A DNA stretch of 64,000 bases, from NCBI RefSeq assembly GCF_964204865.1, contig NC_135252.1, forward strand, positions 24,821,383-24,885,382. The letters are read 5' to 3'. This stretch comes from Styela clava. Taxonomy: Eukaryota > Chordata > Ascidiacea > Stolidobranchia > Styelidae. Position numbers and translations under genes: made by a program. The notes beneath the pieces are model-generated. The model did no database searches. It had not been told where the DNA came from and saw only the letters and a program-made list of their open reading frames with translations. Shown here piece after piece: positions 1 to 64,000 of this stretch; position 1 is the first letter of the stretch, and the number at the start of each line of letters is the position of its first letter.

Positions 1-1110
1 TATCGTCCAAATTCAATTTAACCTAATTTAAGCTAAACCTCAAATTTTTTGATTTTCTGGCCAGAGATGGCCTTTTTAAACTGCAAATGAGGGGTTGATA
101 TTTTGAAATTAGCAGGTCATAATTTTGAAACTTCAAGGCAACAGAATTTACTAACTGCTAACTTGATGAAAGCATGTACATACAAACTTCCAACAAAAAC
201 TTTTTGAAGTCAAACTTTTTGAAGTCAAAAACTGAGAGTCGATTTTTTGAAATTTATAGTCTGTTAGAATAATGGCTCAAAAGCCAAATGAATTTTTTTG
301 CCACCAACAATTTTGAAAGCTTTTTAGAATATAAATTGAAAATTTTGATTAATAAAATTATTATTTTCTAATAGGAAAACTGAGAATAGGATTTGAATTC
401 GTTAACAAAGATTTTTGGTTCCAATTTTTATTTCTCAAAATTTCCCTCTATATAGTAGACACAAATTATGGCATCATAATTGGAACATTAAAACATGTAA
501 AATAGACTTCATCAAAAATGGCCCAGACATAAATTGAGTCACTAAGATTTGGGTTCGCAGACAGTAAAACATAAAGAGTCTAATCCTGGATGAAGTTTGA
601 ATTGTCATAATTGTCAACAACTTGATCAGATATAAGCCCAAATAAGTCAGATATCCAAATCAATTCAAAATATACAAATTCTAATTTCAGGTAGAATTTG
701 GGAAATTTTAATTCCAAATTAACAATGTAAACACATTCGACCTGAATTGAATGAATATTTTGGAACAAATTCGAATTTAAAATAAAAATAAATTTACATA
801 TTTATCCTGGGGGAGAGGAAAGCCAATAAGACGGCTTAATTATATGGTGAATCCTCTCGTCTGGTTACCCAGTTATTTGTTTCCAGATGCATGGTATTTA
901 TGGTGAAGGAAAAGTAAGTGTTTCCCTCAGTGAATTTTTTGCATGAAATTCAATCTATTGTACTTCAAAAACTCGCCATGGTGCTTATTATATGAGCAAG
1001 TTCAAACACTACTGAAATCCCAATTACTGATTTTCTGTTTCCTTAAAAATATTTTTGAATTTCCACATCAAAACCAAACAGAACTAACAGTTGAGGTTGC
1101 AGGAAACTAA
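1..1110. other. Non-coding flank, SINE-tail remnant
   Basis: No gene is recognised. About 795-905 contains, in minus orientation, the conserved 3' part of the SINE-like repeat seen better at 25318-25645. Confidence 0.5.
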
Positions 1111-1173
1111 CTACCTTTCCTTGCTTTCTATGCCTTTGCGCAGGTGGATCCTTATGCGTATAACCCAAGGTTG
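1111..1173 (-). other. Possible alternative last exon of the PDK gene
   Basis: An acceptor-like CTATAG precedes 1173. Phase-0 reading from there gives 20 codons and a TAG, which would fit the donor at 2078. The residues have no recognisable homology, so this rests on splice signals and phase only. Confidence 0.25.
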
Positions 1174-2041
1174 CTATAGCAAAAGTGAAAATGACTATTC
1201 TATTCAATTGAATAGAAAAACCAAACAGCATGTGTTTTGTAAAACATATGCTGCATAATGGCCCCCGCCACTTTTAAAATAAATTTTCGACCAATCAAAA
1301 CAAGCTCTACTGTCTGGGGAAAATACCACTTGACTCAAGATTTAAGAACAGAGTAAAAATGAGTAAAACAATAAAATATCTTCACATATACACAGTCTGT
1401 AACCATAGTAACGAGTGTCACGCTCAGTTGAGCATGACATGTCACGCTCCATTTACTTTAGTATTGCACCTTGATTGTTCATTGAATGAGTTCTTGTATT
1501 GAGCCTGGAATGATAGAAATAATGGATGAACAAAATTTTTAATTTTTTTTACTGGGGGGAGAAAAAAATAAGACGTAGTTCTGGCAAGTCACGGGTCATC
1601 CGAGTTAATAACTGAGTTACGGTAAGTCACAATGTCGGTTAGTTAATTTAAAAATTGCTTAAATATGTAATAAACAGACGATTTCTTGTATCGTTACCAG
1701 TCCATGTGTGCTATAAAAGTAGCTAATCAGTTATTGGGTCACCAGGTGGGGGTGGTTTTGCGGGTCGAAACCCCCCCTTTTGAAATGTACCAAAAAATGC
1801 ATTTTTTCAATCATATGTAGCAATTTTTCGTCGGTTGAAACGCTTTTTGGACCCACAAGACTTCTAAGTTACGGCCTAACTCGCCAATCAGAAATTTACG
1901 AATTCCGGCTCCCTCTCATTGAGAATTCCTAGCTGCACCCATGGGAACCCCAAATACATGGCATCAAACTAACATGAACTGGGACCCAACTAGACCCATG
2001 GTTACGGGACTTTTACCCAATTGGTCTGTGACCTGGAATAG

Positions 2042-5000
2042 CTAATAGTTAATATTCTGACTATGAAGCCTCCTTACCTGTACAGCGGAGTTGGCAGGTA
2101 TTACCCAATCCCCGGATAGATGTGACCTCCTGTATTGCTCGGTGGTTGTACTATTGAAGACAGGAACAGTCTCGATCGCTTCACTTGATAACGACTGAAA
2201 GAAAATGTTCAAGTTATCAAAACAGTTAAAAAATATACGTTAATACAGAGCATGACTCTTAAATCACTTGGAATAGTTATGTTTACTCTTGCTATAAATT
2301 CCTACAGAAGTATCGAACAATGTGGACCCATTTGCGCAAAAGCACATAAGAAGGATTGGTAGCTAGTCCCACAGAAATGTGTATTAGATAGGGTTACCAT
2401 ATTTTTGTGACTTCAAATCCGGACGCCACGAAAGACAACGACCCCTTAGCTGTGATTTTATAACTTCACATTTTCCGATTTTACTACATAGGCCTACATT
2501 CAAAGCTGTCTCGACTGTCTTTATTGACCATATTGTTATCGAAATTTCATGCGCATATTCTCTGTCCAAATATCGGGTTCAGTTCGAAAAATAGGAAGGA
2601 ATTGACGTTAACGATACCGGTACAAATAATTCGAATTTAGACTAATTAGTATTGGTTTTACATGCGATACGTCTGCCATCAACGGGAATCAGCGGGAAAC
2701 GAACGCATTCACCTTTAGTAAGTAGGCTAGCACTGCGCTACACAGAAACAACAGTAACGAGAACATGTTTGTGTATTATGCTGGAAAAGCAGGACTTTTG
2801 GCTGACTTATCGGGACGGCGGGAAAAAAAACGCTGAAAAGAGGGACTGTCCCGCCTAAAGCGGGATGTATGGCAAGCCTAGTATTAGAGGGTTCCCAAAT
2901 CACATAGTATAGTCATCTTTACTCTTGCTATAGCATCTTTGCAATAATTACAAACATGGACCGAACGAAAGCATACGAGAAGGATAAGTAATTGTTTTTT
3001 GTACAAAACCAATACATGAAAAGAAACGAGTTAAAATGAAATGGCAGCGAAGTACTTGTTTGGGAGTGTAAAAGTTGAATTAATAAATATTCAAAGAAAT
3101 TTTCATTTGTTTTCATGTTATTCTTTTTTCCTTAAATGCCAATATTTTATCTTTTTTATTCTATCTGATATTGTCAATAAATGTTAAACAGCATTGGAAC
3201 ATCAGCGTTACCTTTCAAAATGTGAGTAACTCGTATTCAAAAAAATAATTTACTGCCACCTAGTGGACTCACCCTCAAGTAAATATAAGCGTCAGTGCCG
3301 GAACCTTCCATAGACTGAATCTGAAGGTCACCTCCAAGATAGCGAGCATAAAGTCGTGAGATTGGTAAACCGTAACCATATCCAGCCTGTCAAAAATTAA
3401 AAGACAGTTGTCTTTGGGGTTCTCCCGTAGTATGTGTACCGGGTGTCCAGGTTAGGCCAGAGTTTTATTCCAATTTTCCTTATTTTAGTTTCATTTCGTG
3501 TTCGAGGACTGTCTATGTTATCCAAGTGAAAATACCCCCTGCCCATAGGTTTCAGTCCCTTCACACAACTTGATGTGAAGTAGGCGAACAAAATCAGTTA
3601 CCTCCATATTGGTACACATACTTCTGGAGCGCTGTATTTTTGTTTTACAAAGTTTCTATTTTTGCCCCGAAAGGGAGAAACTTGAAACAGTAAAAACTGT
3701 TTTTTAAACAAAGTGAGGAAAATATAAATTTCTGATTTTCAAACTGTGACTTAGATACTTTCCTAAATATTGTTTAAACTAAATCGATTGTGATTCAAGT
3801 TGGCGCGATTCTTCGACTATGACACATTTATTCTTTTGCTTTAATTTGATAGGATTTTCATTATTAAACATGTCACAAAAAATAAAAGGTGTAAATGTGT
3901 TAAAACCTAAACTAGGCATTTTCTTGGAAGAGCATGGGCCATAGAGTGTTGTGAGGCCCTTTGAATGCGACAAAGATCATAGAAATTTGTACACCACACA
4001 GACAAAAAAGTATGAAAACAATAAAAGCTTTAAATCCAGTCAACGTGCCTTTGTGAGCCCTTGAAATGTGGCTTGAGATACTCAACTGGTGGACCGCGGT
4101 CCGAAATTGGACCTTTCGAGTATTTGATTCGGACCGCATCTAATTCTTTATTATCATTAGCCCCACTTTTGAAGTTTCCTGTTATAAAGTGACTTTTATA
4201 GTTTTGAATTTATATGAAACGAACTATATCACTATAATAAACAATCTTGATTAGATAATAATCATTAGTCGACCGAGGAAGTGCGTGTGTAAGGATGCCG
4301 AAATATAATTTCTGGAAAGACCGGACCCAAATAATTTTGGAGTTTTGTATGCGGATCTTTGGTACAAATAGTTGAGTAGCCCTGCTCTAGACAATAAAGC
4401 CTACACAGACAAAAAGTACAAATACAAAATAGCTTTAAATCAAGCCAACATACCAATGGTGCAACCCTTGAGTCCGTGCTTCTAGGTGGCCTTGGTGCCG
4501 TACTATACAAATACTCAAACCATCGTTGTCGTGTCTCTCGTGACGCCCCACCTCCGTTGTCCGAGATCCGAATGCAACAATCATGTTGTCCTTTCGTAAC
4601 ACGAACAGAAACGCTCGGAACGTCGCATGCATGTTCAGGATGGTGCTCCATAGTTGCTCGCATTGCATTCTAGAGAAAAGGAGAAACATCTCTTGTGATG
4701 TTTCACTGACTCTAAGTCAGGGGTGGGGAATTACTTTCCTGAGTGGGCCAGTTATAGATAATAGACTTGGTTACTGGGCCGGAGACTCAAAACTCAATAT
4801 GAAAAACTATGGATAGAAAAACAGTTTATTTACAACAAACAGCTTGTGAACCAAGTGGCACAATTATATTCTGATGCAGCTATTAAAAATATAGTCGTAA
4901 CACTTCGTTAGGCCGGATTTTTAACGCCCATCCCTGCTCTAAGTACTTTTATTACCACTGTACATTTTCCAGTAACCCCTGCCTCCCATGTGCAGGTAAT

Positions 5001-8000
5001 TTCTCGATTCTTAAAATAAAAAAAATTTCAGGAGCAGAGTAATGTCTCATAGGATAATCCCCATAAAGAAGCTCCCCTCAGAAAGTTCGAAGCCGACCTA
5101 AAGTTCCAATAACTTAGAGTTAACAAATTTATCGTTTCAGCATTCTTCTATCCCTTAGGAACAGTTCTCACACTCATTAGAGGAGAGCACCCCTGGTTGT
5201 GGAACCCCTACATTAAGATAATTTAGCACCAACAAAAAATGTTACCTTGAAGAGTTCGAAACAGACGTGGTAGAGATGTGAAGGCGCATAGATGATGTTC
5301 ACTGTGGGATCCAGATTGTTAACGGCTGTAAAGACAAAATAATATATATGAATGCATTTGATCTCTCCCTGACGTTCCGAGGTATGAACTACCAGAGAAG
5401 AAAGCCAATACAACGACTTAATCATATGATGAACCATAACCTTTTGTCCGGCTACCATCCAATTGTTCCATGTGCATGGGCATGACAGACCATGGATTAC
5501 ATGTACCCAGTAGTGGCAAGGGGTGGAATAAGATATAATGTAATCAGAGGTGTCTCAAAACTTAGCAGTCGAGCACAAAAAGAAAGCAAAAAACATGATA
5601 AAAACAATGCAAAGAGGACCATTTCTCAAATTCGTCGTTTCTGTCTGTTAGCCAGAGCTAATGGGTAATTCTAGCGATCAATTTAGAGAGGACTGATGTC
5701 CGTGTCTAAGCAAAGCAGTACAGGTCATGTGGTACCAAACATTTGAATAGGAAATGCTATTCGAATATTTTAATATTCAATTCGCTATTCGCTATATTTT
5801 GCCCAGCTTTACTTAGCACCTTATGCCAACAGCAGAGTCTACATCCCCACACATAATAAATTATCTTACAATGTGAGAGGCAAGCATATTCTCAACTTGC
5901 AGATAGCAGAATGTACCAACGCTCAAGGCTAAAATAATAAACACTGCAAAGAAGTACAGAAGATATTACAAACCATTTTTAACGTCAATTTCCATATCTG
6001 GAGCTCCTAAGTAATATTGCTCGCACAAAAATTTAGCGTTATCGTACGCGTCTTGCACCACTGCGCCGACATCACAGTTGGGGTCGATGGATCCATAAAG
6101 ATCTGGACTTCGATTAGGGGAATCCCCGAAAAGGAGTACTGCAAGAAAAAAAGTTAATTAGTGGAGATAGATCATTTTCGTCTGTTCTCTAAGGCTCTGT
6201 TCGGTATGGCTTGAAATAATGAATTTCAAAAATGAAAACTAAAGTCGGAAGGGTTCATCGAAGAGACGTAGTCAAGTTGAGGGCTTGGACCTTGCTTTGA
6301 CCACTTGGTGGTCAGTTTTATAAAAGCTACAGACATTGGTTTGAGCCAACTTGTACAATAACATATCAGTGCATTCATTTTTTTTAGATTCCTTTTTAAA
6401 TGTTAATTATCCCGCTTTTGTTACTGTGTCCGCTGATAAGGTCCAAGGGTCATTTACCTATAGTGTACTATCGAGTATGAAAAATATGTTCTACATCCGC
6501 TCGGTTGTTGCCTTCGTTGGCAAACATATCATAGCTCTTAGTGGTCACTTTTTAGGGACATTAATTTGTATAAATCTGAGTATAGAATTAATACTCAGCT
6601 CTCAGTGCATCAGATGTTATATGTAACTTTTTTTTCCGCACTCTTCCCACATTTAATTGAGACTTATATCTTGGTTTGGACAATTACGCGCAAAAGACCT
6701 ACACTGACTTTTAGCATATTACCCGTTTTATACAGCTGTTTTATCAGTAACTTTTATCAGTAATCATTTTAGATCAGTCTCGAGATGTTACTTTGGAAGA
6801 GACTCGTTCAAAAAAATCAATCATATAAAAAATTGGGCCTCCTGAAGTATGCGCACCAAGATGGCGCACAGCCTGAACTCAGGTTGTGTACCAGGTCAGG
6901 GTTCAGGTTGTGTGACATCTTGGTGCGCATACTTCAGGAGTACCAAAAATTTTCCATAAATGCTATTAAATTCTGAGGGAAGTCATACTCACTATGCTGA
7001 TTAATCAAAAGTCTGATCCCGATACGACTTGTGTAAAATCGATCCAAGAAATATTGAATATTTTCTTTGTCAGTGTCTGAGAAGGTTCCATCGGCACCTG
7101 TGAAAAGATAAATAAATGTCATGGTAATAGAGGCACAACAGCTAAAAAGTGGGCGATATAGTTTTGGGTACACCTGTAGTGTGTGTACCAGGTTAGGGTT
7201 AGGCCATAATTTCATTCTGATTTCCTTATTTAGTTCTATTACGAGTTCAAGGACTGTTTGTGTTAGCCAAGTGAATATACCCCTGGTCACACACTTCTGG
7301 AGCTTCATAAATTGGGCAGGCAATCCTGAACCAAAAAGATTTCAGGCCTTTTTGCTTTACACCTAGCAGTGAAAAAGGTGTAAATACGCCATGTAAAAAA
7401 CTAAACCTTGACTCCAACAACCAAGCTCTAAAAATACGAGGTATATTTACCCAGAACATGTTCTGACCATTCCATTATTCCGTGAGCCATTGTTTCAACA
7501 ACATTTCGATGTCGCTCAACGACTCCTTTCAAAGACTGAGTGAAACTGTAGAAAAAAGGAATTCAATGTGAAAATATCCGAAATGAGGGAAATTTTAGTT
7601 CAAATAATATCCAAAACTAACATGAAACACACTTTTACAAAAGGTTGACGCACACATTGTGCTATGCGCTAGGTAACACTTTCTATTCAGATGCTGATTA
7701 TTAGATACTCTGTAGTATGTGAGCCAAGATGGCGGATACCGGGACATAGTATGTGTACCAGGTTAGGGTTAGGCCATAATTTCAGATACAAATACTAGGG
7801 CAGTCACTTGGCTAGTCCATGAACTCGTAATAAAAATAAAATAAGGAAAATTGGAATAAAATTATGGCCTGACCTTAACCTGGTACACACACTACGTTCC
7901 GGTGTCTCATTTTATTGTTTGCTTGTATTAAGGGCTGATATTCACTGTACTTACTTTTCTATAGTACTATGGTTGACAGGGGAATTCCGAAATTGCATCA

Positions 8001-11000
8001 TTTCCTCAAACGAAGTGTTGTACCACGACGTTACAAGACTGGTAGAGGAGGTAGAAAGCAGTTCGTCAGGGAGTCGGTTCATTTCCTTGAGAGTAAAGGG
8101 ATAGCGTAGTAGTCTAGGCTTATGAAAATGTTAACAGATCCAAAATATGGTAGATCCTCATCAGGGACGTGTCTAAGAGGGCCATAGAGGCAGCCGCCCC
8201 AGGCGACTTTTTTTAAGGGTAAGTTAGTTGCTTAGTTTGATGATTTAAATAAAACTAATAAAAACATTTCACTCTTACTTGACCTTCAATTTATTTATTC
8301 TCAAGCAGGCTATAACAACATTTATGATTTGTTTATCCCCCTAATAATTTTTGAAAGTATAAGGGGCATCATTATCAGAATCCCGCCTCGGCCAGCAGAA
8401 AAGTTTGACACGCCCTTGCTCCTCATATATCATTGGTAGTTTGTACAGAGCCTTTTTGTGTGAAGAGAAAGGGTGAAACAAACCATAAAAACTATTGCAA
8501 TGTTCACCAGAGAGCCCGAAGTAGCCAAAATTTTCAAATGGAGGGTTCTGTAATTTCTGATTGCCAAGTAAGACCGCAACAGCTCGCAAGTTCGGCCAAA
8601 AAATGTGGATTTTCAATGGCATCAAAAAATTGCTGTAGCATGAAAAAAATTTTTACTTAAAAAAACAAATCCGATGGCTATGCCCCTGCAGAGAGCAGAC
8701 TAGTTGGAGTCTAGATTGGTGACGCAAAAATAGACTAGTTATATAAAAATGGTAGCGCTTTCAATATTAGCAACTGCTTTTACAGAGACTTCAGCAAATC
8801 AGCAAATTAAAAACAACACTTTGACTAACCTTTATCATATTTGCGAGTCTCGTTGGTATTTCTTGTCTCAGCCATCTAAATGAAGAATTCTCATCCCCTG
8901 TTTTTTGAGCTGAAATGGAAAAAATTTAGATTTATATATAGGCTATATATGTGTTGATACAAATTTTCACATTGCAAGGTCCCGAGCCTTCGACAAAAGA
9001 GGAAAAGGACATAAATTAATGTTTTAAAAGTCATAATAGAGATTTTAGTCATATAGAGTTTTCTCAATGCAAGTTCAAATGCTCTCAAATAAATATTGAC
9101 GGAAAAAACAGACATAAATGTTGTGAGTTGACTCAAAGCAAGGTCCAAAGCCCATCAACTAGAAGTGGAGAGAGTACTGAAAGAAGAGTTGAAAGCAAAA
9201 AATGATTATCTTTTTATCGATTTGCATCTTTTCTCATATCCAAAGCAAGAAAACACTACAATTACATTCTGGTATGAGCCAAACATAAATTATAAAGCAC
9301 ATATTATTAATCTTCTATGTTGCACACTTCACCAGAATATGACAAATTTTCCAGCAAAGATTTTTTAATATGATTCAGCCTTATTCTTATCTAAGAAGCA
9401 ATGAAGCATAACTAGCCAGAATAATATGCTGCCAAGTCACACTTCACTGCCAAAAAATGAGGCTGAAATAAACTAAACCAGACTATATTGTTCTTTGTCC
9501 AAATATATCCATCCATTTAAGATCAACAAACTATTGGTTTCAAGCCCTGTATGAGTACGTGCACCCTGGCTTGTAGCTTCCCCATTCAACAAAGACTGTT
9601 TTCCCCTGAGGCCAAAGTCCAACTTTCAAACCGCTACCAAACAGTGTGGTATTATAGAATTCTATTTCTGGTTTGTGGGCAGGGTGACCTAGAGCAGGGG
9701 TTATCAAACTTATGGTATTATGAAGCCCATGAAGAGATTGACTATCATTTACGGAACCCCACAATGAATGAAAACAAAAAACATTGTTATTCACCAATAA
9801 ATCTTCCTGAGTAAAATTACATTATTTAATGACTCTGATGTTTTTGTTGCTTTTAATTTAATAATGTTCAGTATTTTATTGAGTGAATGAATAGCTCGCG
9901 CTGTCACTAGGTTTCTCTCGGCTTTGCAATTTGCAATGAAATTTCGCAATACGCCTGACATCATTCACAAAAACAGCTGATCTATTACAACATAAACAGA
10001 TTATGAGTTCACAAAGAACCCGGCACATAGCCGGTTTCCTATTGGTTGAGAATATAGGCGTGCCCTCGCCTGAAGGAAACATGTTTATGTCTGAAGTTTA
10101 GCAAGACATGCCAGTAAACACCAGAGTTTGCTAGATTTTTCTAAAACATAAAAGAATCACATTGACAGCAATCTCAACCGTCAAACCTCACTCATTTACT
10201 ATCAGTTTATCTATCAGACAAAAAATGTTATTGCCAAAAACACAGCTACCGGTTGAAACCAGAATTTACTGGATTTTCCCAGACAAAACAGATTTAAAAT
10301 GTTTATGACCAATCGTCTGCAAGTTATTCAAGCCACCTTAAAAAAATTTAAAGAAGTGATTTTATAAATATGAAATGCATAACCTTTTTCTCTTGAGGCA
10401 ATGGACACATACAGATACAATGTAGGAAGCAGGCGTTGAGAAAGGACTTGCAGTTTAATGAACAATACCCTAGTAACCGAAGTATATTTATAGACTTCTC
10501 TGGACTGAATCAAACATAGTTTTCAAAATACCAAATAGTTTTCATAATTCTAAAATACATTCTGGTCCAGGGGTGGGCAACTTCTTTAGTCGGCGGGCCA
10601 GATGTGGGAAAATAAAGTTTTCGGCGGGCAGGATTATTACAAAAAATACTTCAGTATCCAATTTTTGTTAAATGCTCGACACTCTCTGTCAACTTTACGT
10701 TTCTTGGGACTTATATTTAGAATCTGAACTGATAACAGTAGGGGGGAATGTTTACAACGCTCTCTGCTTTGACCTTATATATTTAATGTATGCTAACGCA
10801 ATTGTTAATTTCACCAACTCGCACTGACAGTGCGGTTAAAGTAGAGCGTTCGGCAACTTTCAGGAATGATGCGTCGGACCACATTACAGAGTGTGGTTGG
10901 ATACAGTCAGCAGGCCGGTCAAAATCTCGTATGTTGCCAACCACTGTTCTAGTCAATGGCCCATATAACCAACTCTGGACATCTAGATGGGCCAGACAAA

Positions 11001-14000
11001 AAATACGAAATGCACTAGCTACAACCACAGCGCTTCGGGAAAGGGAATAGAATGCAGCCATCGCTTAGCTTTACAGTATTAAAGGCACCTGGCAAAACAG
11101 CGTAAAATTTAACGCAGCGACAAGAGGAAAAACAATATGTATTTTCTCTTACGTGTGCACCTGTTGGATTGGGATTTTATGCTTGATTGGGAAAAATCTG
11201 AGTATTGACAAGGGCCACACTAAAAGGCTTGGAGAGCTGATTTAGTGACCAGCAGCCACTTGTTGCACACCCCTGATATGGACTAATGATGGTGCCTTAC
11301 GCACACTCACACAGAAGTGGAGAAGACAAATCTCTTAGTAAAATCACGGACGGCCATTGAAATATTAAAAGATACTGAAACAGAATAAATTATGGTGATG
11401 CTTGCATGTTTGTGAATTTTGATTGGTGTGAGATTAAAAGCAGTTAGGTCTGCAGTAACAATAAATGTTATTTATGGATTATATATGTTTCAAACATGGG
11501 AATTAGATAATTCTAACCAGAAATAGAACAGACTTTGTGTGGTGAAACAATTGTGACCTCATATTTGTACAATGATTATTATGTTTTATGATCAAACAAT
11601 CGAACACCTGCTTTCCACTTATTGTTACCAAATAAAGAAACTGCTGATATTGCAATTGTGATACAATAACAACTCTTAGAAGACACTGAGCAGAGGGTAG
11701 AAAACAAATATTTCCGAAATATCTTTATAGCGTAAAATTCATGCAACCAGCAAATTTATTTAAAATTCTCCTAGAAATGCAAACTTTTAAAATTTAAACT
11801 CAGTAGGAGAGAAATGGCTTCACATTGCATAATCCATTTCATTTGTGCTTAAGTAGGCCAATTGTTTCCGCTGAACTATAAAATAAAATTACTTCCAAAT
11901 CACTTTTAAAATTACGTAATGGGTGAGAAAGTGCATAAAAAGGATTTTACTATAAAATATAAAAATTCCAGATTTTCTCAACCAGAACAAATCACAAAAT
12001 GGAATTATGGAATTACAACCCAATTCATTTTACAGTGCTATCATATTATTGTCATAGCCTACTGCTGGTTTTTGATCATTTTTATAGGTTTGAGTAACTT
12101 AAATACCCATAATACCCTTTTTTTCAAGGGACCTAAATTTAAAAAAATCTGATTTTTACATAATATTTATTTTAACAGAAATTAATTCAAACTTGTACTA
12201 ATGAGAAAGCTGCCGTCAGCGAGTTTTTAAAATCGTGGTGTGGGTTATATATTTAAGAAATAAAGACGTGCAATATTTACCATGTAAAATTATGATTGGG
12301 CAACACTTCATTATAGAATGCAATTTCCCAGGAAATATTTTTGCCGGGAATCAGGAAGATTTTTAGGCGACCCATAGATTGGATCACCACCCTAACCTAA
12401 CACATGATAAGAAAAACAGTCCCTAAAAAAAATGATCAGATAATTACGGGTGGGACAATAATGAAATAATGGCCATATATGAAAATTCTTATATGCTTTC
12501 GATAGCTTCAATTATATCAGCACATAAGGTACTTTCGTTTTACTGCTGGAATATTTGCACATACTTATATAACTTCAATTATCTACTGTAATGACCATTT
12601 GCATACTGCAAATTTTCAAATATTAAACATGAGAAACATCACAAATTGCATAATCCAATAAATTTGTGCTAATGTAGGTCAATTGTTTCCCCTGATCTAT
12701 GATTTAGTCATGTTGAAATATTTTGAAATTGCAGAAGAGTTCAGTTTAGGGTTGCACATAACAAGGTTTCTATGTAGGCCTACATAATGGATTCCATTTG
12801 AAATGTGCAATAGGAACACTATGAAGAAATAAATTCCAGCAAAGATGAGTCCCAGTAAACTTTGAAACAGGTAACACTTCAACTTTAAACCTTGCAAATT
12901 TAAAATGAAAGGGGCCCAGTGGTCGAAGAGAAAAGTGATTTTCAGAAACAATGATAACTCCAACTAGTTGGCAAAACAATCCACTTGGTGTCCCAAAAAA
13001 GCACTGGAATTGGTTACCAAGTTTTAATGGCCCGTGCCCCCATAGAGAATTTTGGCACTTTTTTACCCCCCTTTTATGATTCCGGTGGTAAATATAGTGT
13101 TGTTATAATTGGTAGATTCCAAATCCCATTATGTTCAAACGATTCATTCTCAACAAAGTGAAAACACTTTGAGAAATAACCTTATCAAGCAATGAAACTA
13201 CGAAGAACCGAGAGTTTACTTGTAAAGGGAGAAGTAAAATTAGTTTTGTGCCTAGTATTGTGCCCCCCCCCCAACTGTACTATGAAGGGCCATTGGCCCC
13301 CGCTTGGGAACCGCAGCACTAGGATGACAGGTCTATCTATCAATAAGTTCGTCTTTTAAAATATAGAATAGAATCCAACATGACAAGTAAGGCCATTTTA
13401 AAGTTGCAAGTGATGAATGCAGTATGCTTTCTTTTTTTAAATGGTGACAACCAGGGACGGCCAAAAACAAATAATCTGTTATTCTGTATATATTTAAATT
13501 AATATTTTTGAATATGGGATATTGAATTGGACAAATAACATTTGAAGTTTCAATCACAACAGCAATGATAGACACCTCTCTCTCTCTGATATATATTTAT
13601 TTGCGTCATAAACCATTGCTACCCGAGAGAATAGAAGATCGAAATTTGCTAACTCTGCATAGATGCACCCAGGGGAATCACTGTTAGCATGTATTGATAT
13701 ATGGTATTAATTCCTTAATAAGACAGAGGTCACGTTGGCTTACATGTTAAATTTGGGCGCTCCAGAAGTATGTGTACCAATATGGAGGTAACTAATTTTG
13801 TTTACCTACTTTACATCAAGTTGTGTAAAGGGAATCAAGCCTATGGACAGGGGGTATATATTCACTTGGGTGACGCAGACAGTCCCCGAACTCATTATAG
13901 AACTTCAATAAGGAAAATCGGAATAAAATTATGCCCTAACCCTAACCTGGTACACATACTACGAGAGTACCTAAATCTGTTTTCGTCCAGTGGGTCCAAG

Positions 14001-17000
14001 ATCAAGAGTCCAAACCACATAATGCAATAAATTGAGAAATGTTCAAGTTTGAAATATCTTGTACACAGTAACATATTGTCCAGAGCAGTGGGTTTCAACC
14101 TAATTTCATCCGCGGAACACTTTTCAAATAACAAATTGTTTGTTTGAAATTTTTCGAAAATATAGACGATCTAATTAATTTTGGCATAGAAAAGAAATAT
14201 CAAAACGAACAATAGCTTGTAGACCTGAGTTGGAAAAAGACGTGACAAATTTAAATTTAAGAAAAGAAGAGCTTGGGTATGCATGAAAGTTGTCAAAATC
14301 AGAACACAAAACGCTGACAAAAATCTAATACGTGATCATTTGCTTTAATTTCTATTTTGTGGAACACTTGAAGATCGTTCACGGAACACCTGTTGAAAAT
14401 CACTAGTCTAGAGACCAATTCAAGGTGAAAATGGTTAATACCACATAAAAACTTTACAACACAGAACACACCAAAACAAAAGATTATTTCTAGTTCTGTT
14501 CAAACCGGATCAAACTGGCGCCAACAAGAATTATCATTTCACGTCACCATGTTGTCTGGTCAATTATTTGCTAAATATAAAAATAGTTTCAACAGCCACA
14601 CCGGTAGCTCCTGATATATAATAATATTTATGTGGCAAACAGTAACTCATGATAACGAGATACTAGAATAAAAAAGGAATTATCATATATATATAAGAGC
14701 GTTTTCTAACTTTTTTGCCACGGAACATCTACGCTTTTTATCTCCTCTCATGGAACACCAAGAAATTAGAAGGTGAAACTGATGGATGGTTTCCAAAATA
14801 TTTAGCTTACTGTAGCGAAACAGAGTTTAAGAAACGCTGACATAGAAGAGAAAAGCCAGTTAAATGGACCAACCCAATAAATCACTCCTAAGCTTAAACG
14901 AAATCAATCTAAAACTAAATCCAAGCGGCTTTTACTTTCTATTTATTGCCCGTATAACACTTGTCTGCACAGCAAGTTATAATGGAGGTCATGAACCTCA
15001 GTAAATTATAATAAATATATGGTATCCATAAAGACTCAAATGTTTTTAAAATTGCAAAGGAAATTTATCGAGACCATATATTGTTTTGGGCATCATGGAT
15101 GTATTGAATGAAGTAAAAATACTTGAACAATTACTGATTAAAAAACAACAAACCTGGTTAAGATATATCGAGAACTGACTTTATAACAAAATCAAAATTG
15201 TAACAGGACTTTGAACAACTTGAACAAAAGCGGGTTTGGTGGCCTGGTAATTAACTGTGGCGTTCAAATTTGACTTTGGTTTACGAGCCAGCTGTTTAAA
15301 CTCTGACGGTTTATTTCGCAATATTGTGTATGCTTTACTTAAACTCATTATTCTATTGCGCCAGAGGTTTTCAATCATTATTCCTTCATTTACCTCTAAG
15401 TAAATTTCAAAACTAAGATTGACCTATTTCAAAATCTTTCCGATTTTCATCAATTAGTTTGGGTGAGGTATTGGGCATGGAATATGGCCCCTCAACCAGT
15501 GGACCATGGCCCGCTGCTGGGCCACAGTAAGATTTTGAAGAGGGCCACAAGCCCACAATCCTAATAAAAATTGCTAGAATTATTGACAAATCACCTAAAC
15601 TTTGATATTTGATTGTAGTAGCAATAAATAATGCTGCTGTATTTTGCTACTGAGTGGTAATTTTCGTTCTAATTATTAGAGTTGAAGTGTCAAAGGTATT
15701 TTTGCAGAAGAAATTTTTTTTGTAGTTTTTCCCTTACATGAAAAAATTCAGCAGCCAAAGAATCTTTGAGCAACAAAAATGGGCCGCAAAAGAGAAAAAG
15801 TTTGGACCAACTGGCTTAGTCAATGTTTTGAAGATCAACCATAAAAAAATGACTGCGTGTGTAAGAACCTCGTTCATAAAGCCGTACCAAACATTATAAA
15901 AAAGCTTGCAATGTCTTATTCAACAATCCATTTCGAAATATTGCGTTGTGACGTTTTGACTGATAAAAACAGCATTTGTGAATATTTACAGAAACTCTTG
16001 AGTTAGATCATAGTACTTATTTAATATAGCAGTAAAACCGCACTTAACAGCTTCTACGAAGCCTTGTTCATATTGCAATATCTCCTAAAATGTTAAATGT
16101 GTGATGTTTTTTTTTGTAAATTCTTAAACACAACTTGATGTAAAGTAGGCGAACAAAATTAGTTACCTCCATATTGGTACACATACTTCTGGATTTGAGC
16201 AGTAACCACAGGAAACAGCTTGTGCAAATCCATGTGTATTTTAGTGTTGGCGACATTTTTTCTTATAAACTCATAAACACAGCAACTGGTAATATTTACG
16301 GAAACTCTCGAGTAGGGTCGCAATACTTATTTATTAAAAAAAAGTAACCACGACAAACTTCTAATACAGTGCCTAGTTCAGAGTGAAAGAAGCACAAAGC
16401 GTATGAATAAAGCTTGTGCCTTTTTAAGAGTACAACACCACTTAATAAGAATCTTGCGTTGTGACGTTTTTTCTCGTAAACTCATAAAACAGCTTCTGGT
16501 GATATTTACAGAAACTCTTGAGTTGAGGTCACAGTACATAATTATTAGTGCGGTCCCAACCTTTGGCAAATATCAAAGTAAACAAACTTTGCACAGCGGC
16601 AAACAGTCTGTTACATTGTGGGCAATGAATAATGCCGCATTTTGTTACATCAGTGGTTCACAACCTTTTAAGATAAATTCCCTGATTTGCCTCTTTTGTA
16701 ACTCTTCGATTATCTTTTATATTATGCATAAAATTTTGTTTCCCCTATGTAATTCTCTCTGCAATGTATCATGAGTGAGTGAAACTTGTGCCTCACACTG
16801 CCCAGATTGAATAGTTTACAAGAAATCAAAAATATCAGCAAATGTTATTCCCTTCTCTTATGTATCATAAGCGAGCGTTACACGCAACTTTCACTCTGAC
16901 TTTTTATAGTTTGGATGATATACGACAGGAGTAGGAGTCAAAAATAAAAGAAAATAGGAACTAAAATTTCCTCTCCTTGTGCGAAAAAGTCCTGGTTGGG

Positions 17001-20000
17001 GGAAGTCCTGCCTTAAACATAAAGATGGCGAAAGTGGAATACTTTATTGAATATGATGTTGACTTTGAGACCAAATAATCTATTATTTCAAATACATTCT
17101 AAAATAATATTTCAAATGTCGATACTTAATTTTATACAGAGAACTAGTGGAATTCAAAGTAGGCCATGTAATAGTCAAACTTGAATATTTATGGTTGCGT
17201 ATGTTGAGAGCCTTTTTCAGGACAAAGGCATATAATTGAGTAGTAAAAAAAAAAAATCTAAGAAACCTTTAAGCCCTGTATCTTACAAAGCCAGGAGTTA
17301 AAGACAGCCTAGGGGCGTAAACTAAGATTTAAATATTTTACAATAAGAGACATGAAACTAACAGCCAGTTAAAATCTGTATAGTATCGGTTTCATAACGC
17401 CTATCTGAAATGACAACCAATAAGACAAAATGTCGGAATTTTGAATGGAAAAATTACAAAAATAAACTGTTTATTGAGCCGGTTTTCTAATCACAGTCCA
17501 GGACAGTTTTTTTTTCCAATTTCTGAATTTTCAGTTTGAGGATTTTAAAACAAGGAAAAACTTTGAAATTTTAAAAACATTTTTTATCAAAAAAATGCCA
17601 AAGGAAAGCTGATTTTTATTTGGTTTTCTAATAAAAGTTTGAAACGATATACCAAAGAATTTCAATACATAGTTAGAAATGTTAAAAATTAAAATTATGC
17701 ATTTTCCTTATTTTTCCATATATTTTTTTTCAAGTCACATTCTTCTGGGTTAATACCTTTCTATATTGAACATACCTTGTGTCAAAAAAAATTCAAAATT
17801 TAAAGTATTCCATTTCTATATTGTATGCCTTGTGCCAATAATAAATTAAGTAATTAGCATGAGAATGTTAAAATAATAAATTGATTTGAAGAAAATTTAA
17901 CATCATAAATCATAAACTTAATGATTTTATGACATTATTATGATACGTGCACATTCACTTGTTCAATAATAATGACATCATAGTCGGGTCCTTTACCCTA
18001 TTGTGATTCATAAAACAGCTGATCGCACAATAACCTGATAGCTTTCAAAAGGACGTGATGTATTATTTCGTAAGACGCAAAGCGTCATCAACTATTTAGC
18101 AATGCCTAGAAAATTTTGCAATACTGGAAATATACCAGTAATCTTCGAAATTTGAAATGCTTTATTGAACGTAAAGTGTACAGTTTGGATGGATCATTTC
18201 ATTTGTTGTTATTCTCATGTGTAATTTCAAAGTTAGACTATGATCTAACAAAAGCTCATAAATAAACTTAGTATTTCGTGGAAAGAGATTATGTTATTCC
18301 TATTTATCTTTATAATACGATCTCGTTCAAGCATCCTTGTGGCAACTGACACATACGCATCACATACAAAGTAAACAAGGAGAAAGGACTTGCAGTTCAA
18401 TACACAATACTCTAGTACAGGGCTACTCAACTATTTTCCCTGAAGGTCCATCCACAAAACTTCAAAATTACTGGGGTCCGCACATTTCAGTAAATTTATT
18501 TTATGAAATAAACAAATGCATTATTAAATTAAATACAAGAGCAATGAATGGCTCACAAATATGGACACAAATGTTGCACATCGGTACCAGTACGGCAAAC
18601 AATATAGCTGTGTATGTTAATAGTATCAAAATCATCAAAAACTTCGGTTTTTTTTAACGGTTTTTGGTTGTTTTTCACTGTTTTTGCAAGGTTTTTGGTG
18701 TTTATTTTGCAAGGTTTTTGGTGTTTATTTTGCAAGGTTTTTGGTGGTGGTTTTTCCCTGTTTTTGTAAATTGACTGTGAAGAAAAACAAACCCTATCAT
18801 GAACACATCACACCCTCCAATCACTGCAATTTACACAAAGCCAGTCAAGATACATTTCAAGTACCATCATTGTATCACAGCCATAAGAGTTTCAAGAAAA
18901 CAGATAAAACAAACCAGATGCAGTTTCAACAATAACAAATTAGAAGTGCTTTGATTGGTTGAAAATAAAGGGGGTGTGTCTGGTGACAGCTGACATAGTT
19001 GGGAAGTTGGAACAAATTATCTTACATTAAAATAATTGACAGTACATACACTATTAGTTAAATAAATCACAACGTGTGTTATTTGGTATACTCGTCTTTT
19101 GGATATAATTTCAAATTCTAAGTTCTCATTTCACATGGACTTAGAATGTTAAATAAAACACAAAAAGCTAGCTCATTTACAATAATCGGATTATTCCATA
19201 TACTTATATCGACGCATGAAATCCAAATTGGGCTAAGTCCATTTTTCTAGTTTTGAGAAAAACGCAAAAAACGTTTTTTTTTTGTTTCTTTTTTTTATTT
19301 CTCTTATACCTAAGTTACAATGAAGGCCATATTTAGATGGTATAAAAGAATTTGTGCTCCGCCCCAATTTTTTTTGGGGGTTTTTTTTTTGGACTTAACC
19401 CTTTTTGGCTCTCAATTTTCTGGACCAAAAACAATTTTATTGGACTTAGGGCCCCTTTATTATGTTATTATAGAGGATGGTGTGGACTTAGCGCTTTGTA
19501 TTATATTTTTTGAGAGGAGCTATGTCCAAAAAACGGACTTAGCGCTTTGTATTATATTTTTTGAGAGGAGCTATGTCCAAAAAAATGGACTTAGCCCCAA
19601 CTTACAATGCAGTTATCCAGAGCTAAGTCCGTAAGTAGTAGACACAGCTCTGTTTAGTTCTCAAATGCCCTAAAAAAAGCAGGGTTATATCCATAGCTGT
19701 CTTGAGATCTAGAGCACCTAGAGATAAGGCAAATATACCAAAATGTAGAGCTAAGTCCAGGAAAATCAGCAATTGAAAAATGTCATTTTTTGGAAAAGTG
19801 GAGACTTAGCACTGTTTGGTTTTGAGGTGTCGATATATGTTAACCTTATCTTTATTGTATTTCTGGCAACTAGCATTGTCCCAGATAGCTGAGCATGACC
19901 AGTGATGTCATCAGTTACAGATGACTGATTATGGCCAATCAGCTGTGAAGTTGAAGTATGGTAGCCATGTGCTCTCGTACTCATAGGAGCTCATTCCTGC

Positions 20001-20336
20001 TGGTGTGTCTTGGGAGTTGCTTTGGATATGTTTATGAGAATTTACTTTTATAGTTAACAATATACTGGTCTACTCATATACTCCGCAATTTTTTAGTTAA
20101 AATTGAAACGAACGCTTTTTATAACAGAACAGAATGGTTATGACATATCAAATTTTTCATAGTAACCATGACTCACCAAAATCAATAAATTGTTTCATCG
20201 AGAGCGGAGTCGGGCAGTAACGGCTATATTTCTCGATGAGAAATGACAATGATTGAGACGATTGCACTGCTGCCGCGCTAGTGGTCAACGTCTTCTTCCA
20301 AGCATGTCGTTGTAATAATCGACAGGTTAAATTCAT
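2042..20336 (-). CDS. PDK: Pyruvate dehydrogenase kinase, mitochondrial (10 exons)
   Basis: Mitochondrial kinase that phosphorylates and inactivates the E1 subunit of the pyruvate dehydrogenase complex. Exons read from high to low coordinate: 20336-20177, 8897-8830, 8085-7955, 7545-7451, 7097-6993, 6138-5974, 5325-5246, 4669-4454, 3386-3273, 2194-2042. All joins have GT and AG ends and compatible phases, giving 428 residues, the usual family length. The N terminus is basic and lacks acidic residues, as in a mitochondrial presequence. The N-box has His261, Glu265, Lys268 and Asn269; the ATP-binding DNGGG begins at Asp305; the GYGYGLP glycine loop follows at 342-348; the C-terminal DW pair is 407-408. 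The last exon is read through to a stop at 2042. A donor at 2078 could instead splice to a short exon at 1173-1111. The ATG directly follows a TTTCAG acceptor-like sequence. I cannot say which vertebrate PDK1-4 it is closest to. Confidence 0.9.
3427..3630. repeat. GTAGTATGTGTACC-family MITE
   Basis: One end reads GTAGTATGTGTACC and the other is the complement of a CTCCAGAAGTATGTGTACC end. It lies in a PDK intron. Further copies are at 7176-7306, 7747-7894 and 13759-13963, with fragments near 16130-16194 and 24797-24853. Confidence 0.7.
4073..4392. mobile_element. hAT-like MITE, CAGGGCTACTCAACT end
   Basis: The right end is the complement of CAGGGCTACTCAACT. A related but diverged ACTCAACT end lies near 4080. 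The same terminal motif starts another copy at 18418. The left limit is uncertain. Confidence 0.45.
4718..4936. mobile_element. hAT-like MITE with perfect 8-bp target duplication
   Basis: Starts CAGGGGTGGGG and ends CCCATCCCTG. It is flanked on both sides by CTCTAAGT (4710-4717 and 4937-4944). Length is 219 bp and it has no coding capacity. It sits in a PDK intron. Confidence 0.85.
5385..5475 (-). repeat. SINE-like tail fragment
   Basis: Minus-orientation match to the 3' part of the repeat at 25318-25645, including the TTAATCATATGATGAACC region. Strongly diverged. Confidence 0.45.
6839..6940. mobile_element. 102-bp MITE with perfect 25-bp inverted ends
   Basis: 6839-6863 and 6916-6940 are exact reverse complements, 25 of 25 bases. 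The interior is CAGGTTGTGT-rich. It lies in the PDK intron just downstream of the exon at 7097-6993. Confidence 0.8.
7176..7306. repeat. GTAGTATGTGTACC-family MITE
   Basis: Shorter copy of the 3427 family, in the PDK intron between the exons at 7545-7451 and 7097-6993. Confidence 0.65.
7747..7894. repeat. GTAGTATGTGTACC-family MITE, inverted-repeat form
   Basis: Both ends carry the GTGTACCAGGTTAGG arm in opposite orientation, so the element is self-complementary. It lies in a PDK intron. Confidence 0.65.
8164..8687. mobile_element. Possible hAT-like MITE
   Basis: Begins CAGGGACGTGTCTAAG and ends with the complement of CAGGGGCATAGCCA. No matching target duplication is visible, so the limits are tentative. 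Confidence 0.35.
9695..9760. mobile_element. hAT-like terminal sequence
   Basis: Starts CAGGGGTTATCAAACTTATGG-like after CCTAGAG. I could not place its other end. Confidence 0.35.
10568..11274. mobile_element. hAT-like MITE, about 0.7 kb
   Basis: Left end CAGGGGTGGGCAACTTC; right end complementary to CAGGGGTGTGCAACAAG. The flanks match at only 5 of 8 positions. A second hAT-type end near 10960 suggests a nested element. No transposase was recognised. Confidence 0.55.
13013..13320. mobile_element. Possible MITE related to the one near 20600
   Basis: The right end is complementary to GTGCTGCGGTTCCCAAG. The interior shares a TTGGTAGATTCCAAATCCCA stretch with segments near 20695-20740 and 25930-25975. 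Confidence 0.45.
13759..13963. repeat. GTAGTATGTGTACC-family MITE
   Basis: Full copy in the opposite orientation to 3427-3630. Starts GCTCCAGAAGTATGTGTACC and ends at GGTACACATACTACG. Confidence 0.7.
14086..14405. mobile_element. hAT-like MITE, 320 bp
   Basis: Starts CAGTGGGTTTCAACC and ends GTTGAAAATCACTA. Flanks GTCCAGAG and GTCTAGAG match at 7 of 8 positions, a typical hAT-length target duplication. Confidence 0.75.
14694..14843. mobile_element. Short hAT-like MITE
   Basis: Ends GCGTTTTCTAAC and GTTTAAGAAACGCTG form an imperfect inverted repeat. It shares the CACGGAACA motif with 14086-14405. Confidence 0.45.
15060..15211 (-). repeat. Inverted diverged copy of the mariner-like MITE
   Basis: Reverse-complement similarity to 25003-25160, including the AACAAACCTGGTTAA stretch. 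The terminal repeats are decayed. Confidence 0.5.
15490..15830. mobile_element. Possible hAT-like MITE
   Basis: Left part has CCAGTGGACCATGGCCC; right part has GTTTGGACCAACTGGC. GGGCCAC/GGGCCGC motifs are of the type seen inside the elements at 4718 and 10568. Confidence 0.4.
18418..18530. mobile_element. hAT-like end, CAGGGCTACTCAACT family
   Basis: Starts right after TCTAGTA. The 40 bp before it resemble 10436-10475, which continues past the same CTAGTA without the element and so looks like an empty site. Confidence 0.5.
18664..18750. repeat. Short tandem repeat, about 24-bp unit
   Basis: Three near-identical units of GCAAGGTTTTTGGTGTTTAT type in a T/G-rich tract, inside PDK intron 1. Confidence 0.7.
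19228..19820. repeat. Repeated GGACTTAGC motif cluster and inverted-repeat element
   Basis: GGGCTAAGTCCATTTT near 19230 and its complement near 19580-19598 bound an element of about 370 bp. Inside is a direct 52-bp duplication (19483-19534 and 19534-19585 regions). GGACTTAG/CTAAGTCC recurs at least eight times to about 19810. Confidence 0.65.
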
Positions 20337-22700
20337 CTGAAAGATTATAAACAAATTTTTAATATTTTCAGGGCCTTTATATGAGATTTGAACCAGGGGT
20401 CTTTGAAACTGTGTTGCCAGTATAAATTCACTCAATAAGTAGCGTACTTTAACGCCTGAGCACCTAAAAAATTCAATTTATCAAGCTTAGATAAGTTTAT
20501 TGATAGTAAGTATTCAATTTTACGTCCATCTCAAAATGCCATTCTGCAATGACGACATAGTTGAGTTCAACGCTTCAACCGTTAGGCCATATACAGCATG
20601 GCAGCGGTTCCCAACTTGGGTCTGGGCCCCCAGAGCAGTTTGAGGGGGGGGAACCATCTTGGCCAAAAAAATGATCTTATTTTTCCAGAATAAATTGTTT
20701 GAACATAATGGAATTTGGAATCTACCAATCATAATAACACTATAAATACCAATTAAATGATAAACGAGAATATCGGTTGGAAACCGAATACTTATCGATC
20801 GATAGTTAGGGGATCCCCCAAAACAGAAACTGCAGTTTCGATTCATCCGCTCGTGTAACTTGCGCACTGCGCATCGCACACACACACTCGGCGGGTCTCA
20901 AAATTCTCTCGCTTTACAAAAATCTAGATCACTTAATCAATAATTGATTGATAACTCGCTAATTATACGACATAATTCGCCCAAAATCAATAGGAATCTG
21001 GTCCGAGATAAGATGAATGCACATGCAAAATCTGGAGCAGATTCAATCTCGCTTTCGTGAGATATCGCGTGCATCTAACAGACAGACACACAGACATACA
21101 TACATACAAATACCTATCAATATACTTACCGATCTTAAGATCGATAAGTAATAAGGGGGCCATCAGTGCTAGCTTAAAGCCTCCGGAAAGGGAGGTTGGA
21201 AACGACTGCAGTATGGCAATCAATCGATCACACAAGATCAGCGACTGAGTTTACAAAAGATGCAACATAACAAACTGTATAAGGTAGATTCATCAGATAT
21301 ATAAAAAGTTACTATACTCTCCAATTCCACGAAAAGATCCGACATTAAAATTTATATTAACACCGAGACACGAATGGCACTACTGATATTCCATGACCCA
21401 CCTTTATTTTGCTTTCTTTTCATTCAAAAATATAAAAATTGACTAAAATGAAGCAGATATCCTTGAATAATCGTTCTTGGAGAAATCCGGTAATAAAGTT
21501 GCTTTATCATTGATATGTTTGATGCATAATCACAAAGTATCTATTCTGTAAGTAAAACTGGCTTGACTTGGCTTAAACCTATTCATTCAAATCTAAAAAG
21601 CTGGAATAAGATAATTTATATTTTACTCTAGATACAAAAATATGACAAAACAATATAACATGTAGGATGGATTCTTCAGTACTGCATTAAGGTTTAAAAA
21701 ACTTTATAATGAAATGCAGCAACAAGCTGTCTTCCAGTCTTCAGCTCTCCGGACAGCCTGAGGTACGGTAAGCTAATTTAGTTTAATATGTAAATCCTAT
21801 CCTAATAAAAAGTTTACAGTCTACCGATACTGACAGATTGAAGTCTATATAAATTACAACACGAATAAACGTATTTTATTACCAGTATAGTTTGAAAAAA
21901 CTTAAATTAGACCGGAAAACTGTGGTAACTTTCCAGCAGCTTTCGATAAATCGCGTCGTATCACGAACTTTCTTTGCAGCCGGTCTTCGTTTTTTGCCAA
22001 ATACGATTCCCGGAGAAACGGAAAATAACAGAAACAAAACCTGACTTAGAAATGAGCGTTTGCAATCATGCGAAACAAAATAAACGAGAAACGCAAGGTT
22101 TAATTGAGCTGGAATTTATCTTCTTGTTTCTTTATTTTAAATGGTTTTCAGTTAAGATGAACTGACGTGACGTCGGGCACGTAGTAAAAGGCACTTGGAA
22201 AAAACTCTTGCCAAGCGCGTTAAATACACTTTGTGGATTCACACGCAATGGCGTATATCCGTAAAATCGCGCCCATGCAAAATTGAAAAATGCGCTCCCT
22301 TCATCGTTGAGTGACAATATTAACGACAGTTGTTAAATTGGTATATATGTATGTTATTATCTGAGTAAAAATACAAGTTACAATAATTTCCAATTAGAAA
22401 TCATTTTATCGAAACATTCTACGAATAAACCTTTCGTCCAATCTCACCGGCACCGTTACCATCTTGCCCGCTATACTGTTTACTCCATTGCAGCACATTG
22501 AAGCAACCGCTCGTCGGTTAGGCTTTTCGTCCACGAAACTGAAATGCCAAGTTGACAATTCAACTAGACCCAATCAATCAGTAAGTACTTATCGATCTTG
22601 ATATTAGGTAATTAGCAATGGGACACCGGTGTCGCCATTGAATCAAAGCGAAGGATACACGCCGCTAGATCGATAAGTCGGCGGTCTCCGATCGATATCT
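20337..22700. other. 5' flank of the PDK gene, no second gene seen
   Basis: Presumed promoter side of PDK. Contains a hAT-like CAGCGGTTCCCAAC end near 20602, a short CA run at 20876-20886 and the palindrome GATCTTAAGATC near 21131. No splice-consistent homology was recognised. Confidence 0.4.
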
Positions 22701-24104
22701 CGTGTCGAATTGGTGAAATAACCTGGTTTAGTGTGTGCGATTTTACTAAAATAGTATAGTTTGAAGCATTTCTATCATCACATTGTATTGTATGCATTCG
22801 GTTTCGTTTTCTGTTTGGCTGTAAACTTTTTTTCCTGATGTGATGTTTGACTCTTTCCTCCTTTATTTTTTACCGTAATTACTATCATCATGGGTGTCGC
22901 TGCTCGTTAACCAGTTTTGGTTTCTCGCGTTATCTTTCACCCCGAAATGCCATATTCTTTTCTTTCTATTGTTCGCATAAAGTGTATTTTTCTTATGGTG
23001 ATAAAACGAATACTGAAATTATGAAGTGACATATTTTCTGAAGTTCAGTATAAAATGTTATTTTGCAACGACTTTTGTATTTCTTATAATAATAACAAGA
23101 GAGCAATGCTCAGATATATGGACACGTGGACCAGAGCGAAGCATTCCTTACCTTTGACGTTACCGGTACCGTGTCCTCAAAAAACTTCCAAGTTTTCAGT
23201 CACAAGAATTTCCGCAGTCAGCCGTCACGCTTGCCGGATTAAAAAGTGATACAGCGCAATTTTGTATGAAATATCAGATCTCATATGAATCATGGAAACC
23301 TTAAGAATAAATGAACGTAATAGCCTTCTGGCAAAAACATCAATGTTTAACCACTCAAAATTTCAAAGCAATTGGTCCAGTATTCGAAGAGAAAAGCGAT
23401 ATTATAATGATGATAATAATCAACTTTGACATCATTTGATGTTTTGGAAATTTCTGAATTTCCGTACGAACTGTTCGCCTTGTGTGCGTTCATTTTTTTG
23501 TACCAAGGCGAAATTCAAAATAAATTATCTATATTTTAGGTTTATGGATAAGATAGCATTTACATATTTATCCCGAAGAGAGGAAAGGGAACGTACTTAA
23601 CACTGATCCCGCCCAGAGAGGGTGAGAACTCGCCTAAAATCCCCCCCCCCCCTAATTTAAAGGTGCGACAACATACTTTAGTTCTTAACGTAAATAAAAA
23701 AATATTTGAATATTCAGAAAGTGGCTCATACACTGGTGAAGATGATCAGACAAATACATAACACATTATTATGAGTTACAAATAGTTTTATCACTAATAA
23801 CAAAATATCTACCTCCCCCCTTAAAAATGGGGAAACACCCCCCCCCTCCCTGAAATGAAGCTGGGGAACATACACTACTGCTTAATCATATGACGAACCA
23901 CGGCCCCACGTCTTGTGTATGAGATAAATTAACCAGTTATTTGTTTCAGGTAGCATGGATTGGGCAACTGTATTTTTTGTGGATATTTGTAACTTGATTC
24001 TTAAATTCAATGTTTATTCTTTCTTGTCTATCCAACAGTTACAGCGGGATATTAACATGAATTCGTGAATCCAGAAAAAAAAAGAATGAAACTCAAATGT
24101 CCGT
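22701..24104. other. Non-coding, SINE-tail fragments and C-runs
   Basis: About 23545-23960 carries a minus-orientation SINE-like tail interrupted by a C-rich segment with runs at 23640-23651 and 23815-23847. The 40 bp near 22890 (GTGTCGCTGCTCGTTAACCAG) recur near 29821. No gene recognised. Confidence 0.4.
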
Positions 24105-24690
24105 GTGTATATCTCGGCTGTGTGGCGCATCTTGCTAAGTGTTAGGAATACGGGGAGTGAAGATTAAGTGTGAGTGGATTGATGAATTCCTCGTCACCGT
24201 ACGGTAAAGGTAAGATCGGGGCAAAAATTCCAGCCTGGCCCGACAGGGCCCGTGGGTATATAATTACCCAAACCGGACTAATTAACTTGATTTGCAGGCC
24301 CAAGCCCGAAGCAAACCCGAAATTTCATATTTTATTTGGGAGTTCTTTGAATTCCACACATAGTTCTAGTATATATTTTTTATAAACCTATATTTATTTT
24401 AAAAAAAGTCAGCAATACAGGAGCCCGACCCGACCCGAACGTAATGATTGACATTTCAGGCCCGGGCTTCAGAAATTAGATCCGCCGTAGGGTGGTTTAC
24501 GTAAACGATGGTCGGTTAAGGCTTCCTTCACCATCAAGTCCATGCATCTGAATAGAAATAACTAGATAAATAATACCCTACCCGATTGGTAACCGAACGA
24601 GAGGCCGTGTTTCACCATATGATTAAACCTTCTTATCGACTTTCCTCTCCCCGGGGATAAATGTGTAAATCCTATCTAAATAGTTTTGTT
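24105..24690 (+). repeat. tRNA-derived SINE-like copy with nested insertion
   Basis: Same body as 25318-25645, split after about 24205 by roughly 270 bp of GGCCCG-rich DNA and resuming near 24488. Confidence 0.55.
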
Positions 24691-24796
24691 ATCTTCACCC
24701 TACCTTTCTCTGTTCACCTTTCCATCACAACATACAATAAACAACATTGGCGCTCCTTCCGTTCCCTTACGAGTTTGGGGACTAGCCAAGTGACTC

Positions 24797-24853
24797 CCGT
24801 AGTATTTGTACCTGGAATTATGGCTTAACCCTAACCTGGTACACATACTACGT
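24797..24853. repeat. GTAGTATGTGTACC-family fragment
   Basis: Retains both GTAGTATTTGTACC and the complementary GGTACACATACTACG end with almost no interior. Confidence 0.5.
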
Positions 24854-24978
24854 TCCGTTCAGAACAATAGTCGGTGTCAATTCTCTATCGTTCATTTTAT
24901 GTCGATTTGAATCGCGACACATTGTTTTCCATTCTGGGACAGTACTCTTGCGCCCTCTCGTATTCAAAATTTCTGATA

Positions 24979-25184
24979 TACGGGGTGTCCATAAACCCCC
25001 TAACAATTAAAATTTTGTTATTAAGTCAGTTCTCAATATATTTTAACCAGGTTTGTTGTTTTTTCATCAGTATTTTTTTAAAGTATTTTTACTTCATTAC
25101 ATCTGTGAGAGCCAAAACAATATATGGTAAAGATAAATTCCCTCTGTAATTTTAATTTTGTTTTAGATGTTATGGACACCCTAT
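24979..25184. mobile_element. Mariner-like MITE
   Basis: Ends GGGGTGTCCATAA and TTATGGACACCC are inverted repeats next to TA dinucleotides, as expected for Tc1/mariner-type insertion. About 205 bp, no transposase. Confidence 0.65.
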
Positions 25185-25317
25185 ATATTGTTTGTTGTGG
25201 TTGAAGTCTCGATACATACTGCAACCCATTGAAAGGCTTTATGCTAGGTATGAAAGCGTCTTGCTTGTGCAAAACGAGCTAACTCAACAGTGAATATCTT
25301 GTAAATCCTACATTCTG

Positions 25318-25645
25318 GCTCGGCGGTGTGGCATATCATGCTAAGCGTCAGAAATACGCTCACCATCGCACCTCTGATTACCCTGCGTGGATTTGCAGGT
25401 TCGAATTTGCAGGGATGGTTATGTGCGAGGGGATTGCTGGACTCCTCGCTGCCATAGGGTAATTCACGTACCTTGCTGGTCGGTTACGGCTTCCTCCACC
25501 ATCAAGTTCATGCATCTGAAACGAATAACTGGCCAACTAATCACATACCCAACATGGATTAGTAACCGGCGAGAGGTCGGTGTTCGCCATATGATTAATC
25601 TCTTTTATCGATATTTCTCTTCTCCGTGATAAATAACTGAATCAT
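25318..25645 (+). repeat. tRNA-derived SINE-like element
   Basis: The head contains a pol III B-box-like GGTTCGAATTT at 25398-25408 and a conserved body; the tail ends in CCGTGATAAATAA. Related copies or tails are at 24105-24690, 23545-23960, 5385-5475 and 795-905. Family name not assigned. Confidence 0.6.
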
Positions 25646-25859
25646 ATCTTATCCGTTTCTCTTGCATTTGAATCCGTTATCCAAACACTCATAGGTTTCA
25701 ATTCGAAATTGCAAATCTTACCGCTGCCGCAAAGCACAAAAAACGGTAAAGCTGTCTTCGAGCATTTAAAATGTAATGTCTGTCAGAACTATCTCAATTG
25801 TTATGGATTTATCTGTAGAAAGTGCGCATTTCCCTTACAAATAAAAACAATTTGTCCGT
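25609..25859. repeat. Segmental duplicate of 33080-33330
   Basis: About 250 bp match closely, ending at ACAATTTGTCCGTA in both. The two copies sit upstream of the two oldest-looking Leu/Ala tRNA remnants. Confidence 0.75.
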
Positions 25860-26075
25860 AGCACCCAAGCGAGCCACAAAACAGTTGAAGGGGGCGACAA
25901 TAATGGGCGCAACACTGTTTTTTTTCTGTTGATCAAGAATTGTTTGAAGATAATGGGATTTGGAATCTACCAATAAAAAAAACACGAGGAATTCTTCATC
26001 AAACATTATTGGTTTTCAGAATATTTTTATTTGAATTAATATATTACAAGTCTTCTCGTGGTAACAAAATTTGAA

Positions 26076-26141
26076 CAGCGGTGGGATTCGAACCCACGCC
26101 ATCGAAATGACTGGTGCCTTAAACCGCTCGGCCACACTACC
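26076..26141 (-). pseudogene. tRNA-Leu pseudogene
   Basis: T-arm, variable arm and part of the anticodon stem match the array Leu genes, but about 10 bases of the anticodon-stem/D-stem side are deleted. Confidence 0.8.
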
Positions 26142-26345
26142 CCTCATGTATCAGCGTTAATGTATATTCTATTTTCAACCAACTTATGCAAATAGAATAA
26201 TATGTATGCATAGTGCGTTGTATAGATGAACCTTATTGCAACCTCTCGAGTATTGCGAGTGGCGGGATTTATGTCTGACAATTAAGAACGGATTTATATC
26301 TTTATTTTTTTAGTCAACATTTAGTATTGTTTGAGAAAAGTACTC

Positions 26346-26367
26346 TGGAGATGCCGGGCATCGATCC

Positions 26368-26402
<35 letters not shown>

Positions 26403-26418
26403 TATGAGCTACATCCCC
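26346..26418 (-). tRNA. tRNA-Ala-AGC: tRNA-Ala (AGC), reference copy
   Basis: 73-nt cloverleaf with anticodon loop TTAGCAT. The acceptor stem is GGGGATG with CATCTCC and includes the G3:U70 wobble pair, the main alanyl-tRNA synthetase determinant. Internal A and B boxes are intact. A TTTT-containing terminator context follows in the related copies, here less clear. Confidence 0.88.
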
Positions 26419-26513
26419 GATGCGGCTATGCGTGTTCAAATTTCATATACTCTTATATAAAAACACAATAATTCCTTTTCTGAAAAATAGGTTTGATAAA
26501 GTAAGGTATCGTA

Positions 26514-26640
26514 TAGGTAGCGTAGCCGGGCGTTCTGAAACGTCTGAAATTTCGTTGACATGTGCAGAGTTTGTTGATATTGTTCCCTAGACTCCGCGCG
26601 TGCCGAGACTGCTATTACATACAACTGTCCGCTTTCAAGT
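26514..26640. repeat. Spacer block, left part, before hAT insertion
   Basis: Left half of the non-tRNA spacer block best seen at 39066-39493. The right half resumes at 29250. Confidence 0.75.
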
Positions 26641-26648
26641 CTCTAGTG

Positions 26649-29249
26649 CAGGGGTTCTCAACCTGGGGTTCGCAAACCCCCAGGGGTTCACGAGAAGATT
26701 TCCAGGGGTACTTGAATGACAGTTAAGTTTTCATGTGTTGCTATTTTTTAATGTCCTTTACTATCAGAGGAAAATGCGTGCCGATTGAAAATCAGCGTGA
26801 ATTTTCCCTGATCCTAATATAAGATAAGATTTTATTTCGATTCATTCGCAAAAACAAAATAAACATATATACTCAAAAGATTAAGGCGAAGAATCTGGAA
26901 AGTGAACAAAACCTAATAAAATAGGTTTAAAACGTATTAAACGCGTTCACTTACCAAAGAAGAAAGAAACGAGTCACAAACACAAACAAATAAACATGAA
27001 TATTGACGGCAGTCATTACTCAGGCGTTTCACTTGGTAATCAGGTTGCGTGCAATCTTTTCAAAAACAAAAAAGTGAATTAAATATCCGCTGTGCGTGTG
27101 ATGCGGCATGTAAACAAACAGTCCGAAAAATCCTAGTAGGAGGTGCGAATGCATGTTTCCGTTCCATACTCAAACATATATCTAGTAAAATCTACTAAAA
27201 CGTTAACACACCAATGAAAAAATCGATCGTAAAAAATTGTAAAAATCAAATTTTCAAATATCAGTTCGTGCAGTTTAACCGTAGTAGTATATTTTTACGG
27301 TTTAACATTTGTATATCCGGTCTTCTCCATATTTGAGCAGAGCATAATTTCGTCCATCACAAAATCTTCCATTTTGCACCCATGTTGCACATTTCCAGTC
27401 TTCCAATCTTGCGTTGTTGTGACTCAACAATGTGAAATTCACAGCTTTGCAGCCAAACTGAGCAATCTTAAAAGACAATGTGCTGTTCGCTCTTCAAATT
27501 GAGAAACTTATTTGCAATGAACAGGGACTACCTTCACACTAATGTTCTGTATTAGAGAAATGAATACTTTTGTTTAATATCATTGAAAACAGTGATTCCC
27601 AACCTTTCTGGCGGACCGGTAAAATTAAATAAAATGTACTCGCGGACAGGAAAAAATTTAAATGAGTAAAATAGAAAATAATAACATATATTTGCGAAAT
27701 GTAATGCAATGGTGGGCAATTGAAAGCATTTCATATGAATAAAAACAAATAATGCGTCGGCCAAAAATTGATATAAGTAGATCAAACTTTCTCCAGAAGA
27801 AACTTATTCTCCTCGTTCTTATTGAAAAATATCGAAAAACTTTGTTGGTCAACTGATCTCATATTAATCCTTCTGCAGTTAGAAAGTGTTTATTTCGATT
27901 TTCCAATACAACAAAACAATACATGGCAAAACAAACAAATGTACGGAAAATCAGGAAAGTGGGCAAAATCAAAAAAAGATTTAATACGTGCTGGTGCACA
28001 TGCCCACTTACCCCAAACAGCAAACAACACATTGAAGTAAATTGAAAAAAAGGAACACGGAAGATAATTCGGGCGGAAATACTTGGGTGTGGATGTGGAG
28101 TTTTAACATGGAGTGTAATTTCTACTGTATCTGTACATATAAATAACGACAATTGTAGAACATAAACAAACAAGCAGTGCGCAATATATGGTAAATAATT
28201 TGATTACAAACGCACTCAACTAATAGTCTACCGGACGATAAACAACAAGGATAAAAGTACCATAAAAGAAAACAACAACAAACGAAGTAAAATATGACAA
28301 GAGAATTGCCCTGGCGTTACAACTTCAGTTTTAATCAAAATTCATGTGCTTAGTGTAAGTAGTCTTTTTTATGCAATCTATCTTCAAATATTCGTTACAT
28401 TTGACTGTTCATGTTTTTCCTAGCTTCGACCAGTTTTCCATGATAAACTCCACGCAGGCCAGCAATGCTTGCCTAGCATGATCTGATGCGAACTGTAACA
28501 TATCGTATCAGTACTGTATCCGACAACATCGTTTTGATTTAAGTTTGTATGTATCTTCTCAGTAGGGTTTATACTCGTCTAATTTCCAAGTTTTCGTCCA
28601 AATATTTCCTACTCCAGTATTCCACCGTTGATATTTTACGTCCGCATCCGACGGCGGTCTCAACAGGAGCCAACATTAGCCAACACATCAAACAAACCTG
28701 CAGGGTCGCAACAAGCTCCTATTTTACTGGATGCCATTGCGAAGACCTGGAATACTGTCCATGACTCTTTTCTGCTTTGAACAAGAAATATTCCTAACCT
28801 TTTAATTGGAAGTCCATATTGAGCAGGAAAAGCATGCAGAACAAAAAAAAAAATACATGTGCCGATCTTTGGCTTTCTAAATTTTGCCAGATTTGCGATT
28901 AATCGGAACCGAAAAAGTGAAAAATGTGGTTACTCAGCGCTAAGACGTCGTCGGGCTATTGATACCACAAATAGAAATATGTCGACGAAAAAGAGATTGC
29001 GTAATAAACAAACACAACGCCGTTATTCCGGGTTCGGTAAAGCGAGTGAGACAACTGAAAAACAACAAAATTTTTCACATACTGACAAAAATGCTCCCAC
29101 TGCTGGTCCGCGGACTAGGTGTTGGGAACCATTGCCAACCAAACCAAATTATTAGTTAATATATTGAAACTTATTTGGTTACTGGGGGTTCGTGTTGATT
29201 ATTTCATGACTCGGGGGGTACTTAACAGGAATAAGGTTGAGAACCCCTA
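26649..29249. mobile_element. 2.6-kb hAT-like element inserted in a spacer block
   Basis: Starts CAGGGGTTCTCAACC and ends GGTTGAGAACCCCTA. Flanks CTCTAGTG and CTTTAGTA match at 6 of 8 bases. Spacer-block paralogs such as 33770-33800 read through the same site uninterrupted, giving an empty-site comparison. No transposase is recognised; the internal reading frames look incidental. Confidence 0.8.
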
Positions 29250-29580
29250 CTTTAGTAGTTAAAAACGTGTGAAATCTTGGTTGTGTATTTTAATCTTCAG
29301 TTAAAACAGTAGAACATCAGAAGACTTAACTTAGTTTGTGGAACAGGCTTATCGTTGCAGTATAGATGCGTGTTGCGATAGATTCTCCAGTCGAGGGACA
29401 ATCAAGTAAACGCCCCAAAAATCGAAACGCGTCATCACCTCACTCGACCAATCAACGGTCGACGCGACCCGGACCATGGTGTCGCTGTAAATGAGAGAAC
29501 TTATACAAAAGAAATGTTTTTTGTATTGAAAATATATAAGTTTAAATCCGGAAAAATCTTGCGAACAAATAAAATTCATA
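29250..29580. repeat. Spacer block, right part
   Basis: Continues the block begun at 26514. It retains the minus-strand 42-codon frame also seen at 39461-39333, here with Trp, Met and Gly substitutions but no stop. Confidence 0.75.
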
Positions 29581-29605
29581 ATATGATATTGCGATCAAAG
29601 TACTC

Positions 29606-29665
29606 TGGAGACGCCGAGCATCGATCCCGGTACCTCGAGAATGCTACGCGCGCGTTCTGAGCTAC
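29606..29665 (-). pseudogene. tRNA-Ala pseudogene
   Basis: T-arm recognisable; anticodon region changed to GCTACG and the D-arm/acceptor 5' side deleted. Confidence 0.8.
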
Positions 29666-29990
29666 GGTGCTCGGAGTCGATATCCGCATCTCCTTGGATC
29701 GGGCGTCTTTTGGGTATCCAGGTCGCCCCGACTTCTTGACGTAAAACTGTTTTAAGATTTATATTTATTTGATTTATATATTATTGTTATTTTTCTATTG
29801 CTGTTAGACTTATGACATGAGTGTCGCTGCTCGATAACCAGGCTTGGTGTCTCGCGCCTCCCGTCACCCTAAAGTACCATATTACTTAATTTTTGTATTG
29901 TGTATTCACAATGTGTGCTTTAGAATGGTCGAAAAATAAATTAATGGTATATGTAAATACTGAGATAATAGACACATTCTTTTTTTTCAG

Positions 29991-30117
29991 GATTTATGCT
30001 GCTCACCAGTACTGCTGTTACGGGTGTGCAATGAAACTAAAAAAGCGGCAAAAAACATGTCCTGTCTGTAGACGAAATATTGATTTGGTTGTCAAAAATT
30101 ATATTTACCAAATATAA
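29991..30117 (+). CDS. Mdm2/Mdm4-like RING finger, terminal exon
   Basis: A strong polypyrimidine tract and CAG precede 29991, and the frame ends at TAA 30115-30117. The 41 codons give the second half of a RING: His, Cys at +4, Cys at +7, then CAMKLKKR, then CPVCR, ending in the hydrophobic NYIYQI. Spacing of His/Cys ligands and the Cys-Ala-x-Lys-Leu-Lys-Lys-Arg stretch match the C-terminal RING of Mdm2, an E3 ligase for p53-family proteins. The C-terminal tail is important for RING dimer function in that family. No upstream exon with the first Cys pair was found, so this may be a far-spliced last exon or an orphan copy. Confidence 0.65.
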
Positions 30118-30499
30118 TGTAATGTATTTTAAATGTATTATCAACATTTCTTTTTGCAATACTTAACATATTACATCACATCTGCAGTTTTTACATTATT
30201 ATCTCACTATTTCGTTTGAATGCCTAATAAGTTTCTTTTATGAATGTTCAGTTTGATAATTGAATACAATCTCGCATGCGAAGGTTTCAAATGGAAATGG
30301 CCACAGCGCAAAAAAAAGTATTGAATCAATAAATAAAAAGTGAAACTCTAAAAGGCTCACCATTTCCTATGACTGACATAAAAATAAACAAATGATGAAG
30401 ACTTCAACAAGGATATTTACAAATATTTATTTAATATTATTGTTAACAAGTTGAAAGAAATATATATACAACAATTCGTGTGAAATAAGACAAAGGCAA
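30118..30499. other. Non-coding gap, probable 3' UTR
   Basis: AT-rich sequence following the RING exon stop. AATAAATAAA near 30329 could be a polyadenylation signal. Nothing else seen. Confidence 0.4.
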
Positions 30500-32809
30500 T
30501 TAAGCCACTGTGCCTCGCAAGAAATCGAGAATTTCCTTCAAGGCGAAATACCTCTTTCTAGATCTCAGCAAATTACAAGAGAAAAACAGTTTCATTTTTA
30601 TTTTTAACGTTTTTAGCATTTCCATCAGAAAATCTATATTATATGTGGCCAAATTTGGTCTGTTTTTCACAATCTCCCGTAATTGGTATCTAGAAAGATT
30701 TTCTTTACCTTTAAGAAAACCCTCTACATTTACGTGGTAATACAACCACAGCATATCAGTTTGAGATATTATTCTCTTGCGAGAAACTGTAGTTTTAATT
30801 GCTTTTGTCCTCGCAGAATCTCTATCTGAACAGGATATTCTTTTTTTCGGCGTTTGGTATGCTTTTGAGGAGGTTGAGGGTAGGTCCAATGTGGTGTCAA
30901 TAACTTCTTCAGTTATTTCGGGTGTTTCGGAGGGTACGGAAATTCCGGAGGTTGAAGGTATATCAGAGGGGTCCACAAGTATGTCAGATTGTTTTTCCGA
31001 GAATCGGGTTTCAGCTGCCAATAAGTTTTGAGATATTATTTCTGAACCACGCAGAGCTGTGTGCTCCTTGTATAGTAAATGATATATTTTTCGTGATATT
31101 TTCAATGAATGGCCCATTGCCCTGGCCACATCTCTTTATTGGTATTCGGGCATATTTGAGGCCCGGGTTTCGGTCATTTTTCGCATTATTGTGATGCTGA
31201 TGTTTTCGCCGAAAACTTTTGCCGGTGACGATCTGACGCACTTGTCGACCCGTTTTTGTTTCTTCAAAGGGGTGACTATCGATAGTTAAATATATTTTGT
31301 AGTATCGACAGTATTTTACATATATTTGAATATTAGGGTATACTTTGCAGAGTTGTGAGTCCATGATTGAATATATCCTGTTATTTTACGTTGTATGTAC
31401 ATATAAAATTGTCCAATGGAAGCGAATGCGTTTACGAAGTTTTATTACCTTTGAAAATATTTCATAGTCTTCTAGTGACATCGTAAGAAAACTTACCAGT
31501 CTTTAATTTTTTGTTCCTTCACTGTAATTTGGAACAACCTTTGATCTTCATATTCTCTGGCCTGTTTGAGCTCGCCAACCTTCATACAGGAAAAGTACCC
31601 AACACTCCCGCCGCGTTCGAGGATATGGCGAGCTACAAACAGGCCAAGGCACGTGTTGAGTGTTTTCTCGGAGACAGGTTAAACGTCGAGGTCTTCGCCT
31701 CTTGATATTCTGGACCACTGAAATACCTGAAAACAAGCGAAATTGAAAAACTTGAATATGTTTAATTGTAACATAATTTTTTTTATTTGCATCTATAACA
31801 ATTTGGCCTATTTAAAATGTTGAACATTGACACATCATACATTAGAATGTAAGTGAACGGAATTAACAGTTTCGCCAACAGAATTTTTAACTTTTGTGAA
31901 TATTCGTCGAGTAATACGTTTCTAAAGTTATTTGGAAAATACATTTTTTTTGGAAGATATAAAGCTAGGTTAAGCATTTAATATAAATAGAATTAAAAAA
32001 AAAATGTTGTATTGGTAATCCTACCAAATAAATTTGTCACAATAAGGGGAATTTTGCAAAATCGATCGTTTCACAAACCTCAACAGATTAGGCTATGATA
32101 GAATTTGAATTTCATGTTTACTAATTTAGGAAATAATATAGTACTTACTCAATGACGGGTCCCAATAGTTTGTCCATCCGTGCCCGGTCTGTCACGTTCT
32201 TCAGGGAAGTTTTCTGCCTTTTTTTTCTGCTAGCAGATGCGGAAGCCAAAGCTATACCATCAATGATCCTTTTGAAATCGACACCAGCTACTGTATAGTC
32301 ATTAAACAGCGTCCAATTACAGAAGTGCTTAATGGCTATTAGGTGGCGGTATTTGAGGGCAGGAGATATCTTGTTGTTCGTCTCAAGTAGCTGGTGGATA
32401 TTTACTGGAGTCACACCTTCGAAATAAATTTTGAGTTCGTTTATCGCATATTTCGCCATTTGGGGGTCCTTTGCTTTCTGGTTAATTACACCTTTTTGCA
32501 GATCCGCTTCATACTTTTGGAGGATCTGAAAAGAAAGTACCATCAAAATATTTAGTTTGTTGTACGATAGGGATGTGTGTGTACTAATCCTATGAATGTG
32601 CTTATGAAATAATGAACACGTAATCTCACATCATAGTATATGGACTCTTGCGTAATATTTCCTAGTGTTTCATCCAACCCCTCTCCTTGTTTTTATGAAC
32701 TGTCCTCAGATGTCGTCTCAAAGTCGCTGTCAAATTAACTTTATGGCAGATGGTGCATCTGGTATATTTGTTAAAATCTATTGCGGCACCGGTTTGACGG
32801 TAAAGATAT
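30500..32809 (-). pseudogene. C2H2 / tyrosine-recombinase-like gene remnant
   Basis: Four minus-strand pieces lie in order. 32809-about 32676 follows a CTACAG acceptor and encodes a C2H2 finger (CTICH...RRHLRTVH). 32525-32149 has good splice ends and a helical, basic-ended segment. 31717-31497 carries, in one frame, an Arg-containing stretch ending ERGGSVGYF...GELKQARE, similar in layout to the first catalytic Arg region of tyrosine recombinases, but the frame changes within the exon. 31129-30500 starts ARAMGHSLKISRKIYH, like the Gly-His...Tyr end of such enzymes, then a Ser/Thr/Pro linker and a basic helix. Finger plus recombinase-like core resembles recombinase-derived host genes or Cryptons. 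Frameshifts suggest decay; a real gene with unrecognised introns is the alternative. Confidence 0.45.
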
Positions 32810-33079
32810 CTGTAGAATTGAGTAAAATAAATATGATGTAAATATTTGCATACGAAACAGAATGACAGGAAGCAGTAATAATAGTCAGAATACGAAATTT
32901 GAATAGCCAAGAAGCGATGAAATGGATTTTAGCAATAACAACCGTCCAGAACGTTCAAAATGACATCGAAGACAAAAAATTCTCACTACAATATTTACCC
33001 CGAGTAAAATTCTCCCTATAACTCCACTGTAAAATTTTTGCACTTATTTTAGGGGAGGCTTCGCGATTTGTAGTCTATA

Positions 33080-33330
33080 TTTCTCTCCTCCGTGATAAAT
33101 AAGTGAATCATATCTTATCTGTTTCACTTGCATTTGAATCCGTTATCCAAACACATAGGTTTCAATTCGAAATTGCAAATTCTTACCGCTGCCGCAAATC
33201 ACATAAAACGGTAAAGCTGTCTTTGAGCATTTGAAATGTACTGTCTGTCAGAACTATCTCAATTGTTATGAATTTATCTATAGAAAGTGCGCATTTCTCT
33301 TACAAATAAAAACAATTTGTCCGTATATTA
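33080..33330. repeat. Segmental duplicate of 25609-25859
   Basis: See 25609-25859. Begins inside a SINE-like tail. Confidence 0.75.
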
Positions 33331-33668
33331 GTCCGGCAACTCTACAAGCATATAACAGCCAAACAAAACATCACTGAAGAGCGGAGAACACGGCCGACCA
33401 GCGCAACGATCGGAGAAAGAGAGCGAAAGACATGATTTTTCTCTCACGTGTAGTGAGTGGTCAGAGTCCAGATCCGACAAAACAGCATTGAATAAGGGTC
33501 AACACAACAGTCCACAAACATCAAAATATATATCCACACGATATAAACAGAAGCACTATGGTCCGTGACAATAGCGAGGTAGAGTGGTCTAACTTGCTAC
33601 TTGATTGCTACTTCCGTTTCTATCAATCGTTTTGTTTCGGCTCTCAAACATAAACAAGACAAAAAGTA
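33331..33668. other. Unique non-coding spacer
   Basis: No gene or repeat recognised between the segmental duplicate and the spacer block. Confidence 0.4.
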
Positions 33669-34020
33669 GGGCGTTCTGTAACGTCTGAAATTTCGTTAAC
33701 ATGTGCAGAGTTTGTTGATATTGTTCCCTAGACTCCACGCGTGCCGAGACTGCGCTTCCTGTCCGCTTCCAAGTGTCTAGTAGTTTAAAACGTGTGAAAT
33801 CTTGGTTGTGTATTCTAATCTTCAGTCAAAGCGATAACGGTAGATTTGATCCAAAGTTTCAGTAAAAGTAAAAATGTCATGAAAAGACTTAACTTAGTTT
33901 GTGGAACAGGCTTATCGTTGCAGTTGAGATGCATGTTGCGATAGATTCTCCAGTCGAAGGGCAATCAATTAAACGCCCCAGAAATCGAGACGCGCTGAGT
34001 GTATATCCAAGAGGTTGGAA
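33669..34020. repeat. Spacer block, truncated copy
   Basis: Contains the intact target site at about 33770-33800 that is interrupted by the hAT-like element at 26649. The minus-strand 42-codon frame lacks its start. Confidence 0.75.
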
Positions 34021-34084
34021 CAAATTGAAAATATATTCATTCAAACACAAAAGCACCCTTGAAATTTAATATTGTTTAACAATC

Positions 34085-34110
34085 TGGAGATGCCGTGCAT
34101 CGATCCCGGC

Positions 34111-34141
<31 letters not shown>

Positions 34142-34157
34142 TATGAGCTACATCCCC
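34085..34157 (-). tRNA. tRNA-Ala-AGC: tRNA-Ala (AGC), T-stem mismatch
   Basis: One T-stem pair is lost compared with the 26346 copy. The anticodon loop and G3:U70 are kept. Confidence 0.7.
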
Positions 34158-34261
34158 GATGCGACTATGTTGTGTTCAAGTTTCATATATTTTTATATAA
34201 AAACACAATAATTCATTTTCCTAAAAATAGGTTTGATAAAGTAGGGTATCGTATAGGTAGC

Positions 34262-34620
34262 GTAGCCGGGCGTTCTGAAACGTCTGGAATTTTGTTGACA
34301 TGTGCAGAGTTTGTTGATATTGTACTCTAGTAGTTGGAAACGTGTAGAATCTTGGTTGTGTATTTTAATCTTCAGTAAACGATAAAGGTAAAATTGATTC
34401 AAAGTTCCAGTGAAAGTAAGTATGACATCAAAAGACTTAACTTATTTTGTGGAACAGGCTTATCGTTGCAGTTGAGATGCGTGTTGCGATAGATTCTCCA
34501 GTCGAAGGGCAATCAATTGAACGCCTCAAAAATCGAAATGCGTCATCACCTCACTCGACCAATCAACGGTCGAGGTGACCCGGACCATGGTGTCGCTATA
34601 AATGAAAAGACTTATACAGT
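34262..34620. repeat. Spacer block, internally deleted
   Basis: About 50 bp are missing after TTGTTGATATTGT. The minus-strand frame has a premature TGA. Confidence 0.7.
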
Positions 34621-34671
34621 CCCGGTACCTCGCACATGCTAAGCGCGCTCTCTACCATATGAGCTACATTT
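34621..34671 (-). pseudogene. Truncated tRNA-Ala
   Basis: 3' part missing, fused to the end of a spacer block; acceptor 5' side altered. Confidence 0.75.
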
Positions 34672-34788
34672 CGATGCGACGGTAAACGGAATCAGGAATT
34701 TTTATCAAACATTATTAGTTTTCGGAATTTTTCTATTTGAAACATTATATTACAAGTCTTCTCGTGGTAACAAATTTTGAACAAAAAC

Positions 34789-34870
34789 TGGCAGCGGTGG
34801 GATTCGAACCCACGCCATTGAAATGACTGGTGCCTAAAACCAGCGCCTTAGACCGCTCGGCCACGCTACC
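34789..34870 (-). tRNA. tRNA-Leu-TAG: tRNA-Leu (TAG), reference copy
   Basis: 82-nt type II tRNA, anticodon loop TTTAGGC, closed CTGGT/ACCAG stem, acceptor GGTAGCG with CGCTGCC, A box TGGCCGAGCGG and B box GGTTCGAATCC. In most copies a run of T follows the 3' end as pol III terminator. Confidence 0.9.
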
Positions 34871-34963
34871 CTCCATGTGTCAGCGTTAATGTATATTCTA
34901 TTTTCATCAACTTATGCAATAGAATAATATATATGCATACTACGTTGCATAGATGAACCTTAA

Positions 34964-34973
34964 GCATCGATCC

Positions 34974-35008
<35 letters not shown>

Positions 35009-35024
35009 TATGAGCTACATCCCC
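34964..35024 (-). pseudogene. tRNA-Ala (AGC) lacking its 3' end
   Basis: The last 12 bases (acceptor 3' strand and start of T-stem) are replaced by the AACCTTAAG spacer. Confidence 0.8.
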
Positions 35025-35125
35025 GATGCGACTATGTTTTTCATCAAACCTTATTAGTTTTTAGGATTTTTTTATTTGAATTAATATATTACAAGTTATC
35101 GTGGTATCAAAGTTCGAGCAAAAAT

Positions 35126-35207
35126 TGGCAGCGGTGGGATTCGAACCCACGCCATCGAAATGACTGGTGCCTTAAACCAGCGCCTTAGACCGCTCGGCCA
35201 CGCTACC
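35126..35207 (-). tRNA. tRNA-Leu-AAG: tRNA-Leu (AAG), reference copy
   Basis: 82 nt, anticodon loop TTAAGGC. Differs from the Leu-TAG reference only at the wobble base and one variable-arm base. TTTTT follows the gene as terminator. ATTTGCAT lies 44-51 nt upstream. Confidence 0.92.
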
Positions 35208-35515
35208 CTGAATATATCAGCGTTGATGTATATTCTATTTTCATCAACATATGCAAATAGAATAATATGTATGCATAGTACGTTGTATAGATGAACCTTA
35301 AGCTTAGCATTGCGAGTGGTGAGATTTATGTCTGACAATTAGGAGCGGATTTCTATCTTTATTTTTTTGTGGTTAGTTTGACTTATTGGGTAAAATTATG
35401 AAATAATGAAAGACCTTTTTTGAGTGTTTATGCCAGAGGTTGGAACGAATTGAAAATATATCCATTAAAACACAAAAGCACCCTGAAAATTTAGTATTGT
35501 TTAACAAAAGAAGTC

Positions 35516-35537
35516 TGGAGATGCCGGGCATCGATCC

Positions 35538-35572
<35 letters not shown>

Positions 35573-35588
35573 TATGAGCTACATCCCC
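35516..35588 (-). tRNA. tRNA-Ala-TGC: tRNA-Ala (TGC), reference copy
   Basis: 73 nt, anticodon loop TTTGCAT. Identical to the Ala-AGC reference except for the wobble base. G3:U70 present. TTTT starts 7 nt after the gene. Confidence 0.92.
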
Positions 35589-35757
35589 CATGCGACTGGC
35601 GGATTCGAACCAACGCTATCGAAATGACTGGTGCATTAGACCAGCGCCTAAAACGGAATTTGGAATTCTTCATCAAACATTATTAGTTTTCGGGATTTTT
35701 CTATTTGAAATATTATATTACAAGTCTTCTCGTGGTAACAAATTTTGAAAAAAAAAC

Positions 35758-35839
35758 TGGCAGCGGTGGGATTCGAACCCACGCCATTGAAATGACTGGT
35801 GCCTAAAACCAGCGCCTTAGACCGCTCGGCCACGTTAAC
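35758..35839 (-). tRNA. tRNA-Leu-TAG: tRNA-Leu (TAG), acceptor changed
   Basis: 5' acceptor strand reads GTTAACG and no longer pairs fully with CGCTGCC; probably impaired. Confidence 0.6.
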
Positions 35840-36086
35840 CTACATATGTCAGCATTAATGTATATTATATTTTCATCAACCTATGCAAATAGAATATTAT
35901 ATATGCATACTACGTTGTATAGATGAACCTTAAGCTTAGCAGTACGAGTGGACTTATTGGTTAAAATTATATATCAATGAAAGACTTTTTCTTAGTGTAT
36001 ATGCAAGAGGTTGGAACGAATCGAACATTTTTTAATTCAAACACCAAAGCACGCTGGAAATTTGTTATTGTTTAACTAAAGTAATC

Positions 36087-36159
36087 TGGAGATGCCGGGC
36101 ATCGATCCCGGTACCTCACGCATGCTAAGCGCGCGCTCTACCATATGAGCTACATCCCC
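36087..36159 (-). tRNA. tRNA-Ala-AGC: tRNA-Ala (AGC), G:U in anticodon stem
   Basis: One C-to-T change makes a wobble pair. First of a head-to-tail pair, 12 nt from the next gene. Confidence 0.8.
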
Positions 36160-36171
36160 GATGCGACTATG

Positions 36172-36193
36172 TGGAGATGCCGGGCATCGATCC

Positions 36194-36228
<35 letters not shown>

Positions 36229-36244
36229 TATGAGCTACATCCCC
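36172..36244 (-). tRNA. tRNA-Ala-AGC: tRNA-Ala (AGC)
   Basis: Identical to 26346. Second of a pair with an 85-nt period. Confidence 0.9.
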
Positions 36245-36345
36245 GATGCGACTATGTTTTTCATCAAACCTTATTAGTTTTTAGGATTTTTTTATTTGAA
36301 TTAATAAATTACAAGTTATCGTGGTACCAAAGTTCGAGCAAAAAT

Positions 36346-36427
36346 TGGCAGCGGTGGGATTCGAACCCACGCCATCGAAATGACTGGTGCCTTAAACCAG
36401 CGCCTTAGACCGCTCGGCCACGCTACC
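36346..36427 (-). tRNA. tRNA-Leu-AAG: tRNA-Leu (AAG)
   Basis: Identical to 35126. Confidence 0.92.
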
Positions 36428-36735
36428 CTGCATATATCAGCGTTGATGTATATTCTATTTTCATCAACATATGCAAATAGAATAATATGTATGCAAAGTA
36501 CGTTGTATAGATGAACCTTAAGCTTAGCATTGCGAGTGGTGAGATTTATGTCTGACAATTAGGAGCGGATTTCTATCTTTATTTTTTTGTGGTTAGTTTG
36601 ACTTATTGGGTAAAATTATGAAATAATGAAAGACCTTTTTTGAGTGTATATGCCAGAGGTTGGAACGAATTGAAAATATATCCATTAAAACACAAAAGCA
36701 CCCTGAAAATTTAGTATTGTTTAACAAAAGAAGTC

Positions 36736-36746
36736 TGGAGATTTCC

Positions 36747-36781
<35 letters not shown>

Positions 36782-36797
36782 TATGAGCTACATCCCC
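36736..36797 (-). pseudogene. tRNA-Ala (TGC) with T-arm deletion
   Basis: About 11 bases of the T-arm are missing. Confidence 0.8.
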
Positions 36798-36953
36798 CAT
36801 GCGACTGTCGGTTTTGAACCAACGCTATCGAAATACTGGTGCCTTAGACCAGCGCCTAAAAACGGAATTTGGAATTTTTCATCAAACATTATTAGTTTTC
36901 GGGATTTTTCTATTTGAAATATTATATTACAAGTCTTCTCGTGCAAAATGCAG

Positions 36954-37035
36954 GGTAGCGTGGCCGAGCGGTCTAAGGCGCTGGTTTAAGGCACCAGTCA
37001 TTTCGATGGCGTGGGCTCGAATCCCACCGCTGCCA
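36954..37035 (+). tRNA. tRNA-Leu-AAG: tRNA-Leu (AAG), inverted copy
   Basis: The only full-length array gene on the plus strand. The T-loop and B box read GGCTCGAATCC, losing the conserved T54. It lies in an inverted segment of about 100 bp (36944-37043) that replaces a Leu-TAG gene. Confidence 0.75.
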
Positions 37036-37079
37036 ATTTTTGCACCCTGAAAATTTAGTATTGTTTAACAAAAGAAGTC

Positions 37080-37101
37080 TGGAGATGCCGGGCATCGATC
37101 C

Positions 37102-37136
<35 letters not shown>

Positions 37137-37152
37137 TATGAGCTACATCCCC
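37080..37152 (-). tRNA. tRNA-Ala-TGC: tRNA-Ala (TGC)
   Basis: Identical to 35516. Confidence 0.92.
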
Positions 37153-37321
37153 CATGCGACTGGCGCATTCGAACCAACGCTATCGAAATGACTGGTGCAT
37201 CAGACCAGCGCCTAAAACGGAATTTGGAATTCTTCATTAAACATTATTAGTTTTCGGGATTTTTCTATTTGAAATATTATATTACAAGTCTTCTCGTGGT
37301 AACAAATTTTGAAAAAAAAAC

Positions 37322-37403
37322 TGGCAGCGGTGGGATTCGAACCCACGCCATTGAAATGACTGGTGCCTAAAACCAGCGCCTTAGACCGCTCGGCCACGTT
37401 ACC
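37322..37403 (-). tRNA. tRNA-Leu-TAG: tRNA-Leu (TAG), one acceptor change
   Basis: Acceptor strand GGTAACG instead of GGTAGCG. Confidence 0.7.
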
Positions 37404-37711
37404 CTACATATGTCAGCATTAATGTATATTATATTTTCATCAACCTATGCAAATAGAATAATATATATGCATACTACGTTGTATAGATGAACCTTAAGCT
37501 TAGCAGTGCGAGTGGAGGGATTAATGTCTTACAATTAAGAGCGGATTCATATCTTTAGTTTTTTATGGTTATTTTGACTTATTGGTTAAAATTATATATC
37601 AATGAAAGACTTTTTCTTAGTGTATATGCGAGAGGTTGGAACGAATTGAACATTTTTTAATTCAAACACAAAAGCACGCTGGAAATTTGTTATTGCTTAA
37701 CTAAAGCAATC

Positions 37712-37733
37712 TGGAGATGCCGGGCATCGATCC

Positions 37734-37768
<35 letters not shown>

Positions 37769-37784
37769 TATGAGCTACATCCCC
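37712..37784 (-). tRNA. tRNA-Ala-AGC: tRNA-Ala (AGC)
   Basis: Identical to 26346. First of a second 85-nt-period pair. Confidence 0.9.
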
Positions 37785-37796
37785 GATGCGACTATG

Positions 37797-37818
37797 TGGA
37801 GATGCCGGGCATCGATCC

Positions 37819-37853
<35 letters not shown>

Positions 37854-37869
37854 TATGAGCTACATCCCC
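37797..37869 (-). tRNA. tRNA-Ala-AGC: tRNA-Ala (AGC)
   Basis: Identical to 26346. Second of the pair. Confidence 0.9.
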
Positions 37870-37970
37870 GATGCGACTATGTTTTTCTTCAAACCTTATT
37901 AGTTTTTAGGATTTTTTTATTTGAATTAATATATTACAAGTTATCGTGGTATCAAAGTTCGAGCAAAAAC

Positions 37971-38052
37971 TGGCAGCGGTGGGATTCGAACCCACGCCAT
38001 CGAAATGACTGGTGCCTTAAACCAGCGCCTTAGACCGCTCGGCCACGCTACC
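37971..38052 (-). tRNA. tRNA-Leu-AAG: tRNA-Leu (AAG)
   Basis: Identical to 35126. Confidence 0.92.
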
Positions 38053-38360
38053 CTGCATATATCAGCGTTGATGTATATTCTATTTTCATCAACATATGCA
38101 AATAGAATAATATGTATGCAAAGTACGTTGTATAGATGAACCTTAAGCTTAGCATTGCGAGTGGTGAGATTTATGTCTGACAATTAGGAGCGGATTTCTA
38201 TCTTTATTTTTTTGTGGTTAGTTTGACTTATTGGGTAAAATTATGAAATAATGAAAGACCTTTTTTGAGTGTATATGCCAGAGGTTGGAACGAATTGAAA
38301 ATATATCCATTAAAACACAAAAGCACCCTGAAAATTTAGTATTGTTTAACAAAAAAAGTC

Positions 38361-38433
38361 TGGAGATGCCGGGCATCGATCCCGGTACCTCGCGCATGCA
38401 AAGCGCGCGATCTACCATATGAGCTACATCCCC
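38361..38433 (-). tRNA. tRNA-Ala-TGC: tRNA-Ala (TGC), D-stem change
   Basis: GAGC of the D-stem reads GATC, breaking one pair. Confidence 0.7.
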
Positions 38434-38443
38434 CATGCGACTG

Positions 38444-38493
38444 TCGGTTTCGAACCAACGCTATCGAAATGACTGGTGCCTTAGACCAGCGCC
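38444..38493 (-). pseudogene. 3'-half tRNA-Leu fragment (recurrent)
   Basis: Keeps the anticodon stem with loop CTAAGGC, the variable arm and a B-box GGTTCGAAACC, but has no D-arm or acceptor 5' strand. It lies about 10 nt upstream of an Ala-TGC gene. The same fragment starts near 40341, 40973, 42157, 42789, 43986, 44618, 45097, 45729, 46913, 47545, 48742, 49374, 50558, 51190, 52387, 53019, 54216, 54848, 56045, 57242, 58782, 58955, 60499, 61131 and 62328, with diverged forms near 35598, 36806 and 37162. Confidence 0.85.
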
Positions 38494-38602
38494 TAAAAAC
38501 GGAATTTGGAATTTTTCATCAAACATTATTAGTTTTCGGGATTTTTCTATTTGAAATATTATATTACAAGTCTTCTCGTGGTAACAAATTTCGAACAAAA
38601 AC

Positions 38603-38684
38603 TGGCAGCGGTGGGATTCGAACCAACGCCATTGAAATGACTGGTGCCTAAAACCAGCGCCTTAGACCGCTCGGCCACGCTACC
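38603..38684 (-). tRNA. tRNA-Leu-TAG: tRNA-Leu (TAG), T-stem mismatch
   Basis: One T-stem base changed (CCAACG instead of CCCACG on the plus strand). Confidence 0.7.
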
Positions 38685-38992
38685 CTCCATATGTCAGCGT
38701 TAATGTATATTCTATTTTCATCAACTTATGCAAATAGAATAATATATATGCATACTACGTTGTATAGATGAACCTTAAGCTTAGCAGTGCGAGTGGAGGA
38801 ATTAATGTCTTACAATTAAGAGCGGATTCATATCTTTAGTTTTTTATGGTTATTTTGACTTATTGGTTAATATTATAGATCAATGAAAGACTTTTTCTTA
38901 GTGTATATGCGAGAGGTTGGAACGAATTGAACATATTTTAATTCAAACACAAAAGCACCCTGGAAATTTATTATTGTTTAACAAAAGTAATC

Positions 38993-39065
38993 TGGAGATG
39001 CCGGGCATCGATGCCGGTACCTCGAGCATGCTAAGCGCGCGCTCTACCATATGAGCTACATCCCA
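38993..39065 (-). pseudogene. tRNA-Ala (AGC), degenerate
   Basis: First acceptor base is T at the join with a spacer block, and T-arm and anticodon-stem bases differ. Confidence 0.65.
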
Positions 39066-39493
39066 TCGTGTAGGTAGCGTAGCCGGGCGTTCTGAAACAT
39101 CTGAAATTTCGTTGACATGTGCAGAGTTTGATGATATTGTTCCCTAGACTCCACGCGTGCCGAGACTGCGCTTCCTTTTAACTGTCCGCTTCCAAGTGTC
39201 TAGTAGTTTAAAACGTGTGAAATCTTGGTTGTGTATTCTAATCTTCAGTAAACGATAACGGTAAAATCGATTCAAAGTTTCAGTGAAAGTAAGTATGACA
39301 TCAAAAGACTTAACTTTGTTTGTGGAACAGGCTTATCGTTGCAGTTGAGATGCGTGTTGCGATAGATTCTCCAGTCGAGGGGCAATCAAGTAAACGCTCC
39401 AAAAATCGAAACGCGTTATCACCTCACTCGAACAATCAACGGTCGACGCGACCCGGACCATGATGTCGCTATAAATTAGAAGACTTATGCAAT
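39066..39493. repeat. Spacer block, full copy
   Basis: About 430 bp of non-tRNA DNA. The minus strand has a 42-codon frame, 39461-39333. The plus strand has a GTAAGTATG donor-like site after an acceptor-like TCTAATCTTCAG. Function unknown. Other copies are listed separately. Confidence 0.8.
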
Positions 39494-39546
39494 CCAGGTA
39501 CCTCGCGCACGCTAATCGCGCGCTCTACCATATGAGATACATCCCC
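39492..39546 (-). pseudogene. Truncated tRNA-Ala
   Basis: Lacks the T-arm and acceptor 3' strand. The anticodon loop is also altered. Confidence 0.75.
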
Positions 39547-39648
39547 GATGCGACTATGTTTTTCATCAAACCTTATTAGTTTTTTAGGATTTTTTTATTT
39601 GAATTAATAAATTACAAGTTATCGTGGTATCAAAGTTCGAGCCAAAAT

Positions 39649-39766
39649 TGGCAGCGGTGGGATTCGAACCCACGCCATCGAAATGACTGGTGCCTTAAAC
39701 CAGCGCCTTAGACCGCTCGGCCTCGCGCATGCTAAGCGCGCGCTCTACCATATGAGCTACATCCCC
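39649..39766 (-). pseudogene. tRNA-Ala/tRNA-Leu fusion
   Basis: 39649-39720 is Leu-AAG without its acceptor 5' strand. It joins at a shared CC directly to 39721-39766, the 5' two-thirds of Ala-AGC. It looks like a non-allelic recombination join between two tRNA genes. Confidence 0.85.
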
Positions 39767-39867
39767 GATGCGACTATGTTTTTCATCAAACCTTATTAGT
39801 TTTTAGGATTTTTTTATTTGAATTAATATATTACAAGTTATCGTGGTATCAAAGTTCGAGCAAAAAT

Positions 39868-39949
39868 TGGCAGCGGTGGGATTCGAACCCACGCCATCGA
39901 AATGACTGGTGCCTTAAACCAGCGCCTTAGACCGCTCGGCCACGCTACC
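39868..39949 (-). tRNA. tRNA-Leu-AAG: tRNA-Leu (AAG)
   Basis: Identical to 35126. Confidence 0.92.
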
Positions 39950-39992
39950 CTGCATATATCAGCGTTGATGTATATTCTATTTTCATCAACAT

Positions 39993-40000
39993 ATGCAAAT
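39993..40000 (-). promoter_or_regulatory. Octamer-like ATTTGCAT upstream of Leu-AAG
   Basis: Lies 44-51 nt upstream of the gene at 39868-39949, inside a conserved flank. The equivalent site is at 40625-40632 for the Leu-TAG gene at 40500-40581, and at the same spacing for the other Leu genes I checked. Confidence 0.45.
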
Positions 40001-40257
40001 AGAATAATATGTATGCATAGTACGCTGTATAGATGAACCTTAAGCTTAGCATTGCGAGTGGTGAGATTTATGTCTGACAATTAGGAGCGGATTTCTATCT
40101 TTATTTTTTTGTGGATATTTTGACTTATTGGGTAAAATTATAAAATAATGAAAGACCTTTTTTGAGTGTATATGCCAGAGGTTGGAACGAATTGAAAATA
40201 TATCCATTAAAACACAAAAGCACCCTGAAAATTTAGTATTGTTTAACAAAAGAAGTC

Positions 40258-40279
40258 TGGAGATGCCGGGCATCGATCC

Positions 40280-40314
<35 letters not shown>

Positions 40315-40330
40315 TATGAGCTACATCCCC
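40258..40330 (-). tRNA. tRNA-Ala-TGC: tRNA-Ala (TGC)
   Basis: Identical to 35516. Confidence 0.92.
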
Positions 40331-40499
40331 CATGCGACTGTCGGTTTCGAACCAACGCTATCGAAATGACTGGTGCCTTAGACCAGCGCTTAAAAACGGA
40401 ATTTAGAATTTTTCATCAAACATTATTAGTTTTCGGGATTTTTCTATTTGAAATATTATATTACAAGTCTTCTCGTGGTAACACATTTTTAAAAAAAAC

Positions 40500-40581
40500 T
40501 GGCAGCGGTGGGATTCGAACCCACGCCATTGAAATGACTGGTGCCTAAAACCAGCGCCTTAGACCGCTCGGCCACGCTACC
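40500..40581 (-). tRNA. tRNA-Leu-TAG: tRNA-Leu (TAG)
   Basis: Identical to 34789; T-run of eight follows. Confidence 0.92.
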
Positions 40582-40889
40582 CTCCATATGTCAGCGTTAA
40601 TGTATATTCTATTTTCATCAACTTATGCAAATAGAATAATATATATGCATACTACGTTGTATAGATGAACCTTAAGCTTAGCAGTGCGAGTGGAGGGATT
40701 ATTGTCTTACAATTAAGAGCGGATTCATATCTTTAGTTTTTTATGGTTATTTTGACTTATTGGTTAAAATTATAAAATAATGAAAGACCTTTTTTGAGTG
40801 TATATGCCAGAGGTTGGAACGAATTGAAAATATATCCATTAAAACACAAAAGCACCCTGAAAATTTAGTATTGTTTAACAAAAGAAGTC

Positions 40890-40911
40890 TGGAGATGCCG
40901 GGCATCGATCC

Positions 40912-40946
<35 letters not shown>

Positions 40947-40962
40947 TATGAGCTACATCCCC
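40890..40962 (-). tRNA. tRNA-Ala-TGC: tRNA-Ala (TGC)
   Basis: Identical to 35516. Confidence 0.92.
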
Positions 40963-41131
40963 CATGCGACTGTCGGTTTCGAACCAACGCTATCGAAATG
41001 ACTGGTGCCTTAGACCAGCGCCTAAAAACGGAATTTGGAATTTTTCATCAAACATTATTAGTTTTCGGGATTTTTCTATTTGAAATATTATATTACAAGT
41101 CTTCTCGTGGTAACACATTTAAAAAAAAAAC

Positions 41132-41213
41132 TGGCAGCGGTGGGATTCGAACCCACGCCTTTGAAATGACTGGTGCCTAAAACCAGCGCCTTAGACCGCT
41201 CGGCCACGCTACC
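41132..41213 (-). tRNA. tRNA-Leu-TAG: tRNA-Leu (TAG), variable-arm change
   Basis: One variable-arm base differs from 34789. Confidence 0.8.
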
Positions 41214-41522
41214 CTCCATATGTCAGCGTTAATGTATATTCTATTTTCATCATTTTATGCAAATAGAATAATATATATGCATACTACGTTGTATAGATGA
41301 ACCTTAAGCTTAGCAGTGCGAGTGGAGGGATTATTGTCTTACAATTAAGAGCGGATTCATATCTTTAGTTTTTTTATGGTTATTTTGACTTATTGGTTAA
41401 AATTATAGATCAATGAAAGACTTTTTCTTAGTGTATATGCGAGAGGTTGGAACGAATTGAACATATTTTAATTCAAACACAAAAGCACGCTGGAAATTTA
41501 TAATTGTTTAACAAAAGTAATC

Positions 41523-41544
41523 TGGAGATGCCGGGCATCGATCC

Positions 41545-41579
<35 letters not shown>

Positions 41580-41595
41580 TATGAGCTACATCCCC
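41523..41595 (-). tRNA. tRNA-Ala-AGC: tRNA-Ala (AGC)
   Basis: Identical to 26346; TTTT follows within 10 nt. Confidence 0.92.
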
Positions 41596-41696
41596 GATGC
41601 GACTATGTTTTTCATCAAACCTTATTAGTTTGTAGGATTTTTTTATTTGAATTAATATATTACAAGTTATCGTGGTATCAAAGTTCGAGCAAAAAT

Positions 41697-41778
41697 TGGC
41701 AGCGGTGGGATTCGAACCCACGCCATCGAAATGACTGGTGCCTTAAACCAGCGCCTTAGACCGCTCGGCCACGCTACC
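41697..41778 (-). tRNA. tRNA-Leu-AAG: tRNA-Leu (AAG)
   Basis: Identical to 35126. Confidence 0.92.
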
Positions 41779-42086
41779 CTGCATATATCAGCGTTGATGT
41801 ATATTCTATTTTCATCAACATATGCAAATAGAATAATATGTATGCATAGTACGTTGTATAGATGAACCTTAAGCTTAGCATTGCGAGTGGTGAGATTTAT
41901 GTCTGACAATTAGGAGCGGATTTCTATCTTTATTTTTTTGTGGTTAGTTTGACTTATTGGGTAAAATTATGAAATAATGAAAGACCTTTTTTGAGTGTAT
42001 ATGCCAGAGGTTGGAACGAATTGAAAATATATCCATTAAAACACAAAAGCACCCTGAAAATTTAGTATTGTTTAACAAAAGAAGTC

Positions 42087-42095
42087 TGGAGATGC

Positions 42096-42130
<35 letters not shown>

Positions 42131-42146
42131 TATGAGCTACATCCTC
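42087..42146 (-). pseudogene. tRNA-Ala (TGC) with T-arm deletion
   Basis: 13 T-arm bases are missing. The same deletion is at 46843-46902 and 50488-50547, so it was copied with its module. Confidence 0.85.
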
Positions 42147-42315
42147 CACGCGACTGTCGGTTTCGAACCAACGCTATCGAAATGACTGGTGCCTTAGACC
42201 AGCGCTTAAAAACGGAATTTGGAATTTTTCATCAAACATTATTAGTTTTCGGGATTTTTCTATTTGAAATATTATATTACAAGTCTTCTCGTGGTAACAC
42301 ATTTTTAAAAAAAAC

Positions 42316-42397
42316 TGGCAGCGGTGGGATTCGAACCCACGCCATTGAAATGACTGGTGCCTAAAACCAGCGCCTTAGACCGCTCGGCCACGCTACC
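42316..42397 (-). tRNA. tRNA-Leu-TAG: tRNA-Leu (TAG)
   Basis: Identical to 34789. Confidence 0.92.
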
Positions 42398-42705
42398 CTC
42401 CATATGTCAGCGTTAATGTATATTCTATTTTCATCAACTTATGCAAATAGAATAATATATATGCATACTACGTTGTATAGATGAACCTTAAGCTTAGCAG
42501 TGCGAGTGGAGGGATTATTGTCTTACAATTAAGAGCGGATTCATATCTTTAGTTTTTTATGGTTATTTTGACTTATTGGTTAAAATTATAAAATAATGAA
42601 AGACCTTTTTTGAGTGTATATGCCAGAGGTTGGAACGAATTGAAAATATATCCATTAAAACACAAAAGCACCCTGAAAATTTAGTATTGTTTAACAAAAG
42701 AAGTC

Positions 42706-42778
42706 TGGAGATGCCGGGCATCGATCCCGGTACCTCGTGCATGCAAAGCGCGCGCTCTACCATATGAGCTACATCCCC
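42706..42778 (-). tRNA. tRNA-Ala-TGC: tRNA-Ala (TGC), anticodon-stem mismatch
   Basis: GCGCG of the anticodon stem reads GCACG, giving a C:A mismatch. Confidence 0.7.
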
Positions 42779-42947
42779 CACGCGACTGTCGGTTTCGAAC
42801 CAACGCTATCGAAATGACTGGTGCCTTAGACCAGCGCCTAAAAACGGAATTTGGAATTTTTCATCAAACATTATTAGTTTTCGGGATTTTTCTATTTGAA
42901 ATATTATATTACAAGTCTTCTCGTGGTAACACATTTTTTAAAAAAAC

Positions 42948-43029
42948 TGGCAGCGGTGGGATTCGAACCCACGCCATTGAAATGACTGGTGCCTAAAACC
43001 AGCGCCTTAGACCGCTCGGCCACGCTACC
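42948..43029 (-). tRNA. tRNA-Leu-TAG: tRNA-Leu (TAG)
   Basis: Identical to 34789. Confidence 0.92.
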
Positions 43030-43338
43030 CTCCATATGTCAGCGTTAATGTATATTCTATTTTCATCATTTTATGCAAATAGAATAATATATATGCATAC
43101 TACATTGTATAGATGAACCTTAAGCTTAGCAGTGCGAGTGGAGGGATTATTGTCTTACAATTAAGAGCGGATTCATATCTTTAGTTTTTTTATGGTTATT
43201 TTGACTTATTGGTTAAAATTATAGATCAATGAAAGACTTTTTCTTAGTGTATATGCGAGAGGTTGGAACGAATTGAACATATTTTAATTCAAACACAAAA
43301 GCACGCTGGAAATTTATAATTGTTTAACAAAAGTAATC

Positions 43339-43411
43339 TGGAGATGCCGGGCATCGATCCCGGTACCTCACGCATGCTAAGCGCGCGCTCTACTATATGA
43401 GCTACATCCCC
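43339..43411 (-). tRNA. tRNA-Ala-AGC: tRNA-Ala (AGC), D-loop G19A
   Basis: ATATGG of the D-loop reads ATATAG, losing a near-invariant G; also a G:U in the anticodon stem. Confidence 0.6.
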
Positions 43412-43512
43412 GATGCGACTATGTTTTTCATCAAACCTTCTTAGTTTTTAGGATTTTTTTATTTGAATTAATATATTACAAGTTATCGTGGTATCAAAGT
43501 TCGAGCAAAAAT

Positions 43513-43594
43513 TGGCAGCGGTGGGATTCGAACCCACGCCATCGAAATGACTGGTGCCTTAAACCAGCGCCTTAGACCGCTCGGCCACGCTACC
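43513..43594 (-). tRNA. tRNA-Leu-AAG: tRNA-Leu (AAG)
   Basis: Identical to 35126. Confidence 0.92.
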
Positions 43595-43902
43595 CTGCAT
43601 ATATCAGCGTTGATGTATATTCTATTTTCATCAACATATGCAAATAGAATAATATGTATGCATAGTACGCTGTATAGATGAACCTTAAGCTTAGCATTGC
43701 GAGTGGTGAGATTTATGTCTGACAATTAGGAGCGGATTTCTATCTTTATTTTTTTGTGGATATTTTGACTTATTGGGTAAAATTATAAAATAATGAAAGA
43801 CCTTTTTTGAGTGTATATGCCAGAGGTTGGAACGAATTGAAAATATATCCATTAAAACACAAAAGCACCCTGAAAATTTAGTATTGTTTAACAAAAGAAG
43901 TC

Positions 43903-43924
43903 TGGAGATGCCGGGCATCGATCC

Positions 43925-43959
<35 letters not shown>

Positions 43960-43975
43960 TATGAGCTACATCCCC
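43903..43975 (-). tRNA. tRNA-Ala-TGC: tRNA-Ala (TGC)
   Basis: Identical to 35516. Confidence 0.92.
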
Positions 43976-44144
43976 CATGCGACTGTCGGTTTCGAACCAA
44001 CGCTATCGAAATGACTGGTGCCTTAGACCAGCGCTTAAAAACGGAATTTAGAATTTTTCATCAAACATTATTAGTTTTCGGGATTTTTCTATTTGAAATA
44101 TTATATTACAAGTCTTCTCGTGGTAACACATTTTTAAAAAAAAC

Positions 44145-44226
44145 TGGCAGCGGTGGGATTCGAACCCACGCCATTGAAATGACTGGTGCCTAAAACCAGC
44201 GCCTTAGACCGCTCGGCCACGCTACC
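44145..44226 (-). tRNA. tRNA-Leu-TAG: tRNA-Leu (TAG)
   Basis: Identical to 34789. Confidence 0.92.
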
Positions 44227-44534
44227 CTCCATATGTCAGCGTTAATGTATATTCTATTTTCATCAACTTATGCAAATAGAATAATATATATGCATACTAC
44301 GTTGTATAGATGAACCTTAAGCTTAGCAGTGCGAGTGGAGGGATTATTGTCTTACAATTAAGAGCGGATTCATATCTTTAGTTTTTTATGGTTATTTTGA
44401 CTTATTGGTTAAAATTATAAAATAATGAAAGACCTTTTTTGAGTATATATGCCAGAGGTTGGAACGAATTGAAAATATATCCATTAAAACACAAAAGCAC
44501 CCTGAAAATTTAGTATTGTTTAACAAAAGAAGTC

Positions 44535-44556
44535 TGGAGATGCCGGGCATCGATCC

Positions 44557-44591
<35 letters not shown>

Positions 44592-44607
44592 TATGAGCTA
44601 CATCCCC
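44535..44607 (-). tRNA. tRNA-Ala-TGC: tRNA-Ala (TGC)
   Basis: Identical to 35516. The Leu-TAG expected next in plus-strand order is absent at the duplication join. Confidence 0.92.
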
Positions 44608-45013
44608 CATGCGACTGTCGGTTTCGAACCAACGCTATCGAAATGACTGGTGCCTTAGACCAGCGCCTAAAAACGGAATTTGGAATTTTTCATCAAACAT
44701 TATTAGTTTTCGGGATTTTTCTATTTGAAATATTATATTACAAGACATATGCAAATAGAATAATATGTATGCATAGTACGCTGTATAGATGAACCTTAAG
44801 CTTAGCATTGCGAGTGGTGAGATTTATGTCTGACAATTAGGAGCGGATTTCTATCTTTATTTTTTTGTGGATATTTTGACTTATTGGGTAAAATTATAAA
44901 ATAATGAAAGACCTTTTTTGAGTGTATATGCCAGAGGTTGGAACGAATTGAAAATATATCCATTAAAACACAAAAGCACCCTGAAAATTTAGTATTGTTT
45001 AACAAAAGAAGTC

Positions 45014-45035
45014 TGGAGATGCCGGGCATCGATCC

Positions 45036-45070
<35 letters not shown>

Positions 45071-45086
45071 TATGAGCTACATCCCC
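45014..45086 (-). tRNA. tRNA-Ala-TGC: tRNA-Ala (TGC)
   Basis: Identical to 35516. Confidence 0.92.
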
Positions 45087-45255
45087 CATGCGACTGTCGG
45101 TTTCGAACCAACGCTATCGAAATGACTGGTGCCTTAGACCAGCGCTTAAAAACGGAATTTAGAATTTTTCATCAAACATTATTAGTTTTCGGGATTTTTC
45201 TATTTGAAATATTATATTACAAGTCTTCTCGTGGTAACACATTTTTAAAAAAAAC

Positions 45256-45337
45256 TGGCAGCGGTGGGATTCGAACCCACGCCATTGAAATGACTGGTGC
45301 CTAAAACCAGCGCCTTAGACCGCTCGGCCACGCTACC
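45256..45337 (-). tRNA. tRNA-Leu-TAG: tRNA-Leu (TAG)
   Basis: Identical to 34789. Confidence 0.92.
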
Positions 45338-45645
45338 CTCCATATGTCAGCGTTAATGTATATTCTATTTTCATCAACTTATGCAAATAGAATAATATAT
45401 ATGCATACTACGTTGTATAGATGAACCTTAAGCTTAGCAGTGCGAGTGGAGGGATTATTGTCTTACAATTAAGAGCGGATTCATATCTTTAGTTTTTTAT
45501 GGTTATTTTGACTTATTGGTTAAAATTATAAAATAATGAAAGACCTTTTTTGAGTATATATGCCAGAGGTTGGAACGAATTGAAAATATATCCATTAAAA
45601 CACAAAAGCACCCTGAAAATTTAGTATTGTTTAACAAAAGAAGTC

Positions 45646-45667
45646 TGGAGATGCCGGGCATCGATCC

Positions 45668-45702
<35 letters not shown>

Positions 45703-45718
45703 TATGAGCTACATCCCC
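45646..45718 (-). tRNA. tRNA-Ala-TGC: tRNA-Ala (TGC)
   Basis: Identical to 35516. Confidence 0.92.
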
Positions 45719-45887
45719 CATGCGACTGTCGGTTTCGAACCAACGCTATCGAAATGACTGGTGCCTTAGACCAGCGCCTAAAAACGGAATTTGGAATTTT
45801 TCATCAAACATTATTAGTTTTCGGGATTTTTCTATTTGAAATATTATATTACAAGTCTTCTCGTGGTAACACATTTAAAAAAAAAAC

Positions 45888-45969
45888 TGGCAGCGGTGGG
45901 ATTCGAACCCACGCCATTGAAATGACTGGTGCCTAAAACCAGCGCCTTAGACCGCTCGGCCACGCTACC
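45888..45969 (-). tRNA. tRNA-Leu-TAG: tRNA-Leu (TAG)
   Basis: Identical to 34789, unlike its duplicate at 41132. Confidence 0.92.
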
Positions 45970-46278
45970 CTCCATATGTCAGCGTTAATGTATATTCTAT
46001 TTTCATCATTTTATGCAAATAGAATAATATATATGCATACTACGTTGTATAGATGAACCTTAAGCTTAGCAGTGCGAGTGGAGGGATTATTGTCTTACAA
46101 TTAAGAGCGGATTCATATCTTTAGTTTTTTTATGGTTATTTTGACTTATTGGTTAAAATTATAGATCAATGAAAGACTTTTTCTTAGTGTATATGCGAGA
46201 GGTTGGAACGAATTGAACATATTTTAATTCAAACACAAAAGCACGCTGGAAATTTATAATTGTTTAACAAAAGTAATC

Positions 46279-46300
46279 TGGAGATGCCGGGCATCGATCC

Positions 46301-46335
<35 letters not shown>

Positions 46336-46351
46336 TATGAGCTACATCCCC
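46279..46351 (-). tRNA. tRNA-Ala-AGC: tRNA-Ala (AGC)
   Basis: Identical to 26346. Confidence 0.92.
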
Positions 46352-46452
46352 GATGCGACTATGTTTTTCATCAAACCTTATTAGTTTGTAGGATTTTTTT
46401 ATTTGAATTAATATATTACAAGTTATCGTGGTATCAAAGTTCGAGCAAAAAT

Positions 46453-46534
46453 TGGCAGCGGTGGGATTCGAACCCACGCCATCGAAATGACTGGTGCCTT
46501 AAACCAGCGCCTTAGACCGCTCGGCCACGCTACC
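46453..46534 (-). tRNA. tRNA-Leu-AAG: tRNA-Leu (AAG)
   Basis: Identical to 35126. Confidence 0.92.
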
Positions 46535-46842
46535 CTGCATATATCAGCGTTGATGTATATTCTATTTTCATCAACATATGCAAATAGAATAATATGTATG
46601 CATAGTACGTTGTATAGATGAACCTTAAGCTTAGCATTGCGAGTGGTGAGATTTATGTCTGACAATTAGGAGCGGATTTCTATCTTTATTTTTTTGTGGT
46701 TAGTTTGACTTATTGGGTAAAATTATGAAATAATGAAAGACCTTTTTTGAGTGTATATGCCAGAGGTTGGAACGAATTGAAAATATATCCATTAAAACAC
46801 AAAAGCACCCTGAAAATTTAGTATTGTTTAACAAAAGAAGTC

Positions 46843-46851
46843 TGGAGATGC

Positions 46852-46886
<35 letters not shown>

Positions 46887-46902
46887 TATGAGCTACATCC
46901 TC
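46843..46902 (-). pseudogene. tRNA-Ala (TGC) with T-arm deletion
   Basis: Same deletion as 42087. Confidence 0.85.
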
Positions 46903-47071
46903 CACGCGACTGTCGGTTTCGAACCAACGCTATCGAAATGACTGGTGCCTTAGACCAGCGCTTAAAAACGGAATTTGGAATTTTTCATCAAACATTATTA
47001 GTTTTCGGGATTTTTCTATTTGAAATATTATATTACAAGTCTTCTCGTGGTAACACATTTTTAAAAAAAAC

Positions 47072-47153
47072 TGGCAGCGGTGGGATTCGAACCCACGCCA
47101 TTGAAATGACTGGTGCCTAAAACCAGCGCCTTAGACCGCTCGGCCACGCTACC
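47072..47153 (-). tRNA. tRNA-Leu-TAG: tRNA-Leu (TAG)
   Basis: Identical to 34789. Confidence 0.92.
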
Positions 47154-47461
47154 CTCCATATGTCAGCGTTAATGTATATTCTATTTTCATCAACTTATGC
47201 AAATAGAATAATATATATGCATACTACGTTGTATAGATGAACCTTAAGCTTAGCAGTGCGAGTGGAGGGATTATTGTCTTACAATTAAGAGCGGATTCAT
47301 ATCTTTAGTTTTTTATGGTTATTTTGACTTATTGGTTAAAATTATAAAATAATGAAAGACCTTTTTTGAGTGTATATGCCAGAGGTTGGAACGAATTGAA
47401 AATATATCCATTAAAACACAAAAGCACCCTGAAAATTTAGTATTGTTTAACAAAAGAAGTC

Positions 47462-47534
47462 TGGAGATGCCGGGCATCGATCCCGGTACCTCGTGCATGC
47501 AAAGCGCGCGCTCTACCATATGAGCTACATCCCC
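47462..47534 (-). tRNA. tRNA-Ala-TGC: tRNA-Ala (TGC), anticodon-stem mismatch
   Basis: Same change as 42706. Confidence 0.7.
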
Positions 47535-47703
47535 CACGCGACTGTCGGTTTCGAACCAACGCTATCGAAATGACTGGTGCCTTAGACCAGCGCCTAAAAA
47601 CGGAATTTGGAATTTTTCATCAAACATTATTAGTTTTCGGGATTTTTCTATTTGAAATATTATATTACAAGTCTTCTCGTGGTAACACATTTTTTAAAAA
47701 AAC

Positions 47704-47785
47704 TGGCAGCGGTGGGATTCGAACCCACGCCATTGAAATGACTGGTGCCTAAAACCAGCGCCTTAGACCGCTCGGCCACGCTACC
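47704..47785 (-). tRNA. tRNA-Leu-TAG: tRNA-Leu (TAG)
   Basis: Identical to 34789. Confidence 0.92.
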
Positions 47786-48094
47786 CTCCATATGTCAGCG
47801 TTAATGTATATTCTATTTTCATCATTTTATGCAAATAGAATAATATATATGCATACTACATTGTATAGATGAACCTTAAGCTTAGCAGTGCGAGTGGAGG
47901 GATTATTGTCTTACAATTAAGAGCGGATTCATATCTTTAGTTTTTTTATGGTTATTTTGACTTATTGGTTAAAATTATAGATCAATGAAAGACTTTTTCT
48001 TAGTGTATATGCGAGAGGTTGGAACGAATTGAACATATTTTAATTCAAACACAAAAGCACGCTGGAAATTTATAATTGTTTAACAAAAGTAATC

Positions 48095-48167
48095 TGGAGA
48101 TGCCGGGCATCGATCCCGGTACCTCACGCATGCTAAGCGCGCGCTCTACTATATGAGCTACATCCCC
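48095..48167 (-). tRNA. tRNA-Ala-AGC: tRNA-Ala (AGC), D-loop G19A
   Basis: Same changes as 43339. Confidence 0.6.
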
Positions 48168-48268
48168 GATGCGACTATGTTTTTCATCAAACCTTCTTAG
48201 TTTTTAGGATTTTTTTATTTGAATTAATATATTACAAGTTATCGTGGTATCAAAGTTCGAGCAAAAAT

Positions 48269-48350
48269 TGGCAGCGGTGGGATTCGAACCCACGCCATCG
48301 AAATGACTGGTGCCTTAAACCAGCGCCTTAGACCGCTCGGCCACGCTACC
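48269..48350 (-). tRNA. tRNA-Leu-AAG: tRNA-Leu (AAG)
   Basis: Identical to 35126. Confidence 0.92.
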
Positions 48351-48658
48351 CTGCATATATCAGCGTTGATGTATATTCTATTTTCATCAACATATGCAAA
48401 TAGAATAATATGTATGCATAGTACGCTGTATAGATGAACCTTAAGCTTAGCATTGCGAGTGGTGAGATTTATGTCTGACAATTAGGAGCGGATTTCTATC
48501 TTTATTTTTTTGTGGATATTTTGACTTATTGGGTAAAATTATAAAATAATGAAAGACCTTTTTTGAGTGTATATGCCAGAGGTTGGAACGAATTGAAAAT
48601 ATATCCATTAAAACACAAAAGCACCCTGAAAATTTAGTATTGTTTAACAAAAGAAGTC

Positions 48659-48680
48659 TGGAGATGCCGGGCATCGATCC

Positions 48681-48715
<35 letters not shown>

Positions 48716-48731
48716 TATGAGCTACATCCCC
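48659..48731 (-). tRNA. tRNA-Ala-TGC: tRNA-Ala (TGC)
   Basis: Identical to 35516. Confidence 0.92.
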
Positions 48732-48900
48732 CATGCGACTGTCGGTTTCGAACCAACGCTATCGAAATGACTGGTGCCTTAGACCAGCGCTTAAAAACGG
48801 AATTTAGAATTTTTCATCAAACATTATTAGTTTTCGGGATTTTTCTATTTGAAATATTATATTACAAGTCTTCTCGTGGTAACACATTTTTAAAAAAAAC

Positions 48901-48982
48901 TGGCAGCGGTGGGATTCGAACCCACGCCATTGAAATGACTGGTGCCTAAAACCAGCGCCTTAGACCGCTCGGCCACGCTACC
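48901..48982 (-). tRNA. tRNA-Leu-TAG: tRNA-Leu (TAG)
   Basis: Identical to 34789. Confidence 0.92.
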
Positions 48983-49290
48983 CTCCATATGTCAGCGTTA
49001 ATGTATATTCTATTTTCATCAACTTATGCAAATAGAATAATATATATGCATACTACGTTGTATAGATGAACCTTAAGCTTAGCAGTGCGAGTGGAGGGAT
49101 TATTGTCTTACAATTAAGAGCGGATTCATATCTTTAGTTTTTTATGGTTATTTTGACTTATTGGTTAAAATTATAAAATAATGAAAGACCTTTTTTGAGT
49201 ATATATGCCAGAGGTTGGAACGAATTGAAAATATATCCATTAAAACACAAAAGCACCCTGAAAATTTAGTATTGTTTAACAAAAGAAGTC

Positions 49291-49312
49291 TGGAGATGCC
49301 GGGCATCGATCC

Positions 49313-49347
<35 letters not shown>

Positions 49348-49363
49348 TATGAGCTACATCCCC
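49291..49363 (-). tRNA. tRNA-Ala-TGC: tRNA-Ala (TGC)
   Basis: Identical to 35516. Confidence 0.92.
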
Positions 49364-49532
49364 CATGCGACTGTCGGTTTCGAACCAACGCTATCGAAAT
49401 GACTGGTGCCTTAGACCAGCGCCTAAAAACGGAATTTGGAATTTTTCATCAAACATTATTAGTTTTCGGGATTTTTCTATTTGAAATATTATATTACAAG
49501 TCTTCTCGTGGTAACACATTTAAAAAAAAAAC

Positions 49533-49614
49533 TGGCAGCGGTGGGATTCGAACCCACGCCATTGAAATGACTGGTGCCTAAAACCAGCGCCTTAGACCGC
49601 TCGGCCACGCTACC
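49533..49614 (-). tRNA. tRNA-Leu-TAG: tRNA-Leu (TAG)
   Basis: Identical to 34789. Confidence 0.92.
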
Positions 49615-49923
49615 CTCCATATGTCAGCGTTAATGTATATTCTATTTTCATCATTTTATGCAAATAGAATAATATATATGCATACTACGTTGTATAGATG
49701 AACCTTAAGCTTAGCAGTGCGAGTGGAGGGATTATTGTCTTACAATTAAGAGCGGATTCATATCTTTAGTTTTTTTATGGTTATTTTGACTTATTGGTTA
49801 AAATTATAGATCAATGAAAGACTTTTTCTTAGTGTATATGCGAGAGGTTGGAACGAATTGAACATATTTTAATTCAAACACAAAAGCACGCTGGAAATTT
49901 ATAATTGTTTAACAAAAGTAATC

Positions 49924-49945
49924 TGGAGATGCCGGGCATCGATCC

Positions 49946-49980
<35 letters not shown>

Positions 49981-49996
49981 TATGAGCTACATCCCC
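49924..49996 (-). tRNA. tRNA-Ala-AGC: tRNA-Ala (AGC)
   Basis: Identical to 26346. Confidence 0.92.
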
Positions 49997-50097
49997 GATG
50001 CGACTATGTTTTTCATCAAACCTTATTAGTTTGTAGGATTTTTTTATTTGAATTAATATATTACAAGTTATCGTGGTATCAAAGTTCGAGCAAAAAT

Positions 50098-50179
50098 TGG
50101 CAGCGGTGGGATTCGAACCCACGCCATCGAAATGACTGGTGCCTTAAACCAGCGCCTTAGACCGCTCGGCCACGCTACC
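50098..50179 (-). tRNA. tRNA-Leu-AAG: tRNA-Leu (AAG)
   Basis: Identical to 35126. Confidence 0.92.
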
Positions 50180-50487
50180 CTGCATATATCAGCGTTGATG
50201 TATATTCTATTTTCATCAACATATGCAAATAGAATAATATGTATGCATAGTACGTTGTATAGATGAACCTTAAGCTTAGCATTGCGAGTGGTGAGATTTA
50301 TGTCTGACAATTAGGAGCGGATTTCTATCTTTATTTTTTTGTGGTTAGTTTGACTTATTGGGTAAAATTATGAAATAATGAAAGACCTTTTTTGAGTGTA
50401 TATGCCAGAGGTTGGAACGAATTGAAAATATATCCATTAAAACACAAAAGCACCCTGAAAATTTAGTATTGTTTAACAAAAGAAGTC

Positions 50488-50496
50488 TGGAGATGC

Positions 50497-50531
<35 letters not shown>

Positions 50532-50547
50532 TATGAGCTACATCCTC
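50488..50547 (-). pseudogene. tRNA-Ala (TGC) with T-arm deletion
   Basis: Same deletion as 42087. Confidence 0.85.
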
Positions 50548-50716
50548 CACGCGACTGTCGGTTTCGAACCAACGCTATCGAAATGACTGGTGCCTTAGAC
50601 CAGCGCTTAAAAACGGAATTTGGAATTTTTCATCAAACATTATTAGTTTTCGGGATTTTTCTATTTGAAATATTATATTACAAGTCTTCTCGTGGTAACA
50701 CATTTTTAAAAAAAAC

Positions 50717-50798
50717 TGGCAGCGGTGGGATTCGAACCCACGCCATTGAAATGACTGGTGCCTAAAACCAGCGCCTTAGACCGCTCGGCCACGCTACC
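50717..50798 (-). tRNA. tRNA-Leu-TAG: tRNA-Leu (TAG)
   Basis: Identical to 34789. Confidence 0.92.
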
Positions 50799-51106
50799 CT
50801 CCATATGTCAGCGTTAATGTATATTCTATTTTCATCAACTTATGCAAATAGAATAATATATATGCATACTACGTTGTATAGATGAACCTTAAGCTTAGCA
50901 GTGCGAGTGGAGGGATTATTGTCTTACAATTAAGAGCGGATTCATATCTTTAGTTTTTTATGGTTATTTTGACTTATTGGTTAAAATTATAAAATAATGA
51001 AAGACCTTTTTTGAGTGTATATGCCAGAGGTTGGAACGAATTGAAAATATATCCATTAAAACACAAAAGCACCCTGAAAATTTAGTATTGTTTAACAAAA
51101 GAAGTC

Positions 51107-51128
51107 TGGAGATGCCGGGCATCGATCC

Positions 51129-51163
<35 letters not shown>

Positions 51164-51179
51164 TATGAGCTACATCCCC
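51107..51179 (-). tRNA. tRNA-Ala-TGC: tRNA-Ala (TGC)
   Basis: Identical to 35516; lacks the stem mismatch of its module equivalents at 42706 and 47462. Confidence 0.92.
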
Positions 51180-51348
51180 CACGCGACTGTCGGTTTCGAA
51201 CCAACGCTATCGAAATGACTGGTGCCTTAGACCAGCGCCTAAAAACGGAATTTGGAATTTTTCATCAAACATTATTAGTTTTCGGGATTTTTCTATTTGA
51301 AATATTATATTACAAGTCTTCTCGTGGTAACACATTTTTTAAAAAAAC

Positions 51349-51430
51349 TGGCAGCGGTGGGATTCGAACCCACGCCATTGAAATGACTGGTGCCTAAAAC
51401 CAGCGCCTTAGACCGCTCGGCCACGCTACC
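51349..51430 (-). tRNA. tRNA-Leu-TAG: tRNA-Leu (TAG)
   Basis: Identical to 34789. Confidence 0.92.
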
Positions 51431-51739
51431 CTCCATATGTCAGCGTTAATGTATATTCTATTTTCATCATTTTATGCAAATAGAATAATATATATGCATA
51501 CTACATTGTATAGATGAACCTTAAGCTTAGCAGTGCGAGTGGAGGGATTATTGTCTTACAATTAAGAGCGGATTCATATCTTTAGTTTTTTTATGGTTAT
51601 TTTGACTTATTGGTTAAAATTATAGATCAATGAAAGACTTTTTCTTAGTGTATATGCGAGAGGTTGGAACGAATTGAACATATTTTAATTCAAACACAAA
51701 AGCACGCTGGAAATTTATAATTGTTTAACAAAAGTAATC

Positions 51740-51761
51740 TGGAGATGCCGGGCATCGATCC

Positions 51762-51794
<33 letters not shown>

Positions 51795-51812
51795 TATATG
51801 AGCTACATCCCC
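51740..51812 (-). tRNA. tRNA-Ala-AGC: tRNA-Ala (AGC), D-loop G19A
   Basis: D-loop change as in 43339; anticodon stem normal. Confidence 0.6.
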
Positions 51813-51913
51813 GATGCGACTATGTTTTTCATCAAACCTTCTTAGTTTTTAGGATTTTTTTATTTGAATTAATATATTACAAGTTATCGTGGTATCAAAG
51901 TTCGAGCAAAAAT

Positions 51914-51995
51914 TGGCAGCGGTGGGATTCGAACCCACGCCATCGAAATGACTGGTGCCTTAAACCAGCGCCTTAGACCGCTCGGCCACGCTACC
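51914..51995 (-). tRNA. tRNA-Leu-AAG: tRNA-Leu (AAG)
   Basis: Identical to 35126. Confidence 0.92.
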
Positions 51996-52303
51996 CTGCA
52001 TATATCAGCGTTGATGTATATTCTATTTTCATCAACATATGCAAATAGAATAATATGTATGCATAGTACGTTGTATAGATGAACCTTAAGCTTAGCATTG
52101 CGAGTGGTGAGATTTATGTCTGACAATTAGGAGCGGATTTCTATCTTTATTTTTTTGTGGTTAGTTTGACTTATTGGGTAAAATTATGAAATAATGAAAG
52201 ACCTTTTTTGAGTGTATATGCCAGAGGTTGGAACGAATTGAAAATATATCCATTAAAACACAAAAGCACCCTGAAAATTTAGTATTGTTTAACAAAAGAA
52301 GTC

Positions 52304-52325
52304 TGGAGATGCCGGGCATCGATCC

Positions 52326-52360
<35 letters not shown>

Positions 52361-52376
52361 TATGAGCTACATCCTC
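52304..52376 (-). tRNA. tRNA-Ala-TGC: tRNA-Ala (TGC), acceptor mismatch
   Basis: Acceptor begins GAGG instead of GGGG, so position 2 no longer pairs; G3:U70 kept. Confidence 0.65.
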
Positions 52377-52545
52377 TACGCGACTGTCGGTTTCGAACCA
52401 ACGCTATCGAAATGACTGGTACCTTAGACCAGCGCTTAAAAACGGAATTTGGAATTTTTCATCAAACATTATTAGTTTTCGGGATTTTTCTATTTGAAAT
52501 ATTATATTACAAGTCTTCTCGTGGTAACACATTTTTAAAAAAAAC

Positions 52546-52627
52546 TGGCAGCGGTGGGATTCGAACCCACGCCATTGAAATGACTGGTGCCTAAAACCAG
52601 CGCCTTAGACCGCTCGGCCACGCTACC
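52546..52627 (-). tRNA. tRNA-Leu-TAG: tRNA-Leu (TAG)
   Basis: Identical to 34789. Confidence 0.92.
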
Positions 52628-52935
52628 CTCCATATGTCAGCGTTAATGTATATTCTATTTTCATCAACTTATGCAAATAGAATAATATATATGCATACTA
52701 CGTTGTATAGATGAACCTTAAGCTTAGCAGTGCGAGTGGAGGGATTATTGTCTTACAATTAAGAGCGGATTCATATCTTTAGTTTTTTATGGTTATTTTG
52801 ACTTATTGGTTAAAATTATAAAATAATGAAAGACCTTTTTTGAGTGTATATGCCAGAGGTTGGAACGAATTGAAAATATATCCATTAAAACACAAAAGCA
52901 CCCTGAAAATTTAGTATTGTTTAACAAAAGAAGTC

Positions 52936-52957
52936 TGGAGATGCCGGGCATCGATCC

Positions 52958-52992
<35 letters not shown>

Positions 52993-53008
52993 TATGAGCT
53001 ACATCCCC
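52936..53008 (-). tRNA. tRNA-Ala-TGC: tRNA-Ala (TGC)
   Basis: Identical to 35516. Confidence 0.92.
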
Positions 53009-53177
53009 CACGCGACTGTCGGTTTCGAACCAACGCTATCGAAATGACTGGTGCCTTAGATCAGCGCCTAAAAACGGAATTTGGAATTTTTCATCAAACA
53101 TTATTAGTTTTCGGGATTTTTCTATTTGAAATATTATATTACAAGTCTTCTCGTGGTAACACATTTTTTAAAAAAAC

Positions 53178-53259
53178 TGGCAGCGGTGGGATTCGAACCC
53201 ACGCCATTGAAATGACTGGTGCCTAAAACCAGCGCCTTAGACCGCTCGGCCACGCTACC
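53178..53259 (-). tRNA. tRNA-Leu-TAG: tRNA-Leu (TAG)
   Basis: Identical to 34789. Confidence 0.92.
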
Positions 53260-53568
53260 CTCCATATGTCAGCGTTAATGTATATTCTATTTTCATCATT
53301 TTATGCAAATAGAATAATATATATGCATACTACGTTGTATAGATGAACCTTAAGCTTAGCAGTGCGAGTGGAGGGATTATTGTCTTACAATTAAGAGCGG
53401 ATTCATATCTTTAGTTTTTTTATGGTTATTTTGACTTATTGGTTAAAATTATAGATCAATGAAAGACTTTTTCTTAGTGTATATGCGAGAGGTTGGAACG
53501 AATTGAACATATTTTAATTCAAACACAAAAGCACGCTGGAAATTTATAATTGTTTAACAAAAGTAATC

Positions 53569-53590
53569 TGGAGATGCCGGGCATCGATCC

Positions 53591-53623
<33 letters not shown>

Positions 53624-53641
53624 TATATGAGCTACATCCCC
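53569..53641 (-). tRNA. tRNA-Ala-AGC: tRNA-Ala (AGC), D-loop G19A
   Basis: Same D-loop change as 51740. Confidence 0.6.
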
Positions 53642-53742
53642 GATGCGACTATGTTTTTCATCAAAGCTTCTTAGTTTTTAGGATTTTTTTATTTGAATTA
53701 ATATATTACAAGTTATCGTGGTATCAAAGTTCGAGCAAAAAT

Positions 53743-53824
53743 TGGCAGCGGTGGGATTCGAACCCACGCCATCGAAATGACTGGTGCCTTAAACCAGCGC
53801 CTTAGACCGCTCGGCCACGCTACC
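53743..53824 (-). tRNA. tRNA-Leu-AAG: tRNA-Leu (AAG)
   Basis: Identical to 35126. Confidence 0.92.
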
Positions 53825-54132
53825 CTGCATATATCAGCGTTGATGTATATTCTATTTTCATCAACATATGCAAATAGAATAATATGTATGCATAGTACGT
53901 TGTATAGATGAACCTTAAGCTTAGCATTGCGAGTGGTGAGATTTATGTCTGACAATTAGGAGCGGATTTCTATCTTTATTTTTTTGTGGTTAGTTTGACT
54001 TATTGGGTAAAATTATGAAATAATGAAAGACCTTTTTTGAGTGTATATGCCAGAGGTTGGAACGAATTGAAAATATATCCATTAAAACACAAAAGCACCC
54101 TGAAAATTTAGTATTGTTTAACAAAAGAAGTC

Positions 54133-54154
54133 TGGAGATGCCGGGCATCGATCC

Positions 54155-54189
<35 letters not shown>

Positions 54190-54205
54190 TATGAGCTACA
54201 TCCTC
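54133..54205 (-). tRNA. tRNA-Ala-TGC: tRNA-Ala (TGC), acceptor mismatch
   Basis: Same GAGG acceptor as 52304. Confidence 0.65.
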
Positions 54206-54374
54206 CACGCGACTGTCGGTTTCGAACCAACGCTATCGAAATGACTGGTACCTTAGACCAGCGCTTAAAAACGGAATTTGGAATTTTTCATCAAACATTA
54301 TTAGTTTTCGGGATTTTTCTATTTGAAATATTATATTACAAGTCTTCTCGTGGTAACACATTTTTAAAAAAAAC

Positions 54375-54456
54375 TGGCAGCGGTGGGATTCGAACGCACG
54401 CCATTGAAATGACTGGTGCCTAAAACCAGCGCCTTAGACCGCTCGGCCACGCTACC
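54375..54456 (-). tRNA. tRNA-Leu-TAG: tRNA-Leu (TAG), T-stem mismatch
   Basis: Plus strand CGAACGCACG instead of CGAACCCACG. Confidence 0.7.
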
Positions 54457-54764
54457 CTCCATATGTCAGCGTTAATGTATATTCTATTTTCATCAACTTA
54501 TGCAAATAGAATAATATATATGCATACTACGTTGTATAGATGAACCTTAAGCTTAGCAGTGCGAGTGGAGGGATTATTGTCTTACAATTAAGAGCGGATT
54601 CATATCTTTAGTTTTTTATGGTTATTTTGACTTATTGGTTAAAATTATAAAATAATGAAAGACCTTTTTTGAGTGTATATGCCAGAGGTTGGAACGAATT
54701 GAAAATATATCCATTAAAACACAAAAGCACCCTGAAAATTTAGTATTGTTTAACAAAAGAAGTC

Positions 54765-54786
54765 TGGAGATGCCGGGCATCGATCC

Positions 54787-54821
<35 letters not shown>

Positions 54822-54837
54822 TATGAGCTACATCCCC
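54765..54837 (-). tRNA. tRNA-Ala-TGC: tRNA-Ala (TGC)
   Basis: Identical to 35516. Confidence 0.92.
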
Positions 54838-55006
54838 CACGCGACTGTCGGTTTCGAACCAACGCTATCGAAATGACTGGTGCCTTAGACCAGCGCCTAA
54901 AAACGGAATTTGGAATTTTTCATCAAACATTATTAGTTTTCGGGATTTTTCTATTTGAAATATTATATTACAAGTCTTCTCGTGGTAACACATTTTTTAA
55001 AAGAAC

Positions 55007-55088
55007 TGGCAGCGGTGGGATTCGAACCCACGCCATTGAAATGACTGGTGCCTAAAACCAGCGCCTTAGACCGCTCGGCCACGCTACC
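55007..55088 (-). tRNA. tRNA-Leu-TAG: tRNA-Leu (TAG)
   Basis: Gene body identical to 34789, but the downstream T-run is interrupted by C. Confidence 0.88.
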
Positions 55089-55397
55089 CTCCATATGTCA
55101 GCGTTAATGTATATTCTATTTTCATCATTTTATGCAAATAGAATAATATATATGCATACTACGTTGTATAGATGAACCTTAAGCTTAGCAGTGCGAGTGG
55201 AGGGATTATTGTGTTACAATTAAGAGCGGATTCATATCTTTAGTTTTTTTATGGTTATTTTGACTTATTGGTTAAAATTATAGATCAATGAAAGACTTTT
55301 TCTTAGTGTATATGCGAGAGGTTGGAACGAATTGAACATATTTTAATTCAAACACAAAAGCACGCTGGAAATTTATAATTGTTTAACAAAAGTAATC

Positions 55398-55470
55398 TGG
55401 AGATGCCGGGCATCGATCCCGGTACCTCGCGCATGCTAAGCGTGCGCTCTACTATATGAGCTACATTCCC
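55398..55470 (-). tRNA. tRNA-Ala-AGC: tRNA-Ala (AGC), several changes
   Basis: D-loop G19A, an anticodon-stem change and GGGAATG acceptor; likely decayed. Confidence 0.5.
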
Positions 55471-55571
55471 GATGCGACTATGTTTTTCATCAAACCTTCT
55501 TAGTTTTTAGGATTTTTTTATTTGAATTAATATATTACAAGTTATCGTGGTATCAAAGTTCGAGCAAAAAT

Positions 55572-55653
55572 TGGCAGCGGTGGGATTCGAACCCACGCCA
55601 TCGAAATGACTGGTGCCTTAAACCAGCGCCTTAGACCGCTCGGCCACGCTACC
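55572..55653 (-). tRNA. tRNA-Leu-AAG: tRNA-Leu (AAG)
   Basis: Identical to 35126. Confidence 0.92.
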
Positions 55654-55961
55654 CTGCATATATCAGCGTTGATGTATATTCTATTTTCATCAACATATGC
55701 AAATAGAATAATATGTATGCATAGTACGTTGTATAGATGAACCTTAAGCTTAGCATTGCGAGTGGTGAGATTTATGTCTGACAATTAGGAGCGGATTTCT
55801 ATCTTTATTTTTTTGTGGTTAGTTTGACTTATTGGGTAAAATTATGAAATAATGAAAGACCTTTTTTGAGTGTATATGCCAGAGGTTGGAACGAATTGAA
55901 AATATATCCATTAAAACACAAGAGCACCCTGTAAATTTAGTATTGTTTAACAAAAGAAGTC

Positions 55962-55983
55962 TGGAGATGCCGGGCTTCGATCC

Positions 55984-56018
<35 letters not shown>

Positions 56019-56034
56019 TATGAGCTACATCCCC
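55962..56034 (-). tRNA. tRNA-Ala-TGC: tRNA-Ala (TGC), T-loop change
   Basis: T-loop ATCGATG reads ATCGAAG. Confidence 0.75.
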
Positions 56035-56203
56035 CATGCGACTGTCGGTTTCGAACCAACGCTATCGAAATGACTGGTGCCTTAGACCAGCGCCTAAAAA
56101 CGGAATTTGGAATTTTTCATCAAACATTATTAGTTTTCGGGATTTTTCTATTTGAAATATTATATTACAAGTCTTCTCGTGGTAACAAATTTTGAACAAA
56201 AAC

Positions 56204-56285
56204 TGGCAGCGGTGGGATTCGAAACCACGCCATTGAAATGACTGGTGCCTAAAACCAGCGCCTTAGACCGCTCGGCCACGCTACC
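56204..56285 (-). tRNA. tRNA-Leu-TAG: tRNA-Leu (TAG), T-arm change
   Basis: Plus strand CGAAACCACG instead of CGAACCCACG. Confidence 0.7.
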
Positions 56286-56594
56286 CTCCACATGTCAGCG
56301 TTAATGTATATTCTATTTTCATCAACTTATGCAAATAGAATAATATATATGCATACTACGTTGTATAGATGAACCTTAAGCTTAGCAGTGCGAGTGGAGG
56401 GATTATTGTCTTACAATTAAGAGCGGATTCATATCTTTAGTTTTTTTATGGTTATTTTGACTTATTGGTTAAAATTATAGATCAATGAAAGACTTTTTCT
56501 TAGTGTATATGCGAGAGGTTGGAACGAATTGAACATATTTTAATTCAAACACAAAAGCACGCTGGAAATTTATAATTGTTTAACAAAAGTAATC

Positions 56595-56667
56595 TGGAGA
56601 TGCCGGGCATCGATCCAGGTACCTCGCGCGTGCTAAGCGCGCGCTCTACCATATGAGCTACATCCCC
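56595..56667 (-). tRNA. tRNA-Ala-AGC: tRNA-Ala (AGC), T-stem and loop changes
   Basis: A T-stem mismatch and a change 3' of the anticodon (TTAGCAC). Confidence 0.6.
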
Positions 56668-56768
56668 GATGCGACTATGTTTTTCATCAAACCTTATTAG
56701 TTTTTAGGATTTTTTTATTTGAATTAATATATTACAAGTTATCGTGGTATCAAAGTTCGAGCAAAAAT

Positions 56769-56850
56769 TGGCAGCGGTGGGATTCGAACCCACGCCATCG
56801 AAATGATTGGTGCCTTAAACCAGCGCCTTAGACCGCTCGGCCACGCTACC
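56769..56850 (-). tRNA. tRNA-Leu-AAG: tRNA-Leu (AAG), anticodon-stem mismatch
   Basis: ACCAG of the stem reads ACCAA. Confidence 0.7.
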
Positions 56851-57158
56851 CTGCATATATCAGCGTTGATGTATATTCTATTTTCATCAACATATGCAAA
56901 TAGAATAATATGTATGCATAGTACGTTGTATAGATGAACCTTAAGCTTAGCATTGCGAGTGGTGAGATTTATGTCTGACAATTAGGAGCGGATTTCTATC
57001 TTTATTTTTTTGTGGTTAGTTTGACTTATTGGGTAAAATTATGAAATAATGAAAGACCTTTTTTGAGTGTATATGCCAGAGGTTGGAACGAATTGAAAAT
57101 ATATCCATTAAAACACAAGAGCACCCTGTAAATTTAGTATTGTTTAACAAAAGAAGTC

Positions 57159-57180
57159 TGGAGATGCCGGGCTTCGATCC

Positions 57181-57215
<35 letters not shown>

Positions 57216-57231
57216 TATGAGCTACATCCCC
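57159..57231 (-). tRNA. tRNA-Ala-TGC: tRNA-Ala (TGC), T-loop change
   Basis: Same change as 55962. Confidence 0.75.
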
Positions 57232-57400
57232 CATGCGACTGTCGGTTTCGAACCAACGCTATCGAAATGACTGGTGCCTTAGACCAGCGCCTAAAAACGG
57301 AATTTGGAATTTTTCATCAAACATTATTAGTTTTCGGGACTTTTCTATTTGAAGTATTATATTACAAGTCTTCTCGTGGTAACAAATTTCGAACTAAAAC

Positions 57401-57482
57401 TGGCAGCGGTGGGATTCGAACCAACGCCATTAAAATGACTGGTGCCTAAAACCAGCGCCTTAGACCGCTCGGCCACGCTACC
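57401..57482 (-). tRNA. tRNA-Leu-TAG: tRNA-Leu (TAG), T-stem and variable-arm changes
   Basis: CCAACG T-stem change as in 38603 plus a variable-arm change. Confidence 0.65.
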
Positions 57483-57790
57483 CTCCATATGTCAGCGTTA
57501 ATGTATATTCTATTTTCATCAACTTATGCAAATAGAATAATATATATGCATACTATGTTGTATTGATGAACCTTAAGCTTAGCAGTGCGAGTGGAGGAAT
57601 TAATGTCTTACAATTATGAGCGGATTCATATCTTTAGTTTTTTATGGTTATTTTGACTTATTGGTTAAAATTATAGATCAATGAAAGACTTTTTTTTGGT
57701 GTATATGCGAGAGGTTGGAACGAATTGAACATATTTTAATTCAAACACAAAAGCACCCTGGAAATTTATTATTGTTTAACAAAAGTAATC

Positions 57791-57839
57791 TGGAGATGCC
57801 GGGCATCGATCCCGGTACCTCGCGCATGCTAAGCGCGCG
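57791..57839 (-). pseudogene. tRNA-Ala (AGC) 3' half
   Basis: Breaks off after the anticodon stem into a spacer block at ACTCCACGCG. Confidence 0.8.
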
Positions 57840-58185
57840 ACTCCACGCGTGCCGAGACTGCGCTTCCTTTTAACTGTCCGTTTCCAAGTGTCTAGTAGTT
57901 TAAAACGTGTGAAATCTTGGTTGTGTATTCTAATCTTCAGTAAACGATAACGGTAAAATCGATTCAAAGTTTCAGTGAAAGTAAGTATGACATCAAAAGA
58001 CTTAACTTATTTTGTGGAACAGGCTTATCGTTGCAGTTGAGATGCGTGTTGCGATAGATTCTCCAGTCGAGGGGCAATCAAGTAAACGCCCCAAAAATCG
58101 AAACGCGTTATCACCTCACTCGAACAATCAACGGTCGACGCGACCCGGACCATGATGTCGCTATAAATTAGAAGACTTATGCAAT
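57839..58185. repeat. Spacer block, left end missing
   Basis: 42-codon minus-strand frame intact, 58153-58025. Confidence 0.75.
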
Positions 58186-58207
58186 CTACCATATGAGCTA
58201 CATCCCC
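58186..58207 (-). pseudogene. tRNA-Ala 5' fragment
   Basis: Only the acceptor 5' strand and D-arm remain. Confidence 0.7.
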
Positions 58208-58308
58208 GATGCGACTATGTTTTTCATCAAACCTTATTAGTTTTTAGGATTTTTTTATTTGAATTAATATATTACAAGTTATCGTGGTATCAAAGTTCGA
58301 GCATAAAT

Positions 58309-58390
58309 TGGCAGCGGTGGGATTCGAACCCACGCCGTCGAAATGACTGGTGCCTTAAACCAGCGCCTTAGACCGCTCGGCCACGCTACC
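58309..58390 (-). tRNA. tRNA-Leu-AAG: tRNA-Leu (AAG), variable-arm change
   Basis: CGATG of the variable arm reads CGACG. Confidence 0.8.
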
Positions 58391-58698
58391 CTGCATATAT
58401 CAGCGTTGATGTATATTCTATTTTCATCAACATATGCAAATTGAATAATATGTATGCATAGTACGTTGTATAGATGAACCTTAAGCTTAGCATTGCGAGT
58501 GGTGAGATTTATGTCTGACAATTAGGAGCGGATTTCTATCTTTATTTTTTTGTGGTTATTTTGACTTATTGGGTAAAATTATAAAATAATGAAAGACCTT
58601 TTTTGAGTGTATATGCCAGAGGTTGGAACGAATTGAAAATATATCCATTAAAACACAAAAGCACCCTGAAAATTTAGTATTGTTTAACAAAAGAAGTC

Positions 58699-58720
58699 TG
58701 GAGATGCCGGGCATCGATCC

Positions 58721-58755
<35 letters not shown>

Positions 58756-58771
58756 TATGAGCTACATCCCC
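58699..58771 (-). tRNA. tRNA-Ala-TGC: tRNA-Ala (TGC)
   Basis: Identical to 35516. Confidence 0.92.
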
Positions 58772-59113
58772 CATGCGACTGTCGGTTTCGAACCAACGCT
58801 ATCGAAATGACTGGTGCCTTAGACCAGCGCCTAAAAACGGAATTTGGAATTTTTCATCAAACATTATTAGTTTTCGGGATTTTTCTATTTGAAATATTAT
58901 ATTACAAGTCTTCTCGTGGTAACACATTTTAAAAAAATATCCCCCATGCGACTGTCGGTTTTGAACCAACGCTATCGAAATGACTGGTGCCTTAGACCAG
59001 CGCCTAAAAACGGAATTTGGAATTTTTCATCAAACATTATTAGTTTTCGGGACTTTTCTATTTGAAGTATTATATTACAAGTCTTCTCGTGGTAACAAAT
59101 TTCGAACTAAAAC

Positions 59114-59195
59114 TGGCAGCGGTGGGATTCGAACCAACGCCATTAAAATGACTGGTGCCTAAAACCAGCGCCTTAGACCGCTCGGCCACGCTACC
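59114..59195 (-). tRNA. tRNA-Leu-TAG: tRNA-Leu (TAG), T-stem and variable-arm changes
   Basis: Duplicate of 57401. Confidence 0.65.
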
Positions 59196-59503
59196 CTCCA
59201 TATGTCAGCGTTAATGTATATTCTATTTTCATCAACTTATGCAAATAGAATAATATATATGCATACTATGTTGTATTGATGAACCTTAAGCTTAGCAGTG
59301 CGAGTGGAGGAATTAATGTCTTACAATTATGAGCGGATTCATATCTTTAGTTTTTTATGGTTATTTTGACTTATTGGTTAAAATTATAGATCAATGAAAG
59401 ACTTTTTTTTGGTGTATATGCGAGAGGTTGGAACGAATTGAACATATTTTAATTCAAACACAAAAGCACCCTGGAAATTTATTATTGTTTAACAAAAGTA
59501 ATC

Positions 59504-59552
59504 TGGAGATGCCGGGCATCGATCCCGGTACCTCGCGCATGCTAAGCGCGCG
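59504..59552 (-). pseudogene. tRNA-Ala (AGC) 3' half
   Basis: Duplicate of 57791. Confidence 0.8.
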
Positions 59553-59897
59553 ACTCCACGCGTGCCGAGACTGCGCTTCCTTTTAACTGTCCGTTTCCAA
59601 GTGTCTAGTAGTTTAAAACGTGTGAAATCTTGGTTGTGTATTCTAATCTTCAGTAAACGATAACGGTAAAATCGATTCAAAGTTTCAGTGAAAGTAAGTA
59701 TGACATCAAAAGACTTAACTTATTTTGTGGAACAGGCTTATCGTTGCAGTTGAGATGCGTGTTGCGATAGATTCTCCAGTCGAGGGGCAATCAAGTAAAC
59801 GCCCCAAAAATCGAAACGCGTTATCACCTCACTCGAACAATCAACGGTCGACGCGACCCGGACCATGATGTCGCTATAAATTAGAAGACTTATGCAA
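59552..59897. repeat. Spacer block, left end missing
   Basis: Duplicate of 57839; 42-codon frame at 59866-59738. Confidence 0.75.
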
Positions 59898-59920
59898 TCT
59901 ACCATATGAGCTACATCCCC
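59898..59920 (-). pseudogene. tRNA-Ala 5' fragment
   Basis: Duplicate of 58186. Confidence 0.7.
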
Positions 59921-60021
59921 GATGCGACTATGTTTTTCATCAAACCTTATTAGTTTTTAGGATTTTTTTATTTGAATTAATATATTACAAGTTATCGTGG
60001 TATCAAAGTTCGAGCATAAAT

Positions 60022-60103
60022 TGGCAGCGGTGGGATTCGAACCCACGCCGTCGAAATGACTGGTGCCTTAAACCAGCGCCTTAGACCGCTCGGCCACGCT
60101 ACC
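60022..60103 (-). tRNA. tRNA-Leu-AAG: tRNA-Leu (AAG), variable-arm change
   Basis: Duplicate of 58309. Confidence 0.8.
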
Positions 60104-60415
60104 CTGCATATATCAGCGTTGATGTATATTCTATTTTCATCAACATATGCAAATTGAATAATATGTATGCATAGTACGTTGTATAGATGAACCTTAATTA
60201 AGCTTAGCATTGCGAGTGGTGAGATTTATGTCTGACAATTAGGAGCGGATTTTTATCTTTATTTTTTTGTGGTTATTTTGACTTATTGGGTAAAATTATA
60301 AAATAATGAAAGACCTTTTTTGAGTGTATATGCCAGAGGTTGGAACGAATTGAAAATATATCCATTAAAACACAAAAGCACCCTGAAAATTTAGTATTGT
60401 TTAACAAAAGAAGTC

Positions 60416-60437
60416 TGGAGATGCCGGGCATCGATCC

Positions 60438-60472
<35 letters not shown>

Positions 60473-60488
60473 TATGAGCTACATCCCC
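60416..60488 (-). tRNA. tRNA-Ala-TGC: tRNA-Ala (TGC)
   Basis: Identical to 35516. Confidence 0.92.
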
Positions 60489-60657
60489 CATGCGACTGTC
60501 GGTTTCGAACCAACGCTATCGAAATGACTGGTGCCTTAGACCAGCGCCTAAAAACGGAATTTGGAATTTTTCATCAAACATTATTAGTTTTCGGGATTTT
60601 TCTATTTGAAATATTATATTACAAGTCTTCTCGTGGTAACACATTTTAAAAAAATAC

Positions 60658-60739
60658 TGGCAGCGGTGGGATTCGAACCCACGCCATTGAAATGACTGGC
60701 GCCTAAAACCAGCGCCTTAGACCGCTCGGCCACGCTAGC
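60658..60739 (-). tRNA. tRNA-Leu-TAG: tRNA-Leu (TAG), acceptor mismatch
   Basis: Acceptor GCTAGCG instead of GGTAGCG; anticodon stem gains a G:U pair. Confidence 0.6.
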
Positions 60740-61048
60740 CACCATATGTCAGCGTTAATGTATATTCTATTTTCATCAACTTATGCAAATAGAATAATAT
60801 ATATGCATACTACGTTGTATAGATGAACCTTAAGCTTAGCAGTGCGAGTGGAGGGATTATTGTCTTACAATTAAGAGCGGATTCATATCTTTAGTTTTTT
60901 TATGGTTATTTTGACTTATTGGTTAAAATTATAAAATAATGAAAGACCTTTTTTGAGTGTATATGCCAGAGGTTGGAACGAATTGAAAATATATCCATTA
61001 AAACACAAAAGCACCCTGAAAATTTAGTATTGTTTAACAAAAGAAGTC

Positions 61049-61070
61049 TGGAGATGCCGGGCATCGATCC

Positions 61071-61105
<35 letters not shown>

Positions 61106-61120
61106 TTGAGCTACATCCCC
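61049..61120 (-). tRNA. tRNA-Ala-TGC: tRNA-Ala (TGC), D-loop deletion
   Basis: One D-loop base lost, giving 72 nt; G18-G19 kept. Confidence 0.7.
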
Positions 61121-61289
61121 CATGCGACTGTCGGTTTCGAACCAACGCTATCGAAATGACTGGTGCCTTAGACCAGCGCCTAAAAACGGAATTTGGAATT
61201 TTTCATCAAACATTATTAGTTTTCGGGATTTTTCTATTTGAAATATTATATTACAAGTCTTCTCGTGGTAACACTTTTTTAGAAAAAGT

Positions 61290-61371
61290 TGGCAGCGGTG
61301 GGATTCGAACCCATGCCATTGAAATGACTGGTGCCTAAAACCAGCGCCTTAGACCGCTCGGCCACGCTACC
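61290..61371 (-). tRNA. tRNA-Leu-TAG: tRNA-Leu (TAG), T-stem mismatch
   Basis: GTGGG of the T-stem reads ATGGG. The downstream T-run is broken by C. Confidence 0.65.
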
Positions 61372-61680
61372 CTCCATATGTCAGCGTTAATGTATATTCT
61401 ATTTTCATCAACTTATGCAAATAGAATAATATATATGCATACTACGTTGTATAGATGAACCTTAAGCTTAGCAGTGCGAGTGGAGGGATTATTGTCTTAC
61501 AATTAAGAGTGGATTCATATCTTTAGTTTTTTTATGGTTATTTTGACTTATTGGTTAAAATTATAGATCAATGAAAGACTTTTTCTTAGTGTATATGCGA
61601 GAGGTTGGAACGAATTGAACATATTTTAATTCAAACACAAAAGCACGCTGGAAATTTATAATTGTTTAACAAAAGTAATC

Positions 61681-61702
61681 TGGAGATGCCGGGCATCGAT
61701 CC

Positions 61703-61737
<35 letters not shown>

Positions 61738-61753
61738 TATGAGCTACATCCCC
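61681..61753 (-). tRNA. tRNA-Ala-AGC: tRNA-Ala (AGC)
   Basis: Identical to 26346. Confidence 0.92.
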
Positions 61754-61854
61754 GATGCGACTATGTTTTTCATCAAACCTTATTAGTTTTTAGGATTTTT
61801 TTATTTGAATTAGTATATTACAAGTTATCGTGGTATCAAAGTTCGAGCAAAAAT

Positions 61855-61936
61855 TGGCAGCGGTGGGATTCGAACCCACGCCATCGAAATGACTGGTGCC
61901 TTAAACCAGCGCCTTAGACCGCGCGGCCACGCTACC
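61855..61936 (-). tRNA. tRNA-Leu-AAG: tRNA-Leu (AAG), A-box change
   Basis: A box TGGCCGAGCGG reads TGGCCGCGCGG, losing conserved A14. Confidence 0.6.
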
Positions 61937-62244
61937 CTGCATATATCAGCGTTGATGTATATTCTATTTTCATCAACATATGCAAATAGAATAATATGTA
62001 TGCATAGTACGTTGTATAGTTGAACCTTAAGCTTAGCATTGCGAGTGGTGAGATTTATGTCTGACAATTAGGAGCGGATTTCTATCTTTATTTTTTTGTG
62101 GTTAGTTTGACTTATTGGGTAAAATTATGAAATAATGAAAGACCTTTTTTGAGTGTATATGCCAGAGGTTGGAACGAATTGAAAATATATCCATTAAAAC
62201 ACAAAGGCACCCTGAAAATTTAGTATTGTTTAACAAAAGAAATC

Positions 62245-62266
62245 TGGAGATGCCGGGCATCGATCC

Positions 62267-62301
<35 letters not shown>

Positions 62302-62317
62302 TATGAGCTACATCCCC
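62245..62317 (-). tRNA. tRNA-Ala-TGC: tRNA-Ala (TGC)
   Basis: Gene body identical to 35516. Confidence 0.92.
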
Positions 62318-62486
62318 TATGCGACTGTCGGTTTCGAACCAACGCTATCAAAATGACTGGTGCCTTAGACCAGCGCCTAAAAACGGAATTTGGAATTTTA
62401 CATCAAACATTATTAGTTTTCGGGATTTTTCTATTTGAAATATTATATTACAAGTCTTCTCGTGGTAACAAATTTCGAACAAAAAC

Positions 62487-62568
62487 TGGCAGCGGTGGGA
62501 TTCGAACCAACGCCATTGAAATGACTGGTGCCTAAAACCAGCGCCTTAGACCGCTCGGCCACGCTACC
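62487..62568 (-). tRNA. tRNA-Leu-TAG: tRNA-Leu (TAG), T-stem mismatch
   Basis: Same change as 38603. Confidence 0.7.
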
Positions 62569-62875
62569 CTCCATATGTCAGCGTTAATGTATATTCTATT
62601 TTCATCAACTTATGCAAATAGAATAATATATATGCATACTACGTTGTATTGATGAACCTTAAGCTTAGCAGTGCGAGTGGAGGAATTAATGTCTTACAAT
62701 TAAGAGCGGATTCATATCTTTAGTTTTTATGGTTATTTTGACTTATTGGTTAAAATTATAGATCAATGAAAGACTTTTTCTTGGTGTATATGCGAGAGGT
62801 TGGAACGAATTGAACATATTTTAATTCAAACACAAAAGCACCCTGGAAATTTATTATTGTTTAACAAAAGTAATC

Positions 62876-62897
62876 TGGAGATGCCGGGCATCGATCC

Positions 62898-62932
<35 letters not shown>

Positions 62933-62948
62933 TATGAGCTACATCCCA
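62876..62948 (-). tRNA. tRNA-Ala-AGC: tRNA-Ala (AGC), first base altered
   Basis: Acceptor begins TGGG at the join with a spacer block, as at 38993; otherwise intact. Confidence 0.6.
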
Positions 62949-63375
62949 TCGTGTAGGTAGCGTAGCCGGACGTTCTGAAACATATGAAATTTCGTTGACA
63001 TGTGCAGAGTTTGTTGATATTGTTCCCTAGACTCCACGCGTGCCGAGACTGCGCTTCCTTTTGACTGTCCGCTTCCAAGTGTCTAGTAGTTTAAAACGTG
63101 TAAAATCTTGGTTGTGTATTCTAATCTTCAGTAAACGATAACGGTAAAATCGATTCAAAGTTTCAGTGAAAGTAAGTATGACATCAAAAGACTTAACTTA
63201 TTTTGTGGAACAGGCTTATCGTTGCAGTTGAGATGCGTGTTGCGAGAGATTCTCCAGTCGAGGGGCAATCAAGTAAACGCCCCAAAAATCGAAACGCGTT
63301 ATCACCTCACTCGAACAATCAACGGTCGACTCGACCCGGACCATGATGTCGCTATAAATTAGAAGACTTATGCAA
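62949..63375. repeat. Spacer block, full copy
   Basis: Closest to 39066-39493. 42-codon minus-strand frame at 63344-63216. Confidence 0.8.
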
Positions 63376-63429
63376 TCCAGGTACCACGCGCACGCTAATC
63401 GCGCGCTCTACCATATGAGCTACATCCCC
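63376..63429 (-). pseudogene. Truncated tRNA-Ala
   Basis: Same truncation as 39492. Confidence 0.75.
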
Positions 63430-63530
63430 GATGTGACTATGTTTTTCATCAAACCTTATTAGTTTTTAGGATTTCTTTATTTGAATTAATATATTACAAG
63501 TTATAGTGGTATCAAAGTTCGAGCCAAAAT

Positions 63531-63612
63531 TGGCAGCGGTGGGATTCGAACCCACGCCATCGAAATGACTGGTGCCTTAAACCAGCGCCTTAGACCGCTC
63601 GGCCACGCTACC
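63531..63612 (-). tRNA. tRNA-Leu-AAG: tRNA-Leu (AAG)
   Basis: Gene body identical to 35126; terminator is TTTT. Confidence 0.92.
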
Positions 63613-63920
63613 CTGCATATATCAGCGTTGATGTATATTCTATTTTCATCAACATATGCAAATAGAATAATATGTATGCATAGAACGTTGTATAGATGAA
63701 TCTTAAGCTTAGCATTGCGAGTGGTGAGATTTATGTCTGACAATTAGGAGTGGATTTCTATCTTTATTTTTTTGTGGTTATTTTGACTTATTGGGTAAAA
63801 TTATAAAATAATGAAAGACCTTTTTTGAGTGTATATGCCAGAGGTTGGAACGAATTGAAAATATATCCATTAAAACACAAAAGCACCCTGAAAATTTAGT
63901 ATTGTTTAACAAAAGAAGTC

Positions 63921-63993
63921 TGGAGATGCCGGGCATCGATCCCGGTACCTTGCGCATGCAAAGCGCGCGCTCCACCATATGAGCTACATCCCC
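63921..63993 (-). tRNA. tRNA-Ala-TGC: tRNA-Ala (TGC), stem and D-arm changes
   Basis: One anticodon-stem mismatch (GCGCA) and GGTAGAGC reads GGTGGAGC. Confidence 0.65.
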
Positions 63994-64000
63994 CATGCGA

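Follow-up and report, generated by a model that had tools for sequence, protein, structure and literature searches.

A 106-kb tandem array of leucine and alanine tRNA genes in two wobble versions in the ascidian Styela clava

The stretch of Styela clava DNA analysed here (64,000 nucleotides, hereafter the window) contains on its minus strand, from 34621 to 64000, a dense array of Leu and Ala tRNA genes that was delimited with ARAGORN and Rfam. The first-pass annotation had the array end at 64000; the window's edge in fact cuts it, and the whole array occupies C3:24856171-24962119, with its right end at 140737 in window numbering. Its 105,949 bp are free of gaps and include 315 tRNA calls, in a genome of 376.6 Mb. 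The reading that we favor, with a probability of about 0.72 and judged from sequence, is that of a working tandem locus that would be transcribed by RNA polymerase III and kept uniform by unequal recombination together with selection. Arrays of this type are already known from Hydractinia and the sea anemone Nematostella, and the system is not new in kind; its distinctive detail is that the Leu+Ala unit comes in paired wobble versions.

A total of 88 ARAGORN calls confirmed the presence of Ala and Leu tRNA genes in the window. Of these, 86 lie within 34621-64000, in agreement with the earlier estimate of about 86 genes in less than 30 kb, two odd-length Ala calls being counted among them. The isotypes are 45 Leu (27 Leu-TAG and 18 Leu-AAG) and 41 Ala (24 Ala-TGC, 15 Ala-AGC and the two odd-length calls), so that the claim of Ala and Leu genes only is borne out here after correction of one call, an Ala-TGC at 63921..63993 (-) that was reported as Gln-TTG with its anticodon frame shifted by one. 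Among the odd-length calls, that at 61049-61120 is one base short, and the other (39678..39766, minus strand, ARAGORN Ala-AGC) is a chimera of an Ala 5' half and a Leu 3' part rather than a normal tRNA gene. As had been noted, all but one of the genes share a strand: 85 of the 86 calls are on the minus strand, and the only inverted tRNA gene in the window is a Leu-AAG at 36954..37035 (+). Rfam family RF00005 gave 94 matches above the gathering score in the window, truncated relics included, and the next 100 kb yielded 228 Rfam matches, all of them tRNA among the 150 listed. By comparison, five Markov-sampled sequences with the array's length and base steps produced no tRNA call.

Over its full length the array comprises 152 Leu and 163 Ala calls, all but two of the 315 on one strand. 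The description of four anticodons is accurate for the window and fails for the whole array, which also has three Ala-CGC genes and two Ala bodies that carry a Thr-UGU anticodon and have kept G3:U70. The latter correspond to two Thr-TGT calls, which stand as Ala bodies with an altered anticodon; three Arg-TCG and two Gln-TTG calls in the array were discarded as Ala-CGC and Ala-TGC genes, respectively, read in the wrong anticodon frame. GC content between 34001 and 64000 is 0.37-0.42 in 2-kb steps. Outside the array, a lone Ala-AGC (34085..34157, minus strand) adjoins its edge, and another (26346..26418, minus strand; both ARAGORN) lies 7.7 kb further out beside a weak Leu-like tRNA match at 26073-26141; together the last two resemble a decayed unit lying apart from the array.

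The array consists of two unit types, one of 632 bp (Leu-UAG + Ala-UGC) and another of 565 bp (Leu-AAG + Ala-AGC). Hence the alternation of Ala and Leu that had been described is right in outline and needs amending in detail, the unit being a Leu+Ala pair in two versions. The 632-bp unit is exemplified by 61937..62568 (-), which consists of Leu-TAG, a 169-nt spacer with a relic of a Leu 3' part, Ala-TGC and a 308-nt spacer; the 565-bp unit by 61372..61936 (-), with Leu-AAG, a 101-nt spacer, Ala-AGC and a 309-nt spacer. Exactly 632 bp is the length of 19 units in the window and exactly 565 bp that of 10. A 619-bp variant of the longer unit at 50180..50798 (-) includes a truncated Ala relic (50488-50547), and further such variants occur at 41779 and 46535.

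Most copies resemble intact eukaryotic tRNA genes, and the sequence data support two isotypes in four wobble variants within the window. In the window, 64 of the 86 tRNAs form every pair checked, the check having covered the acceptor, D, anticodon and T stems but not the variable arm of Leu, and 52 are identical to one of four consensus sequences. For the full array the corresponding figures are 211 and 162 of 315 copies. The earlier statements on the alanine determinant and on T-run terminators proved correct: G3:U70 is present in all 159 full-length Ala copies of the whole array, and a run of at least four T within 30 nt downstream accompanies 148/152 Leu and 145/163 Ala copies (293/315).

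Comparison of the unit types revealed where they differ. Of the 43 units in the window, 33 went into the consensuses: 29 that are exactly 632 or 565 bp long, one of 636 bp and three of 619 bp. The two consensuses differ at only 3 of 155 sites in the tRNA bodies, two of the three being wobble position 34, and at 56 of 409 sites (14%) in the spacers (Fisher p 9e-6). The Leu relic in the spacer of the 632-bp unit shares 85-87% identity with Leu-TAG across 47-52 nt; taken as 7/52 differences, its drift is like that of the spacers (p 1.0) and unlike that of the intact genes (p 0.003).

From these features the following history may be proposed. An ancestral Leu+Ala pair would have been duplicated to give two versions, one with A34 and the other with U34 in both genes, and unequal crossing-over with block duplication could then have raised both to some 300 genes in 106 kb. 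Individual transcription by RNA polymerase III is predicted for each gene, driven by its internal A and B boxes and ending at the T run behind it. Under standard wobble pairing AGC and UGC read all Ala codons, and AAG and UAG read all Leu CUN codons. Because the four anticodons cover the Ala codons and Leu CUN, the Leu tRNA of the array family most likely comes mainly from this locus, which would also contribute importantly to the Ala tRNA.

Counting Ala and Leu genes elsewhere in the genome, which the first-pass annotation had put forward as a check, gave a divided result. The Leu pattern has 166 matches genome-wide, 156 in the array and 10 outside, and the array also accounts for 125 of the 128 matches to the Leu 3'-end pattern; these counts include relics and concern the array's Leu family alone, leaving out Leu-CAG and Leu genes of other sequence. 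A dispersed Leu supply is not suggested by them. The Ala pattern has 300 matches, again with relics: 183 in the array, two in its flank and 115 elsewhere. Exact tRNA scans of viral and genome contig collections returned no match, the records of the source genome possibly being absent there.

In sum, the array reading is backed by the extent of the locus, the intact stems, G3:U70, the T runs, the wobble-focused difference between bodies, the drift of the relic, near-identical blocks, the Leu/Ala counts, arrays of other isotypes and the published Hydractinia precedent. Against it stand the diversity within unit types, the 104 of 315 copies with a stem mismatch or an odd length, the 20 Ala copies in which T1 was found, and the 115 of 300 Ala matches elsewhere.

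One possible though improbable alternative, which overlaps with the favored reading so that the odds of the two are not exclusive, is a stage- or tissue-specific reserve that is mostly silent chromatin and becomes active in the germ line, the early embryo or a special cell type, with dispersed genes doing the housekeeping. Its models are maternal tRNAs in zebrafish repeats, as has been proposed, and the Arabidopsis SYY cluster, like the present array a tandem array serving two amino acids (Ser and Tyr), which is described as silent in most tissues and active in the root cap (PMC12308677). Dispersed copies do exist, among them two Ala-TGC on C1 and, near C3:10288322, a Leu-AAG that is intact, but just 10 of 166 Leu matches lie outside the array. 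Nor did the array prove to stand alone in the genome. With patterns for Leu, Ala, a Lys type and Gly only, out of 20 isotypes, we found arrays of Ala/Ser on C9, Lys on C2 and Gly/Ser/Arg on C3, and 42 of 46 scored U5 snRNA matches (the 46 having been taken from 42,525 first-look candidates) cluster at C13:6.266-6.468 Mb. Since other isotypes are arrayed too, a special demand for Ala and Leu is not indicated, which counts against a reserve; a demand from Ala/Leu-rich proteins was set aside as the main reading on the same ground.

It is unlikely that the array is a satellite, that is, tRNA-derived tandem DNA that spreads by recombination and in which most copies are not needed. Such an origin would accommodate the higher-order repeats, relics, chimeras and the inserted repeat described below, and likewise the 104 copies with a stem mismatch (100) or an odd length (4). 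Within unit types, moreover, there is no clear excess constraint on the Ala gene of the 565-bp unit: in 34 of the 149 array units its pi is 0.020, between those of its two spacers (0.012 and 0.029), and in 66 units of 632 bp the Leu relic (0.0175) does not exceed the intact Leu gene (0.0186). From these values copy-by-copy selection does not emerge; recent copying would give the same picture. A satellite is, however, at odds with tRNA bodies that differ between unit types almost only at the wobble base while spacers differ by 14%, with the invariant G3:U70 and the prevalent T runs, and with the scarcity of array-family Leu matches elsewhere. The inserted repeat is 346 bp long and lies within an Ala gene at 57839..58184 (-), with other window copies at 39147-39492, 59552-59897 and 63030-63375; the whole array has 19 full-length copies (98.3-100%) and diverged ones at both outer edges, and no obvious inverted repeat was seen by eye at its ends. 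A SINE origin of the array was set aside, most copies being full-length, in tandem and with their own T runs.

A block of 10.1 kb (44745..54846, minus strand) matches itself at a shift of 1829 bp (632+632+565) with 98.5% identity, and self-similar blocks of 7-10 kb with 98-99.5% identity recur at offsets of 1829, 19992, 21705 and 31933 bp. Assembly is difficult where blocks as long as 10 kb are nearly identical, and the copy number may be inexact, but a collapsed or falsely expanded repeat is very improbable, as the 164 kb examined at the locus has no N, units vary by substitutions, length changes, inversions and insertions, and a small related array is found at C3:21.30 Mb. The Hydractinia authors also had to consider this possibility and drew their arguments from Nematostella and a second assembly (PMC11067881).

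In Hydractinia, a hydroid, tRNAs of all 20 amino acids and U1, U2, U5, U6 and U3 are arrayed, and among the cnidarian genomes compared in that paper only Nematostella has such arrays (Schnitzler et al., 2024; PMC11067881). The present locus resembles these in its 315 tandem calls, its 565- and 632-bp units with similar spacers and its blocks of 98-99.5% identity, and the genome resembles Hydractinia in arraying several isotypes together with U5 (Ala/Leu, Ala/Ser, Lys, Gly/Ser/Arg, U5). Section 14 of the Hydractinia account gives no isotype pairings or wobble versions, whereas the Styela clava array has both. Nematostella and teleosts are described as having large, heterogeneous tDNA clusters that comprise fifty or more genes, most pairs being parallel, and in one cluster, shown in Fig. 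4, Arg-TCT is combined with Thr-AGT or TGT (Bermudez-Santana et al., 2010; PMC2888827); unlike the clusters presented there, the Styela clava pair switches the wobble base in both genes and has 315 calls at one locus. Nearly all tRNA genes of Entamoeba lie in long tandem arrays of homogenized units, and E. histolytica has 25 unit types with up to five tRNA genes each and complex short tandem repeats between genes (PMC2652664). In contrast to what is reported for E. histolytica and E. dispar, the window's array has no short tandem repeats between genes, as TRF (periods up to 500) detected only periods of 85, 173, 219 and 479 bp that are local duplications of unit parts. The human 1q23.3 tRNA macrosatellite is likewise a tandem repeat carrying tRNA genes, but its unit is GC-rich, 7.3 kb long and has five tRNAs on both strands (PMC4041453), whereas that of Styela clava is about 0.6 kb, 37-42% GC and, apart from two calls, on one strand. 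Searches of open-access text yielded no report of this Ala/Leu pairing.

The gap-free sequence of this 106-kb array illustrates how recombination can alter tRNA dose and anticodon variants and leave the tRNA bodies unchanged. Should a single locus provide most of the tRNA of a Leu family, translation could be directly adjusted through the copy number and the chromatin state of that locus. It is rather doubtful that the A34 and U34 units act as decoding cassettes, one of each kind covering two whole four-codon boxes, so that recombination would shift Ala and Leu dose and both wobble classes together, and that, jointly with this, the two of 315 Ala bodies with Thr-UGU, if transcribed and charged with Ala, could put Ala at Thr ACA codons; were these genes used, the array could be a nursery for anticodon change. 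So far few animals are known to have tRNA and snRNA genes in arrays, and Styela clava joins them. Searches bearing on the taxon, for COX1, GFP and an arthropod cuticle domain, gave no match and brought out no phylum marker; the COX1 control gave a signal in 8 of 14 genomes and the controls for GFP and the cuticle domain in none, which makes the absence of these two weak. In the same genome we also observed a PDK-like gene, and TTAGGG repeats at several contig starts.

ARAGORN called 88 tRNA genes in the window, 86 of which lie within positions 34621–64000, and the Rfam tRNA model gave 94 matches over the whole window, relics (truncated or decayed gene copies) included. The 86 calls comprise 45 Leu genes (27 with anticodon TAG and 18 with AAG) and 41 Ala genes (24 TGC, including a gene wrongly assigned to Gln; 15 AGC; and two with unusual lengths, of which one is a chimera of Ala and Leu), and 85 of them are on the minus strand. 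The first-pass annotation had described about 86 tRNA genes in this interval, for Ala and Leu only, and that description proved accurate; ARAGORN called none in five trials of Markov-sampled sequence with the base steps of the array. The assembly carrying the window comprises 376.6 Mb in 379 contigs, and the window is located at C3:24821383–24885382. When it was joined to the following 100 kb (164 kb), the full array could be examined: it ends at 140737 in window numbering, is 105,949 bp long with no N, and holds 315 tRNA calls, the genes making up 23% of its DNA. The plus strand carries two of the 315 calls, each a Leu-AAG gene. Three further calls, all Ala-AGC, were found beyond the array borders in the joined sequence. 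Since contig C3 is 25.58 Mb in length, the array is situated approximately 0.6 Mb from its end.

Along the direction of transcription, each unit carries Leu followed by Ala. In the long unit (632 bp), Leu-TAG and Ala-TGC are separated by a 169-nt spacer and followed by one of 308 nt; in the short unit (565 bp), a 101-nt spacer separates Leu-AAG from Ala-AGC, and one of 309 nt follows. These exact lengths were shown by 19 and 10, respectively, of the 43 Leu-to-Leu units in the window, and by 52 and 28 of the 149 in the whole array; the others differ by small length changes, relics, insertions or missing genes. A higher-order period of 1829 bp, made of two long units and one short unit, was observed in the window, and the unit string of the array displayed a more frequent alternation of long and short units beyond it. 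Blocks of 7–10 kb recur, 98–99.5% identical, at shifts of roughly 20, 22 and 32 kb. A 346-bp repeat at 57839–58184 has 18 more full-length copies in the array (19 in total) and is inside or beside an Ala gene or Ala piece at the three places read; diverged relatives of it are present at both outer array edges and at 29253–29508. About 45–50 bp upstream of Leu, the consensuses of both unit types contain a similar AT-rich stretch with ATTTGCAT, which is possibly an upstream element.

Of the 315 copies, 211 form every checked stem pair, another 100 show one or two stem mismatches, and four are of odd length; 162 match one of four consensus sequences exactly. All 159 full-length Ala copies have retained G3:U70, and a T run lies within 30 nt downstream of most copies (Leu, 148 of 152; Ala, 145 of 163). 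The unit types were compared through consensuses built from 33 of the 43 units in the window, namely the 29 with the exact lengths plus one 636-bp and three 619-bp units. Of 155 sites in the tRNA bodies, 3 differ between the types, and two of these correspond to position 34 (A vs. T in both genes), as opposed to 56 of 409 sites in the spacers (p = 9e-6). Judged by its identity to Leu and by the same kind of testing, the Leu relic in the 169-nt spacer of the long unit diverges like spacer. Among short units (n = 34), the diversity of Ala fell between the values of the two spacers, and among long units (n = 66) the Leu relic was no more variable than intact Leu; the constraint on tRNA bodies is therefore visible between unit types and not copy by copy. 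Beyond the window, two Ala-bodied genes of the array (119421–119493 and 121813–121885) possess a Thr-UGU anticodon with G3:U70 kept, and from their sequence they could possibly be mistranslating tRNAs.

Pol III transcribes every tRNA gene as a separate unit, with the A and B boxes lying inside the gene and a T run as the stop, and each gene of the array would accordingly be predicted to yield a separate transcript from its A/B boxes, ending at the T run. Because A34 is normally deaminated to inosine, AGC with UGC and AAG with UAG jointly decode all GCN and CUN codons. The pattern for array-type Leu (34 places, ≤3 mismatches; Leu genes of other sequence, e.g., Leu-CAG, fall outside it) gave 166 matches genome-wide, 156 of them in the array, and a Leu 3′-end pattern gave 128, with 125 in the array. 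The Ala pattern (≤2 mismatches) gave 300: 183 in the array, two in its flank and 115 elsewhere. These are pattern matches that include relics; the totals are complete, and locations pertain to about the first 100 matches listed per pattern. At C3:21.30 Mb, a small array of Ala and Leu genes was seen that advances in steps of about 0.84–0.95 kb, and single or paired genes were seen at other sites. The copy number suggests that the array supplies the tRNA pool. That it might serve as a germ-line or tissue reserve, by analogy with precedents in zebrafish and Arabidopsis, appears less likely, and a partly idle, satellite-like expansion somewhat less likely still; the probabilities of these readings overlap, and the readings are not mutually exclusive.

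The Ala/Leu array is an already known kind of array, since arrays or clusters have been published for Hydractinia, Nematostella and teleosts. Schnitzler et al. (2024; PMC11067881) describe Hydractinia genomes in which the tRNAs for all 20 amino acids, along with U5 and further RNAs, are arrayed with roughly even spacing in tens to hundreds of near-identical copies, report tRNA arrays in Nematostella and in none of the other cnidarian genomes compared, and call such arrays unusual outside Entamoeba. Bermudez-Santana et al. (2010; PMC2888827) report that Nematostella and teleosts have clusters of at least 50 tRNA genes, and illustrate a cluster of Arg and Thr genes in which both AGT and TGT versions occur. 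The arrays of Entamoeba, Arabidopsis and human are less close to the Ala/Leu array than those of Hydractinia and Nematostella, and a paired wobble switch of both genes per unit was not found in the descriptions compared.

Other arrays were located in the same genome. An array of Ala (TGC/CGC) and Ser-GCT on the minus strand, with Ser-CGA on the plus strand, was seen at C9:21066000–21085999 (21.07 Mb; 36 calls in 20 kb). A Lys-type pattern had 385 matches genome-wide; all except one of those listed fall within C2:15.88–15.95 Mb, a span of about 71 kb, where 14 Lys-TTT genes were called in 8 kb (C2:15898000–15906000). A Gly pattern had 306 matches, of which those listed are at C3:23.49–23.67 or C4:22.82–22.85 Mb, and C3:23508000–23514000 contains 22 Gly-GCC, Ser-TGA and Arg-TCT genes in 6 kb. 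An array of U5 snRNA on a single strand (C13:6266491–6467598; 0.2 Mb) accounts for 42 of the 46 matches scored out of 42,525 candidates.

Outside the array, exons of a pyruvate dehydrogenase kinase-like gene (4268–7341, minus strand), together with TTAGGG repeats at several contig starts, suggest an animal genome. Searches for GFP and for a cuticle domain gave no hits, which weighs little as to the phylum. An open frame at 29890–30114 (plus) matches the RING finger PF13920; two others at 32148–32928 (minus), for which no Pfam match was obtained, resemble by eye a mobile element with a zinc finger and a tyrosine-recombinase-like part. A short T-rich tandem repeat is present at 18682–18746, with look-alikes, by eye, at the starts of contigs C3, C4, C9 and C20.
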